In this document: positions 1 through 64,000 of the stretch, one piece after another | How the letters are laid out: each line of letters begins with the position of its first letter | How positions within the stretch are numbered: the first letter of the stretch is position 1 | Assembly: GCF_020164495.1 (NCBI RefSeq) | Contig: NZ_JAIQYZ010000002.1 | Location: forward strand, 1-64,000 | Direction: 5' to 3' | DNA from: Psychroflexus lacisalsi | Lineage (GTDB): Bacteria > Bacteroidota > Bacteroidia > Flavobacteriales > Flavobacteriaceae | Length of the DNA: 64,000 bases | Made by a program: the position numbers and the translations under genes | The notes under the pieces: model-generated | Database searches by the model: none | What the model was told of the DNA's origin: nothing | The model's input: the letters and a program-made list of their open reading frames with translations, nothing else

Positions 1-15
1 TTTCTCTAAGCGGAT

Positions 16-46
16 GCAAAACTAATACTTATTTTTGATTTAACAA
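16..46 (-). promoter_or_regulatory. Leftward promoter 1 of a tandem trio
   Basis: On the minus strand this reads TTG, 19 nt, TAGTTTTGC, which matches the Bacteroidota consensus TTG-N19-22-TAnnTTTG. A GC-rich discriminator (ATCCGC) follows the -7 element. It would drive a gene beyond the left edge. Confidence 0.6.
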
Positions 47-105
47 GTGATAATTTTAAAAAAATAAAAACTTTTAATGAACGAAAACTAAATTTTTCCG
101 GGAGG

Positions 106-137
106 GCAAAACTACAACTTATCTTCAAACCTCACAA
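106..137 (-). promoter_or_regulatory. Leftward promoter 2 of a tandem trio
   Basis: The minus strand reads TTG, 20 nt, TAGTTTTGC, followed by the GC-rich discriminator CCTCCCGG. The -7 box is identical to those of the other two promoters and lies 90 bp from promoter 1. Confidence 0.6.
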
Positions 138-205
138 GTAAAAATAACTTCAAATTATCTCTACTCCTACCTTACATCTCCTCTCAATACCTCAATTAGC
201 GGGGT

Positions 206-239
206 GCAAAACTACAACTCTTTTCCTCTTCCTACCAAA
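206..239 (-). promoter_or_regulatory. Leftward promoter 3 of a tandem trio
   Basis: The minus strand reads TTTG, 21 nt, TAGTTTTGC, followed by the discriminator ACCCCGC. It lies 100 bp from promoter 2. GC-rich discriminators are the usual mark of stringently controlled stable-RNA promoters, so an rRNA or tRNA operon to the left is a reasonable guess. Confidence 0.6.
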
Positions 240-392
240 CTTTTTTAAAGGTTTTTTTGAAAGATTTTATGGTTACATCTTAACTCCCTCTCCTATCACT
301 ATTTAGATAATTTAATATCTAATGACGTGTGAAAAATTGATTAAAAAAACATAGGATTCAATTGTTCCTAGTTTAAAATTTTAAATTGCAGT

Positions 393-740
393 ATGAATTT
401 GGATCTTATATTAATGTCAATAATGTATGCTTTTGCAGGAATCATGCATTTTATAAAACCTAAAGCTTACATTAAAGTAATGCCTAGGTTTTTTAAAGCA
501 AGGAAATTTCTTGTCTTACTTTCAGGAGGGATTGAAATAGCGCTTAGTATTGGATTGTTATTTCAAGAAACTAGAAGTATATCAGCAATCGGTATCATAT
601 TGATGTTGCTCGTATTTTTTATTGTACACTTTAATATGTTACGAGGCGGTAAATTTGCTGCAGGAGTGCCAAAATGGATTTTAATTTTAAGAATCCCTAT
701 TCAGTTTGTTTTAATCTGGTGGGCTTACCTTTATATATAA
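393..740 (+). CDS. DoxX-family membrane protein
   Basis: This is a 115-residue protein of the DoxX / MauE-like membrane family. Four hydrophobic segments fill almost its whole length (about residues 4-22, 38-57, 62-83 and 92-114). The N-terminal stretch FAGIMHFIKPKAYIKVMP is typical of flavobacterial DoxX proteins. Members are small inner-membrane proteins with no agreed biochemical role; some accompany redox or thiol systems. The ATG at 393 is the only sensible start and the length is normal for the family. The stop lies 3 nt before the next gene, so the two are probably co-transcribed. Family assignment is firm; function is unknown. Confidence 0.8.
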   Translation: MNLDLILMSIMYAFAGIMHFIKPKAYIKVMPRFFKARKFLVLLSGGIEIALSIGLLFQETRSISAIGIILMLLVFFIVHFNMLRGGKFAAGVPKWILILRIPIQFVLIWWAYLYI

Positions 741-743
741 ATT

Positions 744-1022
744 ATGGAAAAAGAATTTACAGAAAGAGAACTAGACAGAATTATTGAAATGGCATGGGAA
801 GATCGAACTCCCTTTGAAGCTATTGAATTCCAATTTGGAGTGACTGAGAGTGATGTTATAAAAATCATGCAGAAGGAAATGAAACCTTCAAGCTTCAGAA
901 TGTGGAGAAAACGTGTTCAGGGACGGGCTACCAAGCATAAAAAACTGAGAATAAACTCGATGAAAAAATTCAAATCTTCTCGCCAAAAACAAATAACACA
1001 TAATAAAATTTCTAAGCGATAA
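744..1022 (+). CDS. DUF2805 / TIGR03643 family protein
   Basis: This 92-residue basic protein carries the hallmark of the TIGR03643 (DUF2805) family: IIEMAWEDRTPFEAIEFQFG near residues 13-32, then a short helical segment and PSSFRMWRKRV near residues 48-58. The layout resembles a helix-turn-helix followed by a Lys/Arg-rich tail, so nucleic-acid binding is possible, but no function is established. It sits 3 nt downstream of the DoxX gene and probably shares its transcript. Its stop codon lies inside the left arm of a bidirectional terminator. Confidence 0.75.
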   Translation: MEKEFTERELDRIIEMAWEDRTPFEAIEFQFGVTESDVIKIMQKEMKPSSFRMWRKRVQGRATKHKKLRINSMKKFKSSRQKQITHNKISKR

Positions 1023-1036
1023 ATTATCGCTTAGAA
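1010..1036. terminator. Bidirectional terminator between convergent genes
   Basis: TTCTAAGCGATAA and its exact reverse complement are separated by one base, so in practice this is an 11-bp stem with a 5-nt loop. It lies between two convergent stops: the upstream gene's TAA (1020-1022) is in the left arm, and the nuclease stop begins at 1037, directly after the right arm. No long T-tract is present. Confidence 0.65.
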
Positions 1037-1804
1037 TTAAGAATAAATATCATTTAAAATTACAGCTAGACGTATTCCTGCTTTTTTCATTTGTAATTGA
1101 GATACGCCAAACCAATCATACATGTATCTATAGCTTAAGTTCTCGTTTGCTTCGGCCGATTTGTAAACTTCTCGTGTTAGATTTCTGTTTTCTTCAACCC
1201 AATCTAATAAAGTTCCAGCCTTAATGTCGTTAATTTCTGTTTTACTTAATTCTGGTAAACTCTCCGCAAGCTCAGTATAACTCATATTATAACTTTCGAT
1301 CATCTTTGTATCCCAAACGCTGTGAAGATTGGTTGAATTATAAAACCATTTTACTTTAAAATCATTTGCGCCCTTGTCTTCTTTAAGACCAAAATGAAGT
1401 GGCTGATGCATATCTCCGACCAAATGAATTAGCATTTTTAGATAAAATTGCTCTTTTTCTTTACTTAGTTCTTCGTATTTTAAATTTCGAATACACTCTT
1501 CTATTCCATATACAATGTCTCCCTTTGGATTTTTATCAGCTTCAGAATACGTTTGGTCAAAAGGAATATTGGCATAATGCCAAGGCTTATATTTATCATA
1601 AGCTCTGTCACTCTTAATCTCATCTGCATAGGTGGAAGCATCTGCAATAGATTGTCCATTAAGTATCCTGTCTATTTTTCTACTTGCTTTTGATTTTAAA
1701 TACTGCTCTGCAGTTTCACCGACTGTGCGGTGACCATTTTGCCCCCAATCTTCTGACGCTAATAATGTTTGAGAGAGTATAAGAAAAGCTAGTAAATATT
1801 TCAT
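1037..1804 (-). CDS. S1/P1 nuclease (secreted zinc nuclease)
   Basis: A 255-residue exported phosphodiesterase of the S1/P1 family, which cleaves single-stranded nucleic acids and 3'-nucleotides with a trinuclear zinc site. I placed the start at the ATG ending at 1804 because a signal peptide (MKYLLAFLILSQTLLA) begins there and a -7 promoter box lies just upstream; the frame stays open about 49 codons further. After cleavage the N-terminus would be close to WGQNGHR, whose Trp and His are zinc ligands. Further ligand motifs are WHYANIP, HLVGDMHQPLH and LHSVWD. Length is normal for bacterial members. It probably scavenges nucleotides in the periplasm or outside the cell. It converges on the DUF2805 gene. 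Confidence 0.88.
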   Translation of the reverse strand: MKYLLAFLILSQTLLASEDWGQNGHRTVGETAEQYLKSKASRKIDRILNGQSIADASTYADEIKSDRAYDKYKPWHYANIPFDQTYSEADKNPKGDIVYGIEECIRNLKYEELSKEKEQFYLKMLIHLVGDMHQPLHFGLKEDKGANDFKVKWFYNSTNLHSVWDTKMIESYNMSYTELAESLPELSKTEINDIKAGTLLDWVEENRNLTREVYKSAEANENLSYRYMYDWFGVSQLQMKKAGIRLAVILNDIYS

Positions 1805-1818
1805 ATCAATTTTTTTTT

Positions 1819-1826
1819 CAAATATA
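1819..1826 (-). promoter_or_regulatory. -7 promoter element of the S1/P1 nuclease gene
   Basis: On the minus strand this is TATATTTG, a perfect TAnnTTTG. Transcription would start near 1812, a few nucleotides before the ATG at 1804, which supports that start. No clear -33 TTG is seen. Confidence 0.5.
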
Positions 1827-1962
1827 AATGGAATTGTTTTAAGTAAACGCAAAGGCTTCATTTTATTCTCAAACAAAACACCCGGATTAATCTTACTAAA
1901 AGTTATAAACTTACAATCTAAACTCTTTAATTTGAGCAGTATTAAATTCAACCTAAAAAGAA

Positions 1963-2769
1963 ATGATAAAGCTTATTTGCAGTGATATCGATGGAACTCT
2001 TCTCAACGCGAAACGAGAGCTTTCTAAAAAAACGATTTTTGAAATTACAAAACTAAAAGATAAGCTACCTATTGTTCTTATTTCTTCAAGGATGCCTTCT
2101 GCAATGAATCATCTGCAAAAGCAATTGAAAATCACAAATAATCCAATTGTAGCATACAATGGAGGATTGATTATGGTAAATAATAAAATTAGACAAAGCA
2201 CCACAATTCCTTTTGAGGTTGTAGATAAAATCATGGACCTCAATCAAAATCATCTGCATTTGAGTCTTTACAATACTAATGACTGGTTCGCTCCTCACCT
2301 GGATCACTGGACTGAAAGAGAAACCAACAACACTAAAGTCAATCCTACCATAAAGTCTAATAATGAAGTTTTGGAAGCATGGCAGACTAATCAGACTGGT
2401 GCTCATAAGATCATGTGCATGGGTAAAGCTGAGTTGATTACAAAATTTTACAACCTTATGTCTGAAAACTTCTCTGATGATATTCATTTATACAGATCAA
2501 AAGACACTTATATAGAGATTGCACCTAAACAGATTTCAAAACGCTCTGCTATTGAATTTTTATTAGAAACAGAATTTGGTTTGAATATGTCTGAAGTGAT
2601 GAGTTTTGGAGACAACTTTAATGACATAGAGATGCTTAAGGCATCTGGACTTGGGGTTGCAGTAGGAAATGCAAAAGAAGAGGTAAAACTTATTGCCGAT
2701 AAAACCATTGAAAATGCAAAAGAAGATGGTGTTGCTAATTTCCTAAACGCTTATTTTAAAAAGGGATAA
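1963..2769 (+). CDS. Cof-type HAD-IIB phosphatase
   Basis: A 268-residue haloacid-dehalogenase superfamily hydrolase of the Cof / IIB class, most likely a cytosolic sugar-phosphate or cofactor phosphatase. The catalytic motif DIDGT is at residues 8-12 (nucleophile Asp8, acid/base Asp10). Motif IV, SFGDNFNDIEML, is near residues 213-224. The large C2B cap lies between them. Length is standard. The substrate cannot be read from sequence because this family is broadly promiscuous. The gene diverges from the nuclease gene and is followed 49 nt later by the DUF819 gene. Confidence 0.85.
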   Translation: MIKLICSDIDGTLLNAKRELSKKTIFEITKLKDKLPIVLISSRMPSAMNHLQKQLKITNNPIVAYNGGLIMVNNKIRQSTTIPFEVVDKIMDLNQNHLHLSLYNTNDWFAPHLDHWTERETNNTKVNPTIKSNNEVLEAWQTNQTGAHKIMCMGKAELITKFYNLMSENFSDDIHLYRSKDTYIEIAPKQISKRSAIEFLLETEFGLNMSEVMSFGDNFNDIEMLKASGLGVAVGNAKEEVKLIADKTIENAKEDGVANFLNAYFKKG

Positions 2770-2818
2770 GCTTTAAGAATTGCTAATAATTTTTAATTTT
2801 ACCCTCTAAATTTCAATA

Positions 2819-4084
2819 ATGGATCAAAATCCGCTAATTACCAATGACGCAGCAGTATTGGGCATTTTAATGCTTTCAATTGCATTGATTTTTTTTACCT
2901 CTAGTCAAAAAACGGGCTTTTGGAATAAATTTTACAAAGTAGTTCCTGCTCTTTTAATGTGTTATTTGATACCTGCAATTTTCAATTCTTTGAATATCAT
3001 AAGCGACTCAACTTCTCAACTTTATTTTGTTGCTAGTAGATATTTCCTTCCAGCCTCTCTGGTATTAATGACTTTGAGTATAGACTTAAAAGCGATAAAA
3101 AACTTAGGGTTTAAGGCTCTGATCATGTTTTTAACAGGAACCGTCGGCATTGTGATCGGTGGACCTATTGCGATTTTAATCATTTCCATTTTCTCCCCAG
3201 AAACTGTAGGAGGGGCCGGACCTGATGCTGTTTGGAGAGGACTTTCTACGCTTGCAGGGAGCTGGATAGGCGGAGGAGCAAATCAAGCAGCAATGCTAGA
3301 GATATTCAAATATAATCCTGAAAAATACGGTGGGATGGTCTTGGTTGATATCGTTGTTGCCAACCTCTGGCTAGCAATCATCTTGCTCGGAATAGGTAGG
3401 TCTGAAAATATTGATAAATGGCTGAAAGCTGATAATTCTGCTATTGAAGAACTGAAGGAAAAAGTATCTCAATACACTAAAAGTGTTTCTAGAACCCCTG
3501 AACTTAAAGATTATATGATCATGCTTGGAATAGCATTTTTTGCTGTAGGTTTTTCTCATTGGGCTTCGGAGCATATTTCAGAATTTTTACTCACAAACTT
3601 TGAGGTTTTTAATGATAAAACATCTGCTTTAGCATCTTTTTCTTCTACATTTTTCTGGATGATTACAATTTCAACTGCTTTTGGCGTTGGGCTATCGTTT
3701 ACTAAAGCAAAGTCTTATGAAGGTGCTGGTGCAAGTAAAATTGGGAGTATATTTATTTACTTTCTTGTTGCCACAATAGGCATGAAAATGGACTTGGCCG
3801 CCGTGTTTGAAAACCCTGGATTGATTCTTATTGGATTGATCTGGATGAGTATTCACGCCGGATTGCTTATAATTGTTGCAAAGGTCATCAAAGCACCTTA
3901 TTTCTTTTTGGCGGTAGGAAGCCAGGCCAATGTTGGTGGAGCAGCTTCTGCACCAGTAGTCGCTTCTGCATTTCATCCTTCACTTACAAGTGTTGGCGTA
4001 TTACTAGCTGTATTCGGCTACGTTGTTGGTACCTATGCAGCGCTAGGTTGTACAATTCTAATGGAAATTTCATCAAATATTTAA
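2819..4084 (+). CDS. DUF819 family integral membrane protein
   Basis: A 421-residue polytopic membrane protein of the DUF819 (YjcL-like) family, with about ten or more hydrophobic helices. Conserved glycine-rich stretches such as SWIGGGANQAAMLEIF (around residues 152-167) and GSQANVGGAASAPVVASAF (around 369-387) are repeated in related form in the two halves, as in inverted-repeat transporters. The family is thought to be transporter-like, but no substrate is established. The start at 2819 gives the usual length. The next gene (lipoprotein) starts 11 nt after the stop, so they may be co-transcribed. Confidence 0.8.
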   Translation: MDQNPLITNDAAVLGILMLSIALIFFTSSQKTGFWNKFYKVVPALLMCYLIPAIFNSLNIISDSTSQLYFVASRYFLPASLVLMTLSIDLKAIKNLGFKALIMFLTGTVGIVIGGPIAILIISIFSPETVGGAGPDAVWRGLSTLAGSWIGGGANQAAMLEIFKYNPEKYGGMVLVDIVVANLWLAIILLGIGRSENIDKWLKADNSAIEELKEKVSQYTKSVSRTPELKDYMIMLGIAFFAVGFSHWASEHISEFLLTNFEVFNDKTSALASFSSTFFWMITISTAFGVGLSFTKAKSYEGAGASKIGSIFIYFLVATIGMKMDLAAVFENPGLILIGLIWMSIHAGLLIIVAKVIKAPYFFLAVGSQANVGGAASAPVVASAFHPSLTSVGVLLAVFGYVVGTYAALGCTILMEISSNI

Positions 4085-4095
4085 TTAAACAATAC

Positions 4096-4842
4096 ATGAA
4101 ACATTTTTTATCACTCGCTATCCTTGCAATCCTTTTTACGTCGTGTCAAAAGGACAAAGAAAACCTATTGATTACTGGCAATATTGTTGGTTTAAAAAAG
4201 GGGAAAATCTACCTACAAAAAATAAGTGATTCAACTTTAGTGAATGTAGATTCCATCCAAATTTCTGGGTCTTCAGAATTTACATTCAATACATATATTG
4301 AAGAACCACAACTCATGTTTATAGAATTGGAGCGATACAATGGTTCTAATTATCCAGAACTCATCAATTTCTTTGCTGAGCCAGGAGAAATTAGAATCAC
4401 TACAACTTTAAAAAACTATGGAATGGATTTAGAGGTTATCTCAGAATTCAAAAACCAGAAGAAGCTAGAAGAATATAATGAAATAGTAAAGCGATTTAAT
4501 TCACAGCGACTAGATTTAATTGAAGAAAATTTTGAGGCTAACAAGTCTCAAGATGAAAGCAGAATTGATAGTATAAATAGAAAATTCAATTCCATTCTGA
4601 AGCGTAAATATCTTTACACTGTCAACTTCGCCCTGAACAATAAAGATTTAGAAGTTTCGCCTTATGTCATCTTATCTGAGGCATTCGATGCAAACCTTAA
4701 GTATCTGGACACTGTTTATAACTCCTTGGAGAAACCTGTGAAGAAATCATTGTATGGAAAACGATTAAAAGACCTCATCGAAGCAAGAAGGAAAAATGAT
4801 GATGAGAGTATGAAAACTGAAGTTATCGAAGAACTCCCTTAA
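4096..4842 (+). CDS. DUF4369-type lipoprotein
   Basis: A 248-residue predicted lipoprotein. The ATG at 4096 is preferred over an earlier in-frame one at 4048 (inside the DUF819 gene) because the signal peptide MKHFLSLAILAILFTSC starts there; the lipobox Cys is residue 17. The following segment, ITGNIVGLKKGKIYLQKISD, is the opening of a DUF4369 domain, which in Bacteroidota usually precedes a thioredoxin-like domain. Here no CxxC thioredoxin part follows; the C-terminal half is charged and helical. The protein is probably tethered to the periplasmic or outer-membrane side. Function unknown. Confidence 0.7.
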   Translation: MKHFLSLAILAILFTSCQKDKENLLITGNIVGLKKGKIYLQKISDSTLVNVDSIQISGSSEFTFNTYIEEPQLMFIELERYNGSNYPELINFFAEPGEIRITTTLKNYGMDLEVISEFKNQKKLEEYNEIVKRFNSQRLDLIEENFEANKSQDESRIDSINRKFNSILKRKYLYTVNFALNNKDLEVSPYVILSEAFDANLKYLDTVYNSLEKPVKKSLYGKRLKDLIEARRKNDDESMKTEVIEELP

Positions 4843-4877
4843 AGAGATTTTCAATAATTTTAATTTGAATAATTTAA

Positions 4878-4911
4878 ATAAAAAAAACCTCGTAGAAATG
4901 CCTACGAGGTT
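4878..4911 (-). terminator. Rho-independent terminator of the 88-residue protein gene
   Basis: On the minus strand a 10-bp perfect stem (AACCTCGTAG / CTACGAGGTT, 6-nt loop) is followed directly by a run of seven T, a textbook intrinsic terminator. It serves the leftward gene ending at 4973. Confidence 0.85.
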
Positions 4912-4972
4912 AATAAGAAAAGGATTTAAATTTCAACCTAGAAGGTCAAGAAATTAAATCCTAAATAAGAAA

Positions 4973-5239
4973 TTAAAAGTTATTAAGTCTTTTTATAAAC
5001 TCATCAGCTTTATTGTTGATTGATTCTTTTACAGATTTTAAATGCTTACCTCTGTCTTCAATATCTTTTTTGTTGATTTGCTCAACAAATTGATCAAATT
5101 CTGATATAACATCGTCTACAAGCTCTTCAGTTTTTTCTTTAAAATCTTCTGAACTTGCCTCTTGGTTGATTAATGCTCCGTCGATGATTTCACCGAAACG
5201 GTCATTAAGGTCCTTTTTTAGTTGCTTCTTACTAGCCAT
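4973..5239 (-). CDS. Small charged helical protein, function unknown
   Basis: An 88-residue soluble protein rich in Glu, Asp and Lys with heptad-like hydrophobic spacing, so probably an amphipathic helical or coiled-coil protein. No signal peptide, membrane segment or catalytic motif is seen, and I do not recognise a named family. It looks like a real gene: it has its own -7 promoter box 20 nt upstream and its own strong terminator downstream, so it is a monocistronic unit separated by 43 nt from manA. It could be a structural, stress-related or DNA-associated small protein, but nothing in the sequence decides this. Confidence 0.7.
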   Translation of the reverse strand: MASKKQLKKDLNDRFGEIIDGALINQEASSEDFKEKTEELVDDVISEFDQFVEQINKKDIEDRGKHLKSVKESINNKADEFIKRLNNF

Positions 5240-5258
5240 TTTATAAAAATTAATTTTT

Positions 5259-5267
5259 GCAAAAGTA
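5259..5267 (-). promoter_or_regulatory. -7 promoter element for the 88-residue protein gene
   Basis: The minus strand reads TACTTTTGC, a perfect TAnnTTTGY box, ending 19 nt before the ATG at 5239. No convincing -33 TTG is seen. Confidence 0.5.
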
Positions 5268-5282
5268 AACTAATTTAAAAAA

Positions 5283-6251
5283 CTAAATGCTAATTTCTAA
5301 AAGTTTGGTGCCTCCTGATTTTATACCTAAAGTATCAATACAAGCTGGGATAAGAATTGTTTCTTGTGAAAGAATTGAATAGTCGATATTCTGATGACTA
5401 ATTGTAACTGAATTCTGGCCTACATTCATTAAAATGATAAAAGAATCAACCTTTGAATAATCAAAGCTTAAATCCTTATTGATTTCCAAAAATTTAGTTT
5501 TAAAATATGGTGTGTCCACCAATGAAACTTTAGTGTTGAACTCAGAATCATATCGAATTCTAAAATCTGATTTATTATCAAAATTAATGGCTTCAAGAGC
5601 AAGATCTGTGTGGAGTTCTCTAGAATTACCTTCCTCATCAACTCTATTCCAATCATATATACGATAAGTGATGTCTGATGTCTGTTGAATTTCAGCAAGC
5701 AATACTCCTGCTCCTATGGCATGAACCAAACCAGGCTTTATAAAAAAAGCATCTCCTTCTTTTACATTGATTGAATTAAGGGAATTTTCAATTTTCCCTG
5801 ACCTTAATACATCCTTAAGTTTTTTAATTGAAAGATTATCTTTGAAATCTAATATTAACTTAGCGTTATTTTCAGATTCTATGATGTACCACATTTCAGT
5901 TTTCCCGAAACTGTTGTGACGTTTTTTCGCTAGTTGATCATCTGGATGCAATTGAACTGAAAGATTGTCTTTGGCTTCAATAAATTTTATCAGAATTGGA
6001 AATTGAGCATTGAATCTTTGATATACAGACTTGCCTAGTAACTGATCTTTAAATTCGGTGATTAATTCTTCAAGGGTTTTACCTTTTAAATCTCCGTTTT
6101 CAACAATGGAAATTTCATTTTTAACACCGCTTATTTCCCAACTTTCACCTATTTTCTTATTACCTAAGTTTTGATTAGTTTTCGAATGAAATCTGTAACC
6201 TCCCCAAATTTTTTCTTTTAGAATGGGTGTGAATTTTAAGGGATATAACAC
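5283..6251 (-). CDS. manA: Mannose-6-phosphate isomerase, class I
   Basis: A 322-residue cytosolic zinc enzyme that interconverts mannose 6-phosphate and fructose 6-phosphate, feeding GDP-mannose and surface glycan synthesis. Visible motifs are the metal-binding QLHPDD, KTEMWYII (Glu ligand), PGLVHAIG, and the signature LLAEIQQTSDITYRIYDWNR. The short class I form without the eukaryotic insertion matches Bacteroidota ManA in length. The start is GTG: the upstream bcp stop and this start overlap by one base (TAGTG), and LYPLKFTPILKEKIWGG is the normal N-terminus. It is the last gene of the idi-queD-bcp-manA run. Confidence 0.9.
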   Translation of the reverse strand: MLYPLKFTPILKEKIWGGYRFHSKTNQNLGNKKIGESWEISGVKNEISIVENGDLKGKTLEELITEFKDQLLGKSVYQRFNAQFPILIKFIEAKDNLSVQLHPDDQLAKKRHNSFGKTEMWYIIESENNAKLILDFKDNLSIKKLKDVLRSGKIENSLNSINVKEGDAFFIKPGLVHAIGAGVLLAEIQQTSDITYRIYDWNRVDEEGNSRELHTDLALEAINFDNKSDFRIRYDSEFNTKVSLVDTPYFKTKFLEINKDLSFDYSKVDSFIILMNVGQNSVTISHQNIDYSILSQETILIPACIDTLGIKSGGTKLLEISI

Positions 6252-6706
6252 TAATCTATTTTTTTAACCGCATTCAATGCTTTTTTCATGTGTTTTGAAG
6301 CATCTAGGCTATTGAATTTAAAAATCACTTTACCTTCACCATCGATGACAAAAGTTTCTCTGCCTGGAACCAATCCAAGTAGACTTTTTTTAATGCCAAA
6401 TTTTTTTCTCACTTTACCATTGGAGTCCGAAAGTAAAATAAAAGGAAGATTGTGTTTTTTTGCAAATTTTGAATGAGACTTTTCTGAGTCGTTGCTTATA
6501 CCGATTACTTCTGCTCCAGCTTCTTTGAAATCCTCGTAGCTATCTCTAAAATTACATGCCTCTTTTGTACAACCAGGTGTAAAATCTTTTGGATAGAAAT
6601 AAATCACAACAGGTTTTTTACCAATAATTTCCTTTGAATCAAAATCATTTCCGTTTTGATCCTTAAGTTCAAAATGTGATACTTTTTCTCCTTTTTCTAA
6701 TGACAT
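6251..6706 (-). CDS. bcp: Thioredoxin-dependent peroxiredoxin (BCP/PrxQ type)
   Basis: A 151-residue peroxiredoxin that reduces hydrogen peroxide and organic peroxides using thioredoxin. The peroxidatic Cys46 lies in DFTPGCTKEAC and the resolving Cys51 is five residues on, the arrangement of atypical two-cysteine BCP/PrxQ proteins. No signal peptide, so it is cytosolic. Length is normal. It is 1 nt downstream of queD, and its TAG stop overlaps the manA GTG start, implying translational coupling. A thioredoxin gene (40018-40317) is elsewhere in the window. Confidence 0.92.
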   Translation of the reverse strand: MSLEKGEKVSHFELKDQNGNDFDSKEIIGKKPVVIYFYPKDFTPGCTKEACNFRDSYEDFKEAGAEVIGISNDSEKSHSKFAKKHNLPFILLSDSNGKVRKKFGIKKSLLGLVPGRETFVIDGEGKVIFKFNSLDASKHMKKALNAVKKID

Positions 6707-6707
6707 C

Positions 6708-7118
6708 TTACTCTCCTTTATAGGTTACAAAATTTCGAGGAGTTTCGTAGAGTGTAATTTCTAACTCATGGCTCTCTTTTAATTTTGGTTTTAGTTTGTT
6801 CCAAATCACTACTGCTATATTTTCTGCAGTTGGATTCAAGTTTTCAAATTCTGGGACCTGTTCGTTCAAATTTTTATGATCAAACGCATCTTCTACCTCA
6901 GATTTAATAAGATCCTTTAAAATTTTCACATCTATAACGTATCCAGTTTCTGGATCAATTTCACCAGTTACAGAAGCTATAAGCTCGTAATTATGACCAT
7001 GATACTGTGGATTATTACATTTACCGAAGATTTCTTCATTCTTCTCAAAGGTCCAATCTTTCCTGTATAATCTATGCGCGGCATTAAAATGAGCTTTGCG
7101 GTGTACTGTAACTTTCAT
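6708..7118 (-). CDS. queD: 6-carboxytetrahydropterin synthase / PTPS family
   Basis: A 136-residue member of the 6-pyruvoyl-tetrahydropterin synthase family, most likely QueD, which converts dihydroneopterin triphosphate to 6-carboxytetrahydropterin in queuosine/preQ0 synthesis. Zinc ligands are His15 (NAAHRL) and His40/His42 (QYHGHNY). The catalytic Cys34 sits in FGKCNNPQYHGH, and the C-terminal ETPRN(F) segment is typical. It could act as a PTPS in pterin metabolism, but QueD is the usual bacterial role; no other queuosine gene is nearby. It lies 4 nt after idi and 1 nt before bcp. Confidence 0.85.
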   Translation of the reverse strand: MKVTVHRKAHFNAAHRLYRKDWTFEKNEEIFGKCNNPQYHGHNYELIASVTGEIDPETGYVIDVKILKDLIKSEVEDAFDHKNLNEQVPEFENLNPTAENIAVVIWNKLKPKLKESHELEITLYETPRNFVTYKGE

Positions 7119-7122
7119 ATGC

Positions 7123-7659
7123 TTATGTTGAAGATTTTATCATTTCATTTTTATGCTTCGCAAAAATAATTTTGAACCACTCAGTATAATTACTTGGATT
7201 TTTCTTGATGTCTACTTCAATGTCTTCAAGTTTCATCCATTTCCATGCATTGACCTCATCGGGATTAGGTTGCGGTTCATCATTGTATTCACCGACAAGG
7301 ATATAATCATATTCGTGCTCGGTTAAACCATTTTCAAATGGAGCTTTATAAATAAAGGATATTGTTTCTTGAAGATCTGTACTAAAACCCATTTCTTCTT
7401 GAAGTCGTCTTTTCCCAGCCTCTATATTAGTTTCATTTAATTTTTGGTGACTACAACATGTATTTGTCCATAAACCTGGTGTGTGGTATTTTGACAAAGC
7501 TCTTTGTTGAAGCATTAATTCATTTTTGGAATTGTATATAAATACTGAAAATGCACGATGAAGCTCAGCTTTCTCGTGTGCCTCAATCTTTTCCATGGTA
7601 CCTAGTGGATTATCATTTTCATCTACTAAGATTACGTAATTTGAAGTGCTATCTGTCAT
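7123..7659 (-). CDS. idi: Isopentenyl-diphosphate delta-isomerase, type 1
   Basis: A 178-residue Nudix-fold enzyme interconverting isopentenyl and dimethylallyl diphosphate for isoprenoid synthesis. The start is the ATG ending at 7659 (MTDSTSNYVILVDENDNP); the 17 codons upstream in frame overlap the promoter and palindrome. Catalytic residues visible are Cys69 in NTCCSH with metal ligand His71, the Nudix-like segment AGKRRLQEEMGF (81-92), and the acidic LTEHEYDYIL. It is the first gene of idi-queD-bcp-manA, behind a well-formed promoter whose -33 element overlaps a palindrome. Confidence 0.92.
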   Translation of the reverse strand: MTDSTSNYVILVDENDNPLGTMEKIEAHEKAELHRAFSVFIYNSKNELMLQQRALSKYHTPGLWTNTCCSHQKLNETNIEAGKRRLQEEMGFSTDLQETISFIYKAPFENGLTEHEYDYILVGEYNDEPQPNPDEVNAWKWMKLEDIEVDIKKNPSNYTEWFKIIFAKHKNEMIKSST

Positions 7660-7664
7660 AAATC

Positions 7665-7698
7665 CAAAAATACAAAATAACTTGTATCTGGATACAAA
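7665..7698 (-). promoter_or_regulatory. Promoter and palindromic operator of the idi operon
   Basis: The minus strand reads TTTG (7695-7698), 22 nt, TATTTTTG (7665-7672). A perfect inverted repeat TTGTATC-TG-GATACAA at 7682-7697 overlaps the -33 element, so it may be a repressor site. The -7 box ends only 5 nt before the ATG, giving a nearly leaderless transcript. Confidence 0.55.
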
Positions 7699-7700
7699 TA

Positions 7701-7729
7701 AGAAAAGCACCTTTGTTCAAAAAGTGCTA
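7701..7729 (-). terminator. Terminator of the adhesin-PorP-OmpA cassette
   Basis: On the minus strand AGCAC...GTGCT (extended by TTT/AAA) forms a hairpin followed by TTTTCTT. It lies 34 nt past the OmpA-gene stop and directly before the idi promoter. Confidence 0.6.
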
Positions 7730-7762
7730 TTTATGATTTATTTAATAATTAAACTTTAGATT

Positions 7763-10060
7763 CTAAAATCGACTTTTACCCCGAAGACCAACAACAAAAG
7801 CACCTTCCACTCCTTTATTTCTTAATTCTATCTTGTAAGCATCAGCTTGATTCCTGGTTGGAAAAACTGAAGAAAAATATCGTTTGTAACCATCACTATA
7901 AACATAGCTAAAAACATTTTTAACATTATCGAATTCTACATTGGAGTTTTTACCAAAAGCTCCTATTTGGACTGTAAAGATTTCTTCATTAGAATTTTCA
8001 AAATCATAGTAAGAAGAATTTTTAGGACTATCCACTTTTTTATTTTCCGACGCTAAAATTTCATTTCGAATATCTTCAGGTGTTTCATTATCATTTAATA
8101 TTATGAATTCCGATCTTCTATTGAGAGCATGTTCATCTTCTGAGCAATCAATACCGTTAGAACAGTCATTAACTAGCTCGGTTTCTCCATAACCTCTTCC
8201 CGAAATTCTATCTTCACTTATTCCAGCTTTATCAATAATGTAATCTTGTGTTGCAGTAGCACGTTTATCTGATAAGATTTGGTTATAGGCATCTCCTGCT
8301 CTGCTATCTGTATGTGACCTTACATCTATTCGCATTTCAGGATAAGACTTTATAACTGCTACAATTTTCTGTAATTCAACCTCAGCATCTTGACGAATCT
8401 GAAACTTATCAATGTCAAAATAGATAGGGTCTAATTGCAATAACTGACTCAAATCATCACCCTTATCAGCTTTAGTAACACCAAGTTCATCTCCTGTTTG
8501 AGCACTGAAATCAAGTGAGTTTTCAGTTCCGAAATCAGAATTTGTACTCACTAATTCTTCAATCGTAGCAAATCCATCTTTAGATACTCTCACTACATAG
8601 CGGGTATCGCAATCCACTTCAAATTGATAAAAGCCTTCAGAATCTGTAGTAGTTGTTTTTAATAAATTTAAATCTTCATCAAAGAGCTCAACTTTAGCAT
8701 CTGCGAGAGCTTCTTCTCCATCTGTTGTAAAGATTTTACCGTTGAGCACCTGAGAACAAGCGGTCATAAGCTTTTGTAGTTGAGTGACTGAATACAAGTT
8801 ATCATTAGAATCACCTTCACCCCTATTGGAAGCAAAAAAACCCTTTTTAAGCCTTGAATTAATTATAAAACTGAAATCATCTTTGTTGCTATTGATGGGT
8901 CTCCCTAAATTAAAAACGTCACCTAATTCTCCGTTATTTTTGATAACAGCAACAAAAACATCCAATCCACCTAATCCAAGATGGCCATCCGATGAAAAAT
9001 AAAGCAAATTATCTTTGCTGATGAAAGGAAAGCTCTCCCGCCCTTCAGTATTGATAAGGTCACCTAAATTTTCAGGATTACTATAAGTATTGTTTCCTAA
9101 GATATTGACTCTAAAAATATCTGACATTCCTCTAGTATCCTGCATATCTGAGGAAAAGTATAATGTTTGATCATCGTTGCTTAAAGAGGGATGAGCAACA
9201 GAATAGTTATCGCTGTTGAAAGGGAGCTCCTGAGGCTTAGTCCATTCATTTTCTGAGTTCAAATTTGATTTGAATAGTTTCAAATAACTTACACCGTCTT
9301 CACCACGATTCAATTTATTTCCTGAAAAATTATTCCTTGTGAAGTAAACTGTGTTTCCATCGCTTGTGAATACAGCAGAAGACTCATGAAATTTAGAATT
9401 TAAAGTTTCTGAGAAGTTAACGGGTTCTGATTCTATATCTAAAGAATCTGATATGTCGACACTATATAAATTTAGATAAGGTTGATTATTCCATTCGTGA
9501 ACACGTTTTACTGATGACGAAACAGGTCTGTTTGATGCGAATACTAATTTTGCATCTCCATAAAAAGAAGGAGAGAATTCGGAATATTCAGAATTAATTG
9601 GAAGTGAATTGATACTAAACCTTCCTGATTGCATATCAATAAGTTCCAAGTAATTTCGCTCTCGTTTTAATTTTGAAACTCTACTATCTGTGTCATTTAG
9701 TGCATCAAACTCAAGCATGATTTGATCTGATTGGTCGTATTTTTTTACGCTTTTGAGCGATTGTGCATATCTGAATAAGTATTCTTTAGGTGGATTTGGA
9801 TTTAATTGATACAATTTCTTATACCACTCTAGTGCACTCTCCTGATCGTTATTGAAATAGTATGAGTCACCAAGTTTCTTAAAAAGATTCTCTGATTCGA
9901 AGCCGCTTTTAGCCACCTCAAGATATATTTTTTGAGCATCGATGAAAGCATAACCTTCAAACATCTTATCAGCTTCTTTAAGTTTATCAACTTGAGAATA
10001 AGTTGCACTACCAACAAAAAATGCAGCAATAAGAATTAAATATCTATAGTTAAATTTCAT
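7763..10060 (-). CDS. OmpA-family protein with TPR, PD40 and SPOR-like parts
   Basis: A 765-residue exported envelope protein with a signal peptide (residues 1-22), TPR-like helices (about 25-130), a PD40/WD40-like beta-propeller region (about 170-420, repeated 'lvFaSnR' and 'lYFSSD' motifs), a carboxypeptidase-regulatory-like fold (about 440-510), an OmpA C-terminal peptidoglycan-binding domain (about 540-660, with DVRSHTDSRAGDAYN and NRRSEFII), and a SPOR-like tail (VQIGAFGKNS, last 70 residues). It is 2 nt downstream of the PorP/SprF gene. In Bacteroidota such OmpA proteins accompany PorP/SprF proteins in type IX secretion and gliding surface complexes. Specific partner inferred from gene order. 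Confidence 0.85.
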   Translation of the reverse strand: MKFNYRYLILIAAFFVGSATYSQVDKLKEADKMFEGYAFIDAQKIYLEVAKSGFESENLFKKLGDSYYFNNDQESALEWYKKLYQLNPNPPKEYLFRYAQSLKSVKKYDQSDQIMLEFDALNDTDSRVSKLKRERNYLELIDMQSGRFSINSLPINSEYSEFSPSFYGDAKLVFASNRPVSSSVKRVHEWNNQPYLNLYSVDISDSLDIESEPVNFSETLNSKFHESSAVFTSDGNTVYFTRNNFSGNKLNRGEDGVSYLKLFKSNLNSENEWTKPQELPFNSDNYSVAHPSLSNDDQTLYFSSDMQDTRGMSDIFRVNILGNNTYSNPENLGDLINTEGRESFPFISKDNLLYFSSDGHLGLGGLDVFVAVIKNNGELGDVFNLGRPINSNKDDFSFIINSRLKKGFFASNRGEGDSNDNLYSVTQLQKLMTACSQVLNGKIFTTDGEEALADAKVELFDEDLNLLKTTTTDSEGFYQFEVDCDTRYVVRVSKDGFATIEELVSTNSDFGTENSLDFSAQTGDELGVTKADKGDDLSQLLQLDPIYFDIDKFQIRQDAEVELQKIVAVIKSYPEMRIDVRSHTDSRAGDAYNQILSDKRATATQDYIIDKAGISEDRISGRGYGETELVNDCSNGIDCSEDEHALNRRSEFIILNDNETPEDIRNEILASENKKVDSPKNSSYYDFENSNEEIFTVQIGAFGKNSNVEFDNVKNVFSYVYSDGYKRYFSSVFPTRNQADAYKIELRNKGVEGAFVVGLRGKSRF

Positions 10061-10062
10061 AA

Positions 10063-11001
10063 TTAAAAAAATCTTGGGGTATACATCCTTTTATACTTCT
10101 TAAAAAGCTCAAACCTCGCGAAAAATTCAAGCGACCCATCATTGTAGCTTGAAAATGTTGACGTATCTCTATCATAAGCTAAACCTAATAATATGGAATC
10201 GCTAACTTGAAAAGCAAAAAGTCCTGAAAATGCTGAGTTCAATCTATAAGCAACACCAGCTGTAAATTTATCGTTTATTAAAAAGTTTGAAGATAATTCA
10301 GCTAGCAAAGGAGATCCACTTACATGTCTCATCAATATTGATGGTTTAAATTTAAGTGAGGGACTGATATCAAAAACTAACCCTGCTGTTAAGTAATAAT
10401 GTAAGCGATCTCTTACAGTTGCATCGGCAATATTACTATCGGAAAAACGATCTGTTCTTAATAAAGCAGGGACGCTAAGACCAACAAAATATTGATCGTT
10501 ATAAAGTAATGCACCAAGACCTACTTGTGGTGAAAATTTATTTTCAATATTATTTAAAAATTCAGGATCTGTGTTGTCAAACCTGTTTAAATCATTGTAA
10601 TCTACGTTAAGCATATTGACACCAGCATTTATACCAAATGAGAGTTTGGTATATCTTGAAACCTCAATAGCATAGCTGTAAACTGCATTGATATCTGTTT
10701 CTTGCATAACACCAATCTTATCATTTACCACATTAAAGCCCAATCCCATTTGTCCATCTTTTATGGGTGAATGAGCGGAAAGAGTTTGTGAAGTTGGTGC
10801 ACCATCAAATCCAAGCCATTGTGACCTATGCAAAACACTTGCACTCAAAACATCTCGTGATCCCGCATAGGCCGGATTGATGCTTATAGTATTATACATA
10901 TATTGAGTAAAGTTTGGGTCCTGTTGGGCATGGCTTCTAAGCCCTAATAAAAGGAATAAAACTGCTAGGCTCGTATATAGAAATCGACTTTTAGTCATCA
11001 T
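10063..11001 (-). CDS. PorP/SprF family type IX secretion-associated outer-membrane protein
   Basis: A 312-residue predicted outer-membrane beta-barrel. A signal peptide ends at LRSHAQQ, followed by the family hallmark DPNFTQYMYNTISINPAYAGSRD and repeated amphipathic strands ending in an aromatic residue. In Flavobacterium johnsoniae, SprF is needed to deliver the adhesin SprB, and paralogues are paired with individual secreted surface proteins. Here the gene lies between a giant repeat protein with a type B sorting domain and an OmpA protein, which strongly suggests it serves that repeat protein. Two adjacent ATG codons could each be the start. The gap to the upstream gene is 6 nt. Confidence 0.9.
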   Translation of the reverse strand: MMTKSRFLYTSLAVLFLLLGLRSHAQQDPNFTQYMYNTISINPAYAGSRDVLSASVLHRSQWLGFDGAPTSQTLSAHSPIKDGQMGLGFNVVNDKIGVMQETDINAVYSYAIEVSRYTKLSFGINAGVNMLNVDYNDLNRFDNTDPEFLNNIENKFSPQVGLGALLYNDQYFVGLSVPALLRTDRFSDSNIADATVRDRLHYYLTAGLVFDISPSLKFKPSILMRHVSGSPLLAELSSNFLINDKFTAGVAYRLNSAFSGLFAFQVSDSILLGLAYDRDTSTFSSYNDGSLEFFARFELFKKYKRMYTPRFF

Positions 11002-11007
11002 TCATTA

Positions 11008-14000
11008 TTAATTTAAATGTAAATATCCGTTTCTCCTCAAGGGTTCACCCAATCTATTCACATAATTAAGAATGTAAAAATAGGTGCCGGTTGGAAGTCT
11101 TTTATCTCTCTGTATTGTGACATCCCCATCACTAAAACCATTGAATTTCACTTCTCCGTTGTCATAGCCTTCGGCATCATATACCTTCATTCCTTGTCTA
11201 TTGAATATTTGAACAGAGTTTTCAGGATAATTCTCAATTCCTTTTATTCTGAAAAACTCGTTTAATTGATTTCCTTCAGAACCAACCGCATTAAATATTT
11301 CAATGTCATCAATAAAAAATCCATCATTATCAGAATTAATAACCTGACCTGAAATAACTAGGGCCGTTGTCGGATCAGTTCCTTCCGTTTGAGAAACATT
11401 AGTTGGGAAATCAATATCCTCAGTGTCAATTTTTGAAATGGTTTCACCGGCCAAGACTTCTATAGACCAATCACCATTAGTATCTGTTTCTGTTTCAAAT
11501 ACATTTCCATTTATATCTGTTATCGAAATACTGATGTTAGAAATACCATCTTCATTGGCGTCTTGTGCTTCATTAGCATTATCATCGTAATAAAGACGAC
11601 CTGTCAAGGTACCAGTTGTTTCTTCAACAAAAAATCCGTCAGGAACTTCATTAATAGTTGAATCTGATGCTACAAATGTGGTTGTAGGATTGGTGCCTTG
11701 AGTTTGAATGGCATCTATTGGAAAGTTGGAACTACTTTCATCTATGCTTGATGTTGTTTGCCCAATTTTTACTAGAGTTGACCATTGACCATTTATGTTG
11801 GTTGTTACACTTGTGATCTCACCATCAGATTCTAAAATTTCAACCTCAACACCTTCTATACCAATTTCATTACCGTCTTGAGCTCCATTACCATTAAGGT
11901 CCTCATAAACAATCCCGCTTAAAATTCCAGTTTGATTTGGAGTGAAAAAACCGTCTGGTTCTTCAGAAAAATTATCTCCGGCATTGATTGTTGTTATTGT
12001 AGGATCTGATCCTTCTGTTTGTGTTGCACCAGCAGGAAAATCGGGATCATTTTTATCAATAGTAGATGTCACGTCACCTTCTGCAACAGTAGTCGTCCAA
12101 TCACCATTATCATCTGTTACTATACTCTGTGAAACTCCATCACCATCAACAATTTGAATTGAAACATTCGGCATATTGGGTTCATCGTTGTTTTGAATAC
12201 TGTCATTATTATTATCAAAGTAAAGGTGGCCCGAAAGCGTTCCAGTTACATCAGGATTTTGTACAAAATATCCATCATTATCAGATAATGTTACGGCATC
12301 TGCAATTACGAATGTCAACGAAGGATCTGTTCCCTCGGTTTGTACAGCACCAGATGGAAAATCAGGATCTTGCTGATCTATATTAGAAAATGTGTTTCCT
12401 GCCGGAACCTCTATGGACCAGTCACCATTTACATCTGTTGAGATTAAAGTGACAACGCCAAAAACATCTATAATTTCTAAATCTACGTCAGGCATATCAG
12501 GCTCTCCAACGTCTTGTACTCCGTTACCATTATCATCAAAATAAAGATGACCTGTAAGGATTCCGTTTAAATTTGGATCCTGGACAAAAAAACCATCATC
12601 TTCAGAAAATGTTGTATTTCCAACAGTTACAAAGGTTGTAGTAGGATCTGTACCTTGAGTTTGTGTAGCTCCTTGAGGGAAATCTGAGTCCTGCTGATTT
12701 ATATCTGAAATTGTATTTCCAGCAGGAACTTGGATTGACCAGTTTCCATTAGCATCTGTAATTACTGAACCATTATCTCCAAAAGAATCTGTTATTACAA
12801 TTTCAATGTTTTCTAAATCAGGTTCACCAGATTCCTGATTTCCATTTCCATTGGTATCTATATAAAGATGGCCTGAAAGCGTACCTAATAAATCAGGATC
12901 ATTGTTGAAGAAACCATCATTATCGGATAACACTGTATCGTTAGCAAGCACAAAGGTAGTTGTTGGGTCTGTTCCTTCAGTCTGAACTGCACCTACGGGA
13001 AAATCTGGATCATCTTGATTTACATTAGATATTGTATTCCCTGCTGGAACTTCAATTGACCAATCACCATTAGCATTAGTCTCGATTACAGTCACATCAC
13101 CAAAAGCATCAGTGATCTCAACCTCTACATCTGGCATGTCTGGCTCACCAATTTCCTGGTTCCCATTTCCATTGGTATCGAAGTATAAATGCCCCAGTAA
13201 AGTCCCTAGCAAATTAGGATCTAGATTAAAGAATCCATCGATATCTGAAAGAGTAATCTCGTCTGCAACAACTAGAGTTAAAGACGGATCTGTTCCTTGG
13301 GTTTGTGTTGCTCCTGTCGGAAAATCTGGGTCTTGTTGATCTATATTAGAAAAAGTATTTCCAGCTGGAACTTCTATTGACCAATCCCCATTAATATCTG
13401 CTTCTAAAAGTGAGACGTCTCCAAAAACGTCAATGATTTCAACATCTACGTTAGGCATATCTGGTTCACCTACATCCTGAATTCCATTTCCATTGTCATC
13501 GAAATAAAGGTGACCTTCCAGTATTCCAAATAAATTTGGATCTGGAACAAAAAAACCATCATTATCAGATAGGACGGAGTCATCAACAGGGACAAAAGTT
13601 GTTGTAGGATCTATACCTTCAGTTTGAACAGCTCCTTGAGGAAAATCCGGATCATTTTGTAGAATATCTGAAGTTGTATTTCCAGATGGAACTAGAATTG
13701 ACCAATCTCCATTAGAATCTGTCTCTAAAAGTGTAATTTCTCCAAAAACATCTGTAATTTGAACATCTATATTTTGCAAATCAGGTTCTCCACCATCCTG
13801 AGTTCCGTTTCCATTAGTATCTATATATAAATGCCCAAGAAGTGTTCCCTCTAATTCTGGATCTACCTCAAACCACCCATCATTATCAGATAAAATAGTT
13901 TCACCAGCAATAACTTGTGTTAAAGTAGGATCTGTGCCTTCGGTCTGTGTTGCTCCTTGAGGAAAATCTGGGTCTAGTTGTATAATATTAGAAAATGTAT

Positions 14001-15210
14001 TTCCAGCTGGGACTTCAATTTCCCAATCACCATTTACATCAGATTCTAATAAAGTTACATCACCAAAAGAATCTATAATTTCAACATCAACTTCTGACAT
14101 GTCTGGCTCTCCAACATCCTGAGTTCCATTCCCATTCTCATCAAAATACAAGTGACCTCTTAGAATTCCAGAACCTAAAAAGCCATCAAACTCTTCATAG
14201 GTTTCACCATTTAAAACATCTGTTGACGTTGGATTAGATCCTTCAGTTTGAGAGGATCCAGTTGGAAAATCGGGATCTGCTTCATCAATCAGAGAAACGG
14301 TTGTTCCAATAGGGACTCTGGTACTCCAAGATCCATCTCCACCTGTAGTCAAGTTTATAGTATCACCCTGAGAGGTTACAATTTCCACTAGAACGTTCGC
14401 AATTCCTTGTTCTCCAGTATCTTGGTCACTACTACCATTATCGTCAAAATATAAAATTCCGGAAAGAATTCCTGATTCAAAGAATCCATCATTCTCCGTA
14501 AAAGTCACCTCACCATTGGGGATTTCATGAATTGATGGATTATCGCCTTCAGTCTGGAAAGCTCCAGTGGGAAAATCAGAATCACCCACTTCAACATTGA
14601 CTTCAACCGGACCAAATAATACTGTTGCTAACCAATCCCCATTAACATCTGTAGATATTGTTTGTGAATTTCCATATTGGTCTGTAATAAGTAGATCTAT
14701 ATCTGGCATATCCAACTCCAAAGAATCCTGTACTCCATTTCCGTTGGTATCAAAATATAAATGACCGGTAGCATCCCCTTGGAAAGCGTAACCTTTGGCT
14801 TCTGCCTGAACTGTTTCATCTGCAATTACCAATACATTACTTGGGTCTGTGCCTTCAGTTTGCAAGAACCCTGGCAGTAAGCTAGATAAATCTGTTATAA
14901 TATTGGCGTTTCCTTCTACAACTTGTGTTGACCAAATTCCGTCTGAGTTGGTCAAAGTCGTTTGTCCATTCCCATTAGAGTTTACGATTATCACACGAAC
15001 GCCTTCAATTCCTGGCTCTCCAGTATCTTGAGTTCCATTACCATTAAAATCTGAATAAATAAACCCCTCAACTGTACCCGAGGCATTGAGTACTTGCATG
15101 AGTTCCTGAAAAGGATTAGGCAAATATGATTTTTCTTCTTGTGCATTCACAAAAAAACTTTGAAAAACCAATACAAAAAAGAATATAAGAGATGAAGTAG
15201 TTATTCTCAT
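11008..15210 (-). CDS. Giant SdrD B-like repeat surface protein with type IX sorting domain
   Basis: A 1400-residue secreted protein. After a signal peptide (1-23) come about twelve tandem copies of a roughly 100-residue unit. Each opens with a GHLYFDxNGNGxQDxGEPD-like segment (a putative Ca2+-binding DxNxNGxxD loop of SdrD B-like domains), continues with a DxNGDWsiEVPAGNT segment, and closes with DPDFPxGAxQTEGTDPT. The last 100 residues form the gliding-motility-associated C-terminal domain (QIFNRQGMKVYD, LPTGTYFYIL), a type B type IX sorting signal. It is probably a cell-surface adhesin in the same transcript as porP/sprF and ompA. Long antisense open frames across it are by-products of the repeats. 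Confidence 0.9.
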   Translation of the reverse strand: MRITTSSLIFFFVLVFQSFFVNAQEEKSYLPNPFQELMQVLNASGTVEGFIYSDFNGNGTQDTGEPGIEGVRVIIVNSNGNGQTTLTNSDGIWSTQVVEGNANIITDLSSLLPGFLQTEGTDPSNVLVIADETVQAEAKGYAFQGDATGHLYFDTNGNGVQDSLELDMPDIDLLITDQYGNSQTISTDVNGDWLATVLFGPVEVNVEVGDSDFPTGAFQTEGDNPSIHEIPNGEVTFTENDGFFESGILSGILYFDDNGSSDQDTGEQGIANVLVEIVTSQGDTINLTTGGDGSWSTRVPIGTTVSLIDEADPDFPTGSSQTEGSNPTSTDVLNGETYEEFDGFLGSGILRGHLYFDENGNGTQDVGEPDMSEVDVEIIDSFGDVTLLESDVNGDWEIEVPAGNTFSNIIQLDPDFPQGATQTEGTDPTLTQVIAGETILSDNDGWFEVDPELEGTLLGHLYIDTNGNGTQDGGEPDLQNIDVQITDVFGEITLLETDSNGDWSILVPSGNTTSDILQNDPDFPQGAVQTEGIDPTTTFVPVDDSVLSDNDGFFVPDPNLFGILEGHLYFDDNGNGIQDVGEPDMPNVDVEIIDVFGDVSLLEADINGDWSIEVPAGNTFSNIDQQDPDFPTGATQTQGTDPSLTLVVADEITLSDIDGFFNLDPNLLGTLLGHLYFDTNGNGNQEIGEPDMPDVEVEITDAFGDVTVIETNANGDWSIEVPAGNTISNVNQDDPDFPVGAVQTEGTDPTTTFVLANDTVLSDNDGFFNNDPDLLGTLSGHLYIDTNGNGNQESGEPDLENIEIVITDSFGDNGSVITDANGNWSIQVPAGNTISDINQQDSDFPQGATQTQGTDPTTTFVTVGNTTFSEDDGFFVQDPNLNGILTGHLYFDDNGNGVQDVGEPDMPDVDLEIIDVFGVVTLISTDVNGDWSIEVPAGNTFSNIDQQDPDFPSGAVQTEGTDPSLTFVIADAVTLSDNDGYFVQNPDVTGTLSGHLYFDNNNDSIQNNDEPNMPNVSIQIVDGDGVSQSIVTDDNGDWTTTVAEGDVTSTIDKNDPDFPAGATQTEGSDPTITTINAGDNFSEEPDGFFTPNQTGILSGIVYEDLNGNGAQDGNEIGIEGVEVEILESDGEITSVTTNINGQWSTLVKIGQTTSSIDESSSNFPIDAIQTQGTNPTTTFVASDSTINEVPDGFFVEETTGTLTGRLYYDDNANEAQDANEDGISNISISITDINGNVFETETDTNGDWSIEVLAGETISKIDTEDIDFPTNVSQTEGTDPTTALVISGQVINSDNDGFFIDDIEIFNAVGSEGNQLNEFFRIKGIENYPENSVQIFNRQGMKVYDAEGYDNGEVKFNGFSDGDVTIQRDKRLPTGTYFYILNYVNRLGEPLRRNGYLHLN
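11290..15090 (-). repeat. Twelve ~300-bp tandem coding repeats
   Basis: The region encodes the SdrD B-like units of the adhesin. Neighbouring central copies (about 12200-14150) are most alike at nucleotide level, for example in the segments encoding PAGNTFSNI and DPDFP, which suggests recent duplication or homogenisation; the outer copies are more divergent. Copy number is likely to vary between strains. Confidence 0.75.
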
Positions 15211-15228
15211 GTAATAGATAGTTTAACA

Positions 15229-15236
15229 CAAATATA
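15229..15236 (-). promoter_or_regulatory. -7 element of the adhesin operon promoter
   Basis: The minus strand reads TATATTTG 18 nt before the ATG at 15210. No clear -33 TTG is present at the usual distance. Confidence 0.45.
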
Positions 15237-15301
15237 GATTAAAGATATTAAAGTATTTTGATTTTTTTAAGCAAAAATCATCAATAAACAGGTGAATATG
15301 A

Positions 15302-15332
15302 TTGATTTCAGACTATAAAAAATTAAGTTTGC
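15302..15332 (+). promoter_or_regulatory. prfC promoter
   Basis: TTG (15302-15304), 19 nt, TAAGTTTGC (15324-15332): a full consensus Bacteroidota promoter. The -7 box ends 4 nt before the ATG at 15336, so the transcript should be leaderless or nearly so. Confidence 0.6.
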
Positions 15333-15335
15333 AGC

Positions 15336-16922
15336 ATGAAAATAAATAAGGAAATCAATCGCCGAAGAACATTTGGTATTGTCTCTCATCCCGATGCTGG
15401 TAAGACGACTTTAACAGAAAAACTGCTCCTTTTTGGAGGCGCTATTCAGGAAGCAGGCGCTGTAAAGTCCAATAAAATAAAGAAAACTGCTACGAGTGAC
15501 TTTATGGAAATTGAACGCCAAAGAGGAATTTCGGTAGCCACTTCTGTTCTAGGATTTGAGTATAAAAACATTAAAATCAATATTCTTGATACTCCTGGTC
15601 ACAAGGATTTTGCTGAGGATACTTTTAGAACATTAACTGCTGTAGACAGCGTTATTGTAGTGATAGATGTCGCTAAAGGAGTAGAAGAACAGACGGAAAA
15701 ACTTGTCAAAGTTTGCCGCATGCGCAACATACCTATTATAGTATTCATCAATAAGATGGATAGAGAAGGTAAAGATGCCTTTGAACTCCTAGATGAAATT
15801 GAGCAAAAACTCGGGCTTCATGTGACGCCTTTAAGTTTTCCTATCGGAATGGGTTATGACTTTAAAGGTATTTACAACATCTGGGAGAAAAATGTCAACC
15901 TCTTCACTGGTGATCCTAAAAAGGACATTGAAGAAACGGTTCAGGTAAGTGATTTAACAACAGATGAAATTGATGAACTTATAGGTACTGATTCTGCCAA
16001 CACCCTAAGAGATGAACTCGAACTAGCACAGGGGGTTTATCCGGAATTTGATATCGATCAATATAAAAGAGGAGAACTGCAGCCTGTATTTTTTGGCTCA
16101 GCTCTTAACAACTTTGGAGTGCGAGAGTTACTTGATTGCTTTATTCACATCGCTCCCCCTCCAAGACCCAAGCAAAGTGACATCAGAGAAATAAGACCAG
16201 AGGAGGATAAGTTCACAGGCTTTGTCTTTAAAATTCATGCCAATATGGATCCTCGACATCGAGATCGATTAGCTTTTGTAAAGGTGGTCTCTGGCAAATT
16301 TGAAAGAAACAAGCCTTATCTTCACGTCAGAAGTAAAAAAAATCTAAAATTTTCCAGTCCCAATGCCTTTTTCGCTGAACGCAAAGAGATCGTAGATGAA
16401 ATGTTTCCGGGCGATATCGTAGGACTTCACGATACAGGAACTTTTAAAATCGGAGACACGCTCACTGAAGGTGAAATTCTTCAATACAAAGGAATACCAA
16501 ATTTTTCTCCAGAACACTTCAGATACATCAATAACGCCGACCCCATGAAATCCAAACAGCTTAACAAAGGTGTTGAGCAGTTGATGGATGAAGGCGTTGC
16601 ACAGTTATTCACCTTGGAACTCAATAACCGTAAAATTATTGGTACCGTAGACGCTCTTCAATACGAAGTGATTCAATATAGATTGGAACATGAGTACGGT
16701 GCCAAGTGTTCTTACGAAAATATCAATGTGCATAAAGCCTGCTGGATAGAACCTAAAGATCCGAAAAGTGAGGAATTTAAGGAGTTTAAACGCGTAAAGT
16801 CTAAGTTTCTAGCCAAGGATAAAGCTGATCAGCTGGTGTTTTTGGCAGATTCAGAATTTTCTTTGCAAATGACTCAACAGAAGTATCCTAATATCATTTT
16901 TCACTTTACTTCAGAGTTTTAA
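15336..16922 (+). CDS. prfC: Peptide chain release factor 3
   Basis: A 528-residue translational GTPase that removes RF1/RF2 from ribosomes after peptide release. The G1 motif SHPDAGKTT lies around residues 17-25, followed by the switch region with RGISVATSV, G3 DTPGHKDF, and G4 NKMDREGKD, then the beta-barrel domains and C-terminal RF3 region. The N-terminus (RRRTFGIVSHPDAGKTTLTE) and length are typical of RF3 and distinguish it from EF-G and LepA. It is transcribed alone, away from the adhesin operon. Confidence 0.95.
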   Translation: MKINKEINRRRTFGIVSHPDAGKTTLTEKLLLFGGAIQEAGAVKSNKIKKTATSDFMEIERQRGISVATSVLGFEYKNIKINILDTPGHKDFAEDTFRTLTAVDSVIVVIDVAKGVEEQTEKLVKVCRMRNIPIIVFINKMDREGKDAFELLDEIEQKLGLHVTPLSFPIGMGYDFKGIYNIWEKNVNLFTGDPKKDIEETVQVSDLTTDEIDELIGTDSANTLRDELELAQGVYPEFDIDQYKRGELQPVFFGSALNNFGVRELLDCFIHIAPPPRPKQSDIREIRPEEDKFTGFVFKIHANMDPRHRDRLAFVKVVSGKFERNKPYLHVRSKKNLKFSSPNAFFAERKEIVDEMFPGDIVGLHDTGTFKIGDTLTEGEILQYKGIPNFSPEHFRYINNADPMKSKQLNKGVEQLMDEGVAQLFTLELNNRKIIGTVDALQYEVIQYRLEHEYGAKCSYENINVHKACWIEPKDPKSEEFKEFKRVKSKFLAKDKADQLVFLADSEFSLQMTQQKYPNIIFHFTSEF

Positions 16923-16972
16923 ATCCTCATTGAGGGTATAATTCTCTGGCTATAAAGATCGATATTCTTATT

Positions 16973-17020
16973 ATCTCCCTTTGTACACCTCTCAGGTTTG
17001 TGTTGAGGGAGATGATTTTT
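16973..17020 (+). terminator. Possible prfC terminator
   Basis: ATCTCCCT (16973-16980) and AGGGAGAT (17006-17013) form an 8-bp stem with a long 25-nt loop, followed by GATTTTT. The long loop makes this uncertain. Confidence 0.4.
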
Positions 17021-17122
17021 GCTCAGAAGCCAGGAACCTGCTTTACGGGCTTTATGCTTCAATCAGGGCTAAACCTTAGTAACAGTAAAACTTAAAGTTT
17101 ATTTTTTTTTTTGAAAAACTCT

Positions 17123-17362
17123 TTAGTCCTGAAAGGTATCTACTAATAAAGGTTTTCTTTTTTCCTCTTTATGGAATACATAGGCAAATGCATAATATCC
17201 TACTATTCCAAGCATAGGGAAAATCCAAATCATGGATATAAATAAAACTCTTTCCATCAATCTCTTTTTAACTACCAATACATGGATTGATGTAATGATT
17301 TTAATCACAAATAAGGAGATTAAAAAAATATGAATCAACGGTTCTGGTAATATTAATTCCAT
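17123..17362 (-). CDS. Small PLDc_N-like membrane protein
   Basis: A 79-residue membrane protein with two hydrophobic segments (about residues 8-28 and 38-62). The second contains WIFPMLGIVGYYAF, the signature of the phospholipase-D N-terminal-like domain (PLDc_N) often found as a stand-alone small protein in Bacteroidota. The function of stand-alone members is unknown. It is isolated between prfC and a 520-bp gap. Confidence 0.6.
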   Translation of the reverse strand: MELILPEPLIHIFLISLFVIKIITSIHVLVVKKRLMERVLFISMIWIFPMLGIVGYYAFAYVFHKEEKRKPLLVDTFQD

Positions 17363-17822
17363 AAGCTTAATTAAATTAATTATTTATCAAGGGTTAGCTA
17401 TTACATAATATTGTATTGAAATACATAAATCATAATTTGATTACGTGTTTAATGTCACAAGCTCCTATAAAGTTTTTATGATTTCCTACCATTACTCAAC
17501 TCCTCAATTTGTTTTCATCTATTAATCAATTCCTGAAGCATAAATGCTCTAAAAAACATAATTTACTTTGAAAGAGTTTGTTTTATGTTTTTAATTATTG
17601 CTAAATATAACTAATAAATGCTTTATAAAAATCACATTATATTAATTTTATTTTTGTGGTTTTTTACTTAAGCTTTAAGTAAACCGCAAATTTTACAGCT
17701 TCTTAAGTTTGGGGGCTGAAAATTTTCATTCGTGAAGGAACTCTCAATTTGTCTTAATCTCTTATTCAACAATTAGTGTTTGCTTAGAAAGATGTAAGTA
17801 AATTTAACTCAAACTTGACTTC
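17363..17822. other. Intergenic gap, no gene recognised
   Basis: About 460 bp of AT-rich sequence between the small membrane protein gene and the terminator of the PLP-enzyme gene. I see no coding frame, tRNA, repeat or convincing promoter. A short slightly GC-richer patch at about 17690-17720 is unexplained. Confidence 0.5.
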
Positions 17823-17852
17823 AAAAAAAAAGCTCTTGATTTCTCAAGAGCT
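17823..17852 (-). terminator. Terminator of the CBS-like PLP-enzyme gene
   Basis: On the minus strand, a 9-bp perfect stem AGCTCTTGA / TCAAGAGCT with a 4-nt loop is followed by nine T's. Strong intrinsic terminator. Confidence 0.85.
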
Positions 17853-17884
17853 ATATTATATAATATTAATCGATCGATCTTTTG

Positions 17885-18865
17885 TTAATCAATGTAGCCC
17901 TTCTCTCGCATCCAATCATCGTTAAACATTTTACCAACGTAACGGCTTCCATGGTCATGAAATAAGACAACTACGACATCATCTTTTTTGAAATGCTTTT
18001 TCAATTGTAAGAGTCCCTTCACAGCAGCTCCGGCAGAGTTTCCCAAAAACATGCCTTCTTCTTTGGCTAATTTTTGAGTATAAACCGCAGCATCTTTATC
18101 GGTGACTTTAGTAAAGCCGTCGATGCCATCAAATCTGACATTCAGTGGTAAAATATCTTCTCCAATCCCTTCAGTCACGTAAGGATAAATTTCCTTTTCA
18201 TCAAAAATCCCTGTCTCATGGTATTTTTTGAAGACAGAACCGTAAGTATCAATACCCCAAACTTTAATGTCAGGATTTTTCATTTTTAAATAGCTGCTTA
18301 CACCAGAAATAGTTCCTCCAGTCCCTACGCCTACGACAAAATGAGTAATTTTACCGTCAGTCTGCTCCCAAATTTCGGGTCCGGTAGTCTTAAAATGAGC
18401 TTTACAGTTTGATGGATTATCATACTGATTTACATACCAGGAATTTGGCGTTTCTTCAGCCAATCTTTTGGATGTAGAATAATAAGATCTTGGGTCATCT
18501 GGAGCAACGTCGGTTGGACAAACATGAACATCACAACCCACTGCTCTCAAAATATCCATTTTCTCCTTACTCTGCTTGTCACTTAGTACACAAACCACTT
18601 TGTAACCTTTCACAATAGCTACTAAAGCCAGCCCCATACCCGTGTTTCCAGAGGTGCCTTCAATGATAGTTCCGCCTGGTTTCAAAATTCCATTAGCTTC
18701 AGCATCTTCTATCATTTGCAAAGCCATTCGGTCTTTGACAGAATTTCCGGGATTGAAGGTTTCATACTTGGCTAAAACCAAAGCATCAATCTCTTCAACT
18801 ATTTTATTCATTTTCACCATTGGCGTTTTACCAATAGTTCCAAGGATATTTTCAGCGTAATCCAT
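17885..18865 (-). CDS. Cystathionine beta-synthase-like / cysteine synthase PLP enzyme
   Basis: A 326-residue fold-type II PLP enzyme acting in sulfur amino-acid metabolism. The PLP lysine is Lys44 in NPGNSVKDR, the substrate loop is EGTSGNTGMG (about 69-78), and the phosphate-binding loop is GVGTGGT (about 180-186). Internal wording such as WYVNQYDNPSNCKAHFKTTG and the C-terminal FNDDWM follow the catalytic core of cystathionine beta-synthase more closely than CysK or CysM, but the regulatory CBS-domain pair is absent. Cystathionine synthesis from homocysteine and serine, or cysteine synthesis, are both possible. Monocistronic, with its own promoter and terminator. Confidence 0.82.
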   Translation of the reverse strand: MDYAENILGTIGKTPMVKMNKIVEEIDALVLAKYETFNPGNSVKDRMALQMIEDAEANGILKPGGTIIEGTSGNTGMGLALVAIVKGYKVVCVLSDKQSKEKMDILRAVGCDVHVCPTDVAPDDPRSYYSTSKRLAEETPNSWYVNQYDNPSNCKAHFKTTGPEIWEQTDGKITHFVVGVGTGGTISGVSSYLKMKNPDIKVWGIDTYGSVFKKYHETGIFDEKEIYPYVTEGIGEDILPLNVRFDGIDGFTKVTDKDAAVYTQKLAKEEGMFLGNSAGAAVKGLLQLKKHFKKDDVVVVLFHDHGSRYVGKMFNDDWMREKGYID

Positions 18866-18882
18866 AGTTTATTTTTAGAATC

Positions 18883-18891
18883 GCAAATATA
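18883..18891 (-). promoter_or_regulatory. -7 element for the CBS-like gene
   Basis: The minus strand reads TATATTTGC ending 17 nt before the ATG at 18865. No clear -33 TTG. Confidence 0.5.
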
Positions 18892-18945
18892 AAAAAGTAA
18901 TAATCATTTATGGAATTATACCCTTTAGACTAATTCCAATCTTTA

Positions 18946-20181
18946 TTATTCAAATTTCATGGCTTTTACAGGAGAAATCTTAGTAATGATGACAGAAGGA
19001 ATCAAAAGCATCAAAATACATAATAATAAAGTTCCAAGGTTTATGAGAAGAATATAATCTAAGCTTAAGTAAATTGGAGCTTCGGACACATAATAAGTTT
19101 CTGGGTTTAATGGAATAACTTTCAAGTATTTCTGTATTAGCAGCAATGAAATCCCTATGACATTTCCCCAAAACAAACCTTTGAAAATCAAGAAACCAGC
19201 ATTGTATAGAAATATCTTTCTTATACTCCAGTCAGACGACCCTAAAGATTTTAAAATACCTATCATCTGTGTTCGCTCCAAAATCAAAACCAACAAAGCA
19301 GTAATCATATTGATCCCCGCCACCAAAATCATGATTCCAATAATTAATATAATATTAAAATCGAACATTTTTAACCATTCAAAAATCGATGGATATAATT
19401 CTATGATGGTACTGGCGTTCAAAAAGGAGTCTACTTCTTCATACACTTTATAGCCAACTTCTTTAATGTCTGAGAAGTCTTCCACAAACAATTCAAACTG
19501 ACCGATTTGATCTTTATCCCAATTGTTTAACCGTTGAATTTGCTTTAAATCGGCGATAATATACGTTTCATCGAACTCTTTAAAACCTGAATCAAATATT
19601 CCTGAAATTGTTAAACCAACTGATCGTGGAAGACGATCTTGATCATCCCTTATAAAATAAACAATAAGTTTATCACCAAGTTGAAAACCAAGACGTTGAG
19701 CAAGATAATTCGAAATTAATACTTCTCTGCTAATAGTTTCATCGAAAACTGGAAGCTTTCCCTCGATAAGGTATTCTTCTAAATATTTCCAGCGGTAATT
19801 TGCTTCAACACCTTTAACCACTATACCTTCGAAATTGGTTTCGGTTCGGATGATTCCATACTTTGTCGCCACTTTTTGGATGTGTTCTATTTCTGGAACC
19901 GCAGTAAATTCTGGATAAAAGTCCTGTTGAGTTGTGATGGGATTTTGAGTAATCGTAGACTGGTTGTTGGAAAAATTGTTGATCACAATGTGCCCGTTAA
20001 AGGCAGCAATCTTTTCTCTTATTTTATTTTGAAGACCCAAACCTGTGCTTATCGCCACAAACATCATAATGATGCCAATCGCAATTGCGGAAATTGCAAT
20101 TTTTATTATCGGAGCCGATATGTTACTTTTATGATCGGTTTTGGTAACAAGCCGTTTAGAAATAAAATATTCAAAATTCAA
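18946..20181 (-). CDS. FtsX-like ABC transporter permease (LolC/E type)
   Basis: A 411-residue inner-membrane permease with the MacB/FtsX topology: one N-terminal helix (about 25-50), a large periplasmic domain (about 50-270), and three C-terminal helices (about 275-300, 318-345, 372-400). The N-terminus (FEYFISKRL) and the segment ERTQMIGILKSLGSSDWSIRKIF resemble LolC/LolE-like lipoprotein-release permeases of Bacteroidota. No ATPase gene is adjacent, so the partner is elsewhere. The start is TTG at 20181; no in-frame ATG or GTG is nearby. It lies only 8 bp from the start codon of the divergent NamZ-like gene. Confidence 0.8.
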   Translation of the reverse strand: MNFEYFISKRLVTKTDHKSNISAPIIKIAISAIAIGIIMMFVAISTGLGLQNKIREKIAAFNGHIVINNFSNNQSTITQNPITTQQDFYPEFTAVPEIEHIQKVATKYGIIRTETNFEGIVVKGVEANYRWKYLEEYLIEGKLPVFDETISREVLISNYLAQRLGFQLGDKLIVYFIRDDQDRLPRSVGLTISGIFDSGFKEFDETYIIADLKQIQRLNNWDKDQIGQFELFVEDFSDIKEVGYKVYEEVDSFLNASTIIELYPSIFEWLKMFDFNIILIIGIMILVAGINMITALLVLILERTQMIGILKSLGSSDWSIRKIFLYNAGFLIFKGLFWGNVIGISLLLIQKYLKVIPLNPETYYVSEAPIYLSLDYILLINLGTLLLCILMLLIPSVIITKISPVKAMKFE

Positions 20182-20189
20182 TCTCAGGT

Positions 20190-21389
20190 ATGGTTTTAAG
20201 GTGGCTCAAAAATACAGTTTATTTTCTTCTTTTGGTATGTATTTCTTGCACTGCTCAAGTTAGAACTGAATCTTCTTCTGAAGAAATTATCATAGCTGCC
20301 AATCGTACTGAAAGTTACCTTCCACTTTTAGAAGGAAAAAAGGTGGGTATCGTTGGAAATCAAACCTCAGTGATATTCAAACCTGAAGGACAACACATTC
20401 ATCTGGTCGATTCACTTTTGAAACACAACGTTTCCGTAAAAAAAGTCTTTGCACCAGAACACGGTTTTCGTGGGACAGCGGATGCCGGAGAAATTATAAA
20501 AGATGGAATAGATACTAAAACGAGCTTACCCATTATCTCACTTTATGGCAACCAAAAGAAACCAAAACCAGAACATTTAGAGGATTTGGATATTATCATA
20601 TTTGACATTCAGGATGTTGGCGCTAGGTTTTATACTTACATCTCCACTTTACATTATATTATGGAAGCTTGCGCTGAGAACAATATTAAGCTTTTAGTTT
20701 TGGACCGGCCAAATCCCAACGGTTATTATATTGATGGTCCAGTTCTGGAAAAAGAATTTAAAAGTTTTGTAGGCATGCACCCTATACCAGTTGTTCACGG
20801 ATTAACGATTGGCGAATATGCTCAAATGATTAATAGGGAAAAATGGCTAAAGGACGGCGTCCAATGTGAGCTGAATGTAATCAAAATGGACAATTACAAG
20901 GTTGGCGAAGCTTACGATTTGCCTATTAAATCTTCCCCTAACCTACCAAACTCTAAGTCTATCAATTTGTATCCCAGTTTGTGTTTTTTTGAAGGAACCA
21001 ACGTGAATGCAGGTCGTGGAACTTCGATGCAATTTCAAATTTTTGGATCACCTTTTTTGGACCCTTCTGTTTTTGATTATGAATTTACTCCAGTTCCCAA
21101 CTCTGGTGCCAAATATCCAAAACATGAAAACCAACTTTGTTTTGGCAAAAACCTTCAAAATCATAAGGATCTTGATTATTTAAATTTGGACTGGCTGCTT
21201 CAGGCGTATCATCACACTCAGGACAAATCATCATTTTTCAACGATTTTTTTAATAAACTGGCAGGAAATTCGAGCTTGCAGCGGCAAATTCAGCAGGGAA
21301 AAACAGCAGAAAAAATAAGAGAAAGCTGGCAAACTGACTTGGAAGCTTATAAAGTCAAAATAAAGCCATATTTGCTTTATGATCGATGA
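20190..21389 (+). CDS. DUF1343 / NamZ-type exo-beta-N-acetylmuramidase lipoprotein
   Basis: A 399-residue exported protein of the DUF1343 family, whose characterised members (NamZ) release terminal MurNAc from peptidoglycan fragments. A signal peptide with lipobox VCISC places Cys20 as the lipidated residue. Family stretches visible are KVGIVGNQTSVI, FAPEHGFRGTADAGE, ISLYGNQKKP, DIQDVGARFYTYISTLHYIM, LDRPNPNGYYIDGP and FFEGTNVNAGRGTSMQFQIFG. MurQ (MurNAc-6-phosphate etherase) is at 34370-35191, so the window encodes two steps of MurNAc salvage. The start is divergent from, and 8 bp away from, the permease start. Confidence 0.87.
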   Translation: MVLRWLKNTVYFLLLVCISCTAQVRTESSSEEIIIAANRTESYLPLLEGKKVGIVGNQTSVIFKPEGQHIHLVDSLLKHNVSVKKVFAPEHGFRGTADAGEIIKDGIDTKTSLPIISLYGNQKKPKPEHLEDLDIIIFDIQDVGARFYTYISTLHYIMEACAENNIKLLVLDRPNPNGYYIDGPVLEKEFKSFVGMHPIPVVHGLTIGEYAQMINREKWLKDGVQCELNVIKMDNYKVGEAYDLPIKSSPNLPNSKSINLYPSLCFFEGTNVNAGRGTSMQFQIFGSPFLDPSVFDYEFTPVPNSGAKYPKHENQLCFGKNLQNHKDLDYLNLDWLLQAYHHTQDKSSFFNDFFNKLAGNSSLQRQIQQGKTAEKIRESWQTDLEAYKVKIKPYLLYDR

Positions 21390-21394
21390 TTTTA

Positions 21395-21432
21395 GTGAAC
21401 TGGTCAACCAGTTTACTAGTCTACCAGTTCAC
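21395..21432. repeat. Palindromic repeat of ACTGGT/ACCAGT units
   Basis: GTGAACTGGT (21395-21404) and its exact reverse complement (21423-21432) flank a second ACCAGTT copy at 21407-21413, so the central arm can pair two ways. It lies between the convergent NamZ-like and OsmC genes and has no T-tract. It may be a small repetitive element or a bidirectional transcription or RNA-end structure. Confidence 0.5.
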
Positions 21433-21439
21433 CAGTCCT

Positions 21440-21862
21440 CTATTCCACCAACTCCCCATTCAACTCCACCTGATACTGAATATCTACTGTAGCATCCAGC
21501 ATTTTGGAGACTGAACAGTACTTTTCAAATGACAATTGAGCAGCACGTTTGGCCTTATTGGCAGGAATATCTCCTTTTAGTTTTACAAGCAGTTTAATCG
21601 TATGGAAAACTTTGGGATCGGTGTCGTTCCTAAAACCTTCTACCTCAACATTCAGATCTTTGACTTCATGGTTTTGCTTTTTCAAAATATGAAGAATATC
21701 GATACTACTGCAACCAGCTGTTCCCATCAAGATCAATTCCATCGGACTGGGAGCTTGCGGATTTGGTGCCGAAGAATTGTACAGTTCTATACTTTGGCCT
21801 GCAGCATTCTGAGCTTCAAAGTGCACGTCGCTATTCGGTTTTTTATGTAAGCTTACTTTCAT
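21440..21862 (-). CDS. OsmC family protein
   Basis: A 140-residue cytosolic OsmC/Ohr-fold protein. The two redox cysteines are present: Cys51 in MGTAGCSSIDIL and Cys116 in FEKYCSVSKML, consistent with thiol-dependent peroxide reduction, probably of organic hydroperoxides. The sequence is of the general OsmC/YhfA-like type rather than Ohr. Length is normal. It converges on the NamZ-like gene and diverges from metK. Confidence 0.85.
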   Translation of the reverse strand: MKVSLHKKPNSDVHFEAQNAAGQSIELYNSSAPNPQAPSPMELILMGTAGCSSIDILHILKKQNHEVKDLNVEVEGFRNDTDPKVFHTIKLLVKLKGDIPANKAKRAAQLSFEKYCSVSKMLDATVDIQYQVELNGELVE

Positions 21863-21950
21863 GATTATGTAATTTTATACAAAACAAACGAATCTGGAGT
21901 ATAAATCTGCTAAAAATAACATAATACAATTTAGAATGCTTCAAATTTAT

Positions 21951-21959
21951 TATGTTTGC
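21951..21959 (+). promoter_or_regulatory. -7 element of the metK promoter
   Basis: TATGTTTGC is a perfect TAnnTTTGY box. Transcription would start near 21964, at the 5' edge of the riboswitch P1 stem, which fits a promoter dedicated to the aptamer. No good -33 TTG is seen. Confidence 0.55.
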
Positions 21960-21960
21960 A

Positions 21961-22012
21961 TTGAGGAAGGATTTGACTGATTGCAACCTCTTTTTAAAAT
22001 GCTAAAGCAGTG
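21961..22012 (+). ncRNA. SAM-II-type riboswitch upstream of metK
   Basis: The segment has the order and wording of the SAM-II class: a short P1 stem GAGG (21963-21966) / CCTC (21987-21990) enclosing GATTTGACTGATTGCAA, then a U/A-rich linker and AAAATGCTAAAGCAGT. Loop bases ACTG (21976-21979) can pair with CAGT (22008-22011), giving the H-type pseudoknot expected of SAM-II; known examples use different bases there, so this looks like covariation. The next gene is SAM synthetase, the expected target for feedback by SAM. I recognised it from memory of the consensus, not by a covariance search. Confidence 0.75.
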
Positions 22013-22024
22013 CACAAATTAAAA

Positions 22025-22057
22025 TATAGTCCTGTCAATTCCTTCCTTACGACTATA
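22025..22057 (+). promoter_or_regulatory. Candidate expression platform of the metK riboswitch
   Basis: TATAGTC (22025-22031) and GACTATA (22051-22057) form a 7-bp stem. Its loop contains TCCTTCC (22040-22046), complementary to GGAAGGA (21965-21971) that overlaps P1. The two pairings are mutually exclusive with P1 and could switch accessibility of the ATG at 22075. There is no T-tract, so control of translation initiation is more likely than termination. Confidence 0.4.
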
Positions 22058-22074
22058 ACTTTAAACATTACTTT

Positions 22075-23325
22075 ATGTCTTATTTATTTACTTCAGAAAG
22101 TGTATCTGAAGGACACCCAGATAAAATCGCCGATCAAATTAGCGATGCCTTACTCGATTCGTTTTTAGCTTTTGATGAAACGTCTAAAGTCGCCTGCGAA
22201 ACTCTAGTCACCACTGGCCAAGTGGTTTTAGCTGGAGAAGTGAGAAGTAACACTTATCTAGACGTGCAGCAAATCGCTAGAGACGTCATCAACGACATTG
22301 GCTATACCAAAGGAGAATACCAGTTTTCTGGAGATTCCTGTGGGGTTATTTCTTTAATTCATGAGCAATCCAAAGACATTTACCAGGGAGTCGACCGGGA
22401 ATCTAAGGAAAGTCAAGGTGCCGGTGACCAGGGAATGATGTTTGGTTACGCTACCAACGAAACCGAAAATTACATGCCATTGGCATTGGATATTTCTCAC
22501 AAACTACTTATCGAACTCGCCAAGCTTCGCAGAGAAAACGATGACATTACCTACTTACGACCAGATGCCAAGGCGCAAGTCACTATCGAATATTCCGATG
22601 ACAACGTTCCTCAACGCATCGATACTATTGTGGTATCTACCCAACACGATGATTTTGACAGAGACGATACCATGCTCAATAAAATTGAAGGCGACATCAA
22701 GTCAATTTTGATTCCACGTGTCAAATCGCTTTTTACAGACGATATTCAGAAGTTATTTAACGACGACATTACTTACCACATTAACCCGACTGGTAAATTT
22801 GTGATTGGTGGACCTCACGGAGATGCGGGACTGACTGGTCGCAAAATTATTGTAGACACATACGGCGGTAAAGGTGCCCACGGTGGTGGTGCTTTTTCTG
22901 GAAAAGACCCGAGTAAAGTAGACCGTTCTGCAGCATATGCTGCCAGACACGTAGCCAAAAATATGGTTGCTGCAGGTATTGCTGACGAAGTGCTTGTCCA
23001 GGTGTCTTACGCTATTGGCGTGAGTGAACCGACTTCCATTTTGGTGAACACAACCAATAAACACATCGATATGAGCGATGGGGACATTGCCAGAAAAATA
23101 AGAGAGATTTTTGATATGCGTCCCGGAATGATCGAAGATCGCCTCAAGCTGCGTAACCCTATTTATCGAGAAACCGCCGCTTACGGCCACATGGGGAAAG
23201 AGCCTAGATTTGAAACCAAAATCTACCGCTCCGATTACTCTGGTGAAGTGCGCCGCGAAGTCGAATTGTTCACCTGGGAAAAACTGGATTACGTCGACCA
23301 ATTGAAAGAAGCTTTTGAATTGTAG
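22075..23325 (+). CDS. metK: S-adenosylmethionine synthetase
   Basis: A 416-residue enzyme making S-adenosylmethionine from methionine and ATP in the cytosol. Signature stretches are [19 protein letters not shown] (about residues 7-25), [12 protein letters not shown], the phosphate-loop motif [19 protein letters not shown] (about 265-283) and a normal C-terminus. GC content and codon choice are higher than in neighbouring genes (many GGT, ACC, GAC codons), typical of a strongly expressed gene. Transcribed alone behind a SAM-II-like riboswitch, implying feedback by its own product. Confidence 0.97.
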
Positions 23326-23409
23326 TTACTACTGAATTTAATATAAGTTGAATTTAAAGTATAACGACAATGAGCTTAAAGCTTAAACTAAATTGATGCA
23401 GCGTCCAGG

Positions 23410-23449
23410 TTGTTAGCCTTGTCCCAAAAGCACGGGATAAAGCTAACAA
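23410..23449. repeat. Long hairpin, possible MITE-like element
   Basis: TTGTTAGC, one unpaired base, TTGTCCC, an 8-nt loop, GGGATAA, one unpaired base, then GCTAACAA. Two stems of 8 and 7 bp (one G-U) stack with a single mismatch. There is no T-tract. It does not have the arm order of an integron attC site. Confidence 0.5.
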
Positions 23450-23497
23450 GCTCAACACGTAGGAGTAAACTAAGATGTCAGGGCTACGCCCCTTTTT

Positions 23498-23680
23498 TCA
23501 TATTTTACAGCTCTTTATTACCAAAAATATCACAGCTAAAGCCCCTAATTCATCCTCATTAATCAAAATTTTTCTATGTATTGCTTTGTGAAAAACTTTG
23601 CGGGCTTTGCCTGAAAAAACATCTGTTTTAATTCGGGGATAGCGCCCAAAGATCTTAGCAACTGCTAATCGAGGGGGCAA
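23498..23680 (-). pseudogene. Degenerate fragment, possibly of a GxxExxY protein
   Basis: The frame encodes about 60 residues from a TTG codon. Its end, INEDELGALAV, resembles the N-terminal motif of flavobacterial GxxExxY proteins (NENELG.lAV...H..LGPGLLE), but the frame stops before the defining GPGLLE and GxxExxY parts. The preceding residues are basic and unlike a protein core. I treat it as a remnant rather than a gene; the family link is weak and by eye. Confidence 0.3.
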
Positions 23681-23799
23681 CGCACTGACATTTAAGTTGG
23701 GAAAAAGTCAATGAATAGACCAAAAAATTAATTAAACTTATAAACCACTTAAAACATGACCAACTTTAGTATTTTTTCAGATAAGGTTTTAAAAAAAAA

Positions 23800-24855
23800 T
23801 CAAGCTTTAATAAAAGCAAGGTCTAAACTCTCTTGATGAGTTTTTATAATTTTACAAATTTCATCTGCTTTTTTATCATTTGTATCTATACCCAGGCAAG
23901 CTTTGTTATAAGGCTCATACATGTTTTTTTTGGTGACATTAAACAAGCCAACGGTTGGTATATTTGTAGATGCTGCTAAATGCATAATACCACAATCTCC
24001 AGTAATAAACACCGAGGTTTGAGAAATAAATGAAGCTAATTCTCTTATACTATTGCTGTAAAACGCAGGTATTTTAAAATCTAAAGAGGATACATTCTCT
24101 ACTGGCAATGCTTCAATTATGTTGTGATTAGGATAATCTTTTTTCAGAGTTGTATAAAAATTATTCCACCACACTTTTGCAAAACATTTATTACCAGTAG
24201 CAAACGTGTATAAGCAAATTGTAGGCTTTTCTAAATCGACGTACTTAGCTAATATTTTTTTTCCTTGATTTAATTCTTCACTTGTCAGTTTAATTTCAAT
24301 GTCAGGTAAGGGTTTACCTGTAAGGGGTTGCTTCAGAAAGTAACGCAAACTATAAATGGGGTATTTTGAAATATGTGATGCATTGGCTGCTTCGAAAAGA
24401 TTCAACTCGCGTTCATAGCCAAAATATTTATAAGTTGATCTTGCTACCTTAGTAGACAAACGACCAGATGAAGAGGAGGCTTCGGCATTGATGACCAAGT
24501 CATATTTGTAGCGTTTCAACTTAAACCATGAGTTCAAATAACGACCTAGTTCATTAAAATGCTTTTTTGGTAAACTGATGATACGATCAACATAATCATA
24601 ATTTTGAAATAGGATTTCTCCAAGATTACCTTTAAGAAATAAATCAATTTTGGCCTCAGGAAACTGCTGATGTACTTCTTTAACCAATGGAGTAATAAGC
24701 AATTGATTTCCAAGCCGATGGTTTGGACGTGTAATTAAAATACGCTTAATACCCCCTTGATCAGAAAGGCTTATACTTTGCTGTTTTAGCAAACTTTTGG
24801 TTATAGATTTTGTAGCCTTTTTTCGAAAAGCATTAATCTTTTTTTTAAAACTCAA
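23800..24855 (-). CDS. Glycosyltransferase family 9 (heptosyltransferase-like)
   Basis: A 351-residue GT9-family enzyme, normally transferring heptose or a similar sugar to the lipopolysaccharide core at the cytoplasmic face. Visible are the N-terminal RILITRPNHRLGNQLLITPLVKEV (a GT-B fold opening with RxxxxGD/N-type loop) and the C-terminal donor-site motif ITGDCGIMHLAASTNIPTVGLF. A basic N-terminal extension of about 35 residues precedes the domain. The start is a TTG at 24855; the nearby ATG is out of frame. It is isolated, not within a visible LPS cluster, although kdsB is also in the window. Confidence 0.83.
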   Translation of the reverse strand: MSFKKKINAFRKKATKSITKSLLKQQSISLSDQGGIKRILITRPNHRLGNQLLITPLVKEVHQQFPEAKIDLFLKGNLGEILFQNYDYVDRIISLPKKHFNELGRYLNSWFKLKRYKYDLVINAEASSSSGRLSTKVARSTYKYFGYERELNLFEAANASHISKYPIYSLRYFLKQPLTGKPLPDIEIKLTSEELNQGKKILAKYVDLEKPTICLYTFATGNKCFAKVWWNNFYTTLKKDYPNHNIIEALPVENVSSLDFKIPAFYSNSIRELASFISQTSVFITGDCGIMHLAASTNIPTVGLFNVTKKNMYEPYNKACLGIDTNDKKADEICKIIKTHQESLDLAFIKA

Positions 24856-25052
24856 AACATAACTAACTTAGGAATTTAATTAATGTTTAAATATACAAAA
24901 ACTAAAATAAAAATTTTGAGTTTTTGTAAACTAATTATTTTGAAAATTGAAAGGAAAAAACCACCCCACACCTGTTAAATAAATTCCCGTCTAAATCCTT
25001 TTATTTGTACAAGCCTTTTTGATCACCTAACTTTACCTAAAATTTATACCTT

Positions 25053-25751
25053 ATGAAACATTTCTCTACATTACTAGTTTTAGCAATTCTTCTTACAGGT
25101 TGCAAGCAGAACAACGAAAAATCTGAAGAGGGCTCTAGTTTAAAGGATTCTACAGAAGTGGGATCTGACAAAGAACTAAGTCTGCTTGATGAAATCGCCT
25201 ACGCCAACGGTTACGAAAACTGGTCTACAGTCGATTCAATTTCTTATACCTTTAATGCTCAAAATGGAGATAATATTTCCAAACGCTCTTGGCAGTGGAA
25301 ACCTAAAACTGGTGAAGTCACTATGAAAACTCAGGACACCACACTTACCTATAACAACACTAATTTTGAAGAAGAAGTTGCCTTTGCTGACCGTGGTTTT
25401 GTGAATGATAAATACTGGTTGTTATTTCCTTACAATTTGGTTTGGGATGAGAATTTTGATCATAAAGTAGCAGAGCAGGTAGAAGCACCCATTTCAGGTG
25501 AATTGATGCAGGAAATTGCCATCATGTATAACAATGATTCAGGTTATACTCCTGGTGACACTTATCATATTTATGTGGATGACAACAAAATAATAAGAGA
25601 ATGGACGTATACACCAAGTGGAAGCGATAAACCAAGACTAGCAACTACCTGGGAAGATTACGAAGACTTTAAAGGCATCAAAATTGCAAAAATGCACGAC
25701 ACCAAAGAAGGCAATTTTAAAATCTTCTTTACTGACATTAGCGTAAATTAA
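25053..25751 (+). CDS. Lipoprotein of unknown function upstream of kynU
   Basis: A 232-residue predicted lipoprotein: the signal peptide MKHFSTLLVLAILLTGC has lipobox LTGC (Cys17), followed by a Ser/Glu-rich linker. The mature part is rich in aromatic residues and alternating beta-like stretches (RSWQWKPKTGEVTMKT, YWLLFPYNLVWDENF, REWTYTPSG), resembling a beta-sheet lipid- or ligand-binding fold. I do not recognise a named family with certainty. Its stop is 3 nt before kynU, so it is probably the first gene of the kynurenine operon, but nothing shows a direct role in tryptophan catabolism. Confidence 0.65.
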   Translation: MKHFSTLLVLAILLTGCKQNNEKSEEGSSLKDSTEVGSDKELSLLDEIAYANGYENWSTVDSISYTFNAQNGDNISKRSWQWKPKTGEVTMKTQDTTLTYNNTNFEEEVAFADRGFVNDKYWLLFPYNLVWDENFDHKVAEQVEAPISGELMQEIAIMYNNDSGYTPGDTYHIYVDDNKIIREWTYTPSGSDKPRLATTWEDYEDFKGIKIAKMHDTKEGNFKIFFTDISVN

Positions 25752-25754
25752 TCT

Positions 25755-27023
25755 ATGCAGTACATCAATACCAAAGCTTTCGCGGAACAACAAGACCGCA
25801 ACGATCCTTTAAATTCATTTAGAGATCAATTTCACTTTCCTGTGGATCAAAAAGGTAATCCCAAGATTTATCTCTGTGGTAATTCTTTGGGGTTACAACC
25901 TAAACAGACTTCAGCTTACGTCCAGCAGGAATTAGAGGATTGGGCCAAATTTGGAGTCGAAGGCCATACCGATGCGCAAAGTCCCTGGCTCACTTCTCAT
26001 GAAGATTTAGCCAAGCCGATGGCTGAAATCATTGGCAGTCAGCCCGAAGAGGTCGTTATCATGAACACCCTGACCGTTAATCTCCACCTGATGATGGTCT
26101 CGTTTTATAAGCCAACCAATACAAAATTCAAAATCCTGATTGAAAGCGACGCTTTTCCTTCCGATAAATATGCTATAGGATCTCAATTAAAGTTTCATAA
26201 CATCGACCCCAAGGAGGGTTTGATTCTCTGGAAACCTCGTAAAGGGGAACACCTCTGCCGACACGAAGATTTTGAGAGCTTAATAGACCTACATAAAGAT
26301 GAGCTTTCTTTAGTGATGATTGGCAGTACCAATTATTACTCCGGGCAGGCATTCGATTTGGAGAGAATCGCCAAGCGGTGTCAGGAAGAAAACATCACCG
26401 TAGGCTTTGACCTGGCCCACGGTGCAGGAAATATTCAGCCGAATTTGCATGACATCGGCGCTGACTTTGCCGTGTGGTGCACTTATAAATACCTCAATTC
26501 TGGCCCTGGAAGTATTGGCGGGTGCTTTGTTCACGAAAAACATATTAAATCAACAACGATCGACAGGTTTGTAGGTTGGTGGGGACATAACAAAGACTCA
26601 CGATTTAATATGAGAGTTGGTTTTGATCCAACACCGACAGCGGATGGCTGGCAATTGAGCAATCCACCAATTTTATCTCTGGCAGGAACACGTTCATCTT
26701 TAGACCTATTTGAAAAAGCTGGCTTTGATAACTTGAGAGAAAAATCAATCAAATTAACAGGTTTTCTTGAATTTCTAATTGACGAATTAAAAGATTCCAG
26801 CATTTCGATTTTAACCCCACGAAATGCTAGTGAACGTGGTTGCCAGTTGTCCATCCAAATGAAAAATGCCGATCGCTCTTTATTTGAAAAGCTCACTGCT
26901 AAAGGAGTGGTAGCAGACTGGCGGGAACCAGATGTGATTCGCATCGCTCCTGCTCCACTTTACAATTCATTTACAGATGTGTATGAATTTATACAACAAT
27001 TAAAACACTGTCTTCATGACTAA
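25755..27023 (+). CDS. kynU: Kynureninase
   Basis: A 422-residue PLP enzyme (aspartate-aminotransferase fold) cleaving kynurenine to anthranilate plus alanine, or 3-hydroxykynurenine to 3-hydroxyanthranilate. The PLP lysine is at about residue 243 in WCTYKYLNSGPGSIGG; other family stretches are IYLCGNSLGLQP, WLTSHEDLAKPMAEIIG, GFDLAHGAGN and FVGWWGH. Length is standard. It overlaps kmo by 8 nt, so the preferred substrate here is probably 3-hydroxykynurenine made by that enzyme. Confidence 0.95.
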   Translation: MQYINTKAFAEQQDRNDPLNSFRDQFHFPVDQKGNPKIYLCGNSLGLQPKQTSAYVQQELEDWAKFGVEGHTDAQSPWLTSHEDLAKPMAEIIGSQPEEVVIMNTLTVNLHLMMVSFYKPTNTKFKILIESDAFPSDKYAIGSQLKFHNIDPKEGLILWKPRKGEHLCRHEDFESLIDLHKDELSLVMIGSTNYYSGQAFDLERIAKRCQEENITVGFDLAHGAGNIQPNLHDIGADFAVWCTYKYLNSGPGSIGGCFVHEKHIKSTTIDRFVGWWGHNKDSRFNMRVGFDPTPTADGWQLSNPPILSLAGTRSSLDLFEKAGFDNLREKSIKLTGFLEFLIDELKDSSISILTPRNASERGCQLSIQMKNADRSLFEKLTAKGVVADWREPDVIRIAPAPLYNSFTDVYEFIQQLKHCLHD

Positions 27024-28434
27024 AAAAGAACATATACTTATTATTGGTGCCGGCCTCTGCGGGTCTTTACTTGCTTTAAGGCTTACCCAATTAGGTTACC
27101 AAGTCACTCTTACTGAAAAGCGAGCAGATTTGCGAAAAGCAAAATTAGCCGCGGGACGTTCTATCAACTTGGCTTTATCGAACCGCGGATTAAAGGGTTT
27201 GAAACTTGTAGGTCTAGAAAAAGAAGTGGAAAGTCTCTGTATTCCTATGTATGGAAGAATGCTTCACAATCTTGAAGGAGAGTCACAACTTTCAAAATAC
27301 AGCGGGCGCGACGGGGAATACATCAATTCCATTTCCCGAACTGGTCTGAACGCTTTACTTTTAGATAAGTTGGAAACTTATCCTAATGTTGAGATCAAAT
27401 TTGAAGACACCTGCACCCACGTGAACCTCAAGCAAGCGAGTGCTAGCTTTAAGCCGGTAGCATCAAACCCGCCTGAATCAAGTAGTCGGGCAGGTTCAGA
27501 ATATATTATACAAGCAGATTATATTATAGGAACAGATGGTGCGGGGTCTATGGTGAGAAAACAGATGGAACATGAACAAGGTTTTTTATTCAGTCATTCA
27601 CAGGATTTCTTAACTCACGGATACAAAGAATTGACGTTTCCAGCAACTAAAAATGGAGGTTACGCATCCGAAAAAGGAGCTTTGCATATTTGGCCAAGGG
27701 GTGAAAATATGTTGATCGCTTTGCCAAACATGGATAAGAGTTTTACGGTGACTTTATTTCTAGCCTATGAAGGCGGTAAGTATAATTTTAATAATTTAAC
27801 TTCTAAAGCTATTGTTGAAGAATACTTTAAAGAAGTTTATCCCGATGCTTACAAATTGATGCCACAATTAAAAACTGAATTTTTCGAAAACCCTACAGCG
27901 CCTTTGGGAACCATCCGTTGTTCACCATGGACTTATGGCAAAACACTGTTGATGGGTGATGCATCGCATGCAATTGTACCTTTTTACGGACAAGGCATGA
28001 ATGCTTCTTTTGAAGATGTCGTAGAATTTGATAAGGCTCTAGTTGAATCTGATTTTGAATTTGAAAATGCTATCAACTTATTCAGCAAACACAGAAAACC
28101 TGATGCTGATGCAATTGCAGATTTGGCTTTGGATAATTTCCATGAAATGAAATCCCACACGGCTGATGAAGTCTTCTTAGCAAAACGAAAACTAGAGCTG
28201 GATTTTGAAAACCAATTCCCAAAAGATTACCATTCTAAATATTCATTGGTCACCTTCAGGGAAGACTTGCCCTATTCTAAAGCTATACGCCAAGGACGTG
28301 CGCAAGACTTGGTGATTCAAGAAATGTTAAGAAAAAACATTCTAAAACCTGAGATGAGTCTTGAAGAAAAACTAAATTTGGTCCGTGAAGTTTCCAAAAA
28401 AGCAGAGGAAAACGAATTGATTTTTGACCTTTAA
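27016..28434 (+). CDS. kmo: Kynurenine 3-monooxygenase
   Basis: A 472-residue FAD-dependent monooxygenase that hydroxylates kynurenine at position 3 using NADPH and oxygen. The Rossmann motif GAGLCGS is at residues 11-17; the second FAD motif GDASHAIVPFYGQGMNASFED is near residue 315; GRSINLALSNRGLKGL is characteristic of KMO. Residues about 148-161 (PVASNPPESSSRAG) look like an in-frame insertion just before QADYIIGTDGAGS. The DNA there is GC-richer and forms a hairpin. It overlaps kynU and is followed by folD after 9 nt. Confidence 0.93.
   Translation: MTKKEHILIIGAGLCGSLLALRLTQLGYQVTLTEKRADLRKAKLAAGRSINLALSNRGLKGLKLVGLEKEVESLCIPMYGRMLHNLEGESQLSKYSGRDGEYINSISRTGLNALLLDKLETYPNVEIKFEDTCTHVNLKQASASFKPVASNPPESSSRAGSEYIIQADYIIGTDGAGSMVRKQMEHEQGFLFSHSQDFLTHGYKELTFPATKNGGYASEKGALHIWPRGENMLIALPNMDKSFTVTLFLAYEGGKYNFNNLTSKAIVEEYFKEVYPDAYKLMPQLKTEFFENPTAPLGTIRCSPWTYGKTLLMGDASHAIVPFYGQGMNASFEDVVEFDKALVESDFEFENAINLFSKHRKPDADAIADLALDNFHEMKSHTADEVFLAKRKLELDFENQFPKDYHSKYSLVTFREDLPYSKAIRQGRAQDLVIQEMLRKNILKPEMSLEEKLNLVREVSKKAEENELIFDL
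27466..27496. repeat. Palindromic element inside kmo
   Basis: AACCCGCCTGA (27466-27476) and TCGGGCAGGTT (27486-27496) pair in 10 of 11 positions around a 9-nt loop. The element is GC-rich against the AT-rich gene and coincides with the extra Pro/Ser-rich residues in KMO. It resembles a small REP or MITE-like sequence that inserted without breaking the frame. Confidence 0.5.
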
Positions 28435-28443
28435 TTTATAGCC

Positions 28444-29331
28444 ATGAAGTTATTAGACGGCAAAGCAGTCTCCAAAGAAATTCTAAAAAATGTAAAAGCG
28501 GATATCGATCATTACATCGATCAGAAACATTTGGGCTACAATTTATCCAGACCTAGCATTGCTATTGTGATGGTTGGGCACAATGCCGCTAGTGAATCTT
28601 ATGTAAGAGGTAAGATTAAAGCGTGCGAACGTGCAGAGATCAATCATAAAATTATCCGTTTTGAAGATACTATTTCCACATTTGATTTGATTTCTGAAAT
28701 CAAGATTTTAAATAAATCTCACTTTGATGGTTTTATCGTTCAGCTACCACTTCCTGATCATATTGACCCAAAACCGATTATCAACGAAATAAGTGCTTAT
28801 AAAGATATTGATGGCTTTCACCCTCTGAATTTTGGAAAAATGGCTCTAGGCCAAAAGTCCATGCGGCCAGCCACAGCCTATGGAATCTTAAAACTTCTTC
28901 AGCATTATGACATCCCTACCAACAGTCAGCATGTTGTTGTGATAGGAAGATCTAACATTGTTGGCAAACCGATTGCCATCATGCTTGGTAACGATTTTGA
29001 GGTTGGACGTTCTACGGTGACGTCTTGTGATATCCACACTCCCAAAGAATTATTGATAGAAGAAGCTAAAAAAGCAGATATTGTTATTGTAGCTGTAGGT
29101 CAGCCAAACTTTTTGACGGCAGATATGATCAAAGAAGGAGCGGTCGTAATTGATGTCGGCATCAATAGACTGGAAACTGGCAAGTTAGTTGGAGATTGTA
29201 ACTTTGAGGAGCTTTCCAAAAAGGCAAGCTACATCACTCCTGTTCCTGGTGGCGTAGGACCCATGACCATTGCTGGTTTAATTCTCAATACCTTTGAAGC
29301 CTGGAAGATGAAGAATTTGATTAACGAATGA
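28444..29331 (+). CDS. folD: Methylenetetrahydrofolate dehydrogenase / methenyl-THF cyclohydrolase
   Basis: A 295-residue bifunctional cytosolic enzyme interconverting 5,10-methylene-, methenyl- and 10-formyl-tetrahydrofolate with NADP. Active-site Tyr53 and Lys57 lie in SESYVRGKIKACE; QLPLPDHI and the C-terminal signature PGGVGPMTIAGL are intact; the NADP site includes VVIGRSNIVGKP. Length is normal. It sits 9 nt after kmo within the kynurenine run. Co-transcription may be incidental, since formate released by kynurenine formamidase would first need another enzyme to enter the folate pool. Confidence 0.95.
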   Translation: MKLLDGKAVSKEILKNVKADIDHYIDQKHLGYNLSRPSIAIVMVGHNAASESYVRGKIKACERAEINHKIIRFEDTISTFDLISEIKILNKSHFDGFIVQLPLPDHIDPKPIINEISAYKDIDGFHPLNFGKMALGQKSMRPATAYGILKLLQHYDIPTNSQHVVVIGRSNIVGKPIAIMLGNDFEVGRSTVTSCDIHTPKELLIEEAKKADIVIVAVGQPNFLTADMIKEGAVVIDVGINRLETGKLVGDCNFEELSKKASYITPVPGGVGPMTIAGLILNTFEAWKMKNLINE

Positions 29332-29390
29332 ATCTTGAGATTCCATATCTGAGATTTTAGATTCCGAGTAATTGAAACAAATTAAGACAC

Positions 29391-30473
29391 ATGAAAAAAA
29401 AGCTTAGAATCAACGGTCACTCTCACCTCTTACCCTATCCTGAAGAAATACCTGATTTCATGCGGGAAAAAGAGATTTTCTGGATCGATGAAGATAAAAA
29501 ATTCATGCTCCAAAAGGGTTGGAAAAGACCAGTAACCGACTCCAGTTTCTTTCTAAATGAAAAACTTGACTGGATGGAGCGTTACGAAATCGATCATGCT
29601 GTCGTGCTCAATTTATCTCAACTCTATGGAAACGGTCTTCGTGTGGAAGAAATGAAAAAAGCTCTGCGTTTTCAAAATGACTTTAATGCAAAAATTCAAC
29701 ACGACAATCCTAAAAAATTCACCTGTGGCTTCGTAGTGCATCCCGGTTTCGTGCGTGGAGCCTTATGGGAAATTGAGCGCTGTGCTGAAGAGTTGGATTT
29801 AAAATTATTATGCTTGCCTACCCACTATATGGATAGTATTGGCACTTGGCGGTGTATTTTTGACGAAGAAAATGAGCCTATTTTTGAACTGGCCAGCAAA
29901 TATAATCTGGCTGTGGAAATCCATCCTTACGATGGAGAAAAATTCATTAAACTTGAAAATACCTCCTGGCGATTTCATCTCATATGGATGTTGGCTCAAT
30001 GCGCAGATGCTTATCATTTTTTAACTTTAAATGGTTATCCGGATAAATATCCAAATATGCGCGTGTGTTTTGCTCATGGCGGTCAGCTGGCCCAAATTAA
30101 CCTTGGAAGACGCATACAAGGTTTTGATGGTAGACCGGATTTGTTTGAGGGGAAAGTTCACCCAAGAAAGTCTGTAGGCCATAAAAATATCTTCTTTGAC
30201 ACTTTAGTTCACGATACCCGATCACTAAAGTTACTTTTGGAAAATCAAAAAAGCTCTCAAATCATTGCTGGACTTGACGATCCCTACCCCCTTGGAGAAA
30301 TGGAAAGTGAACCCCAATCCTCATATCCAGGCAAAATTCTGGATTTGGCTTTAGAACAAAAAGTCATCACCGAAGTAGAAAAAGACGAAATATGGTCGGA
30401 TAACGTTCTTCAATGGCTGTTTGGGGATGATCAAAAGAAAAAAGAAGATTTAGTCAACAAGATCACTAGCTAA
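29391..30473 (+). CDS. ACMSD-family amidohydrolase (aminocarboxymuconate-semialdehyde decarboxylase)
   Basis: A 360-residue metal-dependent amidohydrolase-fold protein of the ACMSD group, which decarboxylates 2-amino-3-carboxymuconate semialdehyde, the ring-cleavage product of 3-hydroxyanthranilate. Metal ligands are visible in the N-terminal NGHSHLLP (His10, His12), in FAHGGQLAQINLGRR (about 226-240), and in the Asp of GLDDPYPLGE (about 293-302). It follows kynU and kmo in the same direction, which supports this substrate over other family members. The ring-cleaving dioxygenase is not in the window. Its stop overlaps the next start by one base (TAATG). Confidence 0.85.
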   Translation: MKKKLRINGHSHLLPYPEEIPDFMREKEIFWIDEDKKFMLQKGWKRPVTDSSFFLNEKLDWMERYEIDHAVVLNLSQLYGNGLRVEEMKKALRFQNDFNAKIQHDNPKKFTCGFVVHPGFVRGALWEIERCAEELDLKLLCLPTHYMDSIGTWRCIFDEENEPIFELASKYNLAVEIHPYDGEKFIKLENTSWRFHLIWMLAQCADAYHFLTLNGYPDKYPNMRVCFAHGGQLAQINLGRRIQGFDGRPDLFEGKVHPRKSVGHKNIFFDTLVHDTRSLKLLLENQKSSQIIAGLDDPYPLGEMESEPQSSYPGKILDLALEQKVITEVEKDEIWSDNVLQWLFGDDQKKKEDLVNKITS

Positions 30474-31114
30474 TGGATTTTATCTCATCAAAGCTTCAAA
30501 ATTATGTAGAAGCACATTCAGAAGACGAACCCGAATTACTTCAAAAATTAACTAAAGAAACCTGGCAAAAGGTACTTCAGCCAAGAATGCTAAGCGGTCA
30601 CTATCAAGGCCGATTGTTGAGTTTGATTTCAAAGTTAGCTCACCCGACCTCTATTTTAGAAATTGGCACCTATACGGGTTACTCTGCATTAAGTCTAGCA
30701 GAAGGCCTTTCAGAAAAGGGAAAAATCCATACCATAGATCGCAATGAAGAGCTCTATGATTTACAACGAAAGTATTTTGATCTTAGCGGTTATGGAAATC
30801 GAATTTTTCAATATACTGGAGATGCAAAAAAAATAATTCCAAAAATTGATGCCGAATTTGATTTGGTTTTCATAGATGCCGATAAAATATCTTATCCCCG
30901 TTATTTTGAATTAATAATTAACAAGCTCAAACCTGGCGGGCTTATTCTATCCGACAATGTCTTATGGAGCGGTAAAGTTATTGAAAAGCTTAATCCTAAG
31001 GATAAAGACACAAAAGTTATACTGGAGTATAATTTACTGCTCAAAAACGATCCAAGAGTCGAAACCGTTTTATTACCCATAAGAGACGGACTTACGATAT
31101 CAAGGAAAAAATAA
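30473..31114 (+). CDS. SAM-dependent O-methyltransferase (COMT-like)
   Basis: A 213-residue class I methyltransferase of the small catechol-O-methyltransferase / caffeoyl-CoA type. The SAM-binding motif ILEIGTYTGYSALSLAEGL is at about residues 61-79, with IHTIDRNEEL next, and the metal-site motif VFIDADK near residue 136 and LILSDNVLW. It probably methylates a catechol-like hydroxyl with Mg2+. Coupled start (one-base overlap) to the ACMSD gene suggests a role linked to hydroxylated aromatics from tryptophan, but the substrate is unknown. Confidence 0.85.
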   Translation: MDFISSKLQNYVEAHSEDEPELLQKLTKETWQKVLQPRMLSGHYQGRLLSLISKLAHPTSILEIGTYTGYSALSLAEGLSEKGKIHTIDRNEELYDLQRKYFDLSGYGNRIFQYTGDAKKIIPKIDAEFDLVFIDADKISYPRYFELIINKLKPGGLILSDNVLWSGKVIEKLNPKDKDTKVILEYNLLLKNDPRVETVLLPIRDGLTISRKK

Positions 31115-31181
31115 AAATTGTGAAAAATTTTATTTTATTTAAAGTTTTATTCAGAACTAGAGTTAGTTATGTTAAATATAT

Positions 31182-33557
31182 TTGATCAAAACTTCAGCTA
31201 TCAAATTTTTATTCATCCTCTTTTTTTTAATTAATGTCCAAGTTGGGACAGCACAGGGCTATGACCTTTCTGGGACTGTGCTTGACGATACCAATCAACC
31301 CATTCCTGGGGTAAATATTATTATTGACGGTAGCAATAGAGGAACGGTAACCAACGAAAATGGAAAGTATTCGATAAAGCTTGCTAAGGGTAATTATACT
31401 ATAAAAGTCACTTATCTAGGTTTTAAGACCGTTGAACAACAAATCACGTTCAATAATGACAAAACATTAAATTTCAATTTGGTTCCACAAACTGAGGATT
31501 TGCAAGAGGTTGTGGTCACAGATAATATTGAAGGCATCAATATAAGAGATCCGGAAATGAGTGTGAGTAAACTTGATGCCTCAAGTATTAAGAAAATTCC
31601 AGTGGTCTTTGGTGAGGTTGATGTCATTCAGTCTTTACTCCAACTCCCTGGTGTTTCTAATGCTGGTGAAGGAGCTTCTGGATTCAACGTTAGAGGTGGA
31701 GCGACCGATCAAAATTTGATTTTGATAGATGATGCTTTAATTTACAACTCCTCCCACCTTTTTGGTTTTTTCTCCATCTTCAATCCGGATGCTGTCAAAA
31801 ACCTAAAACTTTACAAGGGTGGTATTCCCGCCAACTACGGAGGACGTGTATCCTCTGTTTTAGATATTAAGCAAAAGACAGGAAACACTCAAAAGCTAAA
31901 AGGAGAAGGAGGAATTGGAGTTATCTCCAGTAAACTCACTTTGGAAGGACCTATCCAAAAAGACAAAAGTTCCTTCCTAGTCAGTGGAAGAGGGACTTAT
32001 GCGCATTTATTCCTGAAACTAACAGACAATTCCAATTCTGCTTATTTTTACGACTTAAATACTAAACTGAATTTCAATATTGACGAGAAAAATACGCTGA
32101 GCTTTTCCGGTTACTACGGTTTAGATTACGTCAATATCAATGACAGTTTTACTAATATTTATGGTAACGCCTTTGGAATTTTGGACTGGGAACACAAATT
32201 CAATGAAAATATAAATTCAAACTTGAATTTTTCTTACAGCCAATACAACTACGAACTGGATTTAGCTCTGGTAGGTTTCAATTTTCAAAATAGCATTTCC
32301 AATTTTGATTTGAGTTATCAAATTAATCATACTATCAACCCAAATCTAGATCTATCTTATGGTTTGAGCAGCATTCAGTATACCATAAATCCTGGTGAAA
32401 TCGTACCTACGACAGCAGATTCTGGAGTCAATCCAAGAAAATTGAATAATAAATACGCTTTTGATAATGCGGCTTTTTTATCTGTAAATCAATCTTTGAG
32501 CGACAAAATTAATATTCAATACGGATTAAGAGTGAGTGCATTTTTAAGAATGGAAGACGAGTCCATCGACATCTATGCCAATAACAATCCGCTTTTATAC
32601 GACGAAAATCGAAGCATTTACGCCGAAGCAACTCCTACGGAAACCATTGGTGGTAACACATCACGTGTCAACGAAAGCTTTATTAATTTGGAACCAAGAG
32701 CTGGAATTTCTTACCTCATAGACGACAACACTTCTATAAAAGCAAGTTACAACCGCATGGTTCAAAACCTGCATTTGCTTTCCAATACCTCATCTCCTAC
32801 TCCATTTGACGTGTGGACTCCTAGTGGTACTTACATCAAACCACAAAAGCTGGATCAATTCGCTTTTGGCTACTTCAAGGATTTTGAAAATATTCCCTTC
32901 ACCTTAGAAACTGAGGTTTTTTATAAAACCATCGACAACAGAATTGACTATATAGACGGGGCTAACCTCATTGCCAATGAAGCTATAGAACGGGTGATCC
33001 TCAATGGAGAGGGCCGAGCTTATGGACTTGAGTTTTATTTCAAAAAGAATACTGGAAGACTTACTGGCTGGTTATCCTATACCTTATCGAGAAGTGAACA
33101 GCGCACACCAGGTCGCACGCCAAATGAAATCGGAATTAATAACGGAGATTGGTACCTCAATGGTTATGACAAAACGCACGATGTGTCTTTAACTAGCAGC
33201 TATGAGCTTAATGAAAAATGGCAGATTAACAGCAATTTTGTGTTACAAACTGGTCGTCCAGTGAATTTTCCTGTTGGACAATTTGAATTTCAGGATCTAA
33301 ATATTCCAGTTTTTGAAGGTAGAAATTTGAATAGACTGCCAACGTTTCACAGACTTGACCTTTCTGCAACCTATACTCCAGAAAAGAAAAACAAAAGTTG
33401 GTCATCCTCATGGAATTTTGGTATTTACAATGTTTATAATCGAAGAAACGCCGCGTCGTTAAATTTTGAGCAGAATACAACCACAGGGCAAAATGAAGCG
33501 GTAAGATTTTCTATCTTCGGAATAGTTCCATCTGTTAGTTATAGTTTTAAATTTTAA
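31182..33557 (+). CDS. TonB-dependent outer-membrane receptor with carboxypeptidase-like N-domain
   Basis: A 791-residue receptor. A signal peptide ends at GTAQ (about residue 24), followed by a carboxypeptidase-regulatory-like domain (about 27-112; LSGTVLDDTNQPIPGVNI), a plug domain (about 125-235; NVRGGATDQNLILIDDALIYN), and a beta-barrel ending in PSVSYSFKF with a terminal Phe. It takes up an unidentified ligand using TonB energy. The only possible start is TTG at 31182, since a stop lies three codons upstream in frame. The DUF4249 gene follows directly; this pairing is common in Flavobacteriia and distinct from SusC/SusD. Confidence 0.92.
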   Translation: MIKTSAIKFLFILFFLINVQVGTAQGYDLSGTVLDDTNQPIPGVNIIIDGSNRGTVTNENGKYSIKLAKGNYTIKVTYLGFKTVEQQITFNNDKTLNFNLVPQTEDLQEVVVTDNIEGINIRDPEMSVSKLDASSIKKIPVVFGEVDVIQSLLQLPGVSNAGEGASGFNVRGGATDQNLILIDDALIYNSSHLFGFFSIFNPDAVKNLKLYKGGIPANYGGRVSSVLDIKQKTGNTQKLKGEGGIGVISSKLTLEGPIQKDKSSFLVSGRGTYAHLFLKLTDNSNSAYFYDLNTKLNFNIDEKNTLSFSGYYGLDYVNINDSFTNIYGNAFGILDWEHKFNENINSNLNFSYSQYNYELDLALVGFNFQNSISNFDLSYQINHTINPNLDLSYGLSSIQYTINPGEIVPTTADSGVNPRKLNNKYAFDNAAFLSVNQSLSDKINIQYGLRVSAFLRMEDESIDIYANNNPLLYDENRSIYAEATPTETIGGNTSRVNESFINLEPRAGISYLIDDNTSIKASYNRMVQNLHLLSNTSSPTPFDVWTPSGTYIKPQKLDQFAFGYFKDFENIPFTLETEVFYKTIDNRIDYIDGANLIANEAIERVILNGEGRAYGLEFYFKKNTGRLTGWLSYTLSRSEQRTPGRTPNEIGINNGDWYLNGYDKTHDVSLTSSYELNEKWQINSNFVLQTGRPVNFPVGQFEFQDLNIPVFEGRNLNRLPTFHRLDLSATYTPEKKNKSWSSSWNFGIYNVYNRRNAASLNFEQNTTTGQNEAVRFSIFGIVPSVSYSFKF

Positions 33558-34370
33558 ATGATGAGAAAATTCTTTATTTTACTTGGTCTTGTAAGCTTGT
33601 TATCCGCTTGTGAAGATGTGGTAGAAGTAAATCTGGAAGAAGCACAGCCAAGACTTATTGTGGATGCTATACTGAGTTGGGAAAAAGGCACTGATGGAGC
33701 AAATCAATCCATAAAGCTGAGTCGTACTCGCGGTTTTTTTGAGCAAGAACCCAATCCGGTTTCTGGAGCAAGTATAGCGGTAAATAATAGTTCTGGTAAA
33801 GAATTTATTTTTGAAGAAGTAACTTCAGGTGAATATGCTACTGATAACTTTGAACCAGAACTAAATGAACTTTATAGTTTAACTATAGAACTTGATGGCA
33901 GCGTCTATACCGCAGAAGAAAATCTGAAACCTGTAGTTGCAATAGATTCCATAGAACAAAATGATGAAGGTGGTTTTTCTGGTGAAGACATCGAACTAAA
34001 AGCATTCTACAAAGATCCCGAAGGTGTTGAGAATTATTATTTATTCAAGTTTTTCACTCCTTTTCTTGCCTTCCCAGACTTTAGTGTTTTCGATGATGAA
34101 TTCAATGATGGCAATAGAATATTTGGATTATTTTCGGAAGAAGACTTAGAGCCAGGAATGGAAATAGGTATACAAATTCATGGAATTTCCAGAGAGTACT
34201 ATAACTTTTTGGAAATACTTCTTGCCCAAGCTGGTAGCGCAGGGGGTCCTTTTGAAACTCAACCGGCTACTGTAAGAGGAAACATCAAGAATGAAAATGA
34301 TTCTGAAGAATTAATTTTTGGTTATTTTGGACTTTCAGAAGTAGATGAAGTCATTTATACCATTCAATAA
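33558..34370 (+). CDS. DUF4249 lipoprotein paired with the TonB receptor
   Basis: A 270-residue outer-membrane lipoprotein of the DUF4249 family. The lipobox is LLSAC with Cys18; the characteristic opening CEDVVEVNLEEAQPRLIVDA follows. Family members are usually encoded directly after a TonB-dependent receptor, as here (0-nt gap), and are presumed surface ligand-binding partners of it. It is translationally coupled to murQ (TAATG overlap), although that enzyme is cytosolic. Confidence 0.87.
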   Translation: MMRKFFILLGLVSLLSACEDVVEVNLEEAQPRLIVDAILSWEKGTDGANQSIKLSRTRGFFEQEPNPVSGASIAVNNSSGKEFIFEEVTSGEYATDNFEPELNELYSLTIELDGSVYTAEENLKPVVAIDSIEQNDEGGFSGEDIELKAFYKDPEGVENYYLFKFFTPFLAFPDFSVFDDEFNDGNRIFGLFSEEDLEPGMEIGIQIHGISREYYNFLEILLAQAGSAGGPFETQPATVRGNIKNENDSEELIFGYFGLSEVDEVIYTIQ

Positions 34371-35191
34371 TGAGCAAATCATTTGAAAAAATAACAGAAC
34401 AGTCTTCCAAATACAGACATTTAGAAACAATGTCAACTCGTGAACTTTTAACCAATATCAATACTGAAGATAAATTGGTCCCGCTCGCAGTTCAAAAGGA
34501 AATTCAAACCATTGAAGGCTTAGTTGAAGTGATCGTAAAGCAAATTCAGAAGGGAGGAAAATTATTTTACATCGGAGCAGGAACCAGCGGAAGATTAGGA
34601 ATTTTGGACGCCAGTGAATGTCCACCAACCTTCGGAATTCCTGCAGAATTAGTCAACGGACTCATTGCTGGCGGTGACAAAGCCATCAGAAAAGCGGTAG
34701 AACATGCCGAAGATGATACTGAACAGGCCTGGCAAGATCTCAAGGAGCATGATATCCAGAAAGATGATGTGGTCATAGGTATTGCAGCTTCTGGAACTAC
34801 ACCTTATGTGATTGGTGGATTGGAAGCTTGCCAAAAGCAGGGAATAATTACTGGCGGCATTGTTTGTAATCCAAATTCCCCGATTTCAAAAGTATCTGAT
34901 TATCCTATTGAAGTAATTGTAGGGCCGGAATTTGTAACAGGAAGTTCCAGAATGAAAGCTGGAACCGCTCAAAAATTAGTGCTCAATATGATTTCAACTT
35001 CTGTCATGATTAAACTAGGCAGAGTCAAGGATAATAAGATGGTGGATATGCAACTAAGCAATGCAAAACTAAAACAACGTGGAAGCCTTCTAATTGCTGA
35101 GGCTTTGAATATTTCAGAAGAGAAAGCAGATGAGTTATTAAAAATTCATGGAAGTGTAAGAAAAGCTATTGATCATGAAGCACACCAATAA
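34370..35191 (+). CDS. murQ: N-acetylmuramic acid 6-phosphate etherase
   Basis: A 273-residue SIS-fold enzyme that removes the lactyl ether from MurNAc 6-phosphate, giving GlcNAc 6-phosphate in peptidoglycan recycling. Catalytic glutamates are seen in DASECPPTFGIP and EHAEDDTEQA; the phosphate-binding GAGTSGRLG and GIAASGTTPYV are intact. Length is slightly short but typical. It starts on the stop of the DUF4249 gene. Together with the NamZ-like muramidase at 20190-21389 it points to MurNAc salvage; the MurNAc kinase is not in the window. Confidence 0.93.
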   Translation: MSKSFEKITEQSSKYRHLETMSTRELLTNINTEDKLVPLAVQKEIQTIEGLVEVIVKQIQKGGKLFYIGAGTSGRLGILDASECPPTFGIPAELVNGLIAGGDKAIRKAVEHAEDDTEQAWQDLKEHDIQKDDVVIGIAASGTTPYVIGGLEACQKQGIITGGIVCNPNSPISKVSDYPIEVIVGPEFVTGSSRMKAGTAQKLVLNMISTSVMIKLGRVKDNKMVDMQLSNAKLKQRGSLLIAEALNISEEKADELLKIHGSVRKAIDHEAHQ

Positions 35192-35399
35192 AGACACTTT
35201 AGCCAAAGGCGTAAAATATCTGGCTGGTGCTTTACCACTCATATTCATTGGCCCTTCAATTTTATATAGTGCCTTCAACAATCAAGACAAAGCTTTATAC
35301 TGGCCAATTTTAATTATTGGAATTCTAATGAGTTTTGGAGCTATTTTCCTAATCTTTAAAGGAATAATGACGCTATTAAAAGCTTTATTTGACGAATAA
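35175..35399 (+). CDS. DUF6095 family small membrane protein
   Basis: A 74-residue protein with two membrane helices (about residues 13-30 and 40-62) and the family-like opening HTNKDTLAKGVKYLAGALPLIFIGPSIL (quoted in part: GVKYLAGALPLIFIGPSI). I chose the ATG at 35175; a TTG two codons earlier is also possible. It overlaps the 3' end of murQ by 17 nt in another frame, so it is co-transcribed. Function unknown. Confidence 0.7.
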   Translation: MKHTNKDTLAKGVKYLAGALPLIFIGPSILYSAFNNQDKALYWPILIIGILMSFGAIFLIFKGIMTLLKALFDE

Positions 35400-35406
35400 G
35401 ATCAGT

Positions 35407-36276
35407 TTACTCCTTAAAAGGTCTTTTCAATTGATTCCAAAAATCCTGAGGATAATTTTCATCATTATCAAAACCTAATTCGATGTTTTTTCCATCATTA
35501 GGGATATGAGCTGTACCAAACATATAGTCCCAGAGACTTAAAGTTAAACCGAAATTCATACCATAAGGACGCTTTTCTGGCAGAACTTTGGAATGATGCC
35601 AAATGTGCATTTTTGGATTGTTCAATATATATTTGAATGGACCATAATCCCAACCAACGTTAGCGTGATTGAGATGACCTACCAAAACACTAAACATGTG
35701 GACAATAAAGAATTCCTGAATCCCAAAACCTATCATAGCTAATGGAACATATTGTACCACTTTGTATACAATGGTTTCCATGAAATGGAATCTAAACTGA
35801 GCGGCAAATCCCATTTCTTTAACGCTGTGATGAACTTTATGAAACTTCCATAACCACGAGCGTTTATGCAACTGAATATGTACATTCCACTGAATAAAAT
35901 CTGCAACCAGAAACATGATAAGAAATTGAGACCAAATTGGAAAATTCTGGATGTGAAAAGCAACTAAGTTATCTACTCCAAATAAGCCCAAGAAATCATT
36001 GAACATTTCAACAAAAACATTGGAAATTGCATTATAGCCAATAAGAGAAAAAATGAAAAAGTTGAAGAAAACATAAAACACATCCAGCCAAAATCCTTTT
36101 CTTATGATTTTCTGGTCTTTTCTCCATGGGATAATGATTTCCATAGCGAGTACTAAAAAGGAAAGCCCTATCAACCACCAAAAATAGTTAGTAAGAGAGG
36201 GGTTTTGAATTTCATTCATCAGGTAATTAAAATACCCTGTAAATGAATTTAAAAAAATGTCAATATATTTTTCCAT
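35407..36276 (-). CDS. Sterol desaturase / fatty-acid hydroxylase family protein
   Basis: A 289-residue membrane di-iron oxygenase. Its histidine clusters are HIQLHKRSWLWKFHKVHHS, HMFSVLVGHLNHANV and HIWHHSK, the ligand set of the fatty-acid hydroxylase superfamily, embedded among about five hydrophobic helices. It probably hydroxylates or desaturates a lipid; the exact substrate is not readable. The ATG at 36276 (MEKYIDIFLNSF) is preferred: the frame extends to a TTG at 36288, but that lies in the -7 promoter box. Confidence 0.87.
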   Translation of the reverse strand: MEKYIDIFLNSFTGYFNYLMNEIQNPSLTNYFWWLIGLSFLVLAMEIIIPWRKDQKIIRKGFWLDVFYVFFNFFIFSLIGYNAISNVFVEMFNDFLGLFGVDNLVAFHIQNFPIWSQFLIMFLVADFIQWNVHIQLHKRSWLWKFHKVHHSVKEMGFAAQFRFHFMETIVYKVVQYVPLAMIGFGIQEFFIVHMFSVLVGHLNHANVGWDYGPFKYILNNPKMHIWHHSKVLPEKRPYGMNFGLTLSLWDYMFGTAHIPNDGKNIELGFDNDENYPQDFWNQLKRPFKE

Positions 36277-36284
36277 AACAGGGT

Positions 36285-36293
36285 GCAAAATTA
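36285..36293 (-). promoter_or_regulatory. -7 element of the hydroxylase gene
   Basis: The minus strand reads TAATTTTGC followed by ACCCTG, like the discriminator of the left-edge promoter 3. It ends 8 nt before the ATG, so the transcript would have almost no leader. Confidence 0.45.
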
Positions 36294-36442
36294 AGCCATC
36301 ATAGCGATTCCAGGTGTAACCTTGGTCACAATAATCCTTTAAATTTTAAAGTGAAAAAGAAGTAGGCATTATTGACAAATTTTGACTCGCATGAACTTCA
36401 AAAAACCTTATTTTTATTTCGAGTAAATTTCAAACCTTAACA

Positions 36443-37207
36443 ATGCCTATGGATTTTAAAGATAAATGTGTACTAGTCACTGGAGCCTCTAGAGGAATTG
36501 GAAAAGCTACCGCTCTCGCTTTTGCTGAAAAAGGAGCAAAAGTAGGTATCAACTTCAGAAGCCGAATTGATGAAGCTGAAAAAACACTTATTGAACTTTC
36601 AGGAAATGGACATCAACTGTTTCAACGAGATATTTCTATAAAGAAAGAAGCTAAAGCTTTGATAGATGATTTTGTAAATGCATATGGCAAAATAGATGTA
36701 CTGGTCAATAATGCAGGGATAGCAATTACTCATAAAGTAGATGAAGTTGATTTTGAGGAGTGGACTTCCGCCTGGGAGCAGACACTTCAAACCAATCTTT
36801 TTGCTCCAGCGCATTTATGCTACCTAGCAGCACATCATATGATAAAAGCTGGTGGTGGAAGTATAGTTAACGTGTCTTCCAGAGGCGCTTTTCGTGGAGA
36901 ACCCGATCAGCCCGCGTATGGGGCTAGTAAGGCAGGACTTAATGCCTTAAGTCAATCCTTAGCCAAAAAACTAGCTCCTCATCACATTCATATTGGTGTA
37001 GTAGCACCAGGTTTTACTGAGACTGACATGGCAACAGAAACTTTAACTGCTTTAGAAAAAGAAAAAATGCTCCAAGAAACTCCATTTCATCGCATGGCAA
37101 AACCTGGAGAAGTTGCACATGCTATTTTATTTTTAGCTTCAGATGAATCTGCATACTCCTCTGGAACAATCATAGACGTAAATGGAGCTAGTTATTTGAG
37201 AAGTTAA
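36443..37207 (+). CDS. SDR-family oxidoreductase (3-oxoacyl-ACP reductase-like)
   Basis: A 254-residue classical short-chain dehydrogenase/reductase. The NAD(P) motif TGASRGIG is at residues 13-20, NNAG follows in LVNNAGIA, and the catalytic Ser and Tyr/Lys are in NVSSRGAF and AYGASKAGL (about residue 158). The sequence resembles FabG-like reductases, but there is no fatty-acid gene context. An ATG two codons downstream (MDFKDK) is an alternative start. It is transcribed alone and converges on the methyltransferase-like gene. Confidence 0.85.
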   Translation: MPMDFKDKCVLVTGASRGIGKATALAFAEKGAKVGINFRSRIDEAEKTLIELSGNGHQLFQRDISIKKEAKALIDDFVNAYGKIDVLVNNAGIAITHKVDEVDFEEWTSAWEQTLQTNLFAPAHLCYLAAHHMIKAGGGSIVNVSSRGAFRGEPDQPAYGASKAGLNALSQSLAKKLAPHHIHIGVVAPGFTETDMATETLTALEKEKMLQETPFHRMAKPGEVAHAILFLASDESAYSSGTIIDVNGASYLRS

Positions 37208-37210
37208 GGT

Positions 37211-37654
37211 TTAGAATTTAGGAAAAAAGCGTCCTGTTTTAGACTTATAGATTTTATAGTCATCAAAAGTGTCTTCTAGTAAGGACTCTTCATAACTGGT
37301 TTTATAAATGAATAAGGCTAAAATTGCCAGACTTATGCATAATTTGTAACCATCCCCTAGCCAGAATGAAAAACTAAACATAAAGATTAAAATTCCTGTG
37401 TAAATAGGATGTCTACTTAGCTTGAAAACACCAGTGGTGATGAGTTTCGAATTAGCCTTAGGTGTTGGAAAAGGTGATAAATAAACATTCAATTGCAGAA
37501 GGGCAATCCCTGAAATCGCAACACCTACAATTCCTATATAAAACCAGATGTAATGTTCTATGAAAATGATTGAAAACCATTCTAAATTCAGAAAAAATAT
37601 AAGCATCAGGAAAAACTGAATTGACACTAACACTACATCTTTAATCTTTGGCAT
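37211..37654 (-). CDS. Isoprenylcysteine-methyltransferase-like membrane protein
   Basis: A 147-residue membrane protein with about four helices and the motif LSRHPIYTGILIFMF, the RHPxY signature of the ICMT / phospholipid-methyltransferase-like family, plus the C-terminal EESLLEDTFDDYKIYKSKTGRFFP. It probably methylates a membrane-associated substrate using SAM. I start it at the ATG ending at 37654; the frame extends 13 codons to a GTG, but a -7 promoter box lies in that extension. It converges on the SDR gene with a 3-nt gap. Confidence 0.8.
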   Translation of the reverse strand: MPKIKDVVLVSIQFFLMLIFFLNLEWFSIIFIEHYIWFYIGIVGVAISGIALLQLNVYLSPFPTPKANSKLITTGVFKLSRHPIYTGILIFMFSFSFWLGDGYKLCISLAILALFIYKTSYEESLLEDTFDDYKIYKSKTGRFFPKF

Positions 37655-37668
37655 CCCGTTTTTATTTT

Positions 37669-37676
37669 CAAAGTTA
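37669..37676 (-). promoter_or_regulatory. -7 element of the ICMT-like gene
   Basis: The minus strand reads TAACTTTG, 14 nt upstream of the ATG at 37654. It supports the shorter start. Confidence 0.45.
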
Positions 37677-37717
37677 GCATTCTTTATGCGCACATATAAT
37701 AGTAATCTCTTATATGC

Positions 37718-37760
37718 TGATTTTTATCATTTTAAATACGTCACTTCCCTATTACTTTTG
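37718..37760 (+). promoter_or_regulatory. hemN promoter with Crp/Fnr-type box
   Basis: TGATTTTTATCA (37718-37729), a TGAT-N4-ATCA palindrome, is followed by the -7 element TACTTTTG (37753-37760). The box centre is 36.5 nt from the last base of the -7 element, which is about -41.5 from the predicted start, the class II activator position. No -33 TTG is present, as expected for an activated promoter. Confidence 0.65.
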
Positions 37761-37778
37761 AATAAAATGCAATAAATA

Positions 37779-39122
37779 ATGCAGAATTTAATAAAAAAAT
37801 ATAACGTTCCTGGGCCAAGATACACGAGTTACCCCACCGTTCCTTTTTGGGATGAATCCACTTACAACACAAAGTCATGGATCCAAAGTCTTCAAAAAGA
37901 AAACTCTTCCAGAGAAATAAGCTTATATATTCATCTCCCTTTTTGTGAAAGTCTATGCACGTTTTGTGCGTGTAACAAACGTATCACCAAAAGACATGAA
38001 GTGGAAATTCCTTATATAGAAGCCCTTCTTAAAGAATGGAATATGTATTTAGATATTCTTCAGGATAAACCTATTCTGAAAGAAATACACCTGGGTGGCG
38101 GAACACCTACTTTTTTTGACCCAAAACATCTGAAATATCTACTGGATACGATTAAAAAAACCTGCGAAATTCCTGAAGATGTAAGCTATAGCTTTGAAGG
38201 TCATCCTAATAATACAACTACAGATCATTTACAAACATTGCGACAGTTAGGCTTTGATCGAGTGAGTTACGGCATTCAGGATTATAGTCCTAAAGTTCAA
38301 ATTGCGATACACAGGTTTCAGTCTTTTGAAACTGTTAAAAGGATTACTGAAAAGTCTAGGTTATTGGGATATACCTCTGTGAGTCACGATCTTATTTACG
38401 GTTTACCCTTGCAAACCTTACAAGATGTCATTTCAACCATAGAGAAGACCATAGAAATTATGCCAGATCGTATTGCTTTTTATAGTTATGCACATGTACC
38501 ATGGACTAAAGGAAATGGACAGCGTGGCTATGATGAAAAGGATTTACCTTCTCCAGATTTGAAGCGTCAACAATATGAGATGGGTAAAAAAATGCTCGAG
38601 GAAAAAGGATATATCGAAATTGGGATGGATCACTTTGCACTGTCTGAAGATGGATTAACCAAAGCTTTCCAAAATCAAAATCTGCACAGAAACTTTATGG
38701 GCTATACGACAACAAAAACTGAAAAAATGATAGGACTTGGAGTATCAGCAATAAGTGATAGCTGGTTTGGTTTTTCTCAAAACCATAAAAATCTCAAAGA
38801 TTACTATACTAGTCTATCCAAAAATGAATTACCAGTCTCCCGAGGTCATATTTTGAATAAAACCGATCTGATTATCAGAAGAAAAATATTAAATTTAATG
38901 TGTCACTTTGTATCTGATCTGGATGGATTAGACATTAGCGATCAGCTTGAAATAAAAAGCGATCTGGCTGAATTTAAGACTGACGACTTAATAAATATAG
39001 AAGATGATATGATACAAGTAAAAACAACAGGAAAAGCTTTTATTAGAAATATATGCATGGCATTTGATCTTAGATTGAAAGCGAAGCAAACAGAATCACA
39101 ATTATTTTCAATGACCATTTAA
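37779..39122 (+). CDS. hemN: Oxygen-independent coproporphyrinogen III oxidase
   Basis: A 447-residue radical-SAM enzyme converting coproporphyrinogen III to protoporphyrinogen IX without oxygen, for haem synthesis at low oxygen. The [4Fe-4S] motif is Cys56-x3-Cys60-x2-Cys63 in PFCESLCTFCAC; the N-terminal YNVPGPRYTSYPT and the segments HLGGGTPTFF and SYGIQDYSP mark genuine HemN rather than HemW. A Crp/Fnr-type box sits at its promoter. The universal stress protein gene follows after 11 nt. Confidence 0.95.
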   Translation: MQNLIKKYNVPGPRYTSYPTVPFWDESTYNTKSWIQSLQKENSSREISLYIHLPFCESLCTFCACNKRITKRHEVEIPYIEALLKEWNMYLDILQDKPILKEIHLGGGTPTFFDPKHLKYLLDTIKKTCEIPEDVSYSFEGHPNNTTTDHLQTLRQLGFDRVSYGIQDYSPKVQIAIHRFQSFETVKRITEKSRLLGYTSVSHDLIYGLPLQTLQDVISTIEKTIEIMPDRIAFYSYAHVPWTKGNGQRGYDEKDLPSPDLKRQQYEMGKKMLEEKGYIEIGMDHFALSEDGLTKAFQNQNLHRNFMGYTTTKTEKMIGLGVSAISDSWFGFSQNHKNLKDYYTSLSKNELPVSRGHILNKTDLIIRRKILNLMCHFVSDLDGLDISDQLEIKSDLAEFKTDDLINIEDDMIQVKTTGKAFIRNICMAFDLRLKAKQTESQLFSMTI

Positions 39123-39133
39123 ATCCAAATATT

Positions 39134-39967
39134 ATGAAAAAGATATTAGTACCCGTAGATTTCTCAACACCATCTGAAAACGCACTTAAAGTTGCAGCAC
39201 AACTTGCAAAAAAGAATAATGCAGAAGTACATGTATTGCATGTGGTAGAACTTGCAGAATCTCTGTTTGGCGCCGAACAATTTAATGTAAACGACGAGCA
39301 AATCATTTTCTTCATGAAACTTGCTCATAAGCGTTTTGAGAAATTTTTAAAACAAGATTATTTAGAAGATGTCACTGTAAAAAGTTACGTTGAACCAGGA
39401 TCTGCTGCAATGGCTATAAAAGATACGGTTAGTAAAAACGAGATTGATATGATCGTGATGGGTTCTAGTGGCACTTCAGGATTAGAAGAAATTGTGATAG
39501 GTTCAAACACAGAGAAAGTTGTAAGATATTCTGAAGTACCTGTATTGGTTGTCAAAAATGAAATACAAAGTATCAATATTAAAAACACTGTTTTTGCATC
39601 TAATTTTGAAATTGAAAATATTGAGGCCTATCAAAAAGCTAAAAAGTTTGCAGATAGTTTTGATGCAAAAATGCATATGCTTTATGTGAATCTTCCAGGA
39701 AATCAGTTTAGCAGTACTACAGAAATACACGAGCAAATGCGAGTCTTCCTAAATAAGGTCCAAATGCCTCTAAATAAGGAACATATCGAAATTTTTAATG
39801 ATTACACCATACAGGAAGGAGTTTTAAATGGATCTAAGAAGCTTAAAGCTGACCTTATCATTATCCCAACACACGGAAGAAAAGGCTTATCTCATTTCTT
39901 CAATGGTAGCATTGGTGAAGATGTAGTCAATCATTCAGAATTACCTGTTCTCACTCTCAAAATTTAA
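39134..39967 (+). CDS. Tandem universal stress protein
   Basis: A 277-residue protein made of two UspA domains (about 1-140 and 145-277). The first has VPVDFSTPSENAL and the ATP-binding VMGSSGTSGLEEIVIGSNTEKVV; the second ends with PTHGRKGLSHFFNGSIGEDVV, also a G-x9-G-S/T-like nucleotide motif. It is cytosolic and probably binds ATP. Co-transcription with hemN behind a Crp/Fnr-type box suggests a role in low-oxygen or stationary adaptation, as is common for Usp genes. Confidence 0.9.
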   Translation: MKKILVPVDFSTPSENALKVAAQLAKKNNAEVHVLHVVELAESLFGAEQFNVNDEQIIFFMKLAHKRFEKFLKQDYLEDVTVKSYVEPGSAAMAIKDTVSKNEIDMIVMGSSGTSGLEEIVIGSNTEKVVRYSEVPVLVVKNEIQSINIKNTVFASNFEIENIEAYQKAKKFADSFDAKMHMLYVNLPGNQFSSTTEIHEQMRVFLNKVQMPLNKEHIEIFNDYTIQEGVLNGSKKLKADLIIIPTHGRKGLSHFFNGSIGEDVVNHSELPVLTLKI

Positions 39968-39984
39968 TAAATCATTTGTATTAA

Positions 39985-40018
39985 TAAAAAAACACCTCAG
40001 CTTGAGGTGTTTTTTTAT
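39985..40018. terminator. Bidirectional terminator between usp and trxA
   Basis: AACACCTCA and TGAGGTGTT (9-bp perfect stem, 3-nt loop) are flanked by an A-run on the left and a T-run on the right. It terminates both hemN-usp and the leftward trxA gene, whose stop lies at its edge. Confidence 0.88.
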
Positions 40019-40317
40019 TAAGAATTTGACTTGATGACTTGTACAATCTCATCTTTCTGCAAAACACCACTTTGTCTCCATTTTTGTTCACCGTTTTTAA
40101 AAACAATCATGGTCGGCACACCTCTCACCTGATATTTAGCTGCTAGTTGCTCGTTTTTGTCCACATCTATTTTGATGATTTTAATAGCATCACCAAGTTC
40201 TTCTTTAACTTCTTTAAGTATTGGAGCTAGCATTTTGCAAGGTCCGCACCAATCAGCAAAAAAATCAATAAGCACCGGAGTTTCACTTTTTATAATTTCA
40301 TTAAATTTCTGACTCAT
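40018..40317 (-). CDS. trxA: Thioredoxin
   Basis: A 99-residue cytosolic thioredoxin with the active site WCGPCK (Cys24, Cys27) and the cis-proline loop GVPTMIVFKNG. It is a full-length single domain with no signal peptide. It is the likely reductant for the BCP peroxiredoxin and other thiol enzymes in the window. It is downstream of the CoA-transferase gene by 40 nt in the same direction and may share its transcript. Confidence 0.93.
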   Translation of the reverse strand: MSQKFNEIIKSETPVLIDFFADWCGPCKMLAPILKEVKEELGDAIKIIKIDVDKNEQLAAKYQVRGVPTMIVFKNGEQKWRQSGVLQKDEIVQVIKSNS

Positions 40318-40357
40318 AATTGTAAATTTTTAAATTAATACTCAAAATAATTATCTC

Positions 40358-41644
40358 TTAAGCTTTTGACCTAAAGCGCTCAAAAGCTGCTTTCTCAAGA
40401 TTTTCACGATGATCTGGATGAGCGATTGAAATTAAGGCTTCTGCTCTTTGTTTTAGATTTTTACCATAAAGATTGACGACTCCATATTCTGTGATTATAT
40501 AGTGTACGTGAGCTCTAGTTGTTGTTACACCTGCACCTTCATTCAGGAATGAAGAAATCTTTGAAATACCTTTACTGGTAACAGATGGCATTGCAATAAT
40601 AGCTTTACCACCTTCAGACAAGGAAGCTCCTCTTATAAAATCCATTTGTCCACCAACACCAGAAAATTGCAGTTTACCAATAGTATCAGCACAAACCTGA
40701 CCTGTAAGATCTATTTCAATAGCAGAATTGATCGCAGTAACTTTAGGGTTACGTCTTATAATCGCTGTATCATTAGTGTAAGCCGCCTCCTTCATATGTA
40801 CCAATGGATTATCATCTATAAAATTATAAAGTTTTTGAGAACCCACAGCAAAACAAGTTACAATTTTACCAGTCTTCACTTCTTTTTGACTTCCATTGAT
40901 GACACCACTTTCAACAAGTGGTAAAATCCCATCAGAAAACATTTCTGTGTGAATACCTAAGTTTTTATGACCTCCGAGATTTTTGAGAGCAGCATTAGGA
41001 ATTCCACCAATGCCCATTTGTAACGTAGCACCGTCCTCCACCAGACTTGCAACATTAGCTCCTATTTTACTTTCCAGTTCTGAAACTTCAGTAGGTTCAT
41101 GACCAAATATGGACTCATCAACTTCAACTGCAAAATCTAATTCACTCATATGTATAATTCCATCACCGTGAGTTCTTGGCACTTGAGGATTGACTTGTGC
41201 AATAACCAACTTGGCTGTTTGAATGGCAGGTATTGTGATGTCGACTGAAACACCGAGTGAACAATAGCCATGCCGGTCTGGAGGTGAAACTTGTATAAAA
41301 GCAACATCTAAAGGCAAAATTGAACGTCTGAAAAGTCTGTGAATTTCACTTAAAAAAATTGGAATATAATCACCATTACCTTCCCTTACAGAGTTTCTCA
41401 CATTTCCACCAACAAATGCACTGTTGATCTTAAAAGCCCTGGAATAAGGTTTTTCTGTATATGCTGCCTGACCTTCGGTATGAAGATGCATAATTTCAAC
41501 ATCTTCTAAAGATTCATATCTGGAAACCAAAGCATCAATAAGGTTGAAGGGAGTCATCGCTGCACCCTGGATAAAGACTCTGTCCCCAGATTTAACTTTG
41601 GAAATAGCTTCTTCAGCCGTTACTTTATTAAATTGATGAATCAT
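40358..41644 (-). CDS. Acetyl-CoA hydrolase/transferase family CoA-transferase
   Basis: A 428-residue class I CoA-transferase of the acetyl-CoA hydrolase / 4-hydroxybutyrate CoA-transferase family. The catalytic glutamate lies in GIHTEMFSDG (about residue 235). Other family stretches are GDRVFIQGAAMTPFNLIDAL, SPPDRHGYCSLGVSVD, MGIGGIPNAAL and the C-terminal ITEYGVVNLYGKNLKQRAE. It probably swaps CoA between acetate and another acid. A Crp/Fnr-type box lies upstream at a class I distance, so it may be active under low oxygen. Confidence 0.87.
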   Translation of the reverse strand: MIHQFNKVTAEEAISKVKSGDRVFIQGAAMTPFNLIDALVSRYESLEDVEIMHLHTEGQAAYTEKPYSRAFKINSAFVGGNVRNSVREGNGDYIPIFLSEIHRLFRRSILPLDVAFIQVSPPDRHGYCSLGVSVDITIPAIQTAKLVIAQVNPQVPRTHGDGIIHMSELDFAVEVDESIFGHEPTEVSELESKIGANVASLVEDGATLQMGIGGIPNAALKNLGGHKNLGIHTEMFSDGILPLVESGVINGSQKEVKTGKIVTCFAVGSQKLYNFIDDNPLVHMKEAAYTNDTAIIRRNPKVTAINSAIEIDLTGQVCADTIGKLQFSGVGGQMDFIRGASLSEGGKAIIAMPSVTSKGISKISSFLNEGAGVTTTRAHVHYIITEYGVVNLYGKNLKQRAEALISIAHPDHRENLEKAAFERFRSKA

Positions 41645-41668
41645 ATATTTCTATCTTAAATTAAAGTA

Positions 41669-41732
41669 CAAAAATAAGAGCCAAAAATCTATTATAGCTG
41701 AGCTTAAACGAAAGCTTATATGATTTCAATCA
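41669..41732 (-). promoter_or_regulatory. CoA-transferase promoter with Crp/Fnr-type box
   Basis: The -7 element on the minus strand is TATTTTTG (41669-41676). TGATTTCAATCA (41721-41732) is a TGAT-N4-ATCA palindrome whose centre is 57.5 nt from the last base of the -7 element. That is exactly 21 nt, two helical turns, further than at hemN and the cco promoters, fitting a class I (about -62) position. Confidence 0.55.
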
Positions 41733-41789
41733 GTTTCTGGGAAGGTTTTTTAATAAGAGAAAAAGGATTCAAATTTTGAATTTGACTAA

Positions 41790-42188
41790 TTAATTATTCT
41801 GAATCTGACTCCAGGTCCAAACTTGTGCATCTTTATATGTTGAAAATATCTCAAAAGGAACAGGCTGTTTTTGAAGCAAGAGAATCATCTTTAACACCCA
41901 TCTCATGGTTTTATTTGGAATCACATAAGCAGTCCCTAAGCAATAGTCCTCCATCAAAGTGATATTTTCCTTTAACCATTGAGCTTGCAAAATCTGATGA
42001 GAAATTTTAGGCACCACAGCGTTTGTAGCATCAAAAACGATAGCCAATTTCTGCTGTGCAAAATAGCAATCATCTAGTTCTTTCAGGTAGGACTTAAAGC
42101 TGGCGTTAGTTCCTCTTTCACCAGTAAATGTTACCGTTATTAAAGGAAATGCTGTCTGATCTACAACTGCGTAAGGATTCGTTTTCAA
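41790..42188 (-). CDS. STAS / SpoIIAA-like domain protein
   Basis: A 132-residue single-domain protein resembling the SpoIIAA-like / STAS-fold group: a beta-strand opening (FPLITVTFTGERG), the segment KLAIVFDATNAVVP and a helical C-terminal half. Stand-alone members are common in Bacteroidota and have no defined role. Both a TTG start at 42188 and the -7 box (TAAATTTG, 42199-42206) just upstream lie immediately after gltD, so the gene is likely expressed from its own promoter. No ATG is available near the N-terminus. Confidence 0.65.
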   Translation of the reverse strand: MKTNPYAVVDQTAFPLITVTFTGERGTNASFKSYLKELDDCYFAQQKLAIVFDATNAVVPKISHQILQAQWLKENITLMEDYCLGTAYVIPNKTMRWVLKMILLLQKQPVPFEIFSTYKDAQVWTWSQIQNN

Positions 42189-42198
42189 AATTTTTATC

Positions 42199-42206
42199 CA
42201 AATTTA
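42199..42206 (-). promoter_or_regulatory. -7 element of the STAS-domain gene
   Basis: The minus strand reads TAAATTTG, ending 10 nt before the TTG start at 42188, in the 28-nt gap after gltD. Confidence 0.4.
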
Positions 42207-42216
42207 GAATAAACTT

Positions 42217-43674
42217 TTATACTTCCAAACTTAAGTAAGAATCGTTTTTGGATGGAAGTTCGGTAGTTCCCATCAAGAATTCATCCACTTCCCTGGCAGC
42301 TTCTCGGCCTTCTGAAATAGCCCAAACCACTAAGGATTGGCCTCTTCGAGCATCTCCTGCAGCAAAAATGAAATCTATATTTGTTGAATAATTATTAGAA
42401 TCTATGGTTCCAGATTTGGTTTGAGAAACACCAAGATGCTTAAGAAGCGAACTTTCAGGCTGTGTGAATCCGATAGCAAGTAATGCAAGTTCACAAGGTA
42501 TTAAACGCTCTGTTCCTTCGATTTCCTTCATCTCTTGTCTTCCACCTTGGTTAACCCACTCGAGGTCTACAAGTTTGATATGAGTAAGCTCACCTTTATC
42601 GTTTCCAACAAATTCCTTGGCTAAAGTACTCCATTTACGCTCACCGCCTTCTTCATGAGAAGAAGAGGTTCTTAAGGTCATTGGCCACATTGGCCATGGA
42701 TCATTAATTCCGCGTTTACTTTGTGGTTTCGGCATTAATTCCAGTTGCAATACAGATGCAGCGCCTTGTCTGTGAGACGTTCCTATACAATCTGAACCTG
42801 TATCACCTCCGCCAAGAACCACAACATTTTTACCTTCTGCAGTTATTTTATCGTCAAACTTAATTCCATCAATTTCCTTATTCTGAAGACTAAGGAAATC
42901 CATAGCATAATGGATACCTTTCAATTCTCTGCCAGGTATAGGAAGATTTCTTGGAACCGTTGAGCCAGTGCAAACCACTATAGAATCGAAATCGTCTTTC
43001 AACACATCAGGATTTACAGTTTTACCGACTTCAGCATTAACCTTGAAACGTACTCCTTCATCATCCATAATTTGAATGCGACGGTCTACTACCCATTTTT
43101 CAAGTTTGAAATCTGGAATACCATACCTCAACAATCCACCAATTTTCGCTTCTCGTTCAAATACCGTAACCCAGTGACCAGCTTTATTCAATTGATCTGC
43201 TGCTGCAAGCCCTGCAGGGCCGGAACCGATGACAGCGACTTTCTTACCAGTTCGCACTTTAGGTGCATTAGCTTTTATAAATCCCATTTCATGAGCTTTC
43301 TCAGCAATTGTTTTCTCAATATGCTCTATCGCCACAGGATTTTTATTAATTCCTAAAACACAGCTAGCTTCACAGGGTGCCGGACAAATTCTTCCGGTAA
43401 ACTCAGGAAAATTGTTTGTTGAGTATAAAATGGAAACTGCATTTTTCCAATCTTCGTTATGAACTGCTTCATTAAATTCTGGAATGATATTACCAAGCGG
43501 ACAACCTGAATGGCAAAAGGGCACTCCACAATCCATACATCTTGCGGCCTGACTCTTGGTCTTCTCTTCTGGAAAAGGCTCAAATATTTCTTTATAATCA
43601 CCAATTCTCGCTTCTGGAGGTCTACTATTTGGCAACTCTCTATCATATTTCAAAAATCCGTCGTGTTGTCCCAT
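42217..43674 (-). CDS. gltD: Glutamate synthase (NADPH) small subunit
   Basis: A 485-residue flavoprotein that passes electrons from NADPH to the large subunit for glutamate synthesis. N-terminal Cys clusters for [4Fe-4S] centres are [18 protein letters not shown] and [15 protein letters not shown] and NADP Rossmann motifs are [10 protein letters not shown] and [30 protein letters not shown] closes the FAD site. Length is typical. Its ATG overlaps the gltB stop (TAATG), giving tight coupling. Confidence 0.95.
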
Positions 43675-46600
43675 TATGCTACTATTTTTTGTTCTTGTTT
43701 TTCTTTCGCTTCTAAAATTCGTTTGTAATCATGTGGAATGATCTTGACAAAATGAGATTTCATCTCTTCAAAATGATCTAAAACGTATTTTGCTTTCTTG
43801 CTTCTCGTCAATTGATAATGATTCTCAATCAAGACTCTAAGTTCTTTAAAATTCTCTTCAGAAGGAGTTTCAAGTCCTACCATTGCTTTGTTACAATTAT
43901 TTTCAAAAGTATTTTGATCATCGAGAATATAAGCGGTTCCACCACTCATACCTGCGGCAAAATTCTTACCTGTTTCTCCTAAAATTACAATTTTACCGCC
44001 TGTCATATATTCGCAGGCATGATCTCCAACACCTTCTACTACGGCTTCCACACCAGAATTTCTGACACCAAAACGCTCGCCAGCCATTCCGTTAATATAA
44101 GCTGTTCCTGAGGTTGCTCCATAAAAAGCAACATTTCCTATGATTATGTTTTCTTCTGAATCAAATGAAGAGGACTTTGGAGTGTAGATAATTAATTTTC
44201 CACCAGATAAACCTTTGCCAAAATAGTCATTGGATTCACCTTCAACTTCAAAAGTGACACCTTTCGCTAAGAAAGAGCCGAAACTCTGACCAGCAGATCC
44301 ATCAAATTTGAAATGTATAGTATCTTCTTTAAATCCCTCAGCTTTAAATTTCATACTGATTTCATTGGATAATATTGCACCAGTGGCTCGATCGATATTT
44401 CTAATTGAATATGAGTTTTTTACTGATTTACCACTTTCAAAAGCTGGTTTTGCATCTTCCAAAAGTTTCCAGTCTAAAACTTCGTCAATTTCATGATCCT
44501 GATCAATTTGCTTAAAGACACCCACTTGCTCGGCTATATGTTCTTGATATAAAATTGGACTCAAGTCCAGATCTTTCAATTTCCAGAATGGTACGTCTTT
44601 TCTTACTTTCATTACTTCTGAGTGACCTACCATGTCACTCACTGTCTTGAATCCAAGTTGAGACATGATTTCTCTCAAATCTTCCGCCAGGAATCTAAAG
44701 TAATTGACCACATGGTCTGGGTTTCCTGTGAAAAGTTTTCTCAGTTCAGGATTTTGTGTTGCAACACCTACCGGACAGGTATTGGTGTGACATTTTCTCA
44801 TCATGATGCAACCTTCCACAATCAAAGCTGCTGTGGAAATTCCCCATTCTTCAGCGCCGAGTAAAGTAGCGATTGCGAGGTCTCTACCAGTTCTTAACTG
44901 GCCATCCACCTGAACGGTGATTCTACTTCTTAAATTATTTTTCACCAGCGTTTGATGAGCTTCGGACAAACCAAGCTCCCAGGGCAAACCTGCATGACGT
45001 ATAGAACTTAAAGGAGATGCTCCAGTTCCTCCATCTGCTCCAGAAATCAGAACCACTTCAGCATTGGCTTTTGAAACTCCCGCAGCCACCGTACCCACAC
45101 CAGCTTGTGAAACCAATTTCACATTGATTCTGGCTTTGCGATTTGCATTTTTCAAATCGAATATAAGTTGGGCTAAATCCTCTATAGAATAAATATCGTG
45201 GTGTGGAGGTGGTGATATTAATCCAACACCAGGAGTTGAATGTCTCACTCTACCAATCCACTCATCAACTTTATGACCAGGCAGTTGACCACCTTCTCCA
45301 GGTTTTGCTCCCTGTGCCATTTTAATCTGAAGTTCATCAGCATTGGTGAGGTAGTAACTCGTCACCCCAAAACGACCTGAAGCTACCTGTTTGATTGCAG
45401 AACGCTCCCAATTCCCATTAGGTTTCACTTCAAATCTGGCTTCATCTTCTCCGCCTTCGCCACTATTACTTTTGGCACCAATCCTGTTCATGGCAATAGC
45501 TAAAGTGGAATGTGCTTCGTGCGAAATCGAACCAAATGACATGGCTCCAGTGGCGAAACGTTTCATAATATCTTCTGCCGGTTCTACTTCCGCAAGTGGT
45601 ATGGGTGTTCTTTTTTTGAACTCCAATAAACCTCTTAAGGTCAAAGAATCTTTTAATTGGTCATTGACCGTTTTCGCGAACTTTTTATACAAAGAAAAAT
45701 TATCCGTCTGTGAAGAATGCTGGAGCAAATGAATAGTTTCCGGATTGAAAAGGTGTTTTTCACCTCTCAACTTCCACTGATAAACTCCGCCAACTTCCAA
45801 ACTCTTTTTCACCTCATCATTTCCTGGAAAAGCTTTGTGATGTCTAACCAGAACTTCTTGAGCAAGCCCATCAAAGTCAATACCTTCTATCCTTGATATG
45901 GTGCCTTTAAAGCATTTTTCAATGACAGTAGTATGCAAGCCTAGAGCTTCAAAAATCTGAGCTCCTTGGTAAGATTGAACTGTGCTAATTCCCATTTTAG
46001 AAAGAATTTTCAGTAGTCCATACCCTATAGCCTCTTGATAATTTGCTTTAGCTTGATCTATACTTATATCTGCATCGAGTTTTCCATCAATTTGCTGATG
46101 TTCGATAGATTGTAGGGCTAAATAAGGATTGACAGCACTAGCTCCATAGCCTATTAACGTTGCAAAATGATGTGTTTCTCTAATATCTCCCGCTTGCACC
46201 AAAATTCCAGCTTTAGTTCTCAAATTCAGTTTGACCAGATGGTGATGAACTGCTCCTGTAGATAGCAAGGATGGGATTGGCGCATGGTTTTTATCAATAG
46301 CTTTATCAGATAAAATCAAAACCTTTTTACCAGATTTTACAGCATCTTCTGCTTTTTTACAAACCTCATCTATAGCCTTCTCTAAGCTTCCAGGTTTTCC
46401 ATCCGCCTCAAAAACACAATTAATAAAGCCGTAGTCAAAGCCTTTTTCTGCTAGATGCTTAAATTTTTCAATATCAGAATCCAATAAAACAGGTTGTGAA
46501 ATATGAATCTGTTTGGTATGTAATTCAGATTCGTCCAATATATTAAGACTTTCTCCAACTCTTGTGAATAGCGACATCACCATTCTCTCCCGAATAGGAT

Positions 46601-48185
46601 CTATTGGTGGATTACTAACTTGTGCAAACAATTGTTTGAAGTAGTTGGCAACATGTTGACTTTGTTTGCTCAATATAGCCAGCGGCGTGTCTGCACCCAT
46701 AGAACCAATAGGCTCTGTCGCTCTCACGGCCATATCGGCTAAAATCACTTTCAATTCCTCTGAAGTGTAGCCATATGCATTTTGAAGGTGAAGTAATTCT
46801 TCACTCGATAATTTCTTTTCATCAAATTCAGGTACTGACTGAAGCCTTAATTTGATACGTTGGTTTTTAATCCATTGCGAATACTGCTTATCCTTGACTA
46901 TTCTGTTTTTTATTTCATCATCGTAAATGACTTTATTCAAATCAAGATCTGCCATGATCATACGGCCAGGTTGTAAACGCCCTTTTTTAATTATTTCTGA
47001 AGAATCCACCGGAAGCGCTCCAGCTTCTGAAGAAATGATAAGACGGTTGGTTGATGTAATGCAATACCTTGATGGTCTCAAACCGTTTCTATCTAAAGTT
47101 GCCCCAACCCGCTTGCCGTCGGTAAAAATAAGCGCTGCCGGACCATCCCAGGGCTCCATTACCGAAGCATGGTATTTATAGAAAGCTTTTCGTTCGGGAT
47201 CTATAGATGTATTATCCTGCCAAGCTTCTGGAACAAGCATCATCATCGCGTGTTCCAAAGGTCTCCCATCCAGAACAAGCATTTCGACCATAGCATCTAA
47301 GTTAGCTGAATCTGAATGCTCTGGGTTGGTTACGGGAAGTAAACGCTGGAGATCTTCGTCGGAGAATACTTTGGATTTAAAATTTGCCTCCTTAGATTTC
47401 ATTTTAGTCACATTACCTTTAATCGTATTGATTTCGCCATTATGAGCTGTAAAATGAAATGGCTGAGCCAGTTTCCAATTTGGAAACGTATTTGTTGAAA
47501 ACCGTGAATGAATAATAGCAAAAGCAGATTTAAAGTTTGGATTTCTTAAATCTTCAAAGTATTCTCTCAGTTGATTGGTCTTAAGTTGGCCTTTATATAT
47601 AATGGTATTGATAGACATACTACATACATAGAACGCTTTGTTATTCCCTTGAATGTTTTTACCTATATAATGAGTTGTATAATTTCTAAACACGAAGAGT
47701 TTTCTTTCCAGTTCTTCATCAGATATTTTATCTTTTGGCTGAATCAAAACCTGCTCAATTAAAGGTTCCACAGGTTTTGCTCCGATACCTGGAACTTTAG
47801 AATCTACTGGAACCGTTCTGTAACCTAAAATGTCAAGATCGAGTTCCTCTGCATGTTTGGCTAAAATTTCTTTGCATTGATTGGCAACACTTCTAACTTT
47901 TGGAAAAAACAACATTCCGATTCCAACAGGTTTTTCGCCATCAATGTTAACATCAATTTCTATAGCGATTTCCTTTATAAAATTTTTATCAATTTGAATA
48001 AGAATTCCAGCACCATCTCCGGTATCCGGGTCTGCGCCAGTTCCTCCCCGATGTTCCATATTTTCAAGCATGGTAAGTGCATCAACTATAAGTTGATGTT
48101 CCCTTTTTCCATCAATATTTATGACAGACCCGATTCCACAGGCGTCATGTTCAAAACTACTATCATACATTGATTCTCTCTTCAT
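43674..48185 (-). CDS. gltB: Glutamate synthase large subunit
   Basis: A 1503-residue GOGAT alpha subunit that makes two glutamates from glutamine and 2-oxoglutarate. The N-terminal amidotransferase Cys lies in HDACGIG (about residue 16), after a short propeptide. The central domain follows, then the FMN/synthase domain with SGEGGEDEARF, KPGEGGQLPGHKV, GADGGTGASP and the Fe-S motif CIMMRKCHTNTCPVGVATQ, and the C-terminal beta-helix rich in Gly repeats. Full length with no break. Forms an operon with gltD; a near-perfect palindrome lies upstream. Confidence 0.96.
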   Translation of the reverse strand: MKRESMYDSSFEHDACGIGSVINIDGKREHQLIVDALTMLENMEHRGGTGADPDTGDGAGILIQIDKNFIKEIAIEIDVNIDGEKPVGIGMLFFPKVRSVANQCKEILAKHAEELDLDILGYRTVPVDSKVPGIGAKPVEPLIEQVLIQPKDKISDEELERKLFVFRNYTTHYIGKNIQGNNKAFYVCSMSINTIIYKGQLKTNQLREYFEDLRNPNFKSAFAIIHSRFSTNTFPNWKLAQPFHFTAHNGEINTIKGNVTKMKSKEANFKSKVFSDEDLQRLLPVTNPEHSDSANLDAMVEMLVLDGRPLEHAMMMLVPEAWQDNTSIDPERKAFYKYHASVMEPWDGPAALIFTDGKRVGATLDRNGLRPSRYCITSTNRLIISSEAGALPVDSSEIIKKGRLQPGRMIMADLDLNKVIYDDEIKNRIVKDKQYSQWIKNQRIKLRLQSVPEFDEKKLSSEELLHLQNAYGYTSEELKVILADMAVRATEPIGSMGADTPLAILSKQSQHVANYFKQLFAQVSNPPIDPIRERMVMSLFTRVGESLNILDESELHTKQIHISQPVLLDSDIEKFKHLAEKGFDYGFINCVFEADGKPGSLEKAIDEVCKKAEDAVKSGKKVLILSDKAIDKNHAPIPSLLSTGAVHHHLVKLNLRTKAGILVQAGDIRETHHFATLIGYGASAVNPYLALQSIEHQQIDGKLDADISIDQAKANYQEAIGYGLLKILSKMGISTVQSYQGAQIFEALGLHTTVIEKCFKGTISRIEGIDFDGLAQEVLVRHHKAFPGNDEVKKSLEVGGVYQWKLRGEKHLFNPETIHLLQHSSQTDNFSLYKKFAKTVNDQLKDSLTLRGLLEFKKRTPIPLAEVEPAEDIMKRFATGAMSFGSISHEAHSTLAIAMNRIGAKSNSGEGGEDEARFEVKPNGNWERSAIKQVASGRFGVTSYYLTNADELQIKMAQGAKPGEGGQLPGHKVDEWIGRVRHSTPGVGLISPPPHHDIYSIEDLAQLIFDLKNANRKARINVKLVSQAGVGTVAAGVSKANAEVVLISGADGGTGASPLSSIRHAGLPWELGLSEAHQTLVKNNLRSRITVQVDGQLRTGRDLAIATLLGAEEWGISTAALIVEGCIMMRKCHTNTCPVGVATQNPELRKLFTGNPDHVVNYFRFLAEDLREIMSQLGFKTVSDMVGHSEVMKVRKDVPFWKLKDLDLSPILYQEHIAEQVGVFKQIDQDHEIDEVLDWKLLEDAKPAFESGKSVKNSYSIRNIDRATGAILSNEISMKFKAEGFKEDTIHFKFDGSAGQSFGSFLAKGVTFEVEGESNDYFGKGLSGGKLIIYTPKSSSFDSEENIIIGNVAFYGATSGTAYINGMAGERFGVRNSGVEAVVEGVGDHACEYMTGGKIVILGETGKNFAAGMSGGTAYILDDQNTFENNCNKAMVGLETPSEENFKELRVLIENHYQLTRSKKAKYVLDHFEEMKSHFVKIIPHDYKRILEAKEKQEQKIVA

Positions 48186-48247
48186 AAAAAAAATTTCAAC
48201 TATTATTATAAGAATTAACTCTTAAATCTAGTTAATTATGAGGAAAA

Positions 48248-48267
48248 TAATCAGCTATAGCAGATTA
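48248..48267. promoter_or_regulatory. Near-perfect palindrome upstream of gltB
   Basis: TAATCAGCTA / TAGCAGATTA form 10-bp arms around a dyad with one mismatched pair. It lies 63 nt upstream of the gltB start and could be an operator for a nitrogen-responsive regulator. No matching -7 box was found between it and gltB. Confidence 0.4.
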
Positions 48268-48367
48268 ATTAAGCATTATTTTTGTTAAAATTGATTATAC
48301 GCTAAACTAAAACGATTTCGTAAGTGTTTGAAGTAGGATACGGAATGAAGGAAGATTAATCTTAAAG

Positions 48368-49069
48368 TTAATGACATTCCATAGATGAAGTTACTTGACT
48401 TTGGGCAGGTTTTGGAGAAACGTAAGGAATACCAAGCCCCATTCCTCTCAAGATAAAAAGAATACCAATAATGGCAATAGCAATAGGAATTAAGCGTTTA
48501 GGATTGAATTTTAAAACTGAGTTGAGCCAGTCTTTGGCATAAATTACAAGGCTCATCAGCGGGATTGTGCCCAAACCAAAGAACGCCATATACAATGAAC
48601 TTTCAACTAATCCTGTGATAGCTATGGATCCAAAAACCGCCATGTATACTAAGCCGCACGGCAGTAAACCATTCAGAAAACCTAAATAATAAAATGTATC
48701 GAGTTCCTTTTTCTTTAACGAAGAGCCAAGTTCGGACTTTAGTTTACCTACCCATTTATAAAGTGGTTTGGCGAGATTAAGCTTTCCTAAAATAGATTCA
48801 GAAAAAAGAAGAGAAGACAGCATGATGACTCCAATGATGATAGAGAGTTGCTGTTGAAATCCAAATAACGCAAAGCTTTCTCCGATAAGGCCAAATACTA
48901 GACCTATGAGCGCATACGTAGTAATTCTACCTAAATGGTATAAGGAAACTTGGAAGGCTTTTCGCCATGGATTTTGACGATCTACGGGCAGCATAAGAGC
49001 TATAGGCCCACACATGCCAACACAGTGAAAACTACCTAAAAGTCCTAAAATGAAAGCTGTCCACAACAT
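48368..49069 (-). CDS. TauE/SafE-family membrane protein of the cbb3 locus
   Basis: A 233-residue membrane protein with about six helices and the N-terminal motif GSFHCVGMCGPIALMLP, typical of the 'sulfite exporter TauE/SafE' group found at the end of Bacteroidota and proteobacterial cco operons. Neighbours suggest a role in oxidase maturation, possibly copper or haem handling (as for CcoH-locus partners), rather than sulfite export. It follows fixH with no gap. The C-terminal tail has a lone Cys-His (MECH). Confidence 0.8.
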   Translation of the reverse strand: MLWTAFILGLLGSFHCVGMCGPIALMLPVDRQNPWRKAFQVSLYHLGRITTYALIGLVFGLIGESFALFGFQQQLSIIIGVIMLSSLLFSESILGKLNLAKPLYKWVGKLKSELGSSLKKKELDTFYYLGFLNGLLPCGLVYMAVFGSIAITGLVESSLYMAFFGLGTIPLMSLVIYAKDWLNSVLKFNPKRLIPIAIAIIGILFILRGMGLGIPYVSPKPAQSQVTSSMECH

Positions 49070-49516
49070 TTAGATTTGGATTTTCTGTTGAATAAAGTAA
49101 TCTTCTCCTTTGTGATTGAACTTTAGATTAACTTCCCATTTCCCAGCCTCCATCAATGATCTTGGCAAAACATATTCACTGTTTTCCAATTGAAGCTGAA
49201 CTGTGAAATCCAATGCCTTATCTGAAGGTCTGTAGAGAAAAACTTCTCCTTCTATTTCAGAATAGTCAAAATCTGAAGGAAAAATAATCTGAAGCCCTTC
49301 TGATATCATTGCTATATTCACCTGATTTTCCAAATCTGCCGCATTCTGCGCAGAATCCAAATCCTCCTGAAAAGTCAATTCTTTCTGGTAATAAGACTCT
49401 ACTACAAGGTCGTATTCTAGTTCTTTATTTGATAACATTTGTACCACCATAAACATGATGAATCCTATGAAAAGTACAAATGCGATTACTATAGATGTTC
49501 CCCAATTTAATTTCAT
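49070..49516 (-). CDS. FixH family protein
   Basis: A 148-residue protein with one N-terminal membrane helix (about residues 7-27) and a periplasmic beta-rich domain, matching FixH/CcoH-like proteins: SYYQKELTFQEDLDSAQNA is the characteristic stretch after the helix. FixH is needed for cbb3 oxidase assembly, probably with the copper ATPase. It lies 6 nt after ccoG and abuts the SafE-like gene. Confidence 0.85.
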   Translation of the reverse strand: MKLNWGTSIVIAFVLFIGFIMFMVVQMLSNKELEYDLVVESYYQKELTFQEDLDSAQNAADLENQVNIAMISEGLQIIFPSDFDYSEIEGEVFLYRPSDKALDFTVQLQLENSEYVLPRSLMEAGKWEVNLKFNHKGEDYFIQQKIQI

Positions 49517-49522
49517 AATTTT

Positions 49523-50938
49523 TTATCTAAAAGTTCGTGGTCCCATGAAGTTGGTCGTTGCCCGGTCAATGATTCGGTCTTTGCTGTAAACTTCTATTTC
49601 AATTTTATTTTTAGAATCACTAAGCTGAGCTGGTTCTATTTCTATAAAGAAAGTTCCTTTGGCAATTCCGCCTTTATCTATGCTGAAATACTCTTTTTTG
49701 ACCATTTTTAATTCTCCGTCAAAAGAGTTGATTTTGAAATGAATACTATCCATTTCCACATTAGTTTTGTTCAATAATTTATAGGTAAAAACATTGGATA
49801 CTTTACCTTCCTTTGTCATTTCATAAAGTTGTCCAGGTAATCTCAAAACCTTTGCTTCAATATCGCTTCTGATAAGTAAAAGACCCATTAAAAAACCAAT
49901 AAGTATCGTCAGAACTGCTGAATAGCCTTTCAATCTCGGTGTAAATTCGAATTTTGCTTTTTTCTCAATATTCTCTTCACTAGCATAACGAATAAGTCCC
50001 TTAGGTAAATCCACGCTTTCCATGATCGAATCACAGGCATCAATACAGGCAGTGCAATTAACACATTCCAGCTGAGTCCCATTTCGAATATCTATCCCCG
50101 TAGGACAAACCTGGACACATTGCGCACATTCAATACAATCTCCAACGCCTTCTTCTGCCCTATTTTGATTTTTCTTAAATTTCTGACGGCCAAGCTCCCG
50201 CTCTCCTCGATTATGGTCATAAGCTACCACAATAGATTTCTTGTCCAGCATCGCTCCTTGAAGTCTCCCGTAAGGACAAGCTATGATACAGACTTGCTCT
50301 CTAAACCAGGCGAATACAAAGTAGAACACCGCCGTAAAAATGAGCAATGGAATAAATGTTCCTAAGTGACTGGTTGGTCCGTTGGTGATGTATTTCACTA
50401 ACTCATCACTACTGATCAAGTAAGCTAAAAACACATTGGCAATCAAAAAGGAGATGATGGCAAAAATAGTCCATTTACTTCCTTTTTTAAATATTTTCTC
50501 TTTGTTCCATGGTGCCTTATCTAAGCGTATTTGCTTGCCTCGATCCCCTTCAATGGCGTATTCTATTCGTCTGAATACCATTTCCATAAAAATGGTCTGT
50601 GGACAAATCCAGCCGCAAAAGATTCTACCAAAAGCCACTGTAAACAAAGCGATAAAAACAACTCCAATAATCATGGAAATCACAAAAAGATAAAAATCCT
50701 GTGGCCAAAACGGAAACCCAAAAATGTTGAATTTACGCTCTAATACATTAAAGAGTAAAAATTGATTCCCATTGATTTTAATAAAAGGAGCAGCTAACAA
50801 GAAAAGTAACAGAAAATAACTAACGTATTTTCTATACTTATAAAAAACACCATTAGGCTTTTTTGGATATACCCAAGCACGCTTTCCCTCCTGGTCTAAC
50901 GTTCCTATGCTGTTTCTAAATTCTTCTTTATTATCCAC
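49523..50938 (-). CDS. ccoG: Cytochrome c oxidase accessory protein CcoG
   Basis: A 471-residue membrane ferredoxin-like protein (CcoG/FixG/RdxA) implicated in copper reduction for cbb3 oxidase maturation. Several N-terminal helices are followed by two [4Fe-4S] clusters with CIECAQCVQVCPTGIDI and CVNCTACIDACDSIM, another helix and an Ig-like C-terminal periplasmic domain. CGWICPQTIF and ACPYGRLQG are family motifs. The start is GTG at 50938. It lies 17 nt after ccoP in the oxidase operon. Confidence 0.93.
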   Translation of the reverse strand: MDNKEEFRNSIGTLDQEGKRAWVYPKKPNGVFYKYRKYVSYFLLLFLLAAPFIKINGNQFLLFNVLERKFNIFGFPFWPQDFYLFVISMIIGVVFIALFTVAFGRIFCGWICPQTIFMEMVFRRIEYAIEGDRGKQIRLDKAPWNKEKIFKKGSKWTIFAIISFLIANVFLAYLISSDELVKYITNGPTSHLGTFIPLLIFTAVFYFVFAWFREQVCIIACPYGRLQGAMLDKKSIVVAYDHNRGERELGRQKFKKNQNRAEEGVGDCIECAQCVQVCPTGIDIRNGTQLECVNCTACIDACDSIMESVDLPKGLIRYASEENIEKKAKFEFTPRLKGYSAVLTILIGFLMGLLLIRSDIEAKVLRLPGQLYEMTKEGKVSNVFTYKLLNKTNVEMDSIHFKINSFDGELKMVKKEYFSIDKGGIAKGTFFIEIEPAQLSDSKNKIEIEVYSKDRIIDRATTNFMGPRTFR

Positions 50939-50955
50939 TTCGCTTTATTTTATAA

Positions 50956-51843
50956 TTATTCTACTCCTTCTACCCAAATCTCACCTTCAGGTTCTTTAGG
51001 TTCAGCTGGGACAGTCCCTTGCAATGAAAGCACATAACTCGCTACCTGCTGTAATTCTGAAGGTTTGAAGTCATTTTTCCATGACACCATGCCTTTACCA
51101 GGACGTCCGCCTTCAAATAAAGTTCTATATACATTCTTGATCCCACCCCCAAGAATCCAATGTTCATCTGTTAAGTTAGGGCCAATTCCTCCACCGGCAT
51201 CGGCTTTGTGACAAGCTACGCAGTTGTTGGTGTAGATTTGCTTACCAGCTTCTAGATCTGACGGATCTGCCATAAGCGTTACTGTTTCCAGAGTGACCAA
51301 ATCTTTGGCAGTTTCTTTATATCGAGCAATATCTATTTCAGCTTGTGCCAGCTCAGCTTTATATTCTTCAATTTGTGTGTAATCGTCAAACACATGGAAT
51401 CTTACTAAGTAAATGGCCGCAAAAACTATACTTGCATAGAAGCTATAGATCCACCATGGTGGTAATTTATTATCCAGCTCACGAATTCCGTCATAGTTAT
51501 GATCCAGTTCAATTTCACCTTCTTCTTCAATAGGTCTTGAACGTGTTAGAAGTTTTGGAAGATTTTCAAATTTTGCCTTCAATTGATCCACACGTTTATT
51601 TTCAAGAGCTAAGAATTTTTCTTGTTTCTCTTCTGAAAGTGATTTGAACAATGTAAATCTTAGTGCAGCTACAAAAACTTCAATGGCAATAGATACTAGA
51701 GCTATGACCCCCAAGAAAATTAAGGTTTTTGGATATGCTAAGACGGCAAGCTGTCCTGGTTCTGTTTCAAAAAGAAGTTCAACTCCTCCCCAAGCTATTG
51801 CTACCAGCGCTATGATTCTAAATATAGATGCTAGGTTCCTCAT
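50956..51843 (-). CDS. ccoP: cbb3 oxidase subunit III, mono-haem CcoP
   Basis: A 295-residue membrane-anchored c-type cytochrome. Two N-terminal helices are followed by a linker, the CcoP N-terminal motif RELDNKLPPWWIYSFYASIV (third helix, about 130-150) and one haem-binding CVACH at about residue 207. Proteobacterial CcoP carries two such motifs; here I see only one, as in many Bacteroidota. The protein passes electrons to the catalytic subunit. Its ATG overlaps the ccoQ stop (ATGA). Confidence 0.9.
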   Translation of the reverse strand: MRNLASIFRIIALVAIAWGGVELLFETEPGQLAVLAYPKTLIFLGVIALVSIAIEVFVAALRFTLFKSLSEEKQEKFLALENKRVDQLKAKFENLPKLLTRSRPIEEEGEIELDHNYDGIRELDNKLPPWWIYSFYASIVFAAIYLVRFHVFDDYTQIEEYKAELAQAEIDIARYKETAKDLVTLETVTLMADPSDLEAGKQIYTNNCVACHKADAGGGIGPNLTDEHWILGGGIKNVYRTLFEGGRPGKGMVSWKNDFKPSELQQVASYVLSLQGTVPAEPKEPEGEIWVEGVE

Positions 51844-52025
51844 AATTCATGTTCGTTTTTAGATTCCAATGGTATTTGACTTACTTCTTCCACATAGTCT
51901 TTCTTGGCGGTAAACACCCACCAGAAAAGCACAACAAAAAAGATGAAGAAAATAAGCAGGGAAATGATAGGATAGATCTCTATCCCTTGTATCGTTTCCA
52001 TATGTCCTTTTATAAATTTCAACAT
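51840..52025 (-). CDS. ccoQ: cbb3 oxidase subunit CcoQ
   Basis: A 61-residue single-helix protein (helix about residues 17-39, ending FWWVFTAKKDYVEE) with a charged C-terminus, the CcoQ/FixQ pattern. It stabilises the cbb3 complex in other bacteria. An in-frame ATG at residue 9 is an alternative start. It lies between the fused ccoNO gene (11-nt gap) and ccoP (4-nt overlap). Confidence 0.85.
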   Translation of the reverse strand: MLKFIKGHMETIQGIEIYPIISLLIFFIFFVVLFWWVFTAKKDYVEEVSQIPLESKNEHEL

Positions 52026-52036
52026 AGTTCAAGTAT

Positions 52037-54232
52037 TTAATTAGAAGTTGTAACTTCTTGGTTAGTCTTTATTTTAATATCAGTTCCAAGCCTCTGCAGA
52101 TAAGCAATCAGAGCAACAATCTCTCTGTTTTTCATTTCGACAAAATCAAGATTATTCTCTTCTGCATAAGCTTTATCAGCTTCGTAAGCTTTTACAAAAT
52201 CCGGATCGTTATACAAATTGGATTGAATTTCCTCTCCCTGGGCAAGCATAGAAGCCTGAGCATTTTCTATTTCTTCATCAGAATAAGGAACTCCTAAATT
52301 TGCCATTGTCTTCAGCTTATCGACAGTGTTTGATTTATCCAATTCACTTTTGATTAGCCACTGGTAACTTGGCATGATCGATCCCGATGATGTGCTTTGT
52401 GGATCATACATATGGTTGAAGTGCCAGTTGTCTGAATATTTTCCTCCAACCCTTAATAAGTCTGGTCCGGTACGTTTACTTCCCCATAAGAAGGGTCTAT
52501 CGTAAACAAACTCTCCAGCTTTGGCATATTCACCATAACGCTCTACTTCACTTCTAAAAGGTCTCACCATTTGAGAGTGACATCCCACGCAACCTTCTCG
52601 AATGTATAGATCACGACCCTCAAGTTCTAATGGAGTATAAGGTTTCACAGTAGAAATAGTCGGGATATTAGATTTGACTAATAAAGTTGGTATGATCTGA
52701 ACAATACCGCCTATAAGAATTGCGATTGTTGCCAGGATGGTTAATTGAATAGGTTTTCTTTCCAACCAAGTGTGGAATTTTTCTCCTCTTTTTCTTCTAC
52801 CACCACGGCTTAAAGCAGCTGCTTCTGCAAGCTCATCTTCAACGCTTGAACCAGCTTTTGCTGTTCTAATAACGTTGTAAATCATTACAAATGTACCTAT
52901 GATATAAAGACTACCTCCAATAGCTCTCATCCAGTACATTGGCATAATTTCAGTCACAGTTTCCAGGAAGTTACCGTAAAACAAACTTCCATCTGGATTG
53001 AATTGTTTCCACATAGAGGCTTGCAAGAAACCTGCGACATACATTGGTAATGCATACATCACAATTCCTAGAGTTCCTAGCCAAAAGTGTAAGTTGGCTA
53101 ATCCTACTGAAAATAATTTAGTTTTGAATAATCTTGGGATTAACCAATAAACCATACCAAAAGTAAGGAATCCATTCCACGCTAAAGCTCCAACATGGAC
53201 GTGAGCAATGATCCAGTCTGTAAAGTGAGCGATCGCATTAACATTTTTAAGCGAAAGCATAGGTCCTTCAAAAGTAGCCATACCATAACCAGTAATGGCA
53301 ACCACGAAGAATTTAAGAACAGGATCTGTTCTAACTTTATCCCATGCACCACGAAGGGTAAGAAGACCGTTGATCATTCCCCCCCAGGATGGCATCAACA
53401 ACATAATAGAAAAAGTAACACCTAAATTTTGAGCCCAGTCAGGTAGTGCTGTATACAGCAAGTGATGAGGACCAGCCCAGATGTAGATAAAGATCAAAGA
53501 CCAGAAGTGAATAATCGATAATTTGTAAGAATAAACAGGTCTGTTCGCTGCTTTAGGTACAAAATAATACATCAAACCTAAGAATGGAGTAGTCAAGAAA
53601 AACGCAACCGCGTTGTGTCCATACCACCATTGTACCAATGCGTCCTGAACACCAGCATAAGCAGAATAACTTTTAAATAGGTTAACCGGCAAGGCCAAAC
53701 TATTGAAAATATGAAGTACGGCAACGGTAACGAATGTAGCTAAGTAAAACCAGATGGCTACGTATAAGTGACGTTGACGTCTTTTCAGAATAGTACCAAT
53801 AAGATTCCATCCAAAAACAACCCAAACGATAGCTATCATAATATCGATAGGCCATTCTAATTCAGCGTATTCTTTGGAGCTTGAAAAGCCTAGAGGTAAA
53901 GTGATTGCTGCTGCAACGATGATCAATTGCCATCCCCAGAAATTAATTTTACTGAGAGCATCACTAAACATTCTCGCTTTGAGCAATCTTTGAGTAGAGT
54001 AATAAACTCCTGCAAATATGGCATTTCCCACAAATGCAAAAATCACAGCGTTGGTGTGTAATGGTCTTAAACGACCGAAACTTAACCAAGAGATACCGTC
54101 GGTAACGCTTGGAAAAATAAACATAAATGCCAATAAAAGGCCAACAGACATTCCAATAACGCCCCAGATAATGGTGGCATAAAGGAAGTTTTTTACGATT
54201 TTATTATCGTAATGAAATTGCTGTAACTCCAT
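52037..54232 (-). CDS. ccoN: Fused cbb3 oxidase subunits I and II (CcoN-CcoO)
   Basis: A 731-residue fusion. Residues about 1-480 are the haem-copper catalytic subunit CcoN (twelve or more helices; HTNAVIFAFVGNAIFAGVYY, WWYGHNAVAFFLTTPF, IIAHVHVGALAWNGF with haem and Cu_B histidines). A basic linker (GGRRKRGEKFH) leads to CcoO with one helix and the haem c site EGCVGCHSQM (about residue 547) followed by WGSKRTGPDLLRVGGKYS. The single-chain form is usual in Bacteroidota. It reduces oxygen to water with high affinity while pumping protons. Confidence 0.95.
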   Translation of the reverse strand: MELQQFHYDNKIVKNFLYATIIWGVIGMSVGLLLAFMFIFPSVTDGISWLSFGRLRPLHTNAVIFAFVGNAIFAGVYYSTQRLLKARMFSDALSKINFWGWQLIIVAAAITLPLGFSSSKEYAELEWPIDIMIAIVWVVFGWNLIGTILKRRQRHLYVAIWFYLATFVTVAVLHIFNSLALPVNLFKSYSAYAGVQDALVQWWYGHNAVAFFLTTPFLGLMYYFVPKAANRPVYSYKLSIIHFWSLIFIYIWAGPHHLLYTALPDWAQNLGVTFSIMLLMPSWGGMINGLLTLRGAWDKVRTDPVLKFFVVAITGYGMATFEGPMLSLKNVNAIAHFTDWIIAHVHVGALAWNGFLTFGMVYWLIPRLFKTKLFSVGLANLHFWLGTLGIVMYALPMYVAGFLQASMWKQFNPDGSLFYGNFLETVTEIMPMYWMRAIGGSLYIIGTFVMIYNVIRTAKAGSSVEDELAEAAALSRGGRRKRGEKFHTWLERKPIQLTILATIAILIGGIVQIIPTLLVKSNIPTISTVKPYTPLELEGRDLYIREGCVGCHSQMVRPFRSEVERYGEYAKAGEFVYDRPFLWGSKRTGPDLLRVGGKYSDNWHFNHMYDPQSTSSGSIMPSYQWLIKSELDKSNTVDKLKTMANLGVPYSDEEIENAQASMLAQGEEIQSNLYNDPDFVKAYEADKAYAEENNLDFVEMKNREIVALIAYLQRLGTDIKIKTNQEVTTSN

Positions 54233-54234
54233 AG

Positions 54235-54441
54235 TTATGATTGTTTTTGTTGATTGTTCGAATTTTCTTTGTCTTTCACTTTAGCGTCATCGTCTTTGAC
54301 TAATTCGTCATCGAATAGCATTCTCACCGATGGTGTATAATCATCATCAAATTGGCCTTTTTTTACTGAGAAAATAAAAAGCCCGAAAAACACAAGGGCT
54401 ACAAGAATACTGATGGCAAGAAGTCCGTAGATGACGTTCAT
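54235..54441 (-). CDS. ccoS: cbb3 oxidase assembly protein CcoS
   Basis: A 68-residue protein with one N-terminal helix (about residues 3-26) and the short motif KKGQFDDDYTPSVRMLFDDE that identifies CcoS, needed for cofactor insertion into the cbb3 oxidase. It is 2 nt upstream of ccoN and is the first gene after a promoter in the ccoI-ccoS gap. Confidence 0.88.
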   Translation of the reverse strand: MNVIYGLLAISILVALVFFGLFIFSVKKGQFDDDYTPSVRMLFDDELVKDDDAKVKDKENSNNQQKQS

Positions 54442-54456
54442 AGTTTATTTTTTTTT

Positions 54457-54499
54457 CAAAATTACATGGGAAGTTCTCTTTAAAAAATGACGTTAGTCA
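54457..54499 (-). promoter_or_regulatory. ccoS promoter with Crp/Fnr-type box
   Basis: The -7 element on the minus strand is TAATTTTG (54457-54464), 15 nt before the ccoS ATG. TGACGTTAGTCA (54488-54499), a TGAC-N4-GTCA palindrome, overlaps the ccoI stop codon and is centred 36.5 nt from the last base of the -7 element, the same distance as at hemN and ccoI. Confidence 0.6.
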
Positions 54500-56889
54500 T
54501 GTTTACTTAGCTTTTCATTAAGAATTGGTTTGGAAATGTATTGTGTTGCCAATGTTGTAAAAATGACGATTGAAATTGAACTCAAAGGCATTAGTATCGC
54601 TGCAATGACTGGCTGTAGCTGACCTGTCAAGGCGAAATATAGACCTATGACATTATAGAGGAATGAGAATGCAAAACTGAGTTTAATGATTTTGATTCCT
54701 TTTTTTGTTATACTCACATACTTATCTAGTTTATAAAATTCAGAAGCATCCATTATCGCATCGCAGGCAGGAGAAAAAACGTTCACATCCTCTGAAATAG
54801 CAATCCCTATATCAGCCTGTTTTAATGCTCCTGCATCGTTTAAACCATCACCAACCATTGCGACACTTTTGTTTTCAGATTGAATTTTTTCTATCAAATG
54901 CATTTTGGAATCAGGCTTTTGATTGAAAAACATCTGAGTGGTTTTAGGCAGCATCTTTGTAAGTACTGGCTTCTCACCTTCATTATCACCAGAAAGTATA
55001 ATCAATTTATAATATGAATCTAGTGACTCAAACAGTGGCTCTACACCTTTTCTGTAAACCGTATCAAATTCAAACTTGCCTAAGTAGGTTTCATCTTTAC
55101 TGATGTGAACGGCAGTTGACAAACTCGCATCCTCCACATGATCTGAAACAAATTTTGCAGAACCCAATTTATAAGTGTGGTCATTGTAAGATGAAATAAT
55201 TCCTTCCCCAAGGTGTTCTTCAAAAGATTCTGAATCTTGAATATTCTGACTACTTAAAAAGGAATACAACTCTCTACTCAAAGGGTGATTGGAGTTTCTA
55301 AAAGAGTTTTTCAACACCATCTTATCATCCTCGCTTAGAGTCAAGCCAGAATATGAAATATCACTTTTTTTATTTGTTGTTAACGTTCCTGTTTTGTCGA
55401 AAACAAAAACATCAAGATCTGCCATCTGCTCCAGGACGTTTGTATTTTTGAGATAAAATCCATTCTTCCCGAAGATCCTCAACAAGTTACCCATAGCAAA
55501 GGGCGTCGCTAAGGCTATAGCACAGGGACATGCAATGATAAGCACCGCCGTAAATACATTTAAGGCAAGACTGGCATCGTAAAAAAGCCAAAAAAACAAG
55601 CCTGAAAAGGCTATAGAAAGAACAGCTACTGTAAATTTCTTACTGATTTTGTCAATAAGACTTTGAAATTTTGGATTGTAATCTTTTTGAAAGACATCAT
55701 TACTCCACAATTGGGTCAGATAACTTTGTTCAACCGACTTTTCGGCAACAATTTCCACAGCGCTGCCACTTTGCTTTCCTCCGGCATAAACTTTATCACC
55801 AGACACTTTTTTCACAAGTTTAGCCTCACCGGTGACAAAACTATAATCGATTTCTGCAGAAACGGACATCAGGACTCCATCTACTGGGAGCAATTCCTGA
55901 TTTCTGATGAGTAACCTATCCCCTCTTTCTATTTCATAAACCTGGGTGTTTTCTTCTTTTCCTTCTGAATTTATTTTCGTTACCGCTATTGGGAAGTAAG
56001 ATTTGTAATCCCTTTCGAAGGACATAAATTTATACGTCTTCTGCTGTACAATTTTACCTAAAAGCAAAAAGAACACTAAACCTGTAAGACTATCGAAAAA
56101 ACCAGATCCTAAATTGAAAAGAATATCAACAGTACTTCTCAAAAATAAAACGGTGATTCCTAAAGCTATGGGGATATCAATATTTAAAATTTTACTTCTT
56201 AAACCTTTAATGGCCGACTTGAAATAATCTTGCCCAGCGTAGAAAACCACCGGCAAACTGAAGAAAAACATGAGCCATCTAAAAACTGGCTTATACTGCT
56301 CCAACCAATATTCTGTAACCTCAAAGTATTCTGGAAAACTCAGAAACATCACATTACCAAAAGCAAAGCCGGCAACACCAATTTTGTAAACTAGACTTCT
56401 ATCCAAACTTTGCTTGGCTTGTCCGTAATTTTCAAGGCTGATATAAGGTTCGTAGCCTATTCTCGACATCAACTCGACCAATGACTTTAGAGAAAATTCT
56501 TCAGTATTGTAAGTTACTGTCACTTTTTTCTTGGGAAAGTCAACTTGAGAAGAAACGACGTGTTTATTTAATTTATGGAGATTCTCTAGGACCCAAATAC
56601 AAGAGCTACAGTGAATATGAGGGATATAAAGAGTGACAATTTCAGTAGAATCTTCTTGAAAATCAATAAGTTTATTAACGATATCTTCCTTTTCAAGATA
56701 ATCGAATTTGCCATTGATTTCATTTGGAGTTGCACCGGGATTCTGTTCTAAGTCATAATAACACGTCAAGTCATTCTCAGAAAAAATCTCAAAAACGGTT
56801 TTACAACCATTACAGCAAAAGACTTTATCATCGTGATAAACTTCGATTGAACAGTCATCACCACAGTGAAAACACTTATCCTTCGACAT
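54493..56889 (-). CDS. ccoI: Copper-translocating P-type ATPase CcoI
   Basis: A 798-residue P1B-type ATPase that moves copper for cbb3 oxidase assembly. An N-terminal Cys-rich part (CFHCGDDC, CCNGC) precedes a heavy-metal-binding domain with HIHCSSCIWVL (about residue 93). Eight helices carry the metal site CPC in IIACPCAIALATP (about 456), then the phosphorylation motif DKTGTL (about 496), TGEAKLV and GDGLNDAGAL (about 683). Length and the N-terminal DUF-like Zn ribbon match CcoI/FixI. It is the first gene of the oxidase locus and has its own promoter. Confidence 0.93.
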   Translation of the reverse strand: MSKDKCFHCGDDCSIEVYHDDKVFCCNGCKTVFEIFSENDLTCYYDLEQNPGATPNEINGKFDYLEKEDIVNKLIDFQEDSTEIVTLYIPHIHCSSCIWVLENLHKLNKHVVSSQVDFPKKKVTVTYNTEEFSLKSLVELMSRIGYEPYISLENYGQAKQSLDRSLVYKIGVAGFAFGNVMFLSFPEYFEVTEYWLEQYKPVFRWLMFFFSLPVVFYAGQDYFKSAIKGLRSKILNIDIPIALGITVLFLRSTVDILFNLGSGFFDSLTGLVFFLLLGKIVQQKTYKFMSFERDYKSYFPIAVTKINSEGKEENTQVYEIERGDRLLIRNQELLPVDGVLMSVSAEIDYSFVTGEAKLVKKVSGDKVYAGGKQSGSAVEIVAEKSVEQSYLTQLWSNDVFQKDYNPKFQSLIDKISKKFTVAVLSIAFSGLFFWLFYDASLALNVFTAVLIIACPCAIALATPFAMGNLLRIFGKNGFYLKNTNVLEQMADLDVFVFDKTGTLTTNKKSDISYSGLTLSEDDKMVLKNSFRNSNHPLSRELYSFLSSQNIQDSESFEEHLGEGIISSYNDHTYKLGSAKFVSDHVEDASLSTAVHISKDETYLGKFEFDTVYRKGVEPLFESLDSYYKLIILSGDNEGEKPVLTKMLPKTTQMFFNQKPDSKMHLIEKIQSENKSVAMVGDGLNDAGALKQADIGIAISEDVNVFSPACDAIMDASEFYKLDKYVSITKKGIKIIKLSFAFSFLYNVIGLYFALTGQLQPVIAAILMPLSSISIVIFTTLATQYISKPILNEKLSKHD

Positions 56890-56906
56890 ATAATTAAATT
56901 AGGATA

Positions 56907-56949
56907 CAAAAATCTCACAACAGGCTGTTACTAAAAATGATAAGTATCA
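56907..56949 (-). promoter_or_regulatory. ccoI promoter with Crp/Fnr-type box
   Basis: A slightly degenerate -7 element, GATTTTTG on the minus strand (56907-56914), lies 17 nt before the ATG. TGATAAGTATCA (56938-56949), a TGAT-N4-ATCA palindrome, is centred 36.5 nt from its last base. The weak -7 box is typical of an activator-dependent promoter. The box could also influence the divergent gene at 56998, at a different phase. Confidence 0.6.
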
Positions 56950-56978
56950 GCTCTGGTTATATTGGAGGAATAAGTTTA

Positions 56979-56987
56979 TATCTTTGC
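56979..56987 (+). promoter_or_regulatory. -7 element of the ExbD-like gene
   Basis: TATCTTTGC is a perfect TAnnTTTGY box 10 nt before the first ATG (56998). The short distance makes the second ATG at 57007 a real alternative start. Confidence 0.5.
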
Positions 56988-56997
56988 TATAATTAAA

Positions 56998-57561
56998 ATG
57001 AAAATTATGAAAACTCTAATTTTTACTCTTTTATATTTATCAATTTTAAGTATTGCTCACAGTCAAGTTTGGCTTGATAACACCTGCCTTATTGAAAAAG
57101 AAATTTCAAACGAAGACTATACTTCATCAAAATCTAACAACCTGTTGACTCTAGTAATTAACCAAGAGGGAAAATTGTTGATGAATGGTGTTAAAAAAGA
57201 AGGGATTTCTGAAATTCAATTCAAAGAGGCTGTTTATGATTTTATGACAAATCCTAACAAGGAAAAAACTAAAGCTGACTCTTCAAAACAGGCTATCATT
57301 GCGTTAGGATCTTACGGAGAACACGATTCCTACGATTTGATTTTAACCTATGTAAGAGAGGTTTATTTATATGCTTGGGACACGGCTGCTGAGAAAAAGT
57401 ATGAGACGTTTTACGCCGATTTGAATTGTAAAAAAAGAGATAAAATCAGAAATGGAGACTTTCCTTATAATGTCATAGAATTAAACTCTGAGGAGGATAC
57501 AAAAAAACCAAGTTTCTCACCTGGCGTTCCTACATTTTCAGGAGATGTTATTGACAATTAA
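56998..57561 (+). CDS. Secreted ExbD-like domain protein
   Basis: A 187-residue protein with a cleavable-looking signal peptide (LIFTLLYLSILSIAHSQ). The mature part resembles the periplasmic domain of Bacteroidota ExbD/TolR proteins: LTLVINQEGKLLMNGVKK, FKEAVYDFMTNPNKEK, a central IIALGSYGEHDSYDLILTYVREVYLYAW like the ExbD 'vSLqNDRGTsYdmYi.vqnEl' region, and a C-terminal tail. Genuine ExbD has a membrane anchor carrying a key Asp, which is replaced here by an export signal. No ExbB or TonB gene is adjacent. Function unknown; two ATG starts are possible (56998, 57007). Confidence 0.6.
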   Translation: MKIMKTLIFTLLYLSILSIAHSQVWLDNTCLIEKEISNEDYTSSKSNNLLTLVINQEGKLLMNGVKKEGISEIQFKEAVYDFMTNPNKEKTKADSSKQAIIALGSYGEHDSYDLILTYVREVYLYAWDTAAEKKYETFYADLNCKKRDKIRNGDFPYNVIELNSEEDTKKPSFSPGVPTFSGDVIDN

Positions 57562-58031
57562 ATTTCAAGATCAATAATCTGAATAACTTGCTTTTTTTCT
57601 GATTTGATTTCTAAATGAAGTGAAATAGTTTCCTTATTATTCAAAATTACTAGTTCACCTTGATTTACGTACTTAAAACCCGACTCCTCACAATTACAAA
57701 TCTTACCAAACACAACTTTCTGGTTATTTAGGCTATAATTTTTGGAATGAATTTCTCTAAATCTTGACGGAATTTGAAGATAGATTTCTTCGGTATAATC
57801 CTTTTTCTTAGAGTCTTTGTATTTGATAAAAATGACTTGAAAATCTTTATCCTCTTCAAAAAATACATCTGAAATTTCTGAAGATTTTTCTTTGAGTAAT
57901 AATTTGGTTTCTTTAAACACTTGGACTTCGCAATCTCCATTACCCGGGCAATTCTGCAAAACAGGCAAATCAGTTTGAGAACTTTTACAGCCTGTGAGTA
58001 CAAGCAATATTAAAAGACTCTTATATATCAT
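57558..58031 (-). CDS. Lipoprotein of unknown function
   Basis: A 157-residue predicted lipoprotein: the signal peptide MIYKSLLILLVLTGC has lipobox VLTGC (Cys15). The mature part is Lys/Glu-rich with beta-like stretches and four further cysteines in NCPGNGDCEV and KICNCEESG, which could form disulfides in the periplasm. I do not recognise a family. It converges on the ExbD-like gene and the two stop regions overlap by 4 nt, so the pair has no room for a terminator between them. Confidence 0.6.
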   Translation of the reverse strand: MIYKSLLILLVLTGCKSSQTDLPVLQNCPGNGDCEVQVFKETKLLLKEKSSEISDVFFEEDKDFQVIFIKYKDSKKKDYTEEIYLQIPSRFREIHSKNYSLNNQKVVFGKICNCEESGFKYVNQGELVILNNKETISLHLEIKSEKKQVIQIIDLEI

Positions 58032-58174
58032 CTAAATTAATTTATTGCAAATAAAGGTATACTCCTTATAATCAAGTATCGTATAAAGATTTATTTATCA
58101 GTTTTTCGGTTTGAAAGCACGTAACAATAACTTTTGTTTAACTTCAATCTTATTTCATTAAACAATAAAATATT

Positions 58175-58182
58175 TACTTTTG
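58175..58182 (+). promoter_or_regulatory. -7 element of the SRPBCC gene
   Basis: TACTTTTG ends 4 nt before the ATG at 58187, another case in this window of a -7 box practically touching the start codon. No -33 TTG at the usual spacing. Confidence 0.5.
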
Positions 58183-58186
58183 AATC

Positions 58187-58660
58187 ATGATATATGAAAT
58201 CAACACCAAGCAGAAATTACCCATCACAAAGCAAAGGGCTTGGGAATTTCTTTCAGATCCTAAAAATCTACAAGAAATAATGCCAGATGATATGGGGTTT
58301 GAAATATTATCTGGTGCGGACAGAAAAATGTTTACAGGACAATTACTACAGTATAATGTAACTCCATTACCGGGTTTTAATACAAAATGGGTGACTGAGA
58401 TTACACACGTAGAGGAACCTAACTATTTTGTAGATATTCAGCTGTATGGACCCTATGCATTGTGGCATCACAAGCATTTTATCCATGAAATTGAAGGTGG
58501 CGTAGAAGTAGAAGACTTAGTTCACTATAAATTACCACTTGGAGCTTTGGGACGATTAATGCACCCACTAGTTGTAAAACCAAAATTGAATAAAATTTTT
58601 AAAGCCAGAGAGGCTAAAATGATTGAAAAATTCGGTCATTTTGAAAATCAAAATAAATAA
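58187..58660 (+). CDS. SRPBCC (START-like) domain protein
   Basis: A 157-residue protein of the SRPBCC helix-grip superfamily: an N-terminal strand and helix TKQRAWEFLSDPKNLQEIMP, a beta-sheet with WVTEITHVEEPNYFVDIQ, and the segment GPYALWHHKHFIHEIEGG before the C-terminal helix. It is similar to the bacterial CoxG / cyclase-dehydrase group that binds hydrophobic ligands, but no ligand is evident. The SDR gene starts 4 nt after its stop, so the two form a small operon. Confidence 0.8.
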   Translation: MIYEINTKQKLPITKQRAWEFLSDPKNLQEIMPDDMGFEILSGADRKMFTGQLLQYNVTPLPGFNTKWVTEITHVEEPNYFVDIQLYGPYALWHHKHFIHEIEGGVEVEDLVHYKLPLGALGRLMHPLVVKPKLNKIFKAREAKMIEKFGHFENQNK

Positions 58661-58664
58661 GCAT

Positions 58665-59363
58665 ATGAAAAAGAATATTTTACTAATAGGAGGATCTAAA
58701 GGAATAGGTTTAGAAATCGTAAAAGAGTTAAGTGCAAAACACAACATTATAGTGGCATCAAGATCTGATGAAAATTTATCTAATTATGATGTGACATACC
58801 ACAAGTTTGATGCACTTACAGATGACATATCAGAATTAGATTTGCCCGAAACTTTAGATGGTTTAGTATACTGCCCAGGAAGCATCAATTTGAAGCCTTT
58901 CAAAATGATGAAGCCTGAAGTCTTTGAAGAAGACTTTCAATTGAATTTCATGAGTTTGGTCAAAGTTACCCATGGTGTGCTTTCAAAGTTGAAAAATTCT
59001 AAGCAAGCGAGTATAGTATACTTTAGTACTGTTGCGGTACAAACTGGAATGCCATTTCATACCAGTATTGCTGCGGCAAAAGGAGCTATAGAGGGATTTG
59101 CAAGATCACTAGCAGCAGAATATGCACCTTCATTTAGAGTAAACGTTATTGCTCCATCTCTTGTAAATTCACAGTTGGCTGGTAAATTGCTTAATAATGA
59201 TAAAAAGAAGGAGAAGATGGATGAAAGACACCCACTTAAGCGTGTCGGTGAACCTTCTGATATCGGAAAAATAGCAAGTTTCTTATTATCCGAAGATTCT
59301 ACCTGGATAACAGGCCAAGTTCTTGGCGTAGATGGTGGAATGGGAAGTCTGAATGTAAGTTAG
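58665..59363 (+). CDS. SDR-family oxidoreductase
   Basis: A 232-residue short-chain dehydrogenase/reductase. The ATG at 58665 gives the normal N-terminus MKKNILLIGGSKGIGLEIV with the nucleotide motif GGSKGIG; a longer frame from 58623 overlaps the previous gene and is rejected. The catalytic Ser sits in VYFSTVAV; the usual YxxxK is replaced by HTSIAAAKGAI, where the Tyr position reads as Ser/Ile, so activity may be altered. The C-terminus GQVLGVDGGMGSL is typical. It follows the SRPBCC gene and ends before a strong terminator. Confidence 0.8.
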   Translation: MKKNILLIGGSKGIGLEIVKELSAKHNIIVASRSDENLSNYDVTYHKFDALTDDISELDLPETLDGLVYCPGSINLKPFKMMKPEVFEEDFQLNFMSLVKVTHGVLSKLKNSKQASIVYFSTVAVQTGMPFHTSIAAAKGAIEGFARSLAAEYAPSFRVNVIAPSLVNSQLAGKLLNNDKKKEKMDERHPLKRVGEPSDIGKIASFLLSEDSTWITGQVLGVDGGMGSLNVS

Positions 59364-59381
59364 ATTTCAGCTAAAATTTTT

Positions 59382-59423
59382 AAAATCTTCTTGTGGGTCA
59401 GCTAACTTGCAAGAAGATTTTTT
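59382..59423 (+). terminator. Rho-independent terminator after the SRPBCC-SDR operon
   Basis: AAAATCTTCTTG (59382-59393) and CAAGAAGATTTT (59410-59421) form a 12-bp stem with a 16-nt loop, ending in TTTTTT. Confidence 0.8.
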
Positions 59424-59456
59424 ATGTTTAGGAAAGTAATTCAAATTTCAAATAAA

Positions 59457-60764
59457 ATGAGTGATAAAATAAGAGTGTTTTGGTTCAGAAGAGATATGCG
59501 TTTTGAGGATAATGTGGGGCTTTATCATGCTCTTTCAGGAGAATTTCAAGTGCTTCCACTATTTATATTCGACAAGCATATTCTAGATGAGCTTCCTAAA
59601 GATGATGCACGTATCACTTTCATTCACGATGAATTACAAAAAATGCGCTCTTATCTTCAGGAGCATCACAATTCTTCTATTGCTACTTACCATGACACTC
59701 CAGAAAATGCAATAAAGCAACTCATTGAAGATTTTGAGGTTGAAGCCATTTACACCAATAGAGATTACGAACCATACGCTCAAAAACGTGATGCAAAAAT
59801 TGATGCTCTGTTAGCTGAAAATGGTATCGAATTCCACAATTTTAAGGATCAGGTCATTTTTGAAAAAACTGAAGTTGAAAAAAATGATGGTGGGATGTAT
59901 TTAGTGTTTACTCCCTACATGAAACAATGGAAAAAAGAATTTAAAAACATTGATTTTAAAACGTATCCTTCTGAAGATTTTTTAGATAAGACTTATAAAA
60001 ATACAAGATTACCAAATGTTTCATTGTCTGACATTGGATTTGAAAGATCTTCTATAAAAGTACCCAAACATAATTTGGACAAAACTTTGCTTAAAGATTA
60101 CGAAGAAACCAGAAATATACCTTCCATAGAAGGCACTTCCAGATTAAGTCCCTATTTAAGATTCGGCACCATTGGTTACAGAAAAGTTATTGAAAAAGCA
60201 TTGTCTGTTAAGAATGAAACCTTTTTGGATGAATTGATCTGGAGAGAATTTTATAAAGCCATTCTATATCATTATCCTGAAACACAGGATAGAGCCTTCA
60301 AGCCCAAATACGACCGAATAGAATGGAGGAATAATGAAGAAGATTTTGAAAAATGGAAATCGGGACAGACAGGATATCCAATTGTGGATGCAGGAATGAG
60401 ACAACTTAATGAAACTGGATGGATGCATAACCGGTTGAGAATGGTTGTTGGTAGTTTTCTTTGCAAACATTTGTTGATTGATTGGCGCTGGGGTGAGGCC
60501 TACTTTGCTAAAAGACTATTGGATTATGAAATGTCATCCAATGTTGGTGGTTGGCAATGGGTCGCTGGTTCTGGAGTGGATGCAGCACCTTACTTCCGGG
60601 TTTTTAATCCCTATTCTCAAACTGACAGATTTGATAAGGATAAAAAATTCATCAAAAAATGGGTGCCAGAATTTGAATCCGATAAGTATCCTGAACCAAT
60701 GGTTGAGCATAAAATGGCTAGAGAACGTTGTCTGGAAACGTATAAAGACGCAGTAAAAAATTAA
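59457..60764 (+). CDS. phrB: Deoxyribodipyrimidine photolyase, class I
   Basis: A 435-residue blue-light DNA repair flavoenzyme that splits cyclobutane pyrimidine dimers. The start is ATG 59457 (MSDKIRVFWFRRDMRFEDN); an earlier in-frame ATG lies at the terminator. The antenna domain opens with VFWFRRDMR and the FAD domain has TSRLSPYLRFGTIGYR, LIWREFYKAI, ETGWMHNRLRMVVGSF and SSNVGGWQWVAGSGVDAAPYFRVFNP. The Asn that faces flavin N5 and the electron-transfer Trp (SN-V-GGW) are conserved. A second family member follows after 12 nt. Confidence 0.93.
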   Translation: MSDKIRVFWFRRDMRFEDNVGLYHALSGEFQVLPLFIFDKHILDELPKDDARITFIHDELQKMRSYLQEHHNSSIATYHDTPENAIKQLIEDFEVEAIYTNRDYEPYAQKRDAKIDALLAENGIEFHNFKDQVIFEKTEVEKNDGGMYLVFTPYMKQWKKEFKNIDFKTYPSEDFLDKTYKNTRLPNVSLSDIGFERSSIKVPKHNLDKTLLKDYEETRNIPSIEGTSRLSPYLRFGTIGYRKVIEKALSVKNETFLDELIWREFYKAILYHYPETQDRAFKPKYDRIEWRNNEEDFEKWKSGQTGYPIVDAGMRQLNETGWMHNRLRMVVGSFLCKHLLIDWRWGEAYFAKRLLDYEMSSNVGGWQWVAGSGVDAAPYFRVFNPYSQTDRFDKDKKFIKKWVPEFESDKYPEPMVEHKMARERCLETYKDAVKN

Positions 60765-60776
60765 GAGAAAATAAAA

Positions 60777-62234
60777 ATGGTAAATGTAGTATGGCTGAAG
60801 AGAGATTTGAGATTGCAGGACCATGCACCATTACATAAGGCTTTACAAAACAGGCATCCGGTTTTAATATTGTATGCATTAGAACCTATTCTTCTTCAAG
60901 ATCCGCATTACAGCGAAAGGCATTTTAGGTTCATCAAAGAATCTTTAACAGATCTTCAAAAAGAATTAGCTAATTATCAAACCGAAGTATTAATTGTAAA
61001 ATCTTCAGCAGAAAATGCATTTAAAAAGGTACATGATCAACTGAAGATAAAAAGTGTATTTTCCCATCAGGAGACTGGTTTGAGTATTACTTTCCAAAGA
61101 GACAAAAGACTAAAAAGCTTTTTTAATTCTCATAAGATTCAATGGAAAGAATTTATCAATAATGGCGTCATCAGAGGTTTGAGCAACCGAAAAACCTGGG
61201 TCAATTCCTGGGAGAATTTCATGAATCAAGAGGTAATTCCATTTTCTGCAAATCAAGATCAATTTGTCGAGCCCAAGACCATTCAAAAGCTTAAGGGCCA
61301 ATTTGAAGCTGTAAATATTTTCGTAGAAAGAGATGTGAATTATCAAAAAGGAGGTCGAAAAACTGCTCTTCGTTATCTCAATAGTTTCCTTGAAGAGCGC
61401 TATCCCAACTATCAAAATCATATTTCAAAACCACTTTTGGCCAGAAAATCCTGTAGTCGATTATCGCCTTATATCGCCTGGGGAGTCTTATCAATAAGGG
61501 AAGTCATTCATGCTTCCATGGAAAAAGAAGAAAAAATTAAAAACAAGCAGGCTTTAAGTCAATTTCAATCACGATTGAGATGGCAGGCGCATTTCATACA
61601 GAAGTTTGAAATGGAATACAGAGCAGAATCCCGAAATTTCAATTCTGCATTTGATGTATTGAAGCATAAAAAAGATAATGTGCTGATTAAGGCCTGGAAA
61701 GAGGGTATGACAGGTTTTCCTCTTGTGGATGCAAGTATGAGATGCTTGACCCAAACGGGGTATCTCAATTTTAGAATGCGAGCCCTTCTGGTCTCATTTT
61801 TCACTCATTTGCTATGGCAAAAATGGCAGGATGCTTCAGAACATTTAGCGAGTTTATTTTTAGATTTTGAGCCAGGCATACATTATCCTCAGCTGCAAAT
61901 GCAGGCAGGAACTACAGGTATCCATACGTTAAGGATTTACAATCCTGTGAAAAATTCCTACAAACACGATCCTGATGGAGAGTTTATTTTAAAATACGTT
62001 CCAGAATTGAATACGATACCAAAGGAATTTGTTCATGAACCTTGGAAATTAACCAGTATGGAACAAGACATGTATGGTTTCAAACTCGGTGAAGATTATC
62101 CAAAACCTGTGGTTGATTTAGAAACCTCTCGCCAATATGCCTCAGATTCTATCTGGAAAATTATTCAATCTGAAAGATCGAAAATTGAAGGAAAGAAAAT
62201 TCTGAAACGACATACCATAAGAGGGAGTCGCTAG
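60777..62234 (+). CDS. Cryptochrome/photolyase-family protein with altered FAD site
   Basis: A 485-residue member of the photolyase/cryptochrome superfamily: N-terminal [16 protein letters not shown], then [49 protein letters not shown] and [18 protein letters not shown]. Where CPD photolyases have NxGGWQW next to flavin N5, this protein has [15 protein letters not shown], so the proximal Asn reads His and the proximal Trp reads Leu. This EPGIHYP form is a recurrent bacterial subfamily I recall, not a damaged gene. It may repair another lesion or sense light. It is co-transcribed with phrB. Confidence 0.85.
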
Positions 62235-62306
62235 AAACCAACAATTTCTTAGTAAATCACTAAATGAATTGGGAGTTTCAGCTAGGAGGTACGGTTAATT
62301 AAACCC

Positions 62307-63050
62307 TCAGTTAGGAAACCTCTGTCTTGCTTTTTCTAAATCTTCTGGAGTGTCGATCCCAATACTTACTTCTTGCGTTTCCACCATTTTTATGGTTTTA
62401 CCATTTTCCAAATAGCGAATGCATTCGATTTTTTCTGCTGATTCCAATGGGCTCATGGGCAGATTATAAAAAGCCATCAAAGCTTCTTTCCTGAAGGCGT
62501 AAATGCCCACATGTTTAAAATAATCGATTTGTAACTCTTTGGCTCTGTGAAAAGGAATTGGTGATCTGGAAAAGTAAAGAGCAAAATTATTGAGGTCTGT
62601 TATCACTTTGACATGGTTTGGATTTAAAATATCTTCTTCTGAAGTTAATTTTACTTTCAAAGACGCTAAATCTATAAGTCTGTCTTTATCTTCTTTGAAA
62701 ACATTTAATAGTTTACTCAAAGCCTTTTCATTGATGAAAGGTTCATCGCCTTGTACATTGATAACAATGTCAACATCCATATCTTGAACAGCTTCCGCAA
62801 TGCGATCGCTGCCACATTCATGTTCCTTTTTGCTCATGATCGCCTTTCCCCCTTCGTTTTCAATTTCAGAAAAAATGAGTTCAGAATCTGTAACAACGTA
62901 AACTTCATCAAACAATTCAGTTAGTTTTGCGGCTTCGTAAGTTCTAGTAATTACTGTTTTTCCAGCTAAATCCTGCATCAGCTTTCCAGGAAATCTGGAA
63001 GCTTGGTACCGGGCAGGAATCATTGCTATCACTTTGAAAGGCTTAGACAT
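62307..63050 (-). CDS. kdsB: 3-deoxy-manno-octulosonate cytidylyltransferase
   Basis: A 247-residue cytosolic nucleotidyltransferase activating Kdo as CMP-Kdo for lipopolysaccharide inner core synthesis. The N-terminal [22 protein letters not shown] holds the CTP-binding Arg and Lys; VQGDEPFI and the C-terminal [12 protein letters not shown] and [14 protein letters not shown] are family stretches. Length is standard. It is downstream of the helicase gene in the same direction with a 23-nt gap, so may be co-transcribed. Confidence 0.95.
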
Positions 63051-63073
63051 AGATTTAAAATTTAATTAAAGGT

Positions 63074-64000
63074 TTACAATTGCTTTTCGCTGAAAAAATC
63101 ATCTTTAAAACCAATGAGGTATAATTTTTCTTTTGCTCGTGTACAAGCAGTGTACAGCCATCTTAAGTAATCTTTATTGATTCCATCTGGCAAATAAGGC
63201 TGTTCAACAAAAACTGTATCCCATTGTCCACCCTGGGATTTGTGACAAGTGATCGCATAACTAAATTTAACCTGTAAAGCATTAAAAAACGGGTTCTGTT
63301 TCACCTTCAGGAACTTTTTGTATTTGGAGGTGATGTCTTCATAATCTTTCATCACTTCCTGATATAGCTGATTGGATTGCTCGTAGGGCAAAGATGGAGA
63401 ATTTAAGTTTAATGTATCCAACATAATAACCGTTTCAAAAGGTTTCATTTTAGGATAATCTACCATTTGAACTTTCACTTCTGCAAACCTAAATCCATAA
63501 AGTTCTTTGATTCCAAAAATTTCTAATATCTCAACGATATCACCGTTAGCTATGAAGCCAGCATCACTTTTAGGCTTGACCCAGAAGTAATTGTTTTTGA
63601 CTACCATTAAAAAGTCACCAGGTGCAATTTCGTCTTCCCTCAGCAATATCCTACTCCGTATTTGCTCGTTGTACAGATTTGCTCTTTTGTTGGATCTCAC
63701 AATAATAGCAGTTTCCTCATGACCAAGATTATCGTAAGCTTCGTTTATAGCATCCAGAATTTCGTAGCCGTCCACAAGTCTTACCATATCTGCCTTATCT
63801 GACAACTCAAATTTGAAGCTTTCAAAATCTTCATTTTCTATGGTTTCTCGAATTTTGGTGGCATTCAACAAAATACTGCTCTCAAGTTTTTGCCTTACTA
63901 CCTCATCAAGCTCTACAGGGATGACATCCATTTGATAGTGGTTGGTCAGTGTTTTTTCGTCTAAAGCAGGGCTCAAGTTTGCTTTCACAGGAGGTAATTG
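63074..64000 (-). CDS. RecD-like AAA helicase, C-terminal part (truncated by window edge)
   Basis: The frame is open to the right edge, so the 5' part is outside the window; an internal GTG at 63988 is not the true start. The visible 309 residues hold helicase motifs of the RecD2 / UvrD_C_2 type: AIIVRSNKRANLYNEQIRSR, a beta-barrel-like insert (PGDFLMVVKNNYFWV, GDIVEILE), and the superfamily-1 motifs YAITCHKSQGGQWDTVFVEQ (motif V) and LRWLYTACTRAKEKLYLIGF (motif VI). The Walker A motif would be upstream. It is likely an ATP-dependent 5'-3' DNA helicase related to RecD, as widely found in Bacteroidota. Confidence 0.82.
   Translation of the reverse strand, partial: QLPPVKANLSPALDEKTLTNHYQMDVIPVELDEVVRQKLESSILLNATKIRETIENEDFESFKFELSDKADMVRLVDGYEILDAINEAYDNLGHEETAIIVRSNKRANLYNEQIRSRILLREDEIAPGDFLMVVKNNYFWVKPKSDAGFIANGDIVEILEIFGIKELYGFRFAEVKVQMVDYPKMKPFETVIMLDTLNLNSPSLPYEQSNQLYQEVMKDYEDITSKYKKFLKVKQNPFFNALQVKFSYAITCHKSQGGQWDTVFVEQPYLPDGINKDYLRWLYTACTRAKEKLYLIGFKDDFFSEKQL

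Follow-up and report, generated by a model that had tools for sequence, protein, structure and literature searches.

Crp/Fnr-type boxes at a fixed promoter distance in a candidate low-oxygen regulon of Psychroflexus lacisalsi and other Flavobacteriaceae

Four Crp/Fnr-type boxes of Psychroflexus lacisalsi, upstream of hemN, of an acetyl-CoA hydrolase/CoA-transferase family gene, of ccoS and of ccoI, look like real switches of low-oxygen genes, judging from their sequence and from the fixed distance that such boxes keep to the promoter across many Flavobacteriaceae genera. Their reader protein seems to vary by branch, being FNR-like in most and a two-component regulator in others. The first-pass annotation had proposed a candidate low-oxygen regulon from these boxes, a proposal that gained support from cross-genus conservation and from an excess of fixed-gap sites. 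Candidate members are the cbb3 oxidase together with the genes for its assembly, anaerobic haem synthesis, universal stress proteins, an S30AE ribosome-hibernation factor, DnaJ and a ScdA/hemerythrin protein, and the signal to which they would respond is most likely low oxygen.

Box and promoter geometry

The window, a 64-kb stretch of P. lacisalsi DNA, contains all four of the TGAY-N4-RTCA palindromes that had been claimed: TGATTTTTATCA at hemN (37718..37729, + strand), TGATTGAAATCA at the CoA-transferase gene (41721..41732, − strand), TGACTAACGTCA at ccoS-ccoN (54488..54499, − strand) and TGATACTTATCA at ccoI (56938..56949, − strand). The corresponding −7 elements are TACTTTTG (37753..37760, +), TATTTTTG (41669..41676, −), TAATTTTG (54457..54464, −) and GATTTTTG (56907..56914, −). 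The distances previously given from the box centre to the last base of the −7 element, 36.5 nt at hemN, ccoS and ccoI and 57.5 nt at the CoA-transferase gene, were confirmed as gaps of 23 and 44 nt. The proposed TAnnTTTG context holds at hemN, ccoS and the CoA-transferase gene but not at ccoI, whose T-less element GATTTTTG has one mismatch to it.

In mapped promoters of F. psychrophilum, TAnnTTTG occupies positions −12 to −5 (PMC9723704, section 15 part 1), so that the boxes would be centred at −41.5 (class II) or −62.5 (class I), positions borrowed from the start-site map of a relative and not from P. lacisalsi itself. On this scale, gap 23 places the box at −41.5 at hemN, ccoS and ccoI, as expected for the class II activator sites claimed there (about −41.5), and gap 44 places that of the CoA-transferase gene at −62.5. 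The F. psychrophilum transcriptome map also records the induction of cbb3 and haem synthesis under oxygen limitation; Crp and Fnr occur zero times in its main text (PMC9723704). In our literature search we came across no paper describing where activators sit on the divergent TAnnTTTG promoters of Bacteroidota.

Could the four boxes be chance palindromes in AT-rich promoters? TGAY-N4-RTCA alone is indeed near chance in the window (9 occurrences versus 5.86 ± 2.38 expected; 14 of 100 shuffles reach 9). The exact box with TTTG at gap 23, however, occurs three times in the window versus 0.08 on average, and none of 300 Markov shuffles reach three, these composites being the same sites from which the pattern was derived. 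In the 3.04-Mb genome, CAAANNTA-N(8-38)-TGAYN4RTCA gave 18 matches, nine of them at gap 23, and the same pattern read backwards gave seven as a control; outside the window, gap 23 was found in 7 of 15 box/TAnnTTTG pairs (p about 2e-7, assuming 31 equally likely gaps). Across 149 genomes from as many genera, fixed-gap sites numbered 1153 versus 21 for the reversed pattern, far from the equal frequency at random AT-rich promoters that the first-pass annotation had named as evidence against its proposal. Chance palindromes, which we regard as wildly improbable, are ruled out by these gap statistics and by box conservation across loci from as many as 110 genera.

Conservation of the hemN, cco and CoA-transferase promoters

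Comparing the same promoters in related Flavobacteriaceae, the check suggested at first pass, revealed conserved boxes and geometry upstream of hemN, ccoS and ccoI across genera. The hemN gene (37779..39122, +) encodes an oxygen-independent coproporphyrinogen III oxidase (TIGR00538 equivalog, 424.7 bits, over cut-off), and a universal stress protein gene 11 nt downstream (39134..39967, +; PF00582) probably belongs to the same unit, as its spacing suggests. Matches to hemN were found in 146 of 149 genomes, with about 100 close orthologues, and the loci of 64 genomes were examined, skipping those that fell below 45% identity or lay too close to an end. The box was present in 55 of these 64 Flavobacteriaceae genera, the exact box being absent from the other nine; TTTG followed at gap 23 in 49 genera, 48 of which have T at −12.

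The cbb3 oxidase unit begins with ccoS (54235..54441, −; 68 aa), which encodes a FixS cbb3 maturation protein (PF03597) and is followed by a ccoN/ccoO fusion of oxidase subunits I and II (52037..54232, −; NF011053, TIGR00780 and TIGR00781 over cut-off). Because of its location before ccoS-ccoN, we gave the name ccoI to the heavy-metal P-type ATPase gene of cbb3 assembly (54493..56889, −; PF00122, PF12156, PF00403). Orthologues of ccoI occur in 116 of 149 genera, six of which have partial or distant matches (G050, G078, G119, G133, G136 and G176), leaving 110 Flavobacteriaceae genera; in these, the box was found at ccoI in 107 and at ccoS in 94, with the exact box not found at ccoS in 16.

Position −12 sets the two cco promoters apart. 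Upstream of ccoS, T was present there in all 62 genera whose TTTG lies at gap 23, a neutral criterion that replaced the biased count of 89/90 among TAnnTTTG-selected promoters; at ccoI it was present in only 4 of 96 genera. The other ccoI promoters have A (37), G (28) or C (27), the tree implies 40 changes or more at this position, and the sequence pattern is apparently that of a single promoter base under negative selection. This T-avoiding element falls outside the first-pass interpretation. A signal overlapping this position, such as a leader element or a further operator, might account for the missing T in place of tuning of promoter strength, and the ccoI leader is itself partly conserved (GGTAT no more than 14 nt after TTTG in 48/96 genera and GAGCAAA in 43/96, compared with 0/50 at hemN). 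Nevertheless, the base is A, G or C with only T avoided, and the ccoI promoters with a 22-nt gap do carry T at −12 (5/5); we consider an overlapping signal unlikely, though deserving some weight.

The fourth box precedes the CoA-transferase gene (40358..41644, −; PF13336, PF02550), whose product scores 309 bits against TIGR03948, under the equivalog cut-off of 674.8. A thioredoxin gene (40018..40317, −; PF00085) starts 40 nt downstream and is probably part of the same operon; the two genes also adjoin in locus L268. Gap 44 is unique in the P. lacisalsi genome (1 of 12 box/TAnnTTTG matches at gaps 39–69), so class I can only be assessed via relatives. We found the CoA-transferase gene in 79 of 149 genomes and examined the 30 best loci (at least 70% identity), leaving out a group at 57–61%; the same-genus set comprises 18 loci, excluding the truncated L262 (G002). 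Within the genus, gap 44 (−62.5) is exact in seven of the 18 loci, with spacers as low as 41% identical, and seven others have the box at −41.5. The box thus lies whole helical turns above the class II position with constrained spacing, as at class I promoters, and the earlier class I assignment stands for only some members of the genus; in the rest, and in other genera, the gene has a class II box or none. As a general feature, class I was discarded, with gap 44 single in the genome and found in none of the 29 CoA-transferase loci examined in other genera.

Candidate readers of the boxes

We call CrpF the FNR-like protein encoded divergently from ccoI in most ccoI-bearing Flavobacteriaceae genera, CrpA a receiver-Crp fusion (Response_reg, cNMP_binding and HTH_Crp_2 in one protein) and CrpB a second Crp/Fnr protein of the P. 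lacisalsi genome (C12:183724). CrpF is absent from this genome, where its best match is CrpA (31% identity, E 4.7e-28); that no near relative of this FNR-like regulator is encoded here is another observation outside the first-pass interpretation. With presence scored from per-genome rows, using cut-offs chosen by eye where the match lists showed gaps (E <1e-45 for CrpF, <1e-70 for CrpA and <1e-150 for ccoI), and CrpA-type matches including some at 40–50% identity, CrpA occurs in 29 of 30 ccoI-bearing genera without CrpF versus 35 of 86 with it (p 2e-8). The sole ccoI-bearing genus with neither, G078, is represented by an 82% complete genome. On the ccoI tree, built with FastTree and poorly supported at 45 of its 107 inner branches, the CrpF gene undergoes at least 10 state changes on starred branches, and ten independent pairs linking CrpF loss with CrpA agree in 6.9 cases, oppose in 0 and show no difference in 3.1 (median p 0.016, range 0.004–0.125). 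CrpA is not simply a substitute for CrpF, because 35 genera have both. Fixed-gap sites per genome average 1.2 with neither gene, 6.5 where CrpF alone is present, 8.9 where CrpA alone is, and 13.9 with both; exceptions with neither are G078 (9 sites, 82% complete), G177 (7 sites, 73%) and G168 (5 sites, 99%).

CrpA and CrpF share the recognition-helix motif E-[ST]-x-I-R. In raw counts, the operators of genera without CrpF show a strong shift from A to C at −48, which we rejected as proof of a regulator swap; independent pairs give no support to a matching operator change (median p 1).

The targets cco and hemN, with class II activation at −41.5, are characteristic of the FNR/ANR/FixK regulons of Proteobacteria. 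The flavobacterial system resembles these in the genes that it targets, its palindromic TGA core, its −41.5 geometry and its E...R recognition helix. It differs in the promoter, TAnnTTTG, in the box flank, which is T in FNR (TTGAT) and mostly A or C here, in an Ile where the FNR helix has Ser212, and in the extra candidate targets Usp, the S30AE factor and the CoA-transferase unit. In CrpF of relatives, three of the four FNR cysteine positions are aligned and invariant in 24/24 sequences; these are C7, C10 and C109 (L078 numbering), facing C20, C23 and C122 of FNR. CrpF aligns with FNR proper over its length (structures such as 5cvr and 5e44), the differences being a position C29 that is not cysteine in the CrpF query and an additional invariant C56. 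The cluster cysteines were not found in the P. lacisalsi regulators themselves, CrpA having an N-terminal receiver, and CrpB, CrpC and CrpD being read by eye.

At each of the 30 best CrpA loci, a gene for a FixL/DosP-like kinase lies beside CrpA, and in 27 of them a gap-23 box follows CrpA, always ahead of a Usp-like gene. DosP and FixL are the best solved relatives of the kinase PAS domain, a candidate haem binder in which the proximal haem His and distal Arg of FixL are aligned (by eye, His in 29/30 and Arg in 26/30 orthologues). PAS domains with this kind of sequence occur widely, and many of them may not bind haem. The arrangement recalls the FixL-FixJ-FixK relay of rhizobia in its FixL/DosP-like PAS kinase, its receiver domain, its Crp-family DNA reader and the presence of cbb3 and hemN among the likely targets. 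Rhizobia, however, have separate FixJ (receiver and LuxR HTH) and FixK (Crp) proteins, and CrpA is a single fusion of receiver and Crp reader, so that the intermediate transcription step of the cascade would drop out.

CrpC and CrpD were set aside as readers, lacking the recognition-helix glutamate when read by eye. The regulon could be as described with CrpB, or CrpA and CrpB jointly, as its reader in P. lacisalsi, much as the same boxes serve both ANR and DNR in Pseudomonas. The recognition helix of CrpB (E-T-V-I-R) fits the common motif, its gene is flanked by fixed-gap boxes and shares its region with a ScdA/hemerythrin protein gene, and a 60% relative in G037 is encoded near hemN and the CoA-transferase gene. 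We nonetheless judge a role for CrpB to be rather improbable, given its lower best identity to CrpF (24% versus 31% for CrpA) and the presence of CrpA in 29 of the 30 CrpF-less, ccoI-bearing genera.

The same class II Crp-type operators might answer to carbon or nitrosative stress instead of oxygen, ScdA/hemerythrin and DJ-1 family genes also lying downstream of such sites. The targets, however, are oxygen-independent hemN and the oxidase and assembly genes of the cbb3 system; the CrpF proteins of relatives retain the cysteines aligned with those of FNR, and the CrpA-linked kinase has a FixL/DosP-like PAS. Some Flavobacteriales Crp/Fnr proteins have been assigned to MalR-like carbon sensing in one paper (PMC8510549), but F. 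psychrophilum induces cbb3 on oxygen limitation (PMC9723704), and we hold a signal other than oxygen to be very unlikely.

Proposed mechanism and its meaning

The explanation that we favour, and deem reasonably probable, is that of class II and class I Crp/Fnr operators of a low-oxygen regulon, with CrpA as the most likely reader in P. lacisalsi. From geometry, conservation, base preferences and regulator distribution, all read from the sequence, we infer binding, activation, oxygen sensing, phosphotransfer and reader identity as follows. The boxes would be operators of Crp/Fnr-family activators that, at hemN, ccoS-ccoN and ccoI, sit at −41.5 in place of a −33 element and contact sigma-A polymerase reading TAnnTTTG. 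In this part of the genus, the activator of the CoA-transferase gene would sit two helical turns higher, at −62.5. CrpF would be a reader in most ccoI-bearing Flavobacteriaceae genera. In P. lacisalsi, low oxygen would activate the FixL/DosP-like PAS histidine kinase encoded beside CrpA, which would phosphorylate CrpA and so allow it to activate the promoters, and the lack of T at −12 would probably lower the unaided activity of the ccoI promoter.

More tentatively, with the chances perhaps a little short of even, one operator and its −41.5 TAnnTTTG geometry may have passed between an FNR-like iron-sulphur protein and a haem-PAS kinase/receiver-Crp fusion, absence of the FNR-like gene tracking presence of the fusion, with T at ccoI −12 selected against and the CoA-transferase box shifted exactly two helical turns within one genus.

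In all, a box centred 36.5 nt from the last −7 base would serve as a yardstick for recognising a candidate low-oxygen regulon in the genome sequences of flavobacteria. The family would also offer natural experiments in which identical operators face different regulators, in which class II and class I alternate at one gene inside a genus, and in which a single promoter base, the T at ccoI −12, is apparently under negative selection.

Box spacing in the Psychroflexus lacisalsi genome

The first-pass annotation proposed that four Crp/Fnr-type palindromes (TGAY-N4-RTCA) at fixed distances from −7 elements define a candidate low-oxygen regulon, with a CoA-transferase unit as an unexpected member. 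The boxes upstream of hemN (37718–37729), the CoA-transferase gene (41721–41732), ccoS (54488–54499) and ccoI (56938–56949), as well as their distances to the −7 elements, are as it described. Its elements match TAnnTTTG exactly at hemN (TACTTTTG), ccoS (TAATTTTG) and the CoA-transferase gene (TATTTTTG), but that of ccoI (GATTTTTG) carries one mismatch. The gap between box and element is 23 nt, except for the CoA-transferase gene, where it is 44, i.e. 21 nt longer.

The box by itself is unremarkable in the window (9 occurrences versus 5.86 expected). Throughout the 3.04 Mb genome, 9 of the 18 combinations of box and TAnnTTTG with gaps of 8–38 nt show a gap of 23 (p ~1e-9, assuming that the 31 gaps are equally likely), as do 7 of the 15 outside the window (p ~2e-7, on the same assumption). 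Allowing one mismatch anywhere, the fixed-gap pattern occurs 34 times, versus 10 for a reversed control.

Among the genes downstream of exact sites are hemN, ccoS-ccoN, a gene for a universal stress protein (Usp) that lies after the gene of CrpA (a receiver-Crp fusion), and those for a WG-repeat protein and a DJ-1 family member. One-mismatch sites add ccoI, two further Usp genes, a second WG-repeat protein and DnaJ, and also precede genes for S30AE ribosome-hibernation, ScdA/hemerythrin, 2Fe-2S and ATP-cone proteins. Some sites probably occur by chance; no open frame of 50 codons starts within 300 nt of the exact site at C45:137050, and we found no clear downstream gene for several one-mismatch sites. 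Eight one-mismatch sites and an exact one lie within 14 kb in a single locus (L056, C1:1470241-1484026), preceding two genes each for Usp and WG-repeat proteins, dnaJ and the gene of the S30AE hibernation factor, which is perhaps a stress or dormancy cluster.

Promoter position and conservation among relatives

The class II position, centred at −41.5, is known from Escherichia coli CRP and FNR. In a 5′-end RNA-seq study of F. psychrophilum, TAnnTTTG spans −12 to −5, and genes for cbb3 oxidase and haem synthesis are upregulated under oxygen limitation (PMC9723704). Because the box centre lies 36.5 nt above the last base of the −7 element, this placement would put it at −41.5, the class II position.

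Across Flavobacteriaceae genera (one genome each, including our own), the exact box is conserved upstream of ccoI in 107 of 110, ccoS in 94 of 110 and hemN in 55 of 64. Of these, 96, 62 and 49, respectively, have TTTG at gap 23, whereas the remaining gaps between 10 and 54 together yield 31, 7 and 7 TTTG (for hemN over 65 loci, one genome being counted twice); further ccoS loci with a one-mismatch TAnnTTTG at gap 23 bring their total to 90.

The 96 ccoI promoters differ at −12, with A in 37, G in 28, C in 27 and T in only 4, although the ccoI tree requires 40 or more changes at this position. Scored by the same neutral criterion, T occupies −12 in 62/62 ccoS and 48/49 hemN promoters, and it is also found in all five ccoI promoters whose gap is 22 nt. 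We infer that T is avoided because selection favours a ccoI promoter with little activity when its activator is absent. A partly conserved leader resembling GGTATAAATGAGCAAAT follows the ccoI −7 element in relatives (L072-L101 and L162-L241), with GGTAT within 14 nt in 48/96 and GAGCAAA in 43/96, compared to 0/50 for hemN; it is not evident at 56890–56906 of the window.

CoA-transferase loci from the genus (n = 18, including our own) have gaps of exactly 44 in seven cases, exactly 23 in seven and neither in four, and all 14 of the former carry an exact TAnnTTTG. Spacer identity among the seven class I loci falls to 41%, at a constant length of 44. In other genera, 12 of 29 loci contain an exact box and none shows gap 44; TTTG is at gap 23 in 11 of those 12, all 11 lacking T at −12. 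The simplest reading of these sequences is that, within the genus, a box once at −41.5 was displaced to −62.5.

Two of the boxes also face divergent genes. That of hemN is 41 nt from TAACTTTG (box and element spanning 37669–37729), facing a gene at 37211–37693, and that of ccoI is 29 nt from TATCTTTG (together spanning 56938–56986), facing a gene at 56998–57561 with no Pfam match; the latter gap of 29 is repeated in another genome of the genus (G004).

Candidate regulators

A Crp/Fnr gene adjoins ccoI in 24 of 29 loci from other genera, always on the opposite strand (24/24). Its product, CrpF, has four invariant cysteines (24/24), three of them aligned with C20, C23 and C122 of FNR. Upstream of ccoI (110 loci), TTTG on the divergent side is at gap 23 from a box in 10 cases, and at any other gap in at most three, which suggests that crpF may be autoregulated in some genera.

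Four proteins of our genome match the Crp HTH family, and none of its proteins is a close CrpF relative; CrpA comes nearest, at 31% identity (E 4.7e-28). CrpA, composed of receiver, cNMP-binding and Crp-HTH domains in this order, is 95% identical to a receiver-Crp protein of Psychroflexus longus. Its gene adjoins that of a histidine kinase with a PAS domain, for which DosP and FixL are the closest relatives of solved structure. Among the 30 top-ranked CrpA loci, our own included, all 30 have the kinase gene next to CrpA, 28 contain a Usp-like gene and 27 show a gap-23 box after CrpA. CrpA and CrpF share the recognition-helix motif E-[ST]-x-I-R, which is also fitted by CrpB, a second Crp/Fnr protein of our genome that remains a rival reader of its boxes.

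Titles and abstract openings of the listed literature matches contained neither Crp/Fnr box geometry on TAnnTTTG promoters nor a receiver-Crp fusion as a Bacteroidota oxygen regulator. Both may thus be new, on evidence that is weak because most subscription journals lay outside the search.

An orthologue of ccoI occurs in 116 of 149 genera, 115 of which have CrpF or CrpA, versus 6 of the 33 others. CrpA-type proteins are found in 29 of the 30 ccoI-bearing genera without CrpF, versus 35 of the 86 with it (Fisher p 1.8e-8). On the FastTree ccoI tree, CrpF presence needs at least 10 changes along starred branches. Of 10 independent pairs, 6.9 agreed with the association, 0 opposed it and 3.1 did not differ (median p 0.016, range 0.004–0.125). 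At −48, the base preceding the box, relatives with CrpF mostly have A and those lacking it mostly C (boxes of ccoI, ccoS, hemN and Usp genes); taking relatedness into account removes the support for this as a sign of regulator swap, and it may be a clade effect.

Exact fixed-gap sites average 6.5 per genome with CrpF only (n = 55), 8.9 with CrpA only (n = 31), 13.9 with both (n = 35) and 1.2 with neither (n = 28), control means being 0.04–0.19. Three genera with neither regulator nonetheless have 5 to 9 sites, two represented by incomplete genomes (G078 and G177) and one by a genome 99% complete (G168). Of the 28 CrpF-less genera whose ccoI loci were examined, 27 retain the ccoI box. Together, the site counts and this retained box indicate that the sites follow CrpF and CrpA, and make CrpA the best candidate to read the boxes where CrpF is gone.
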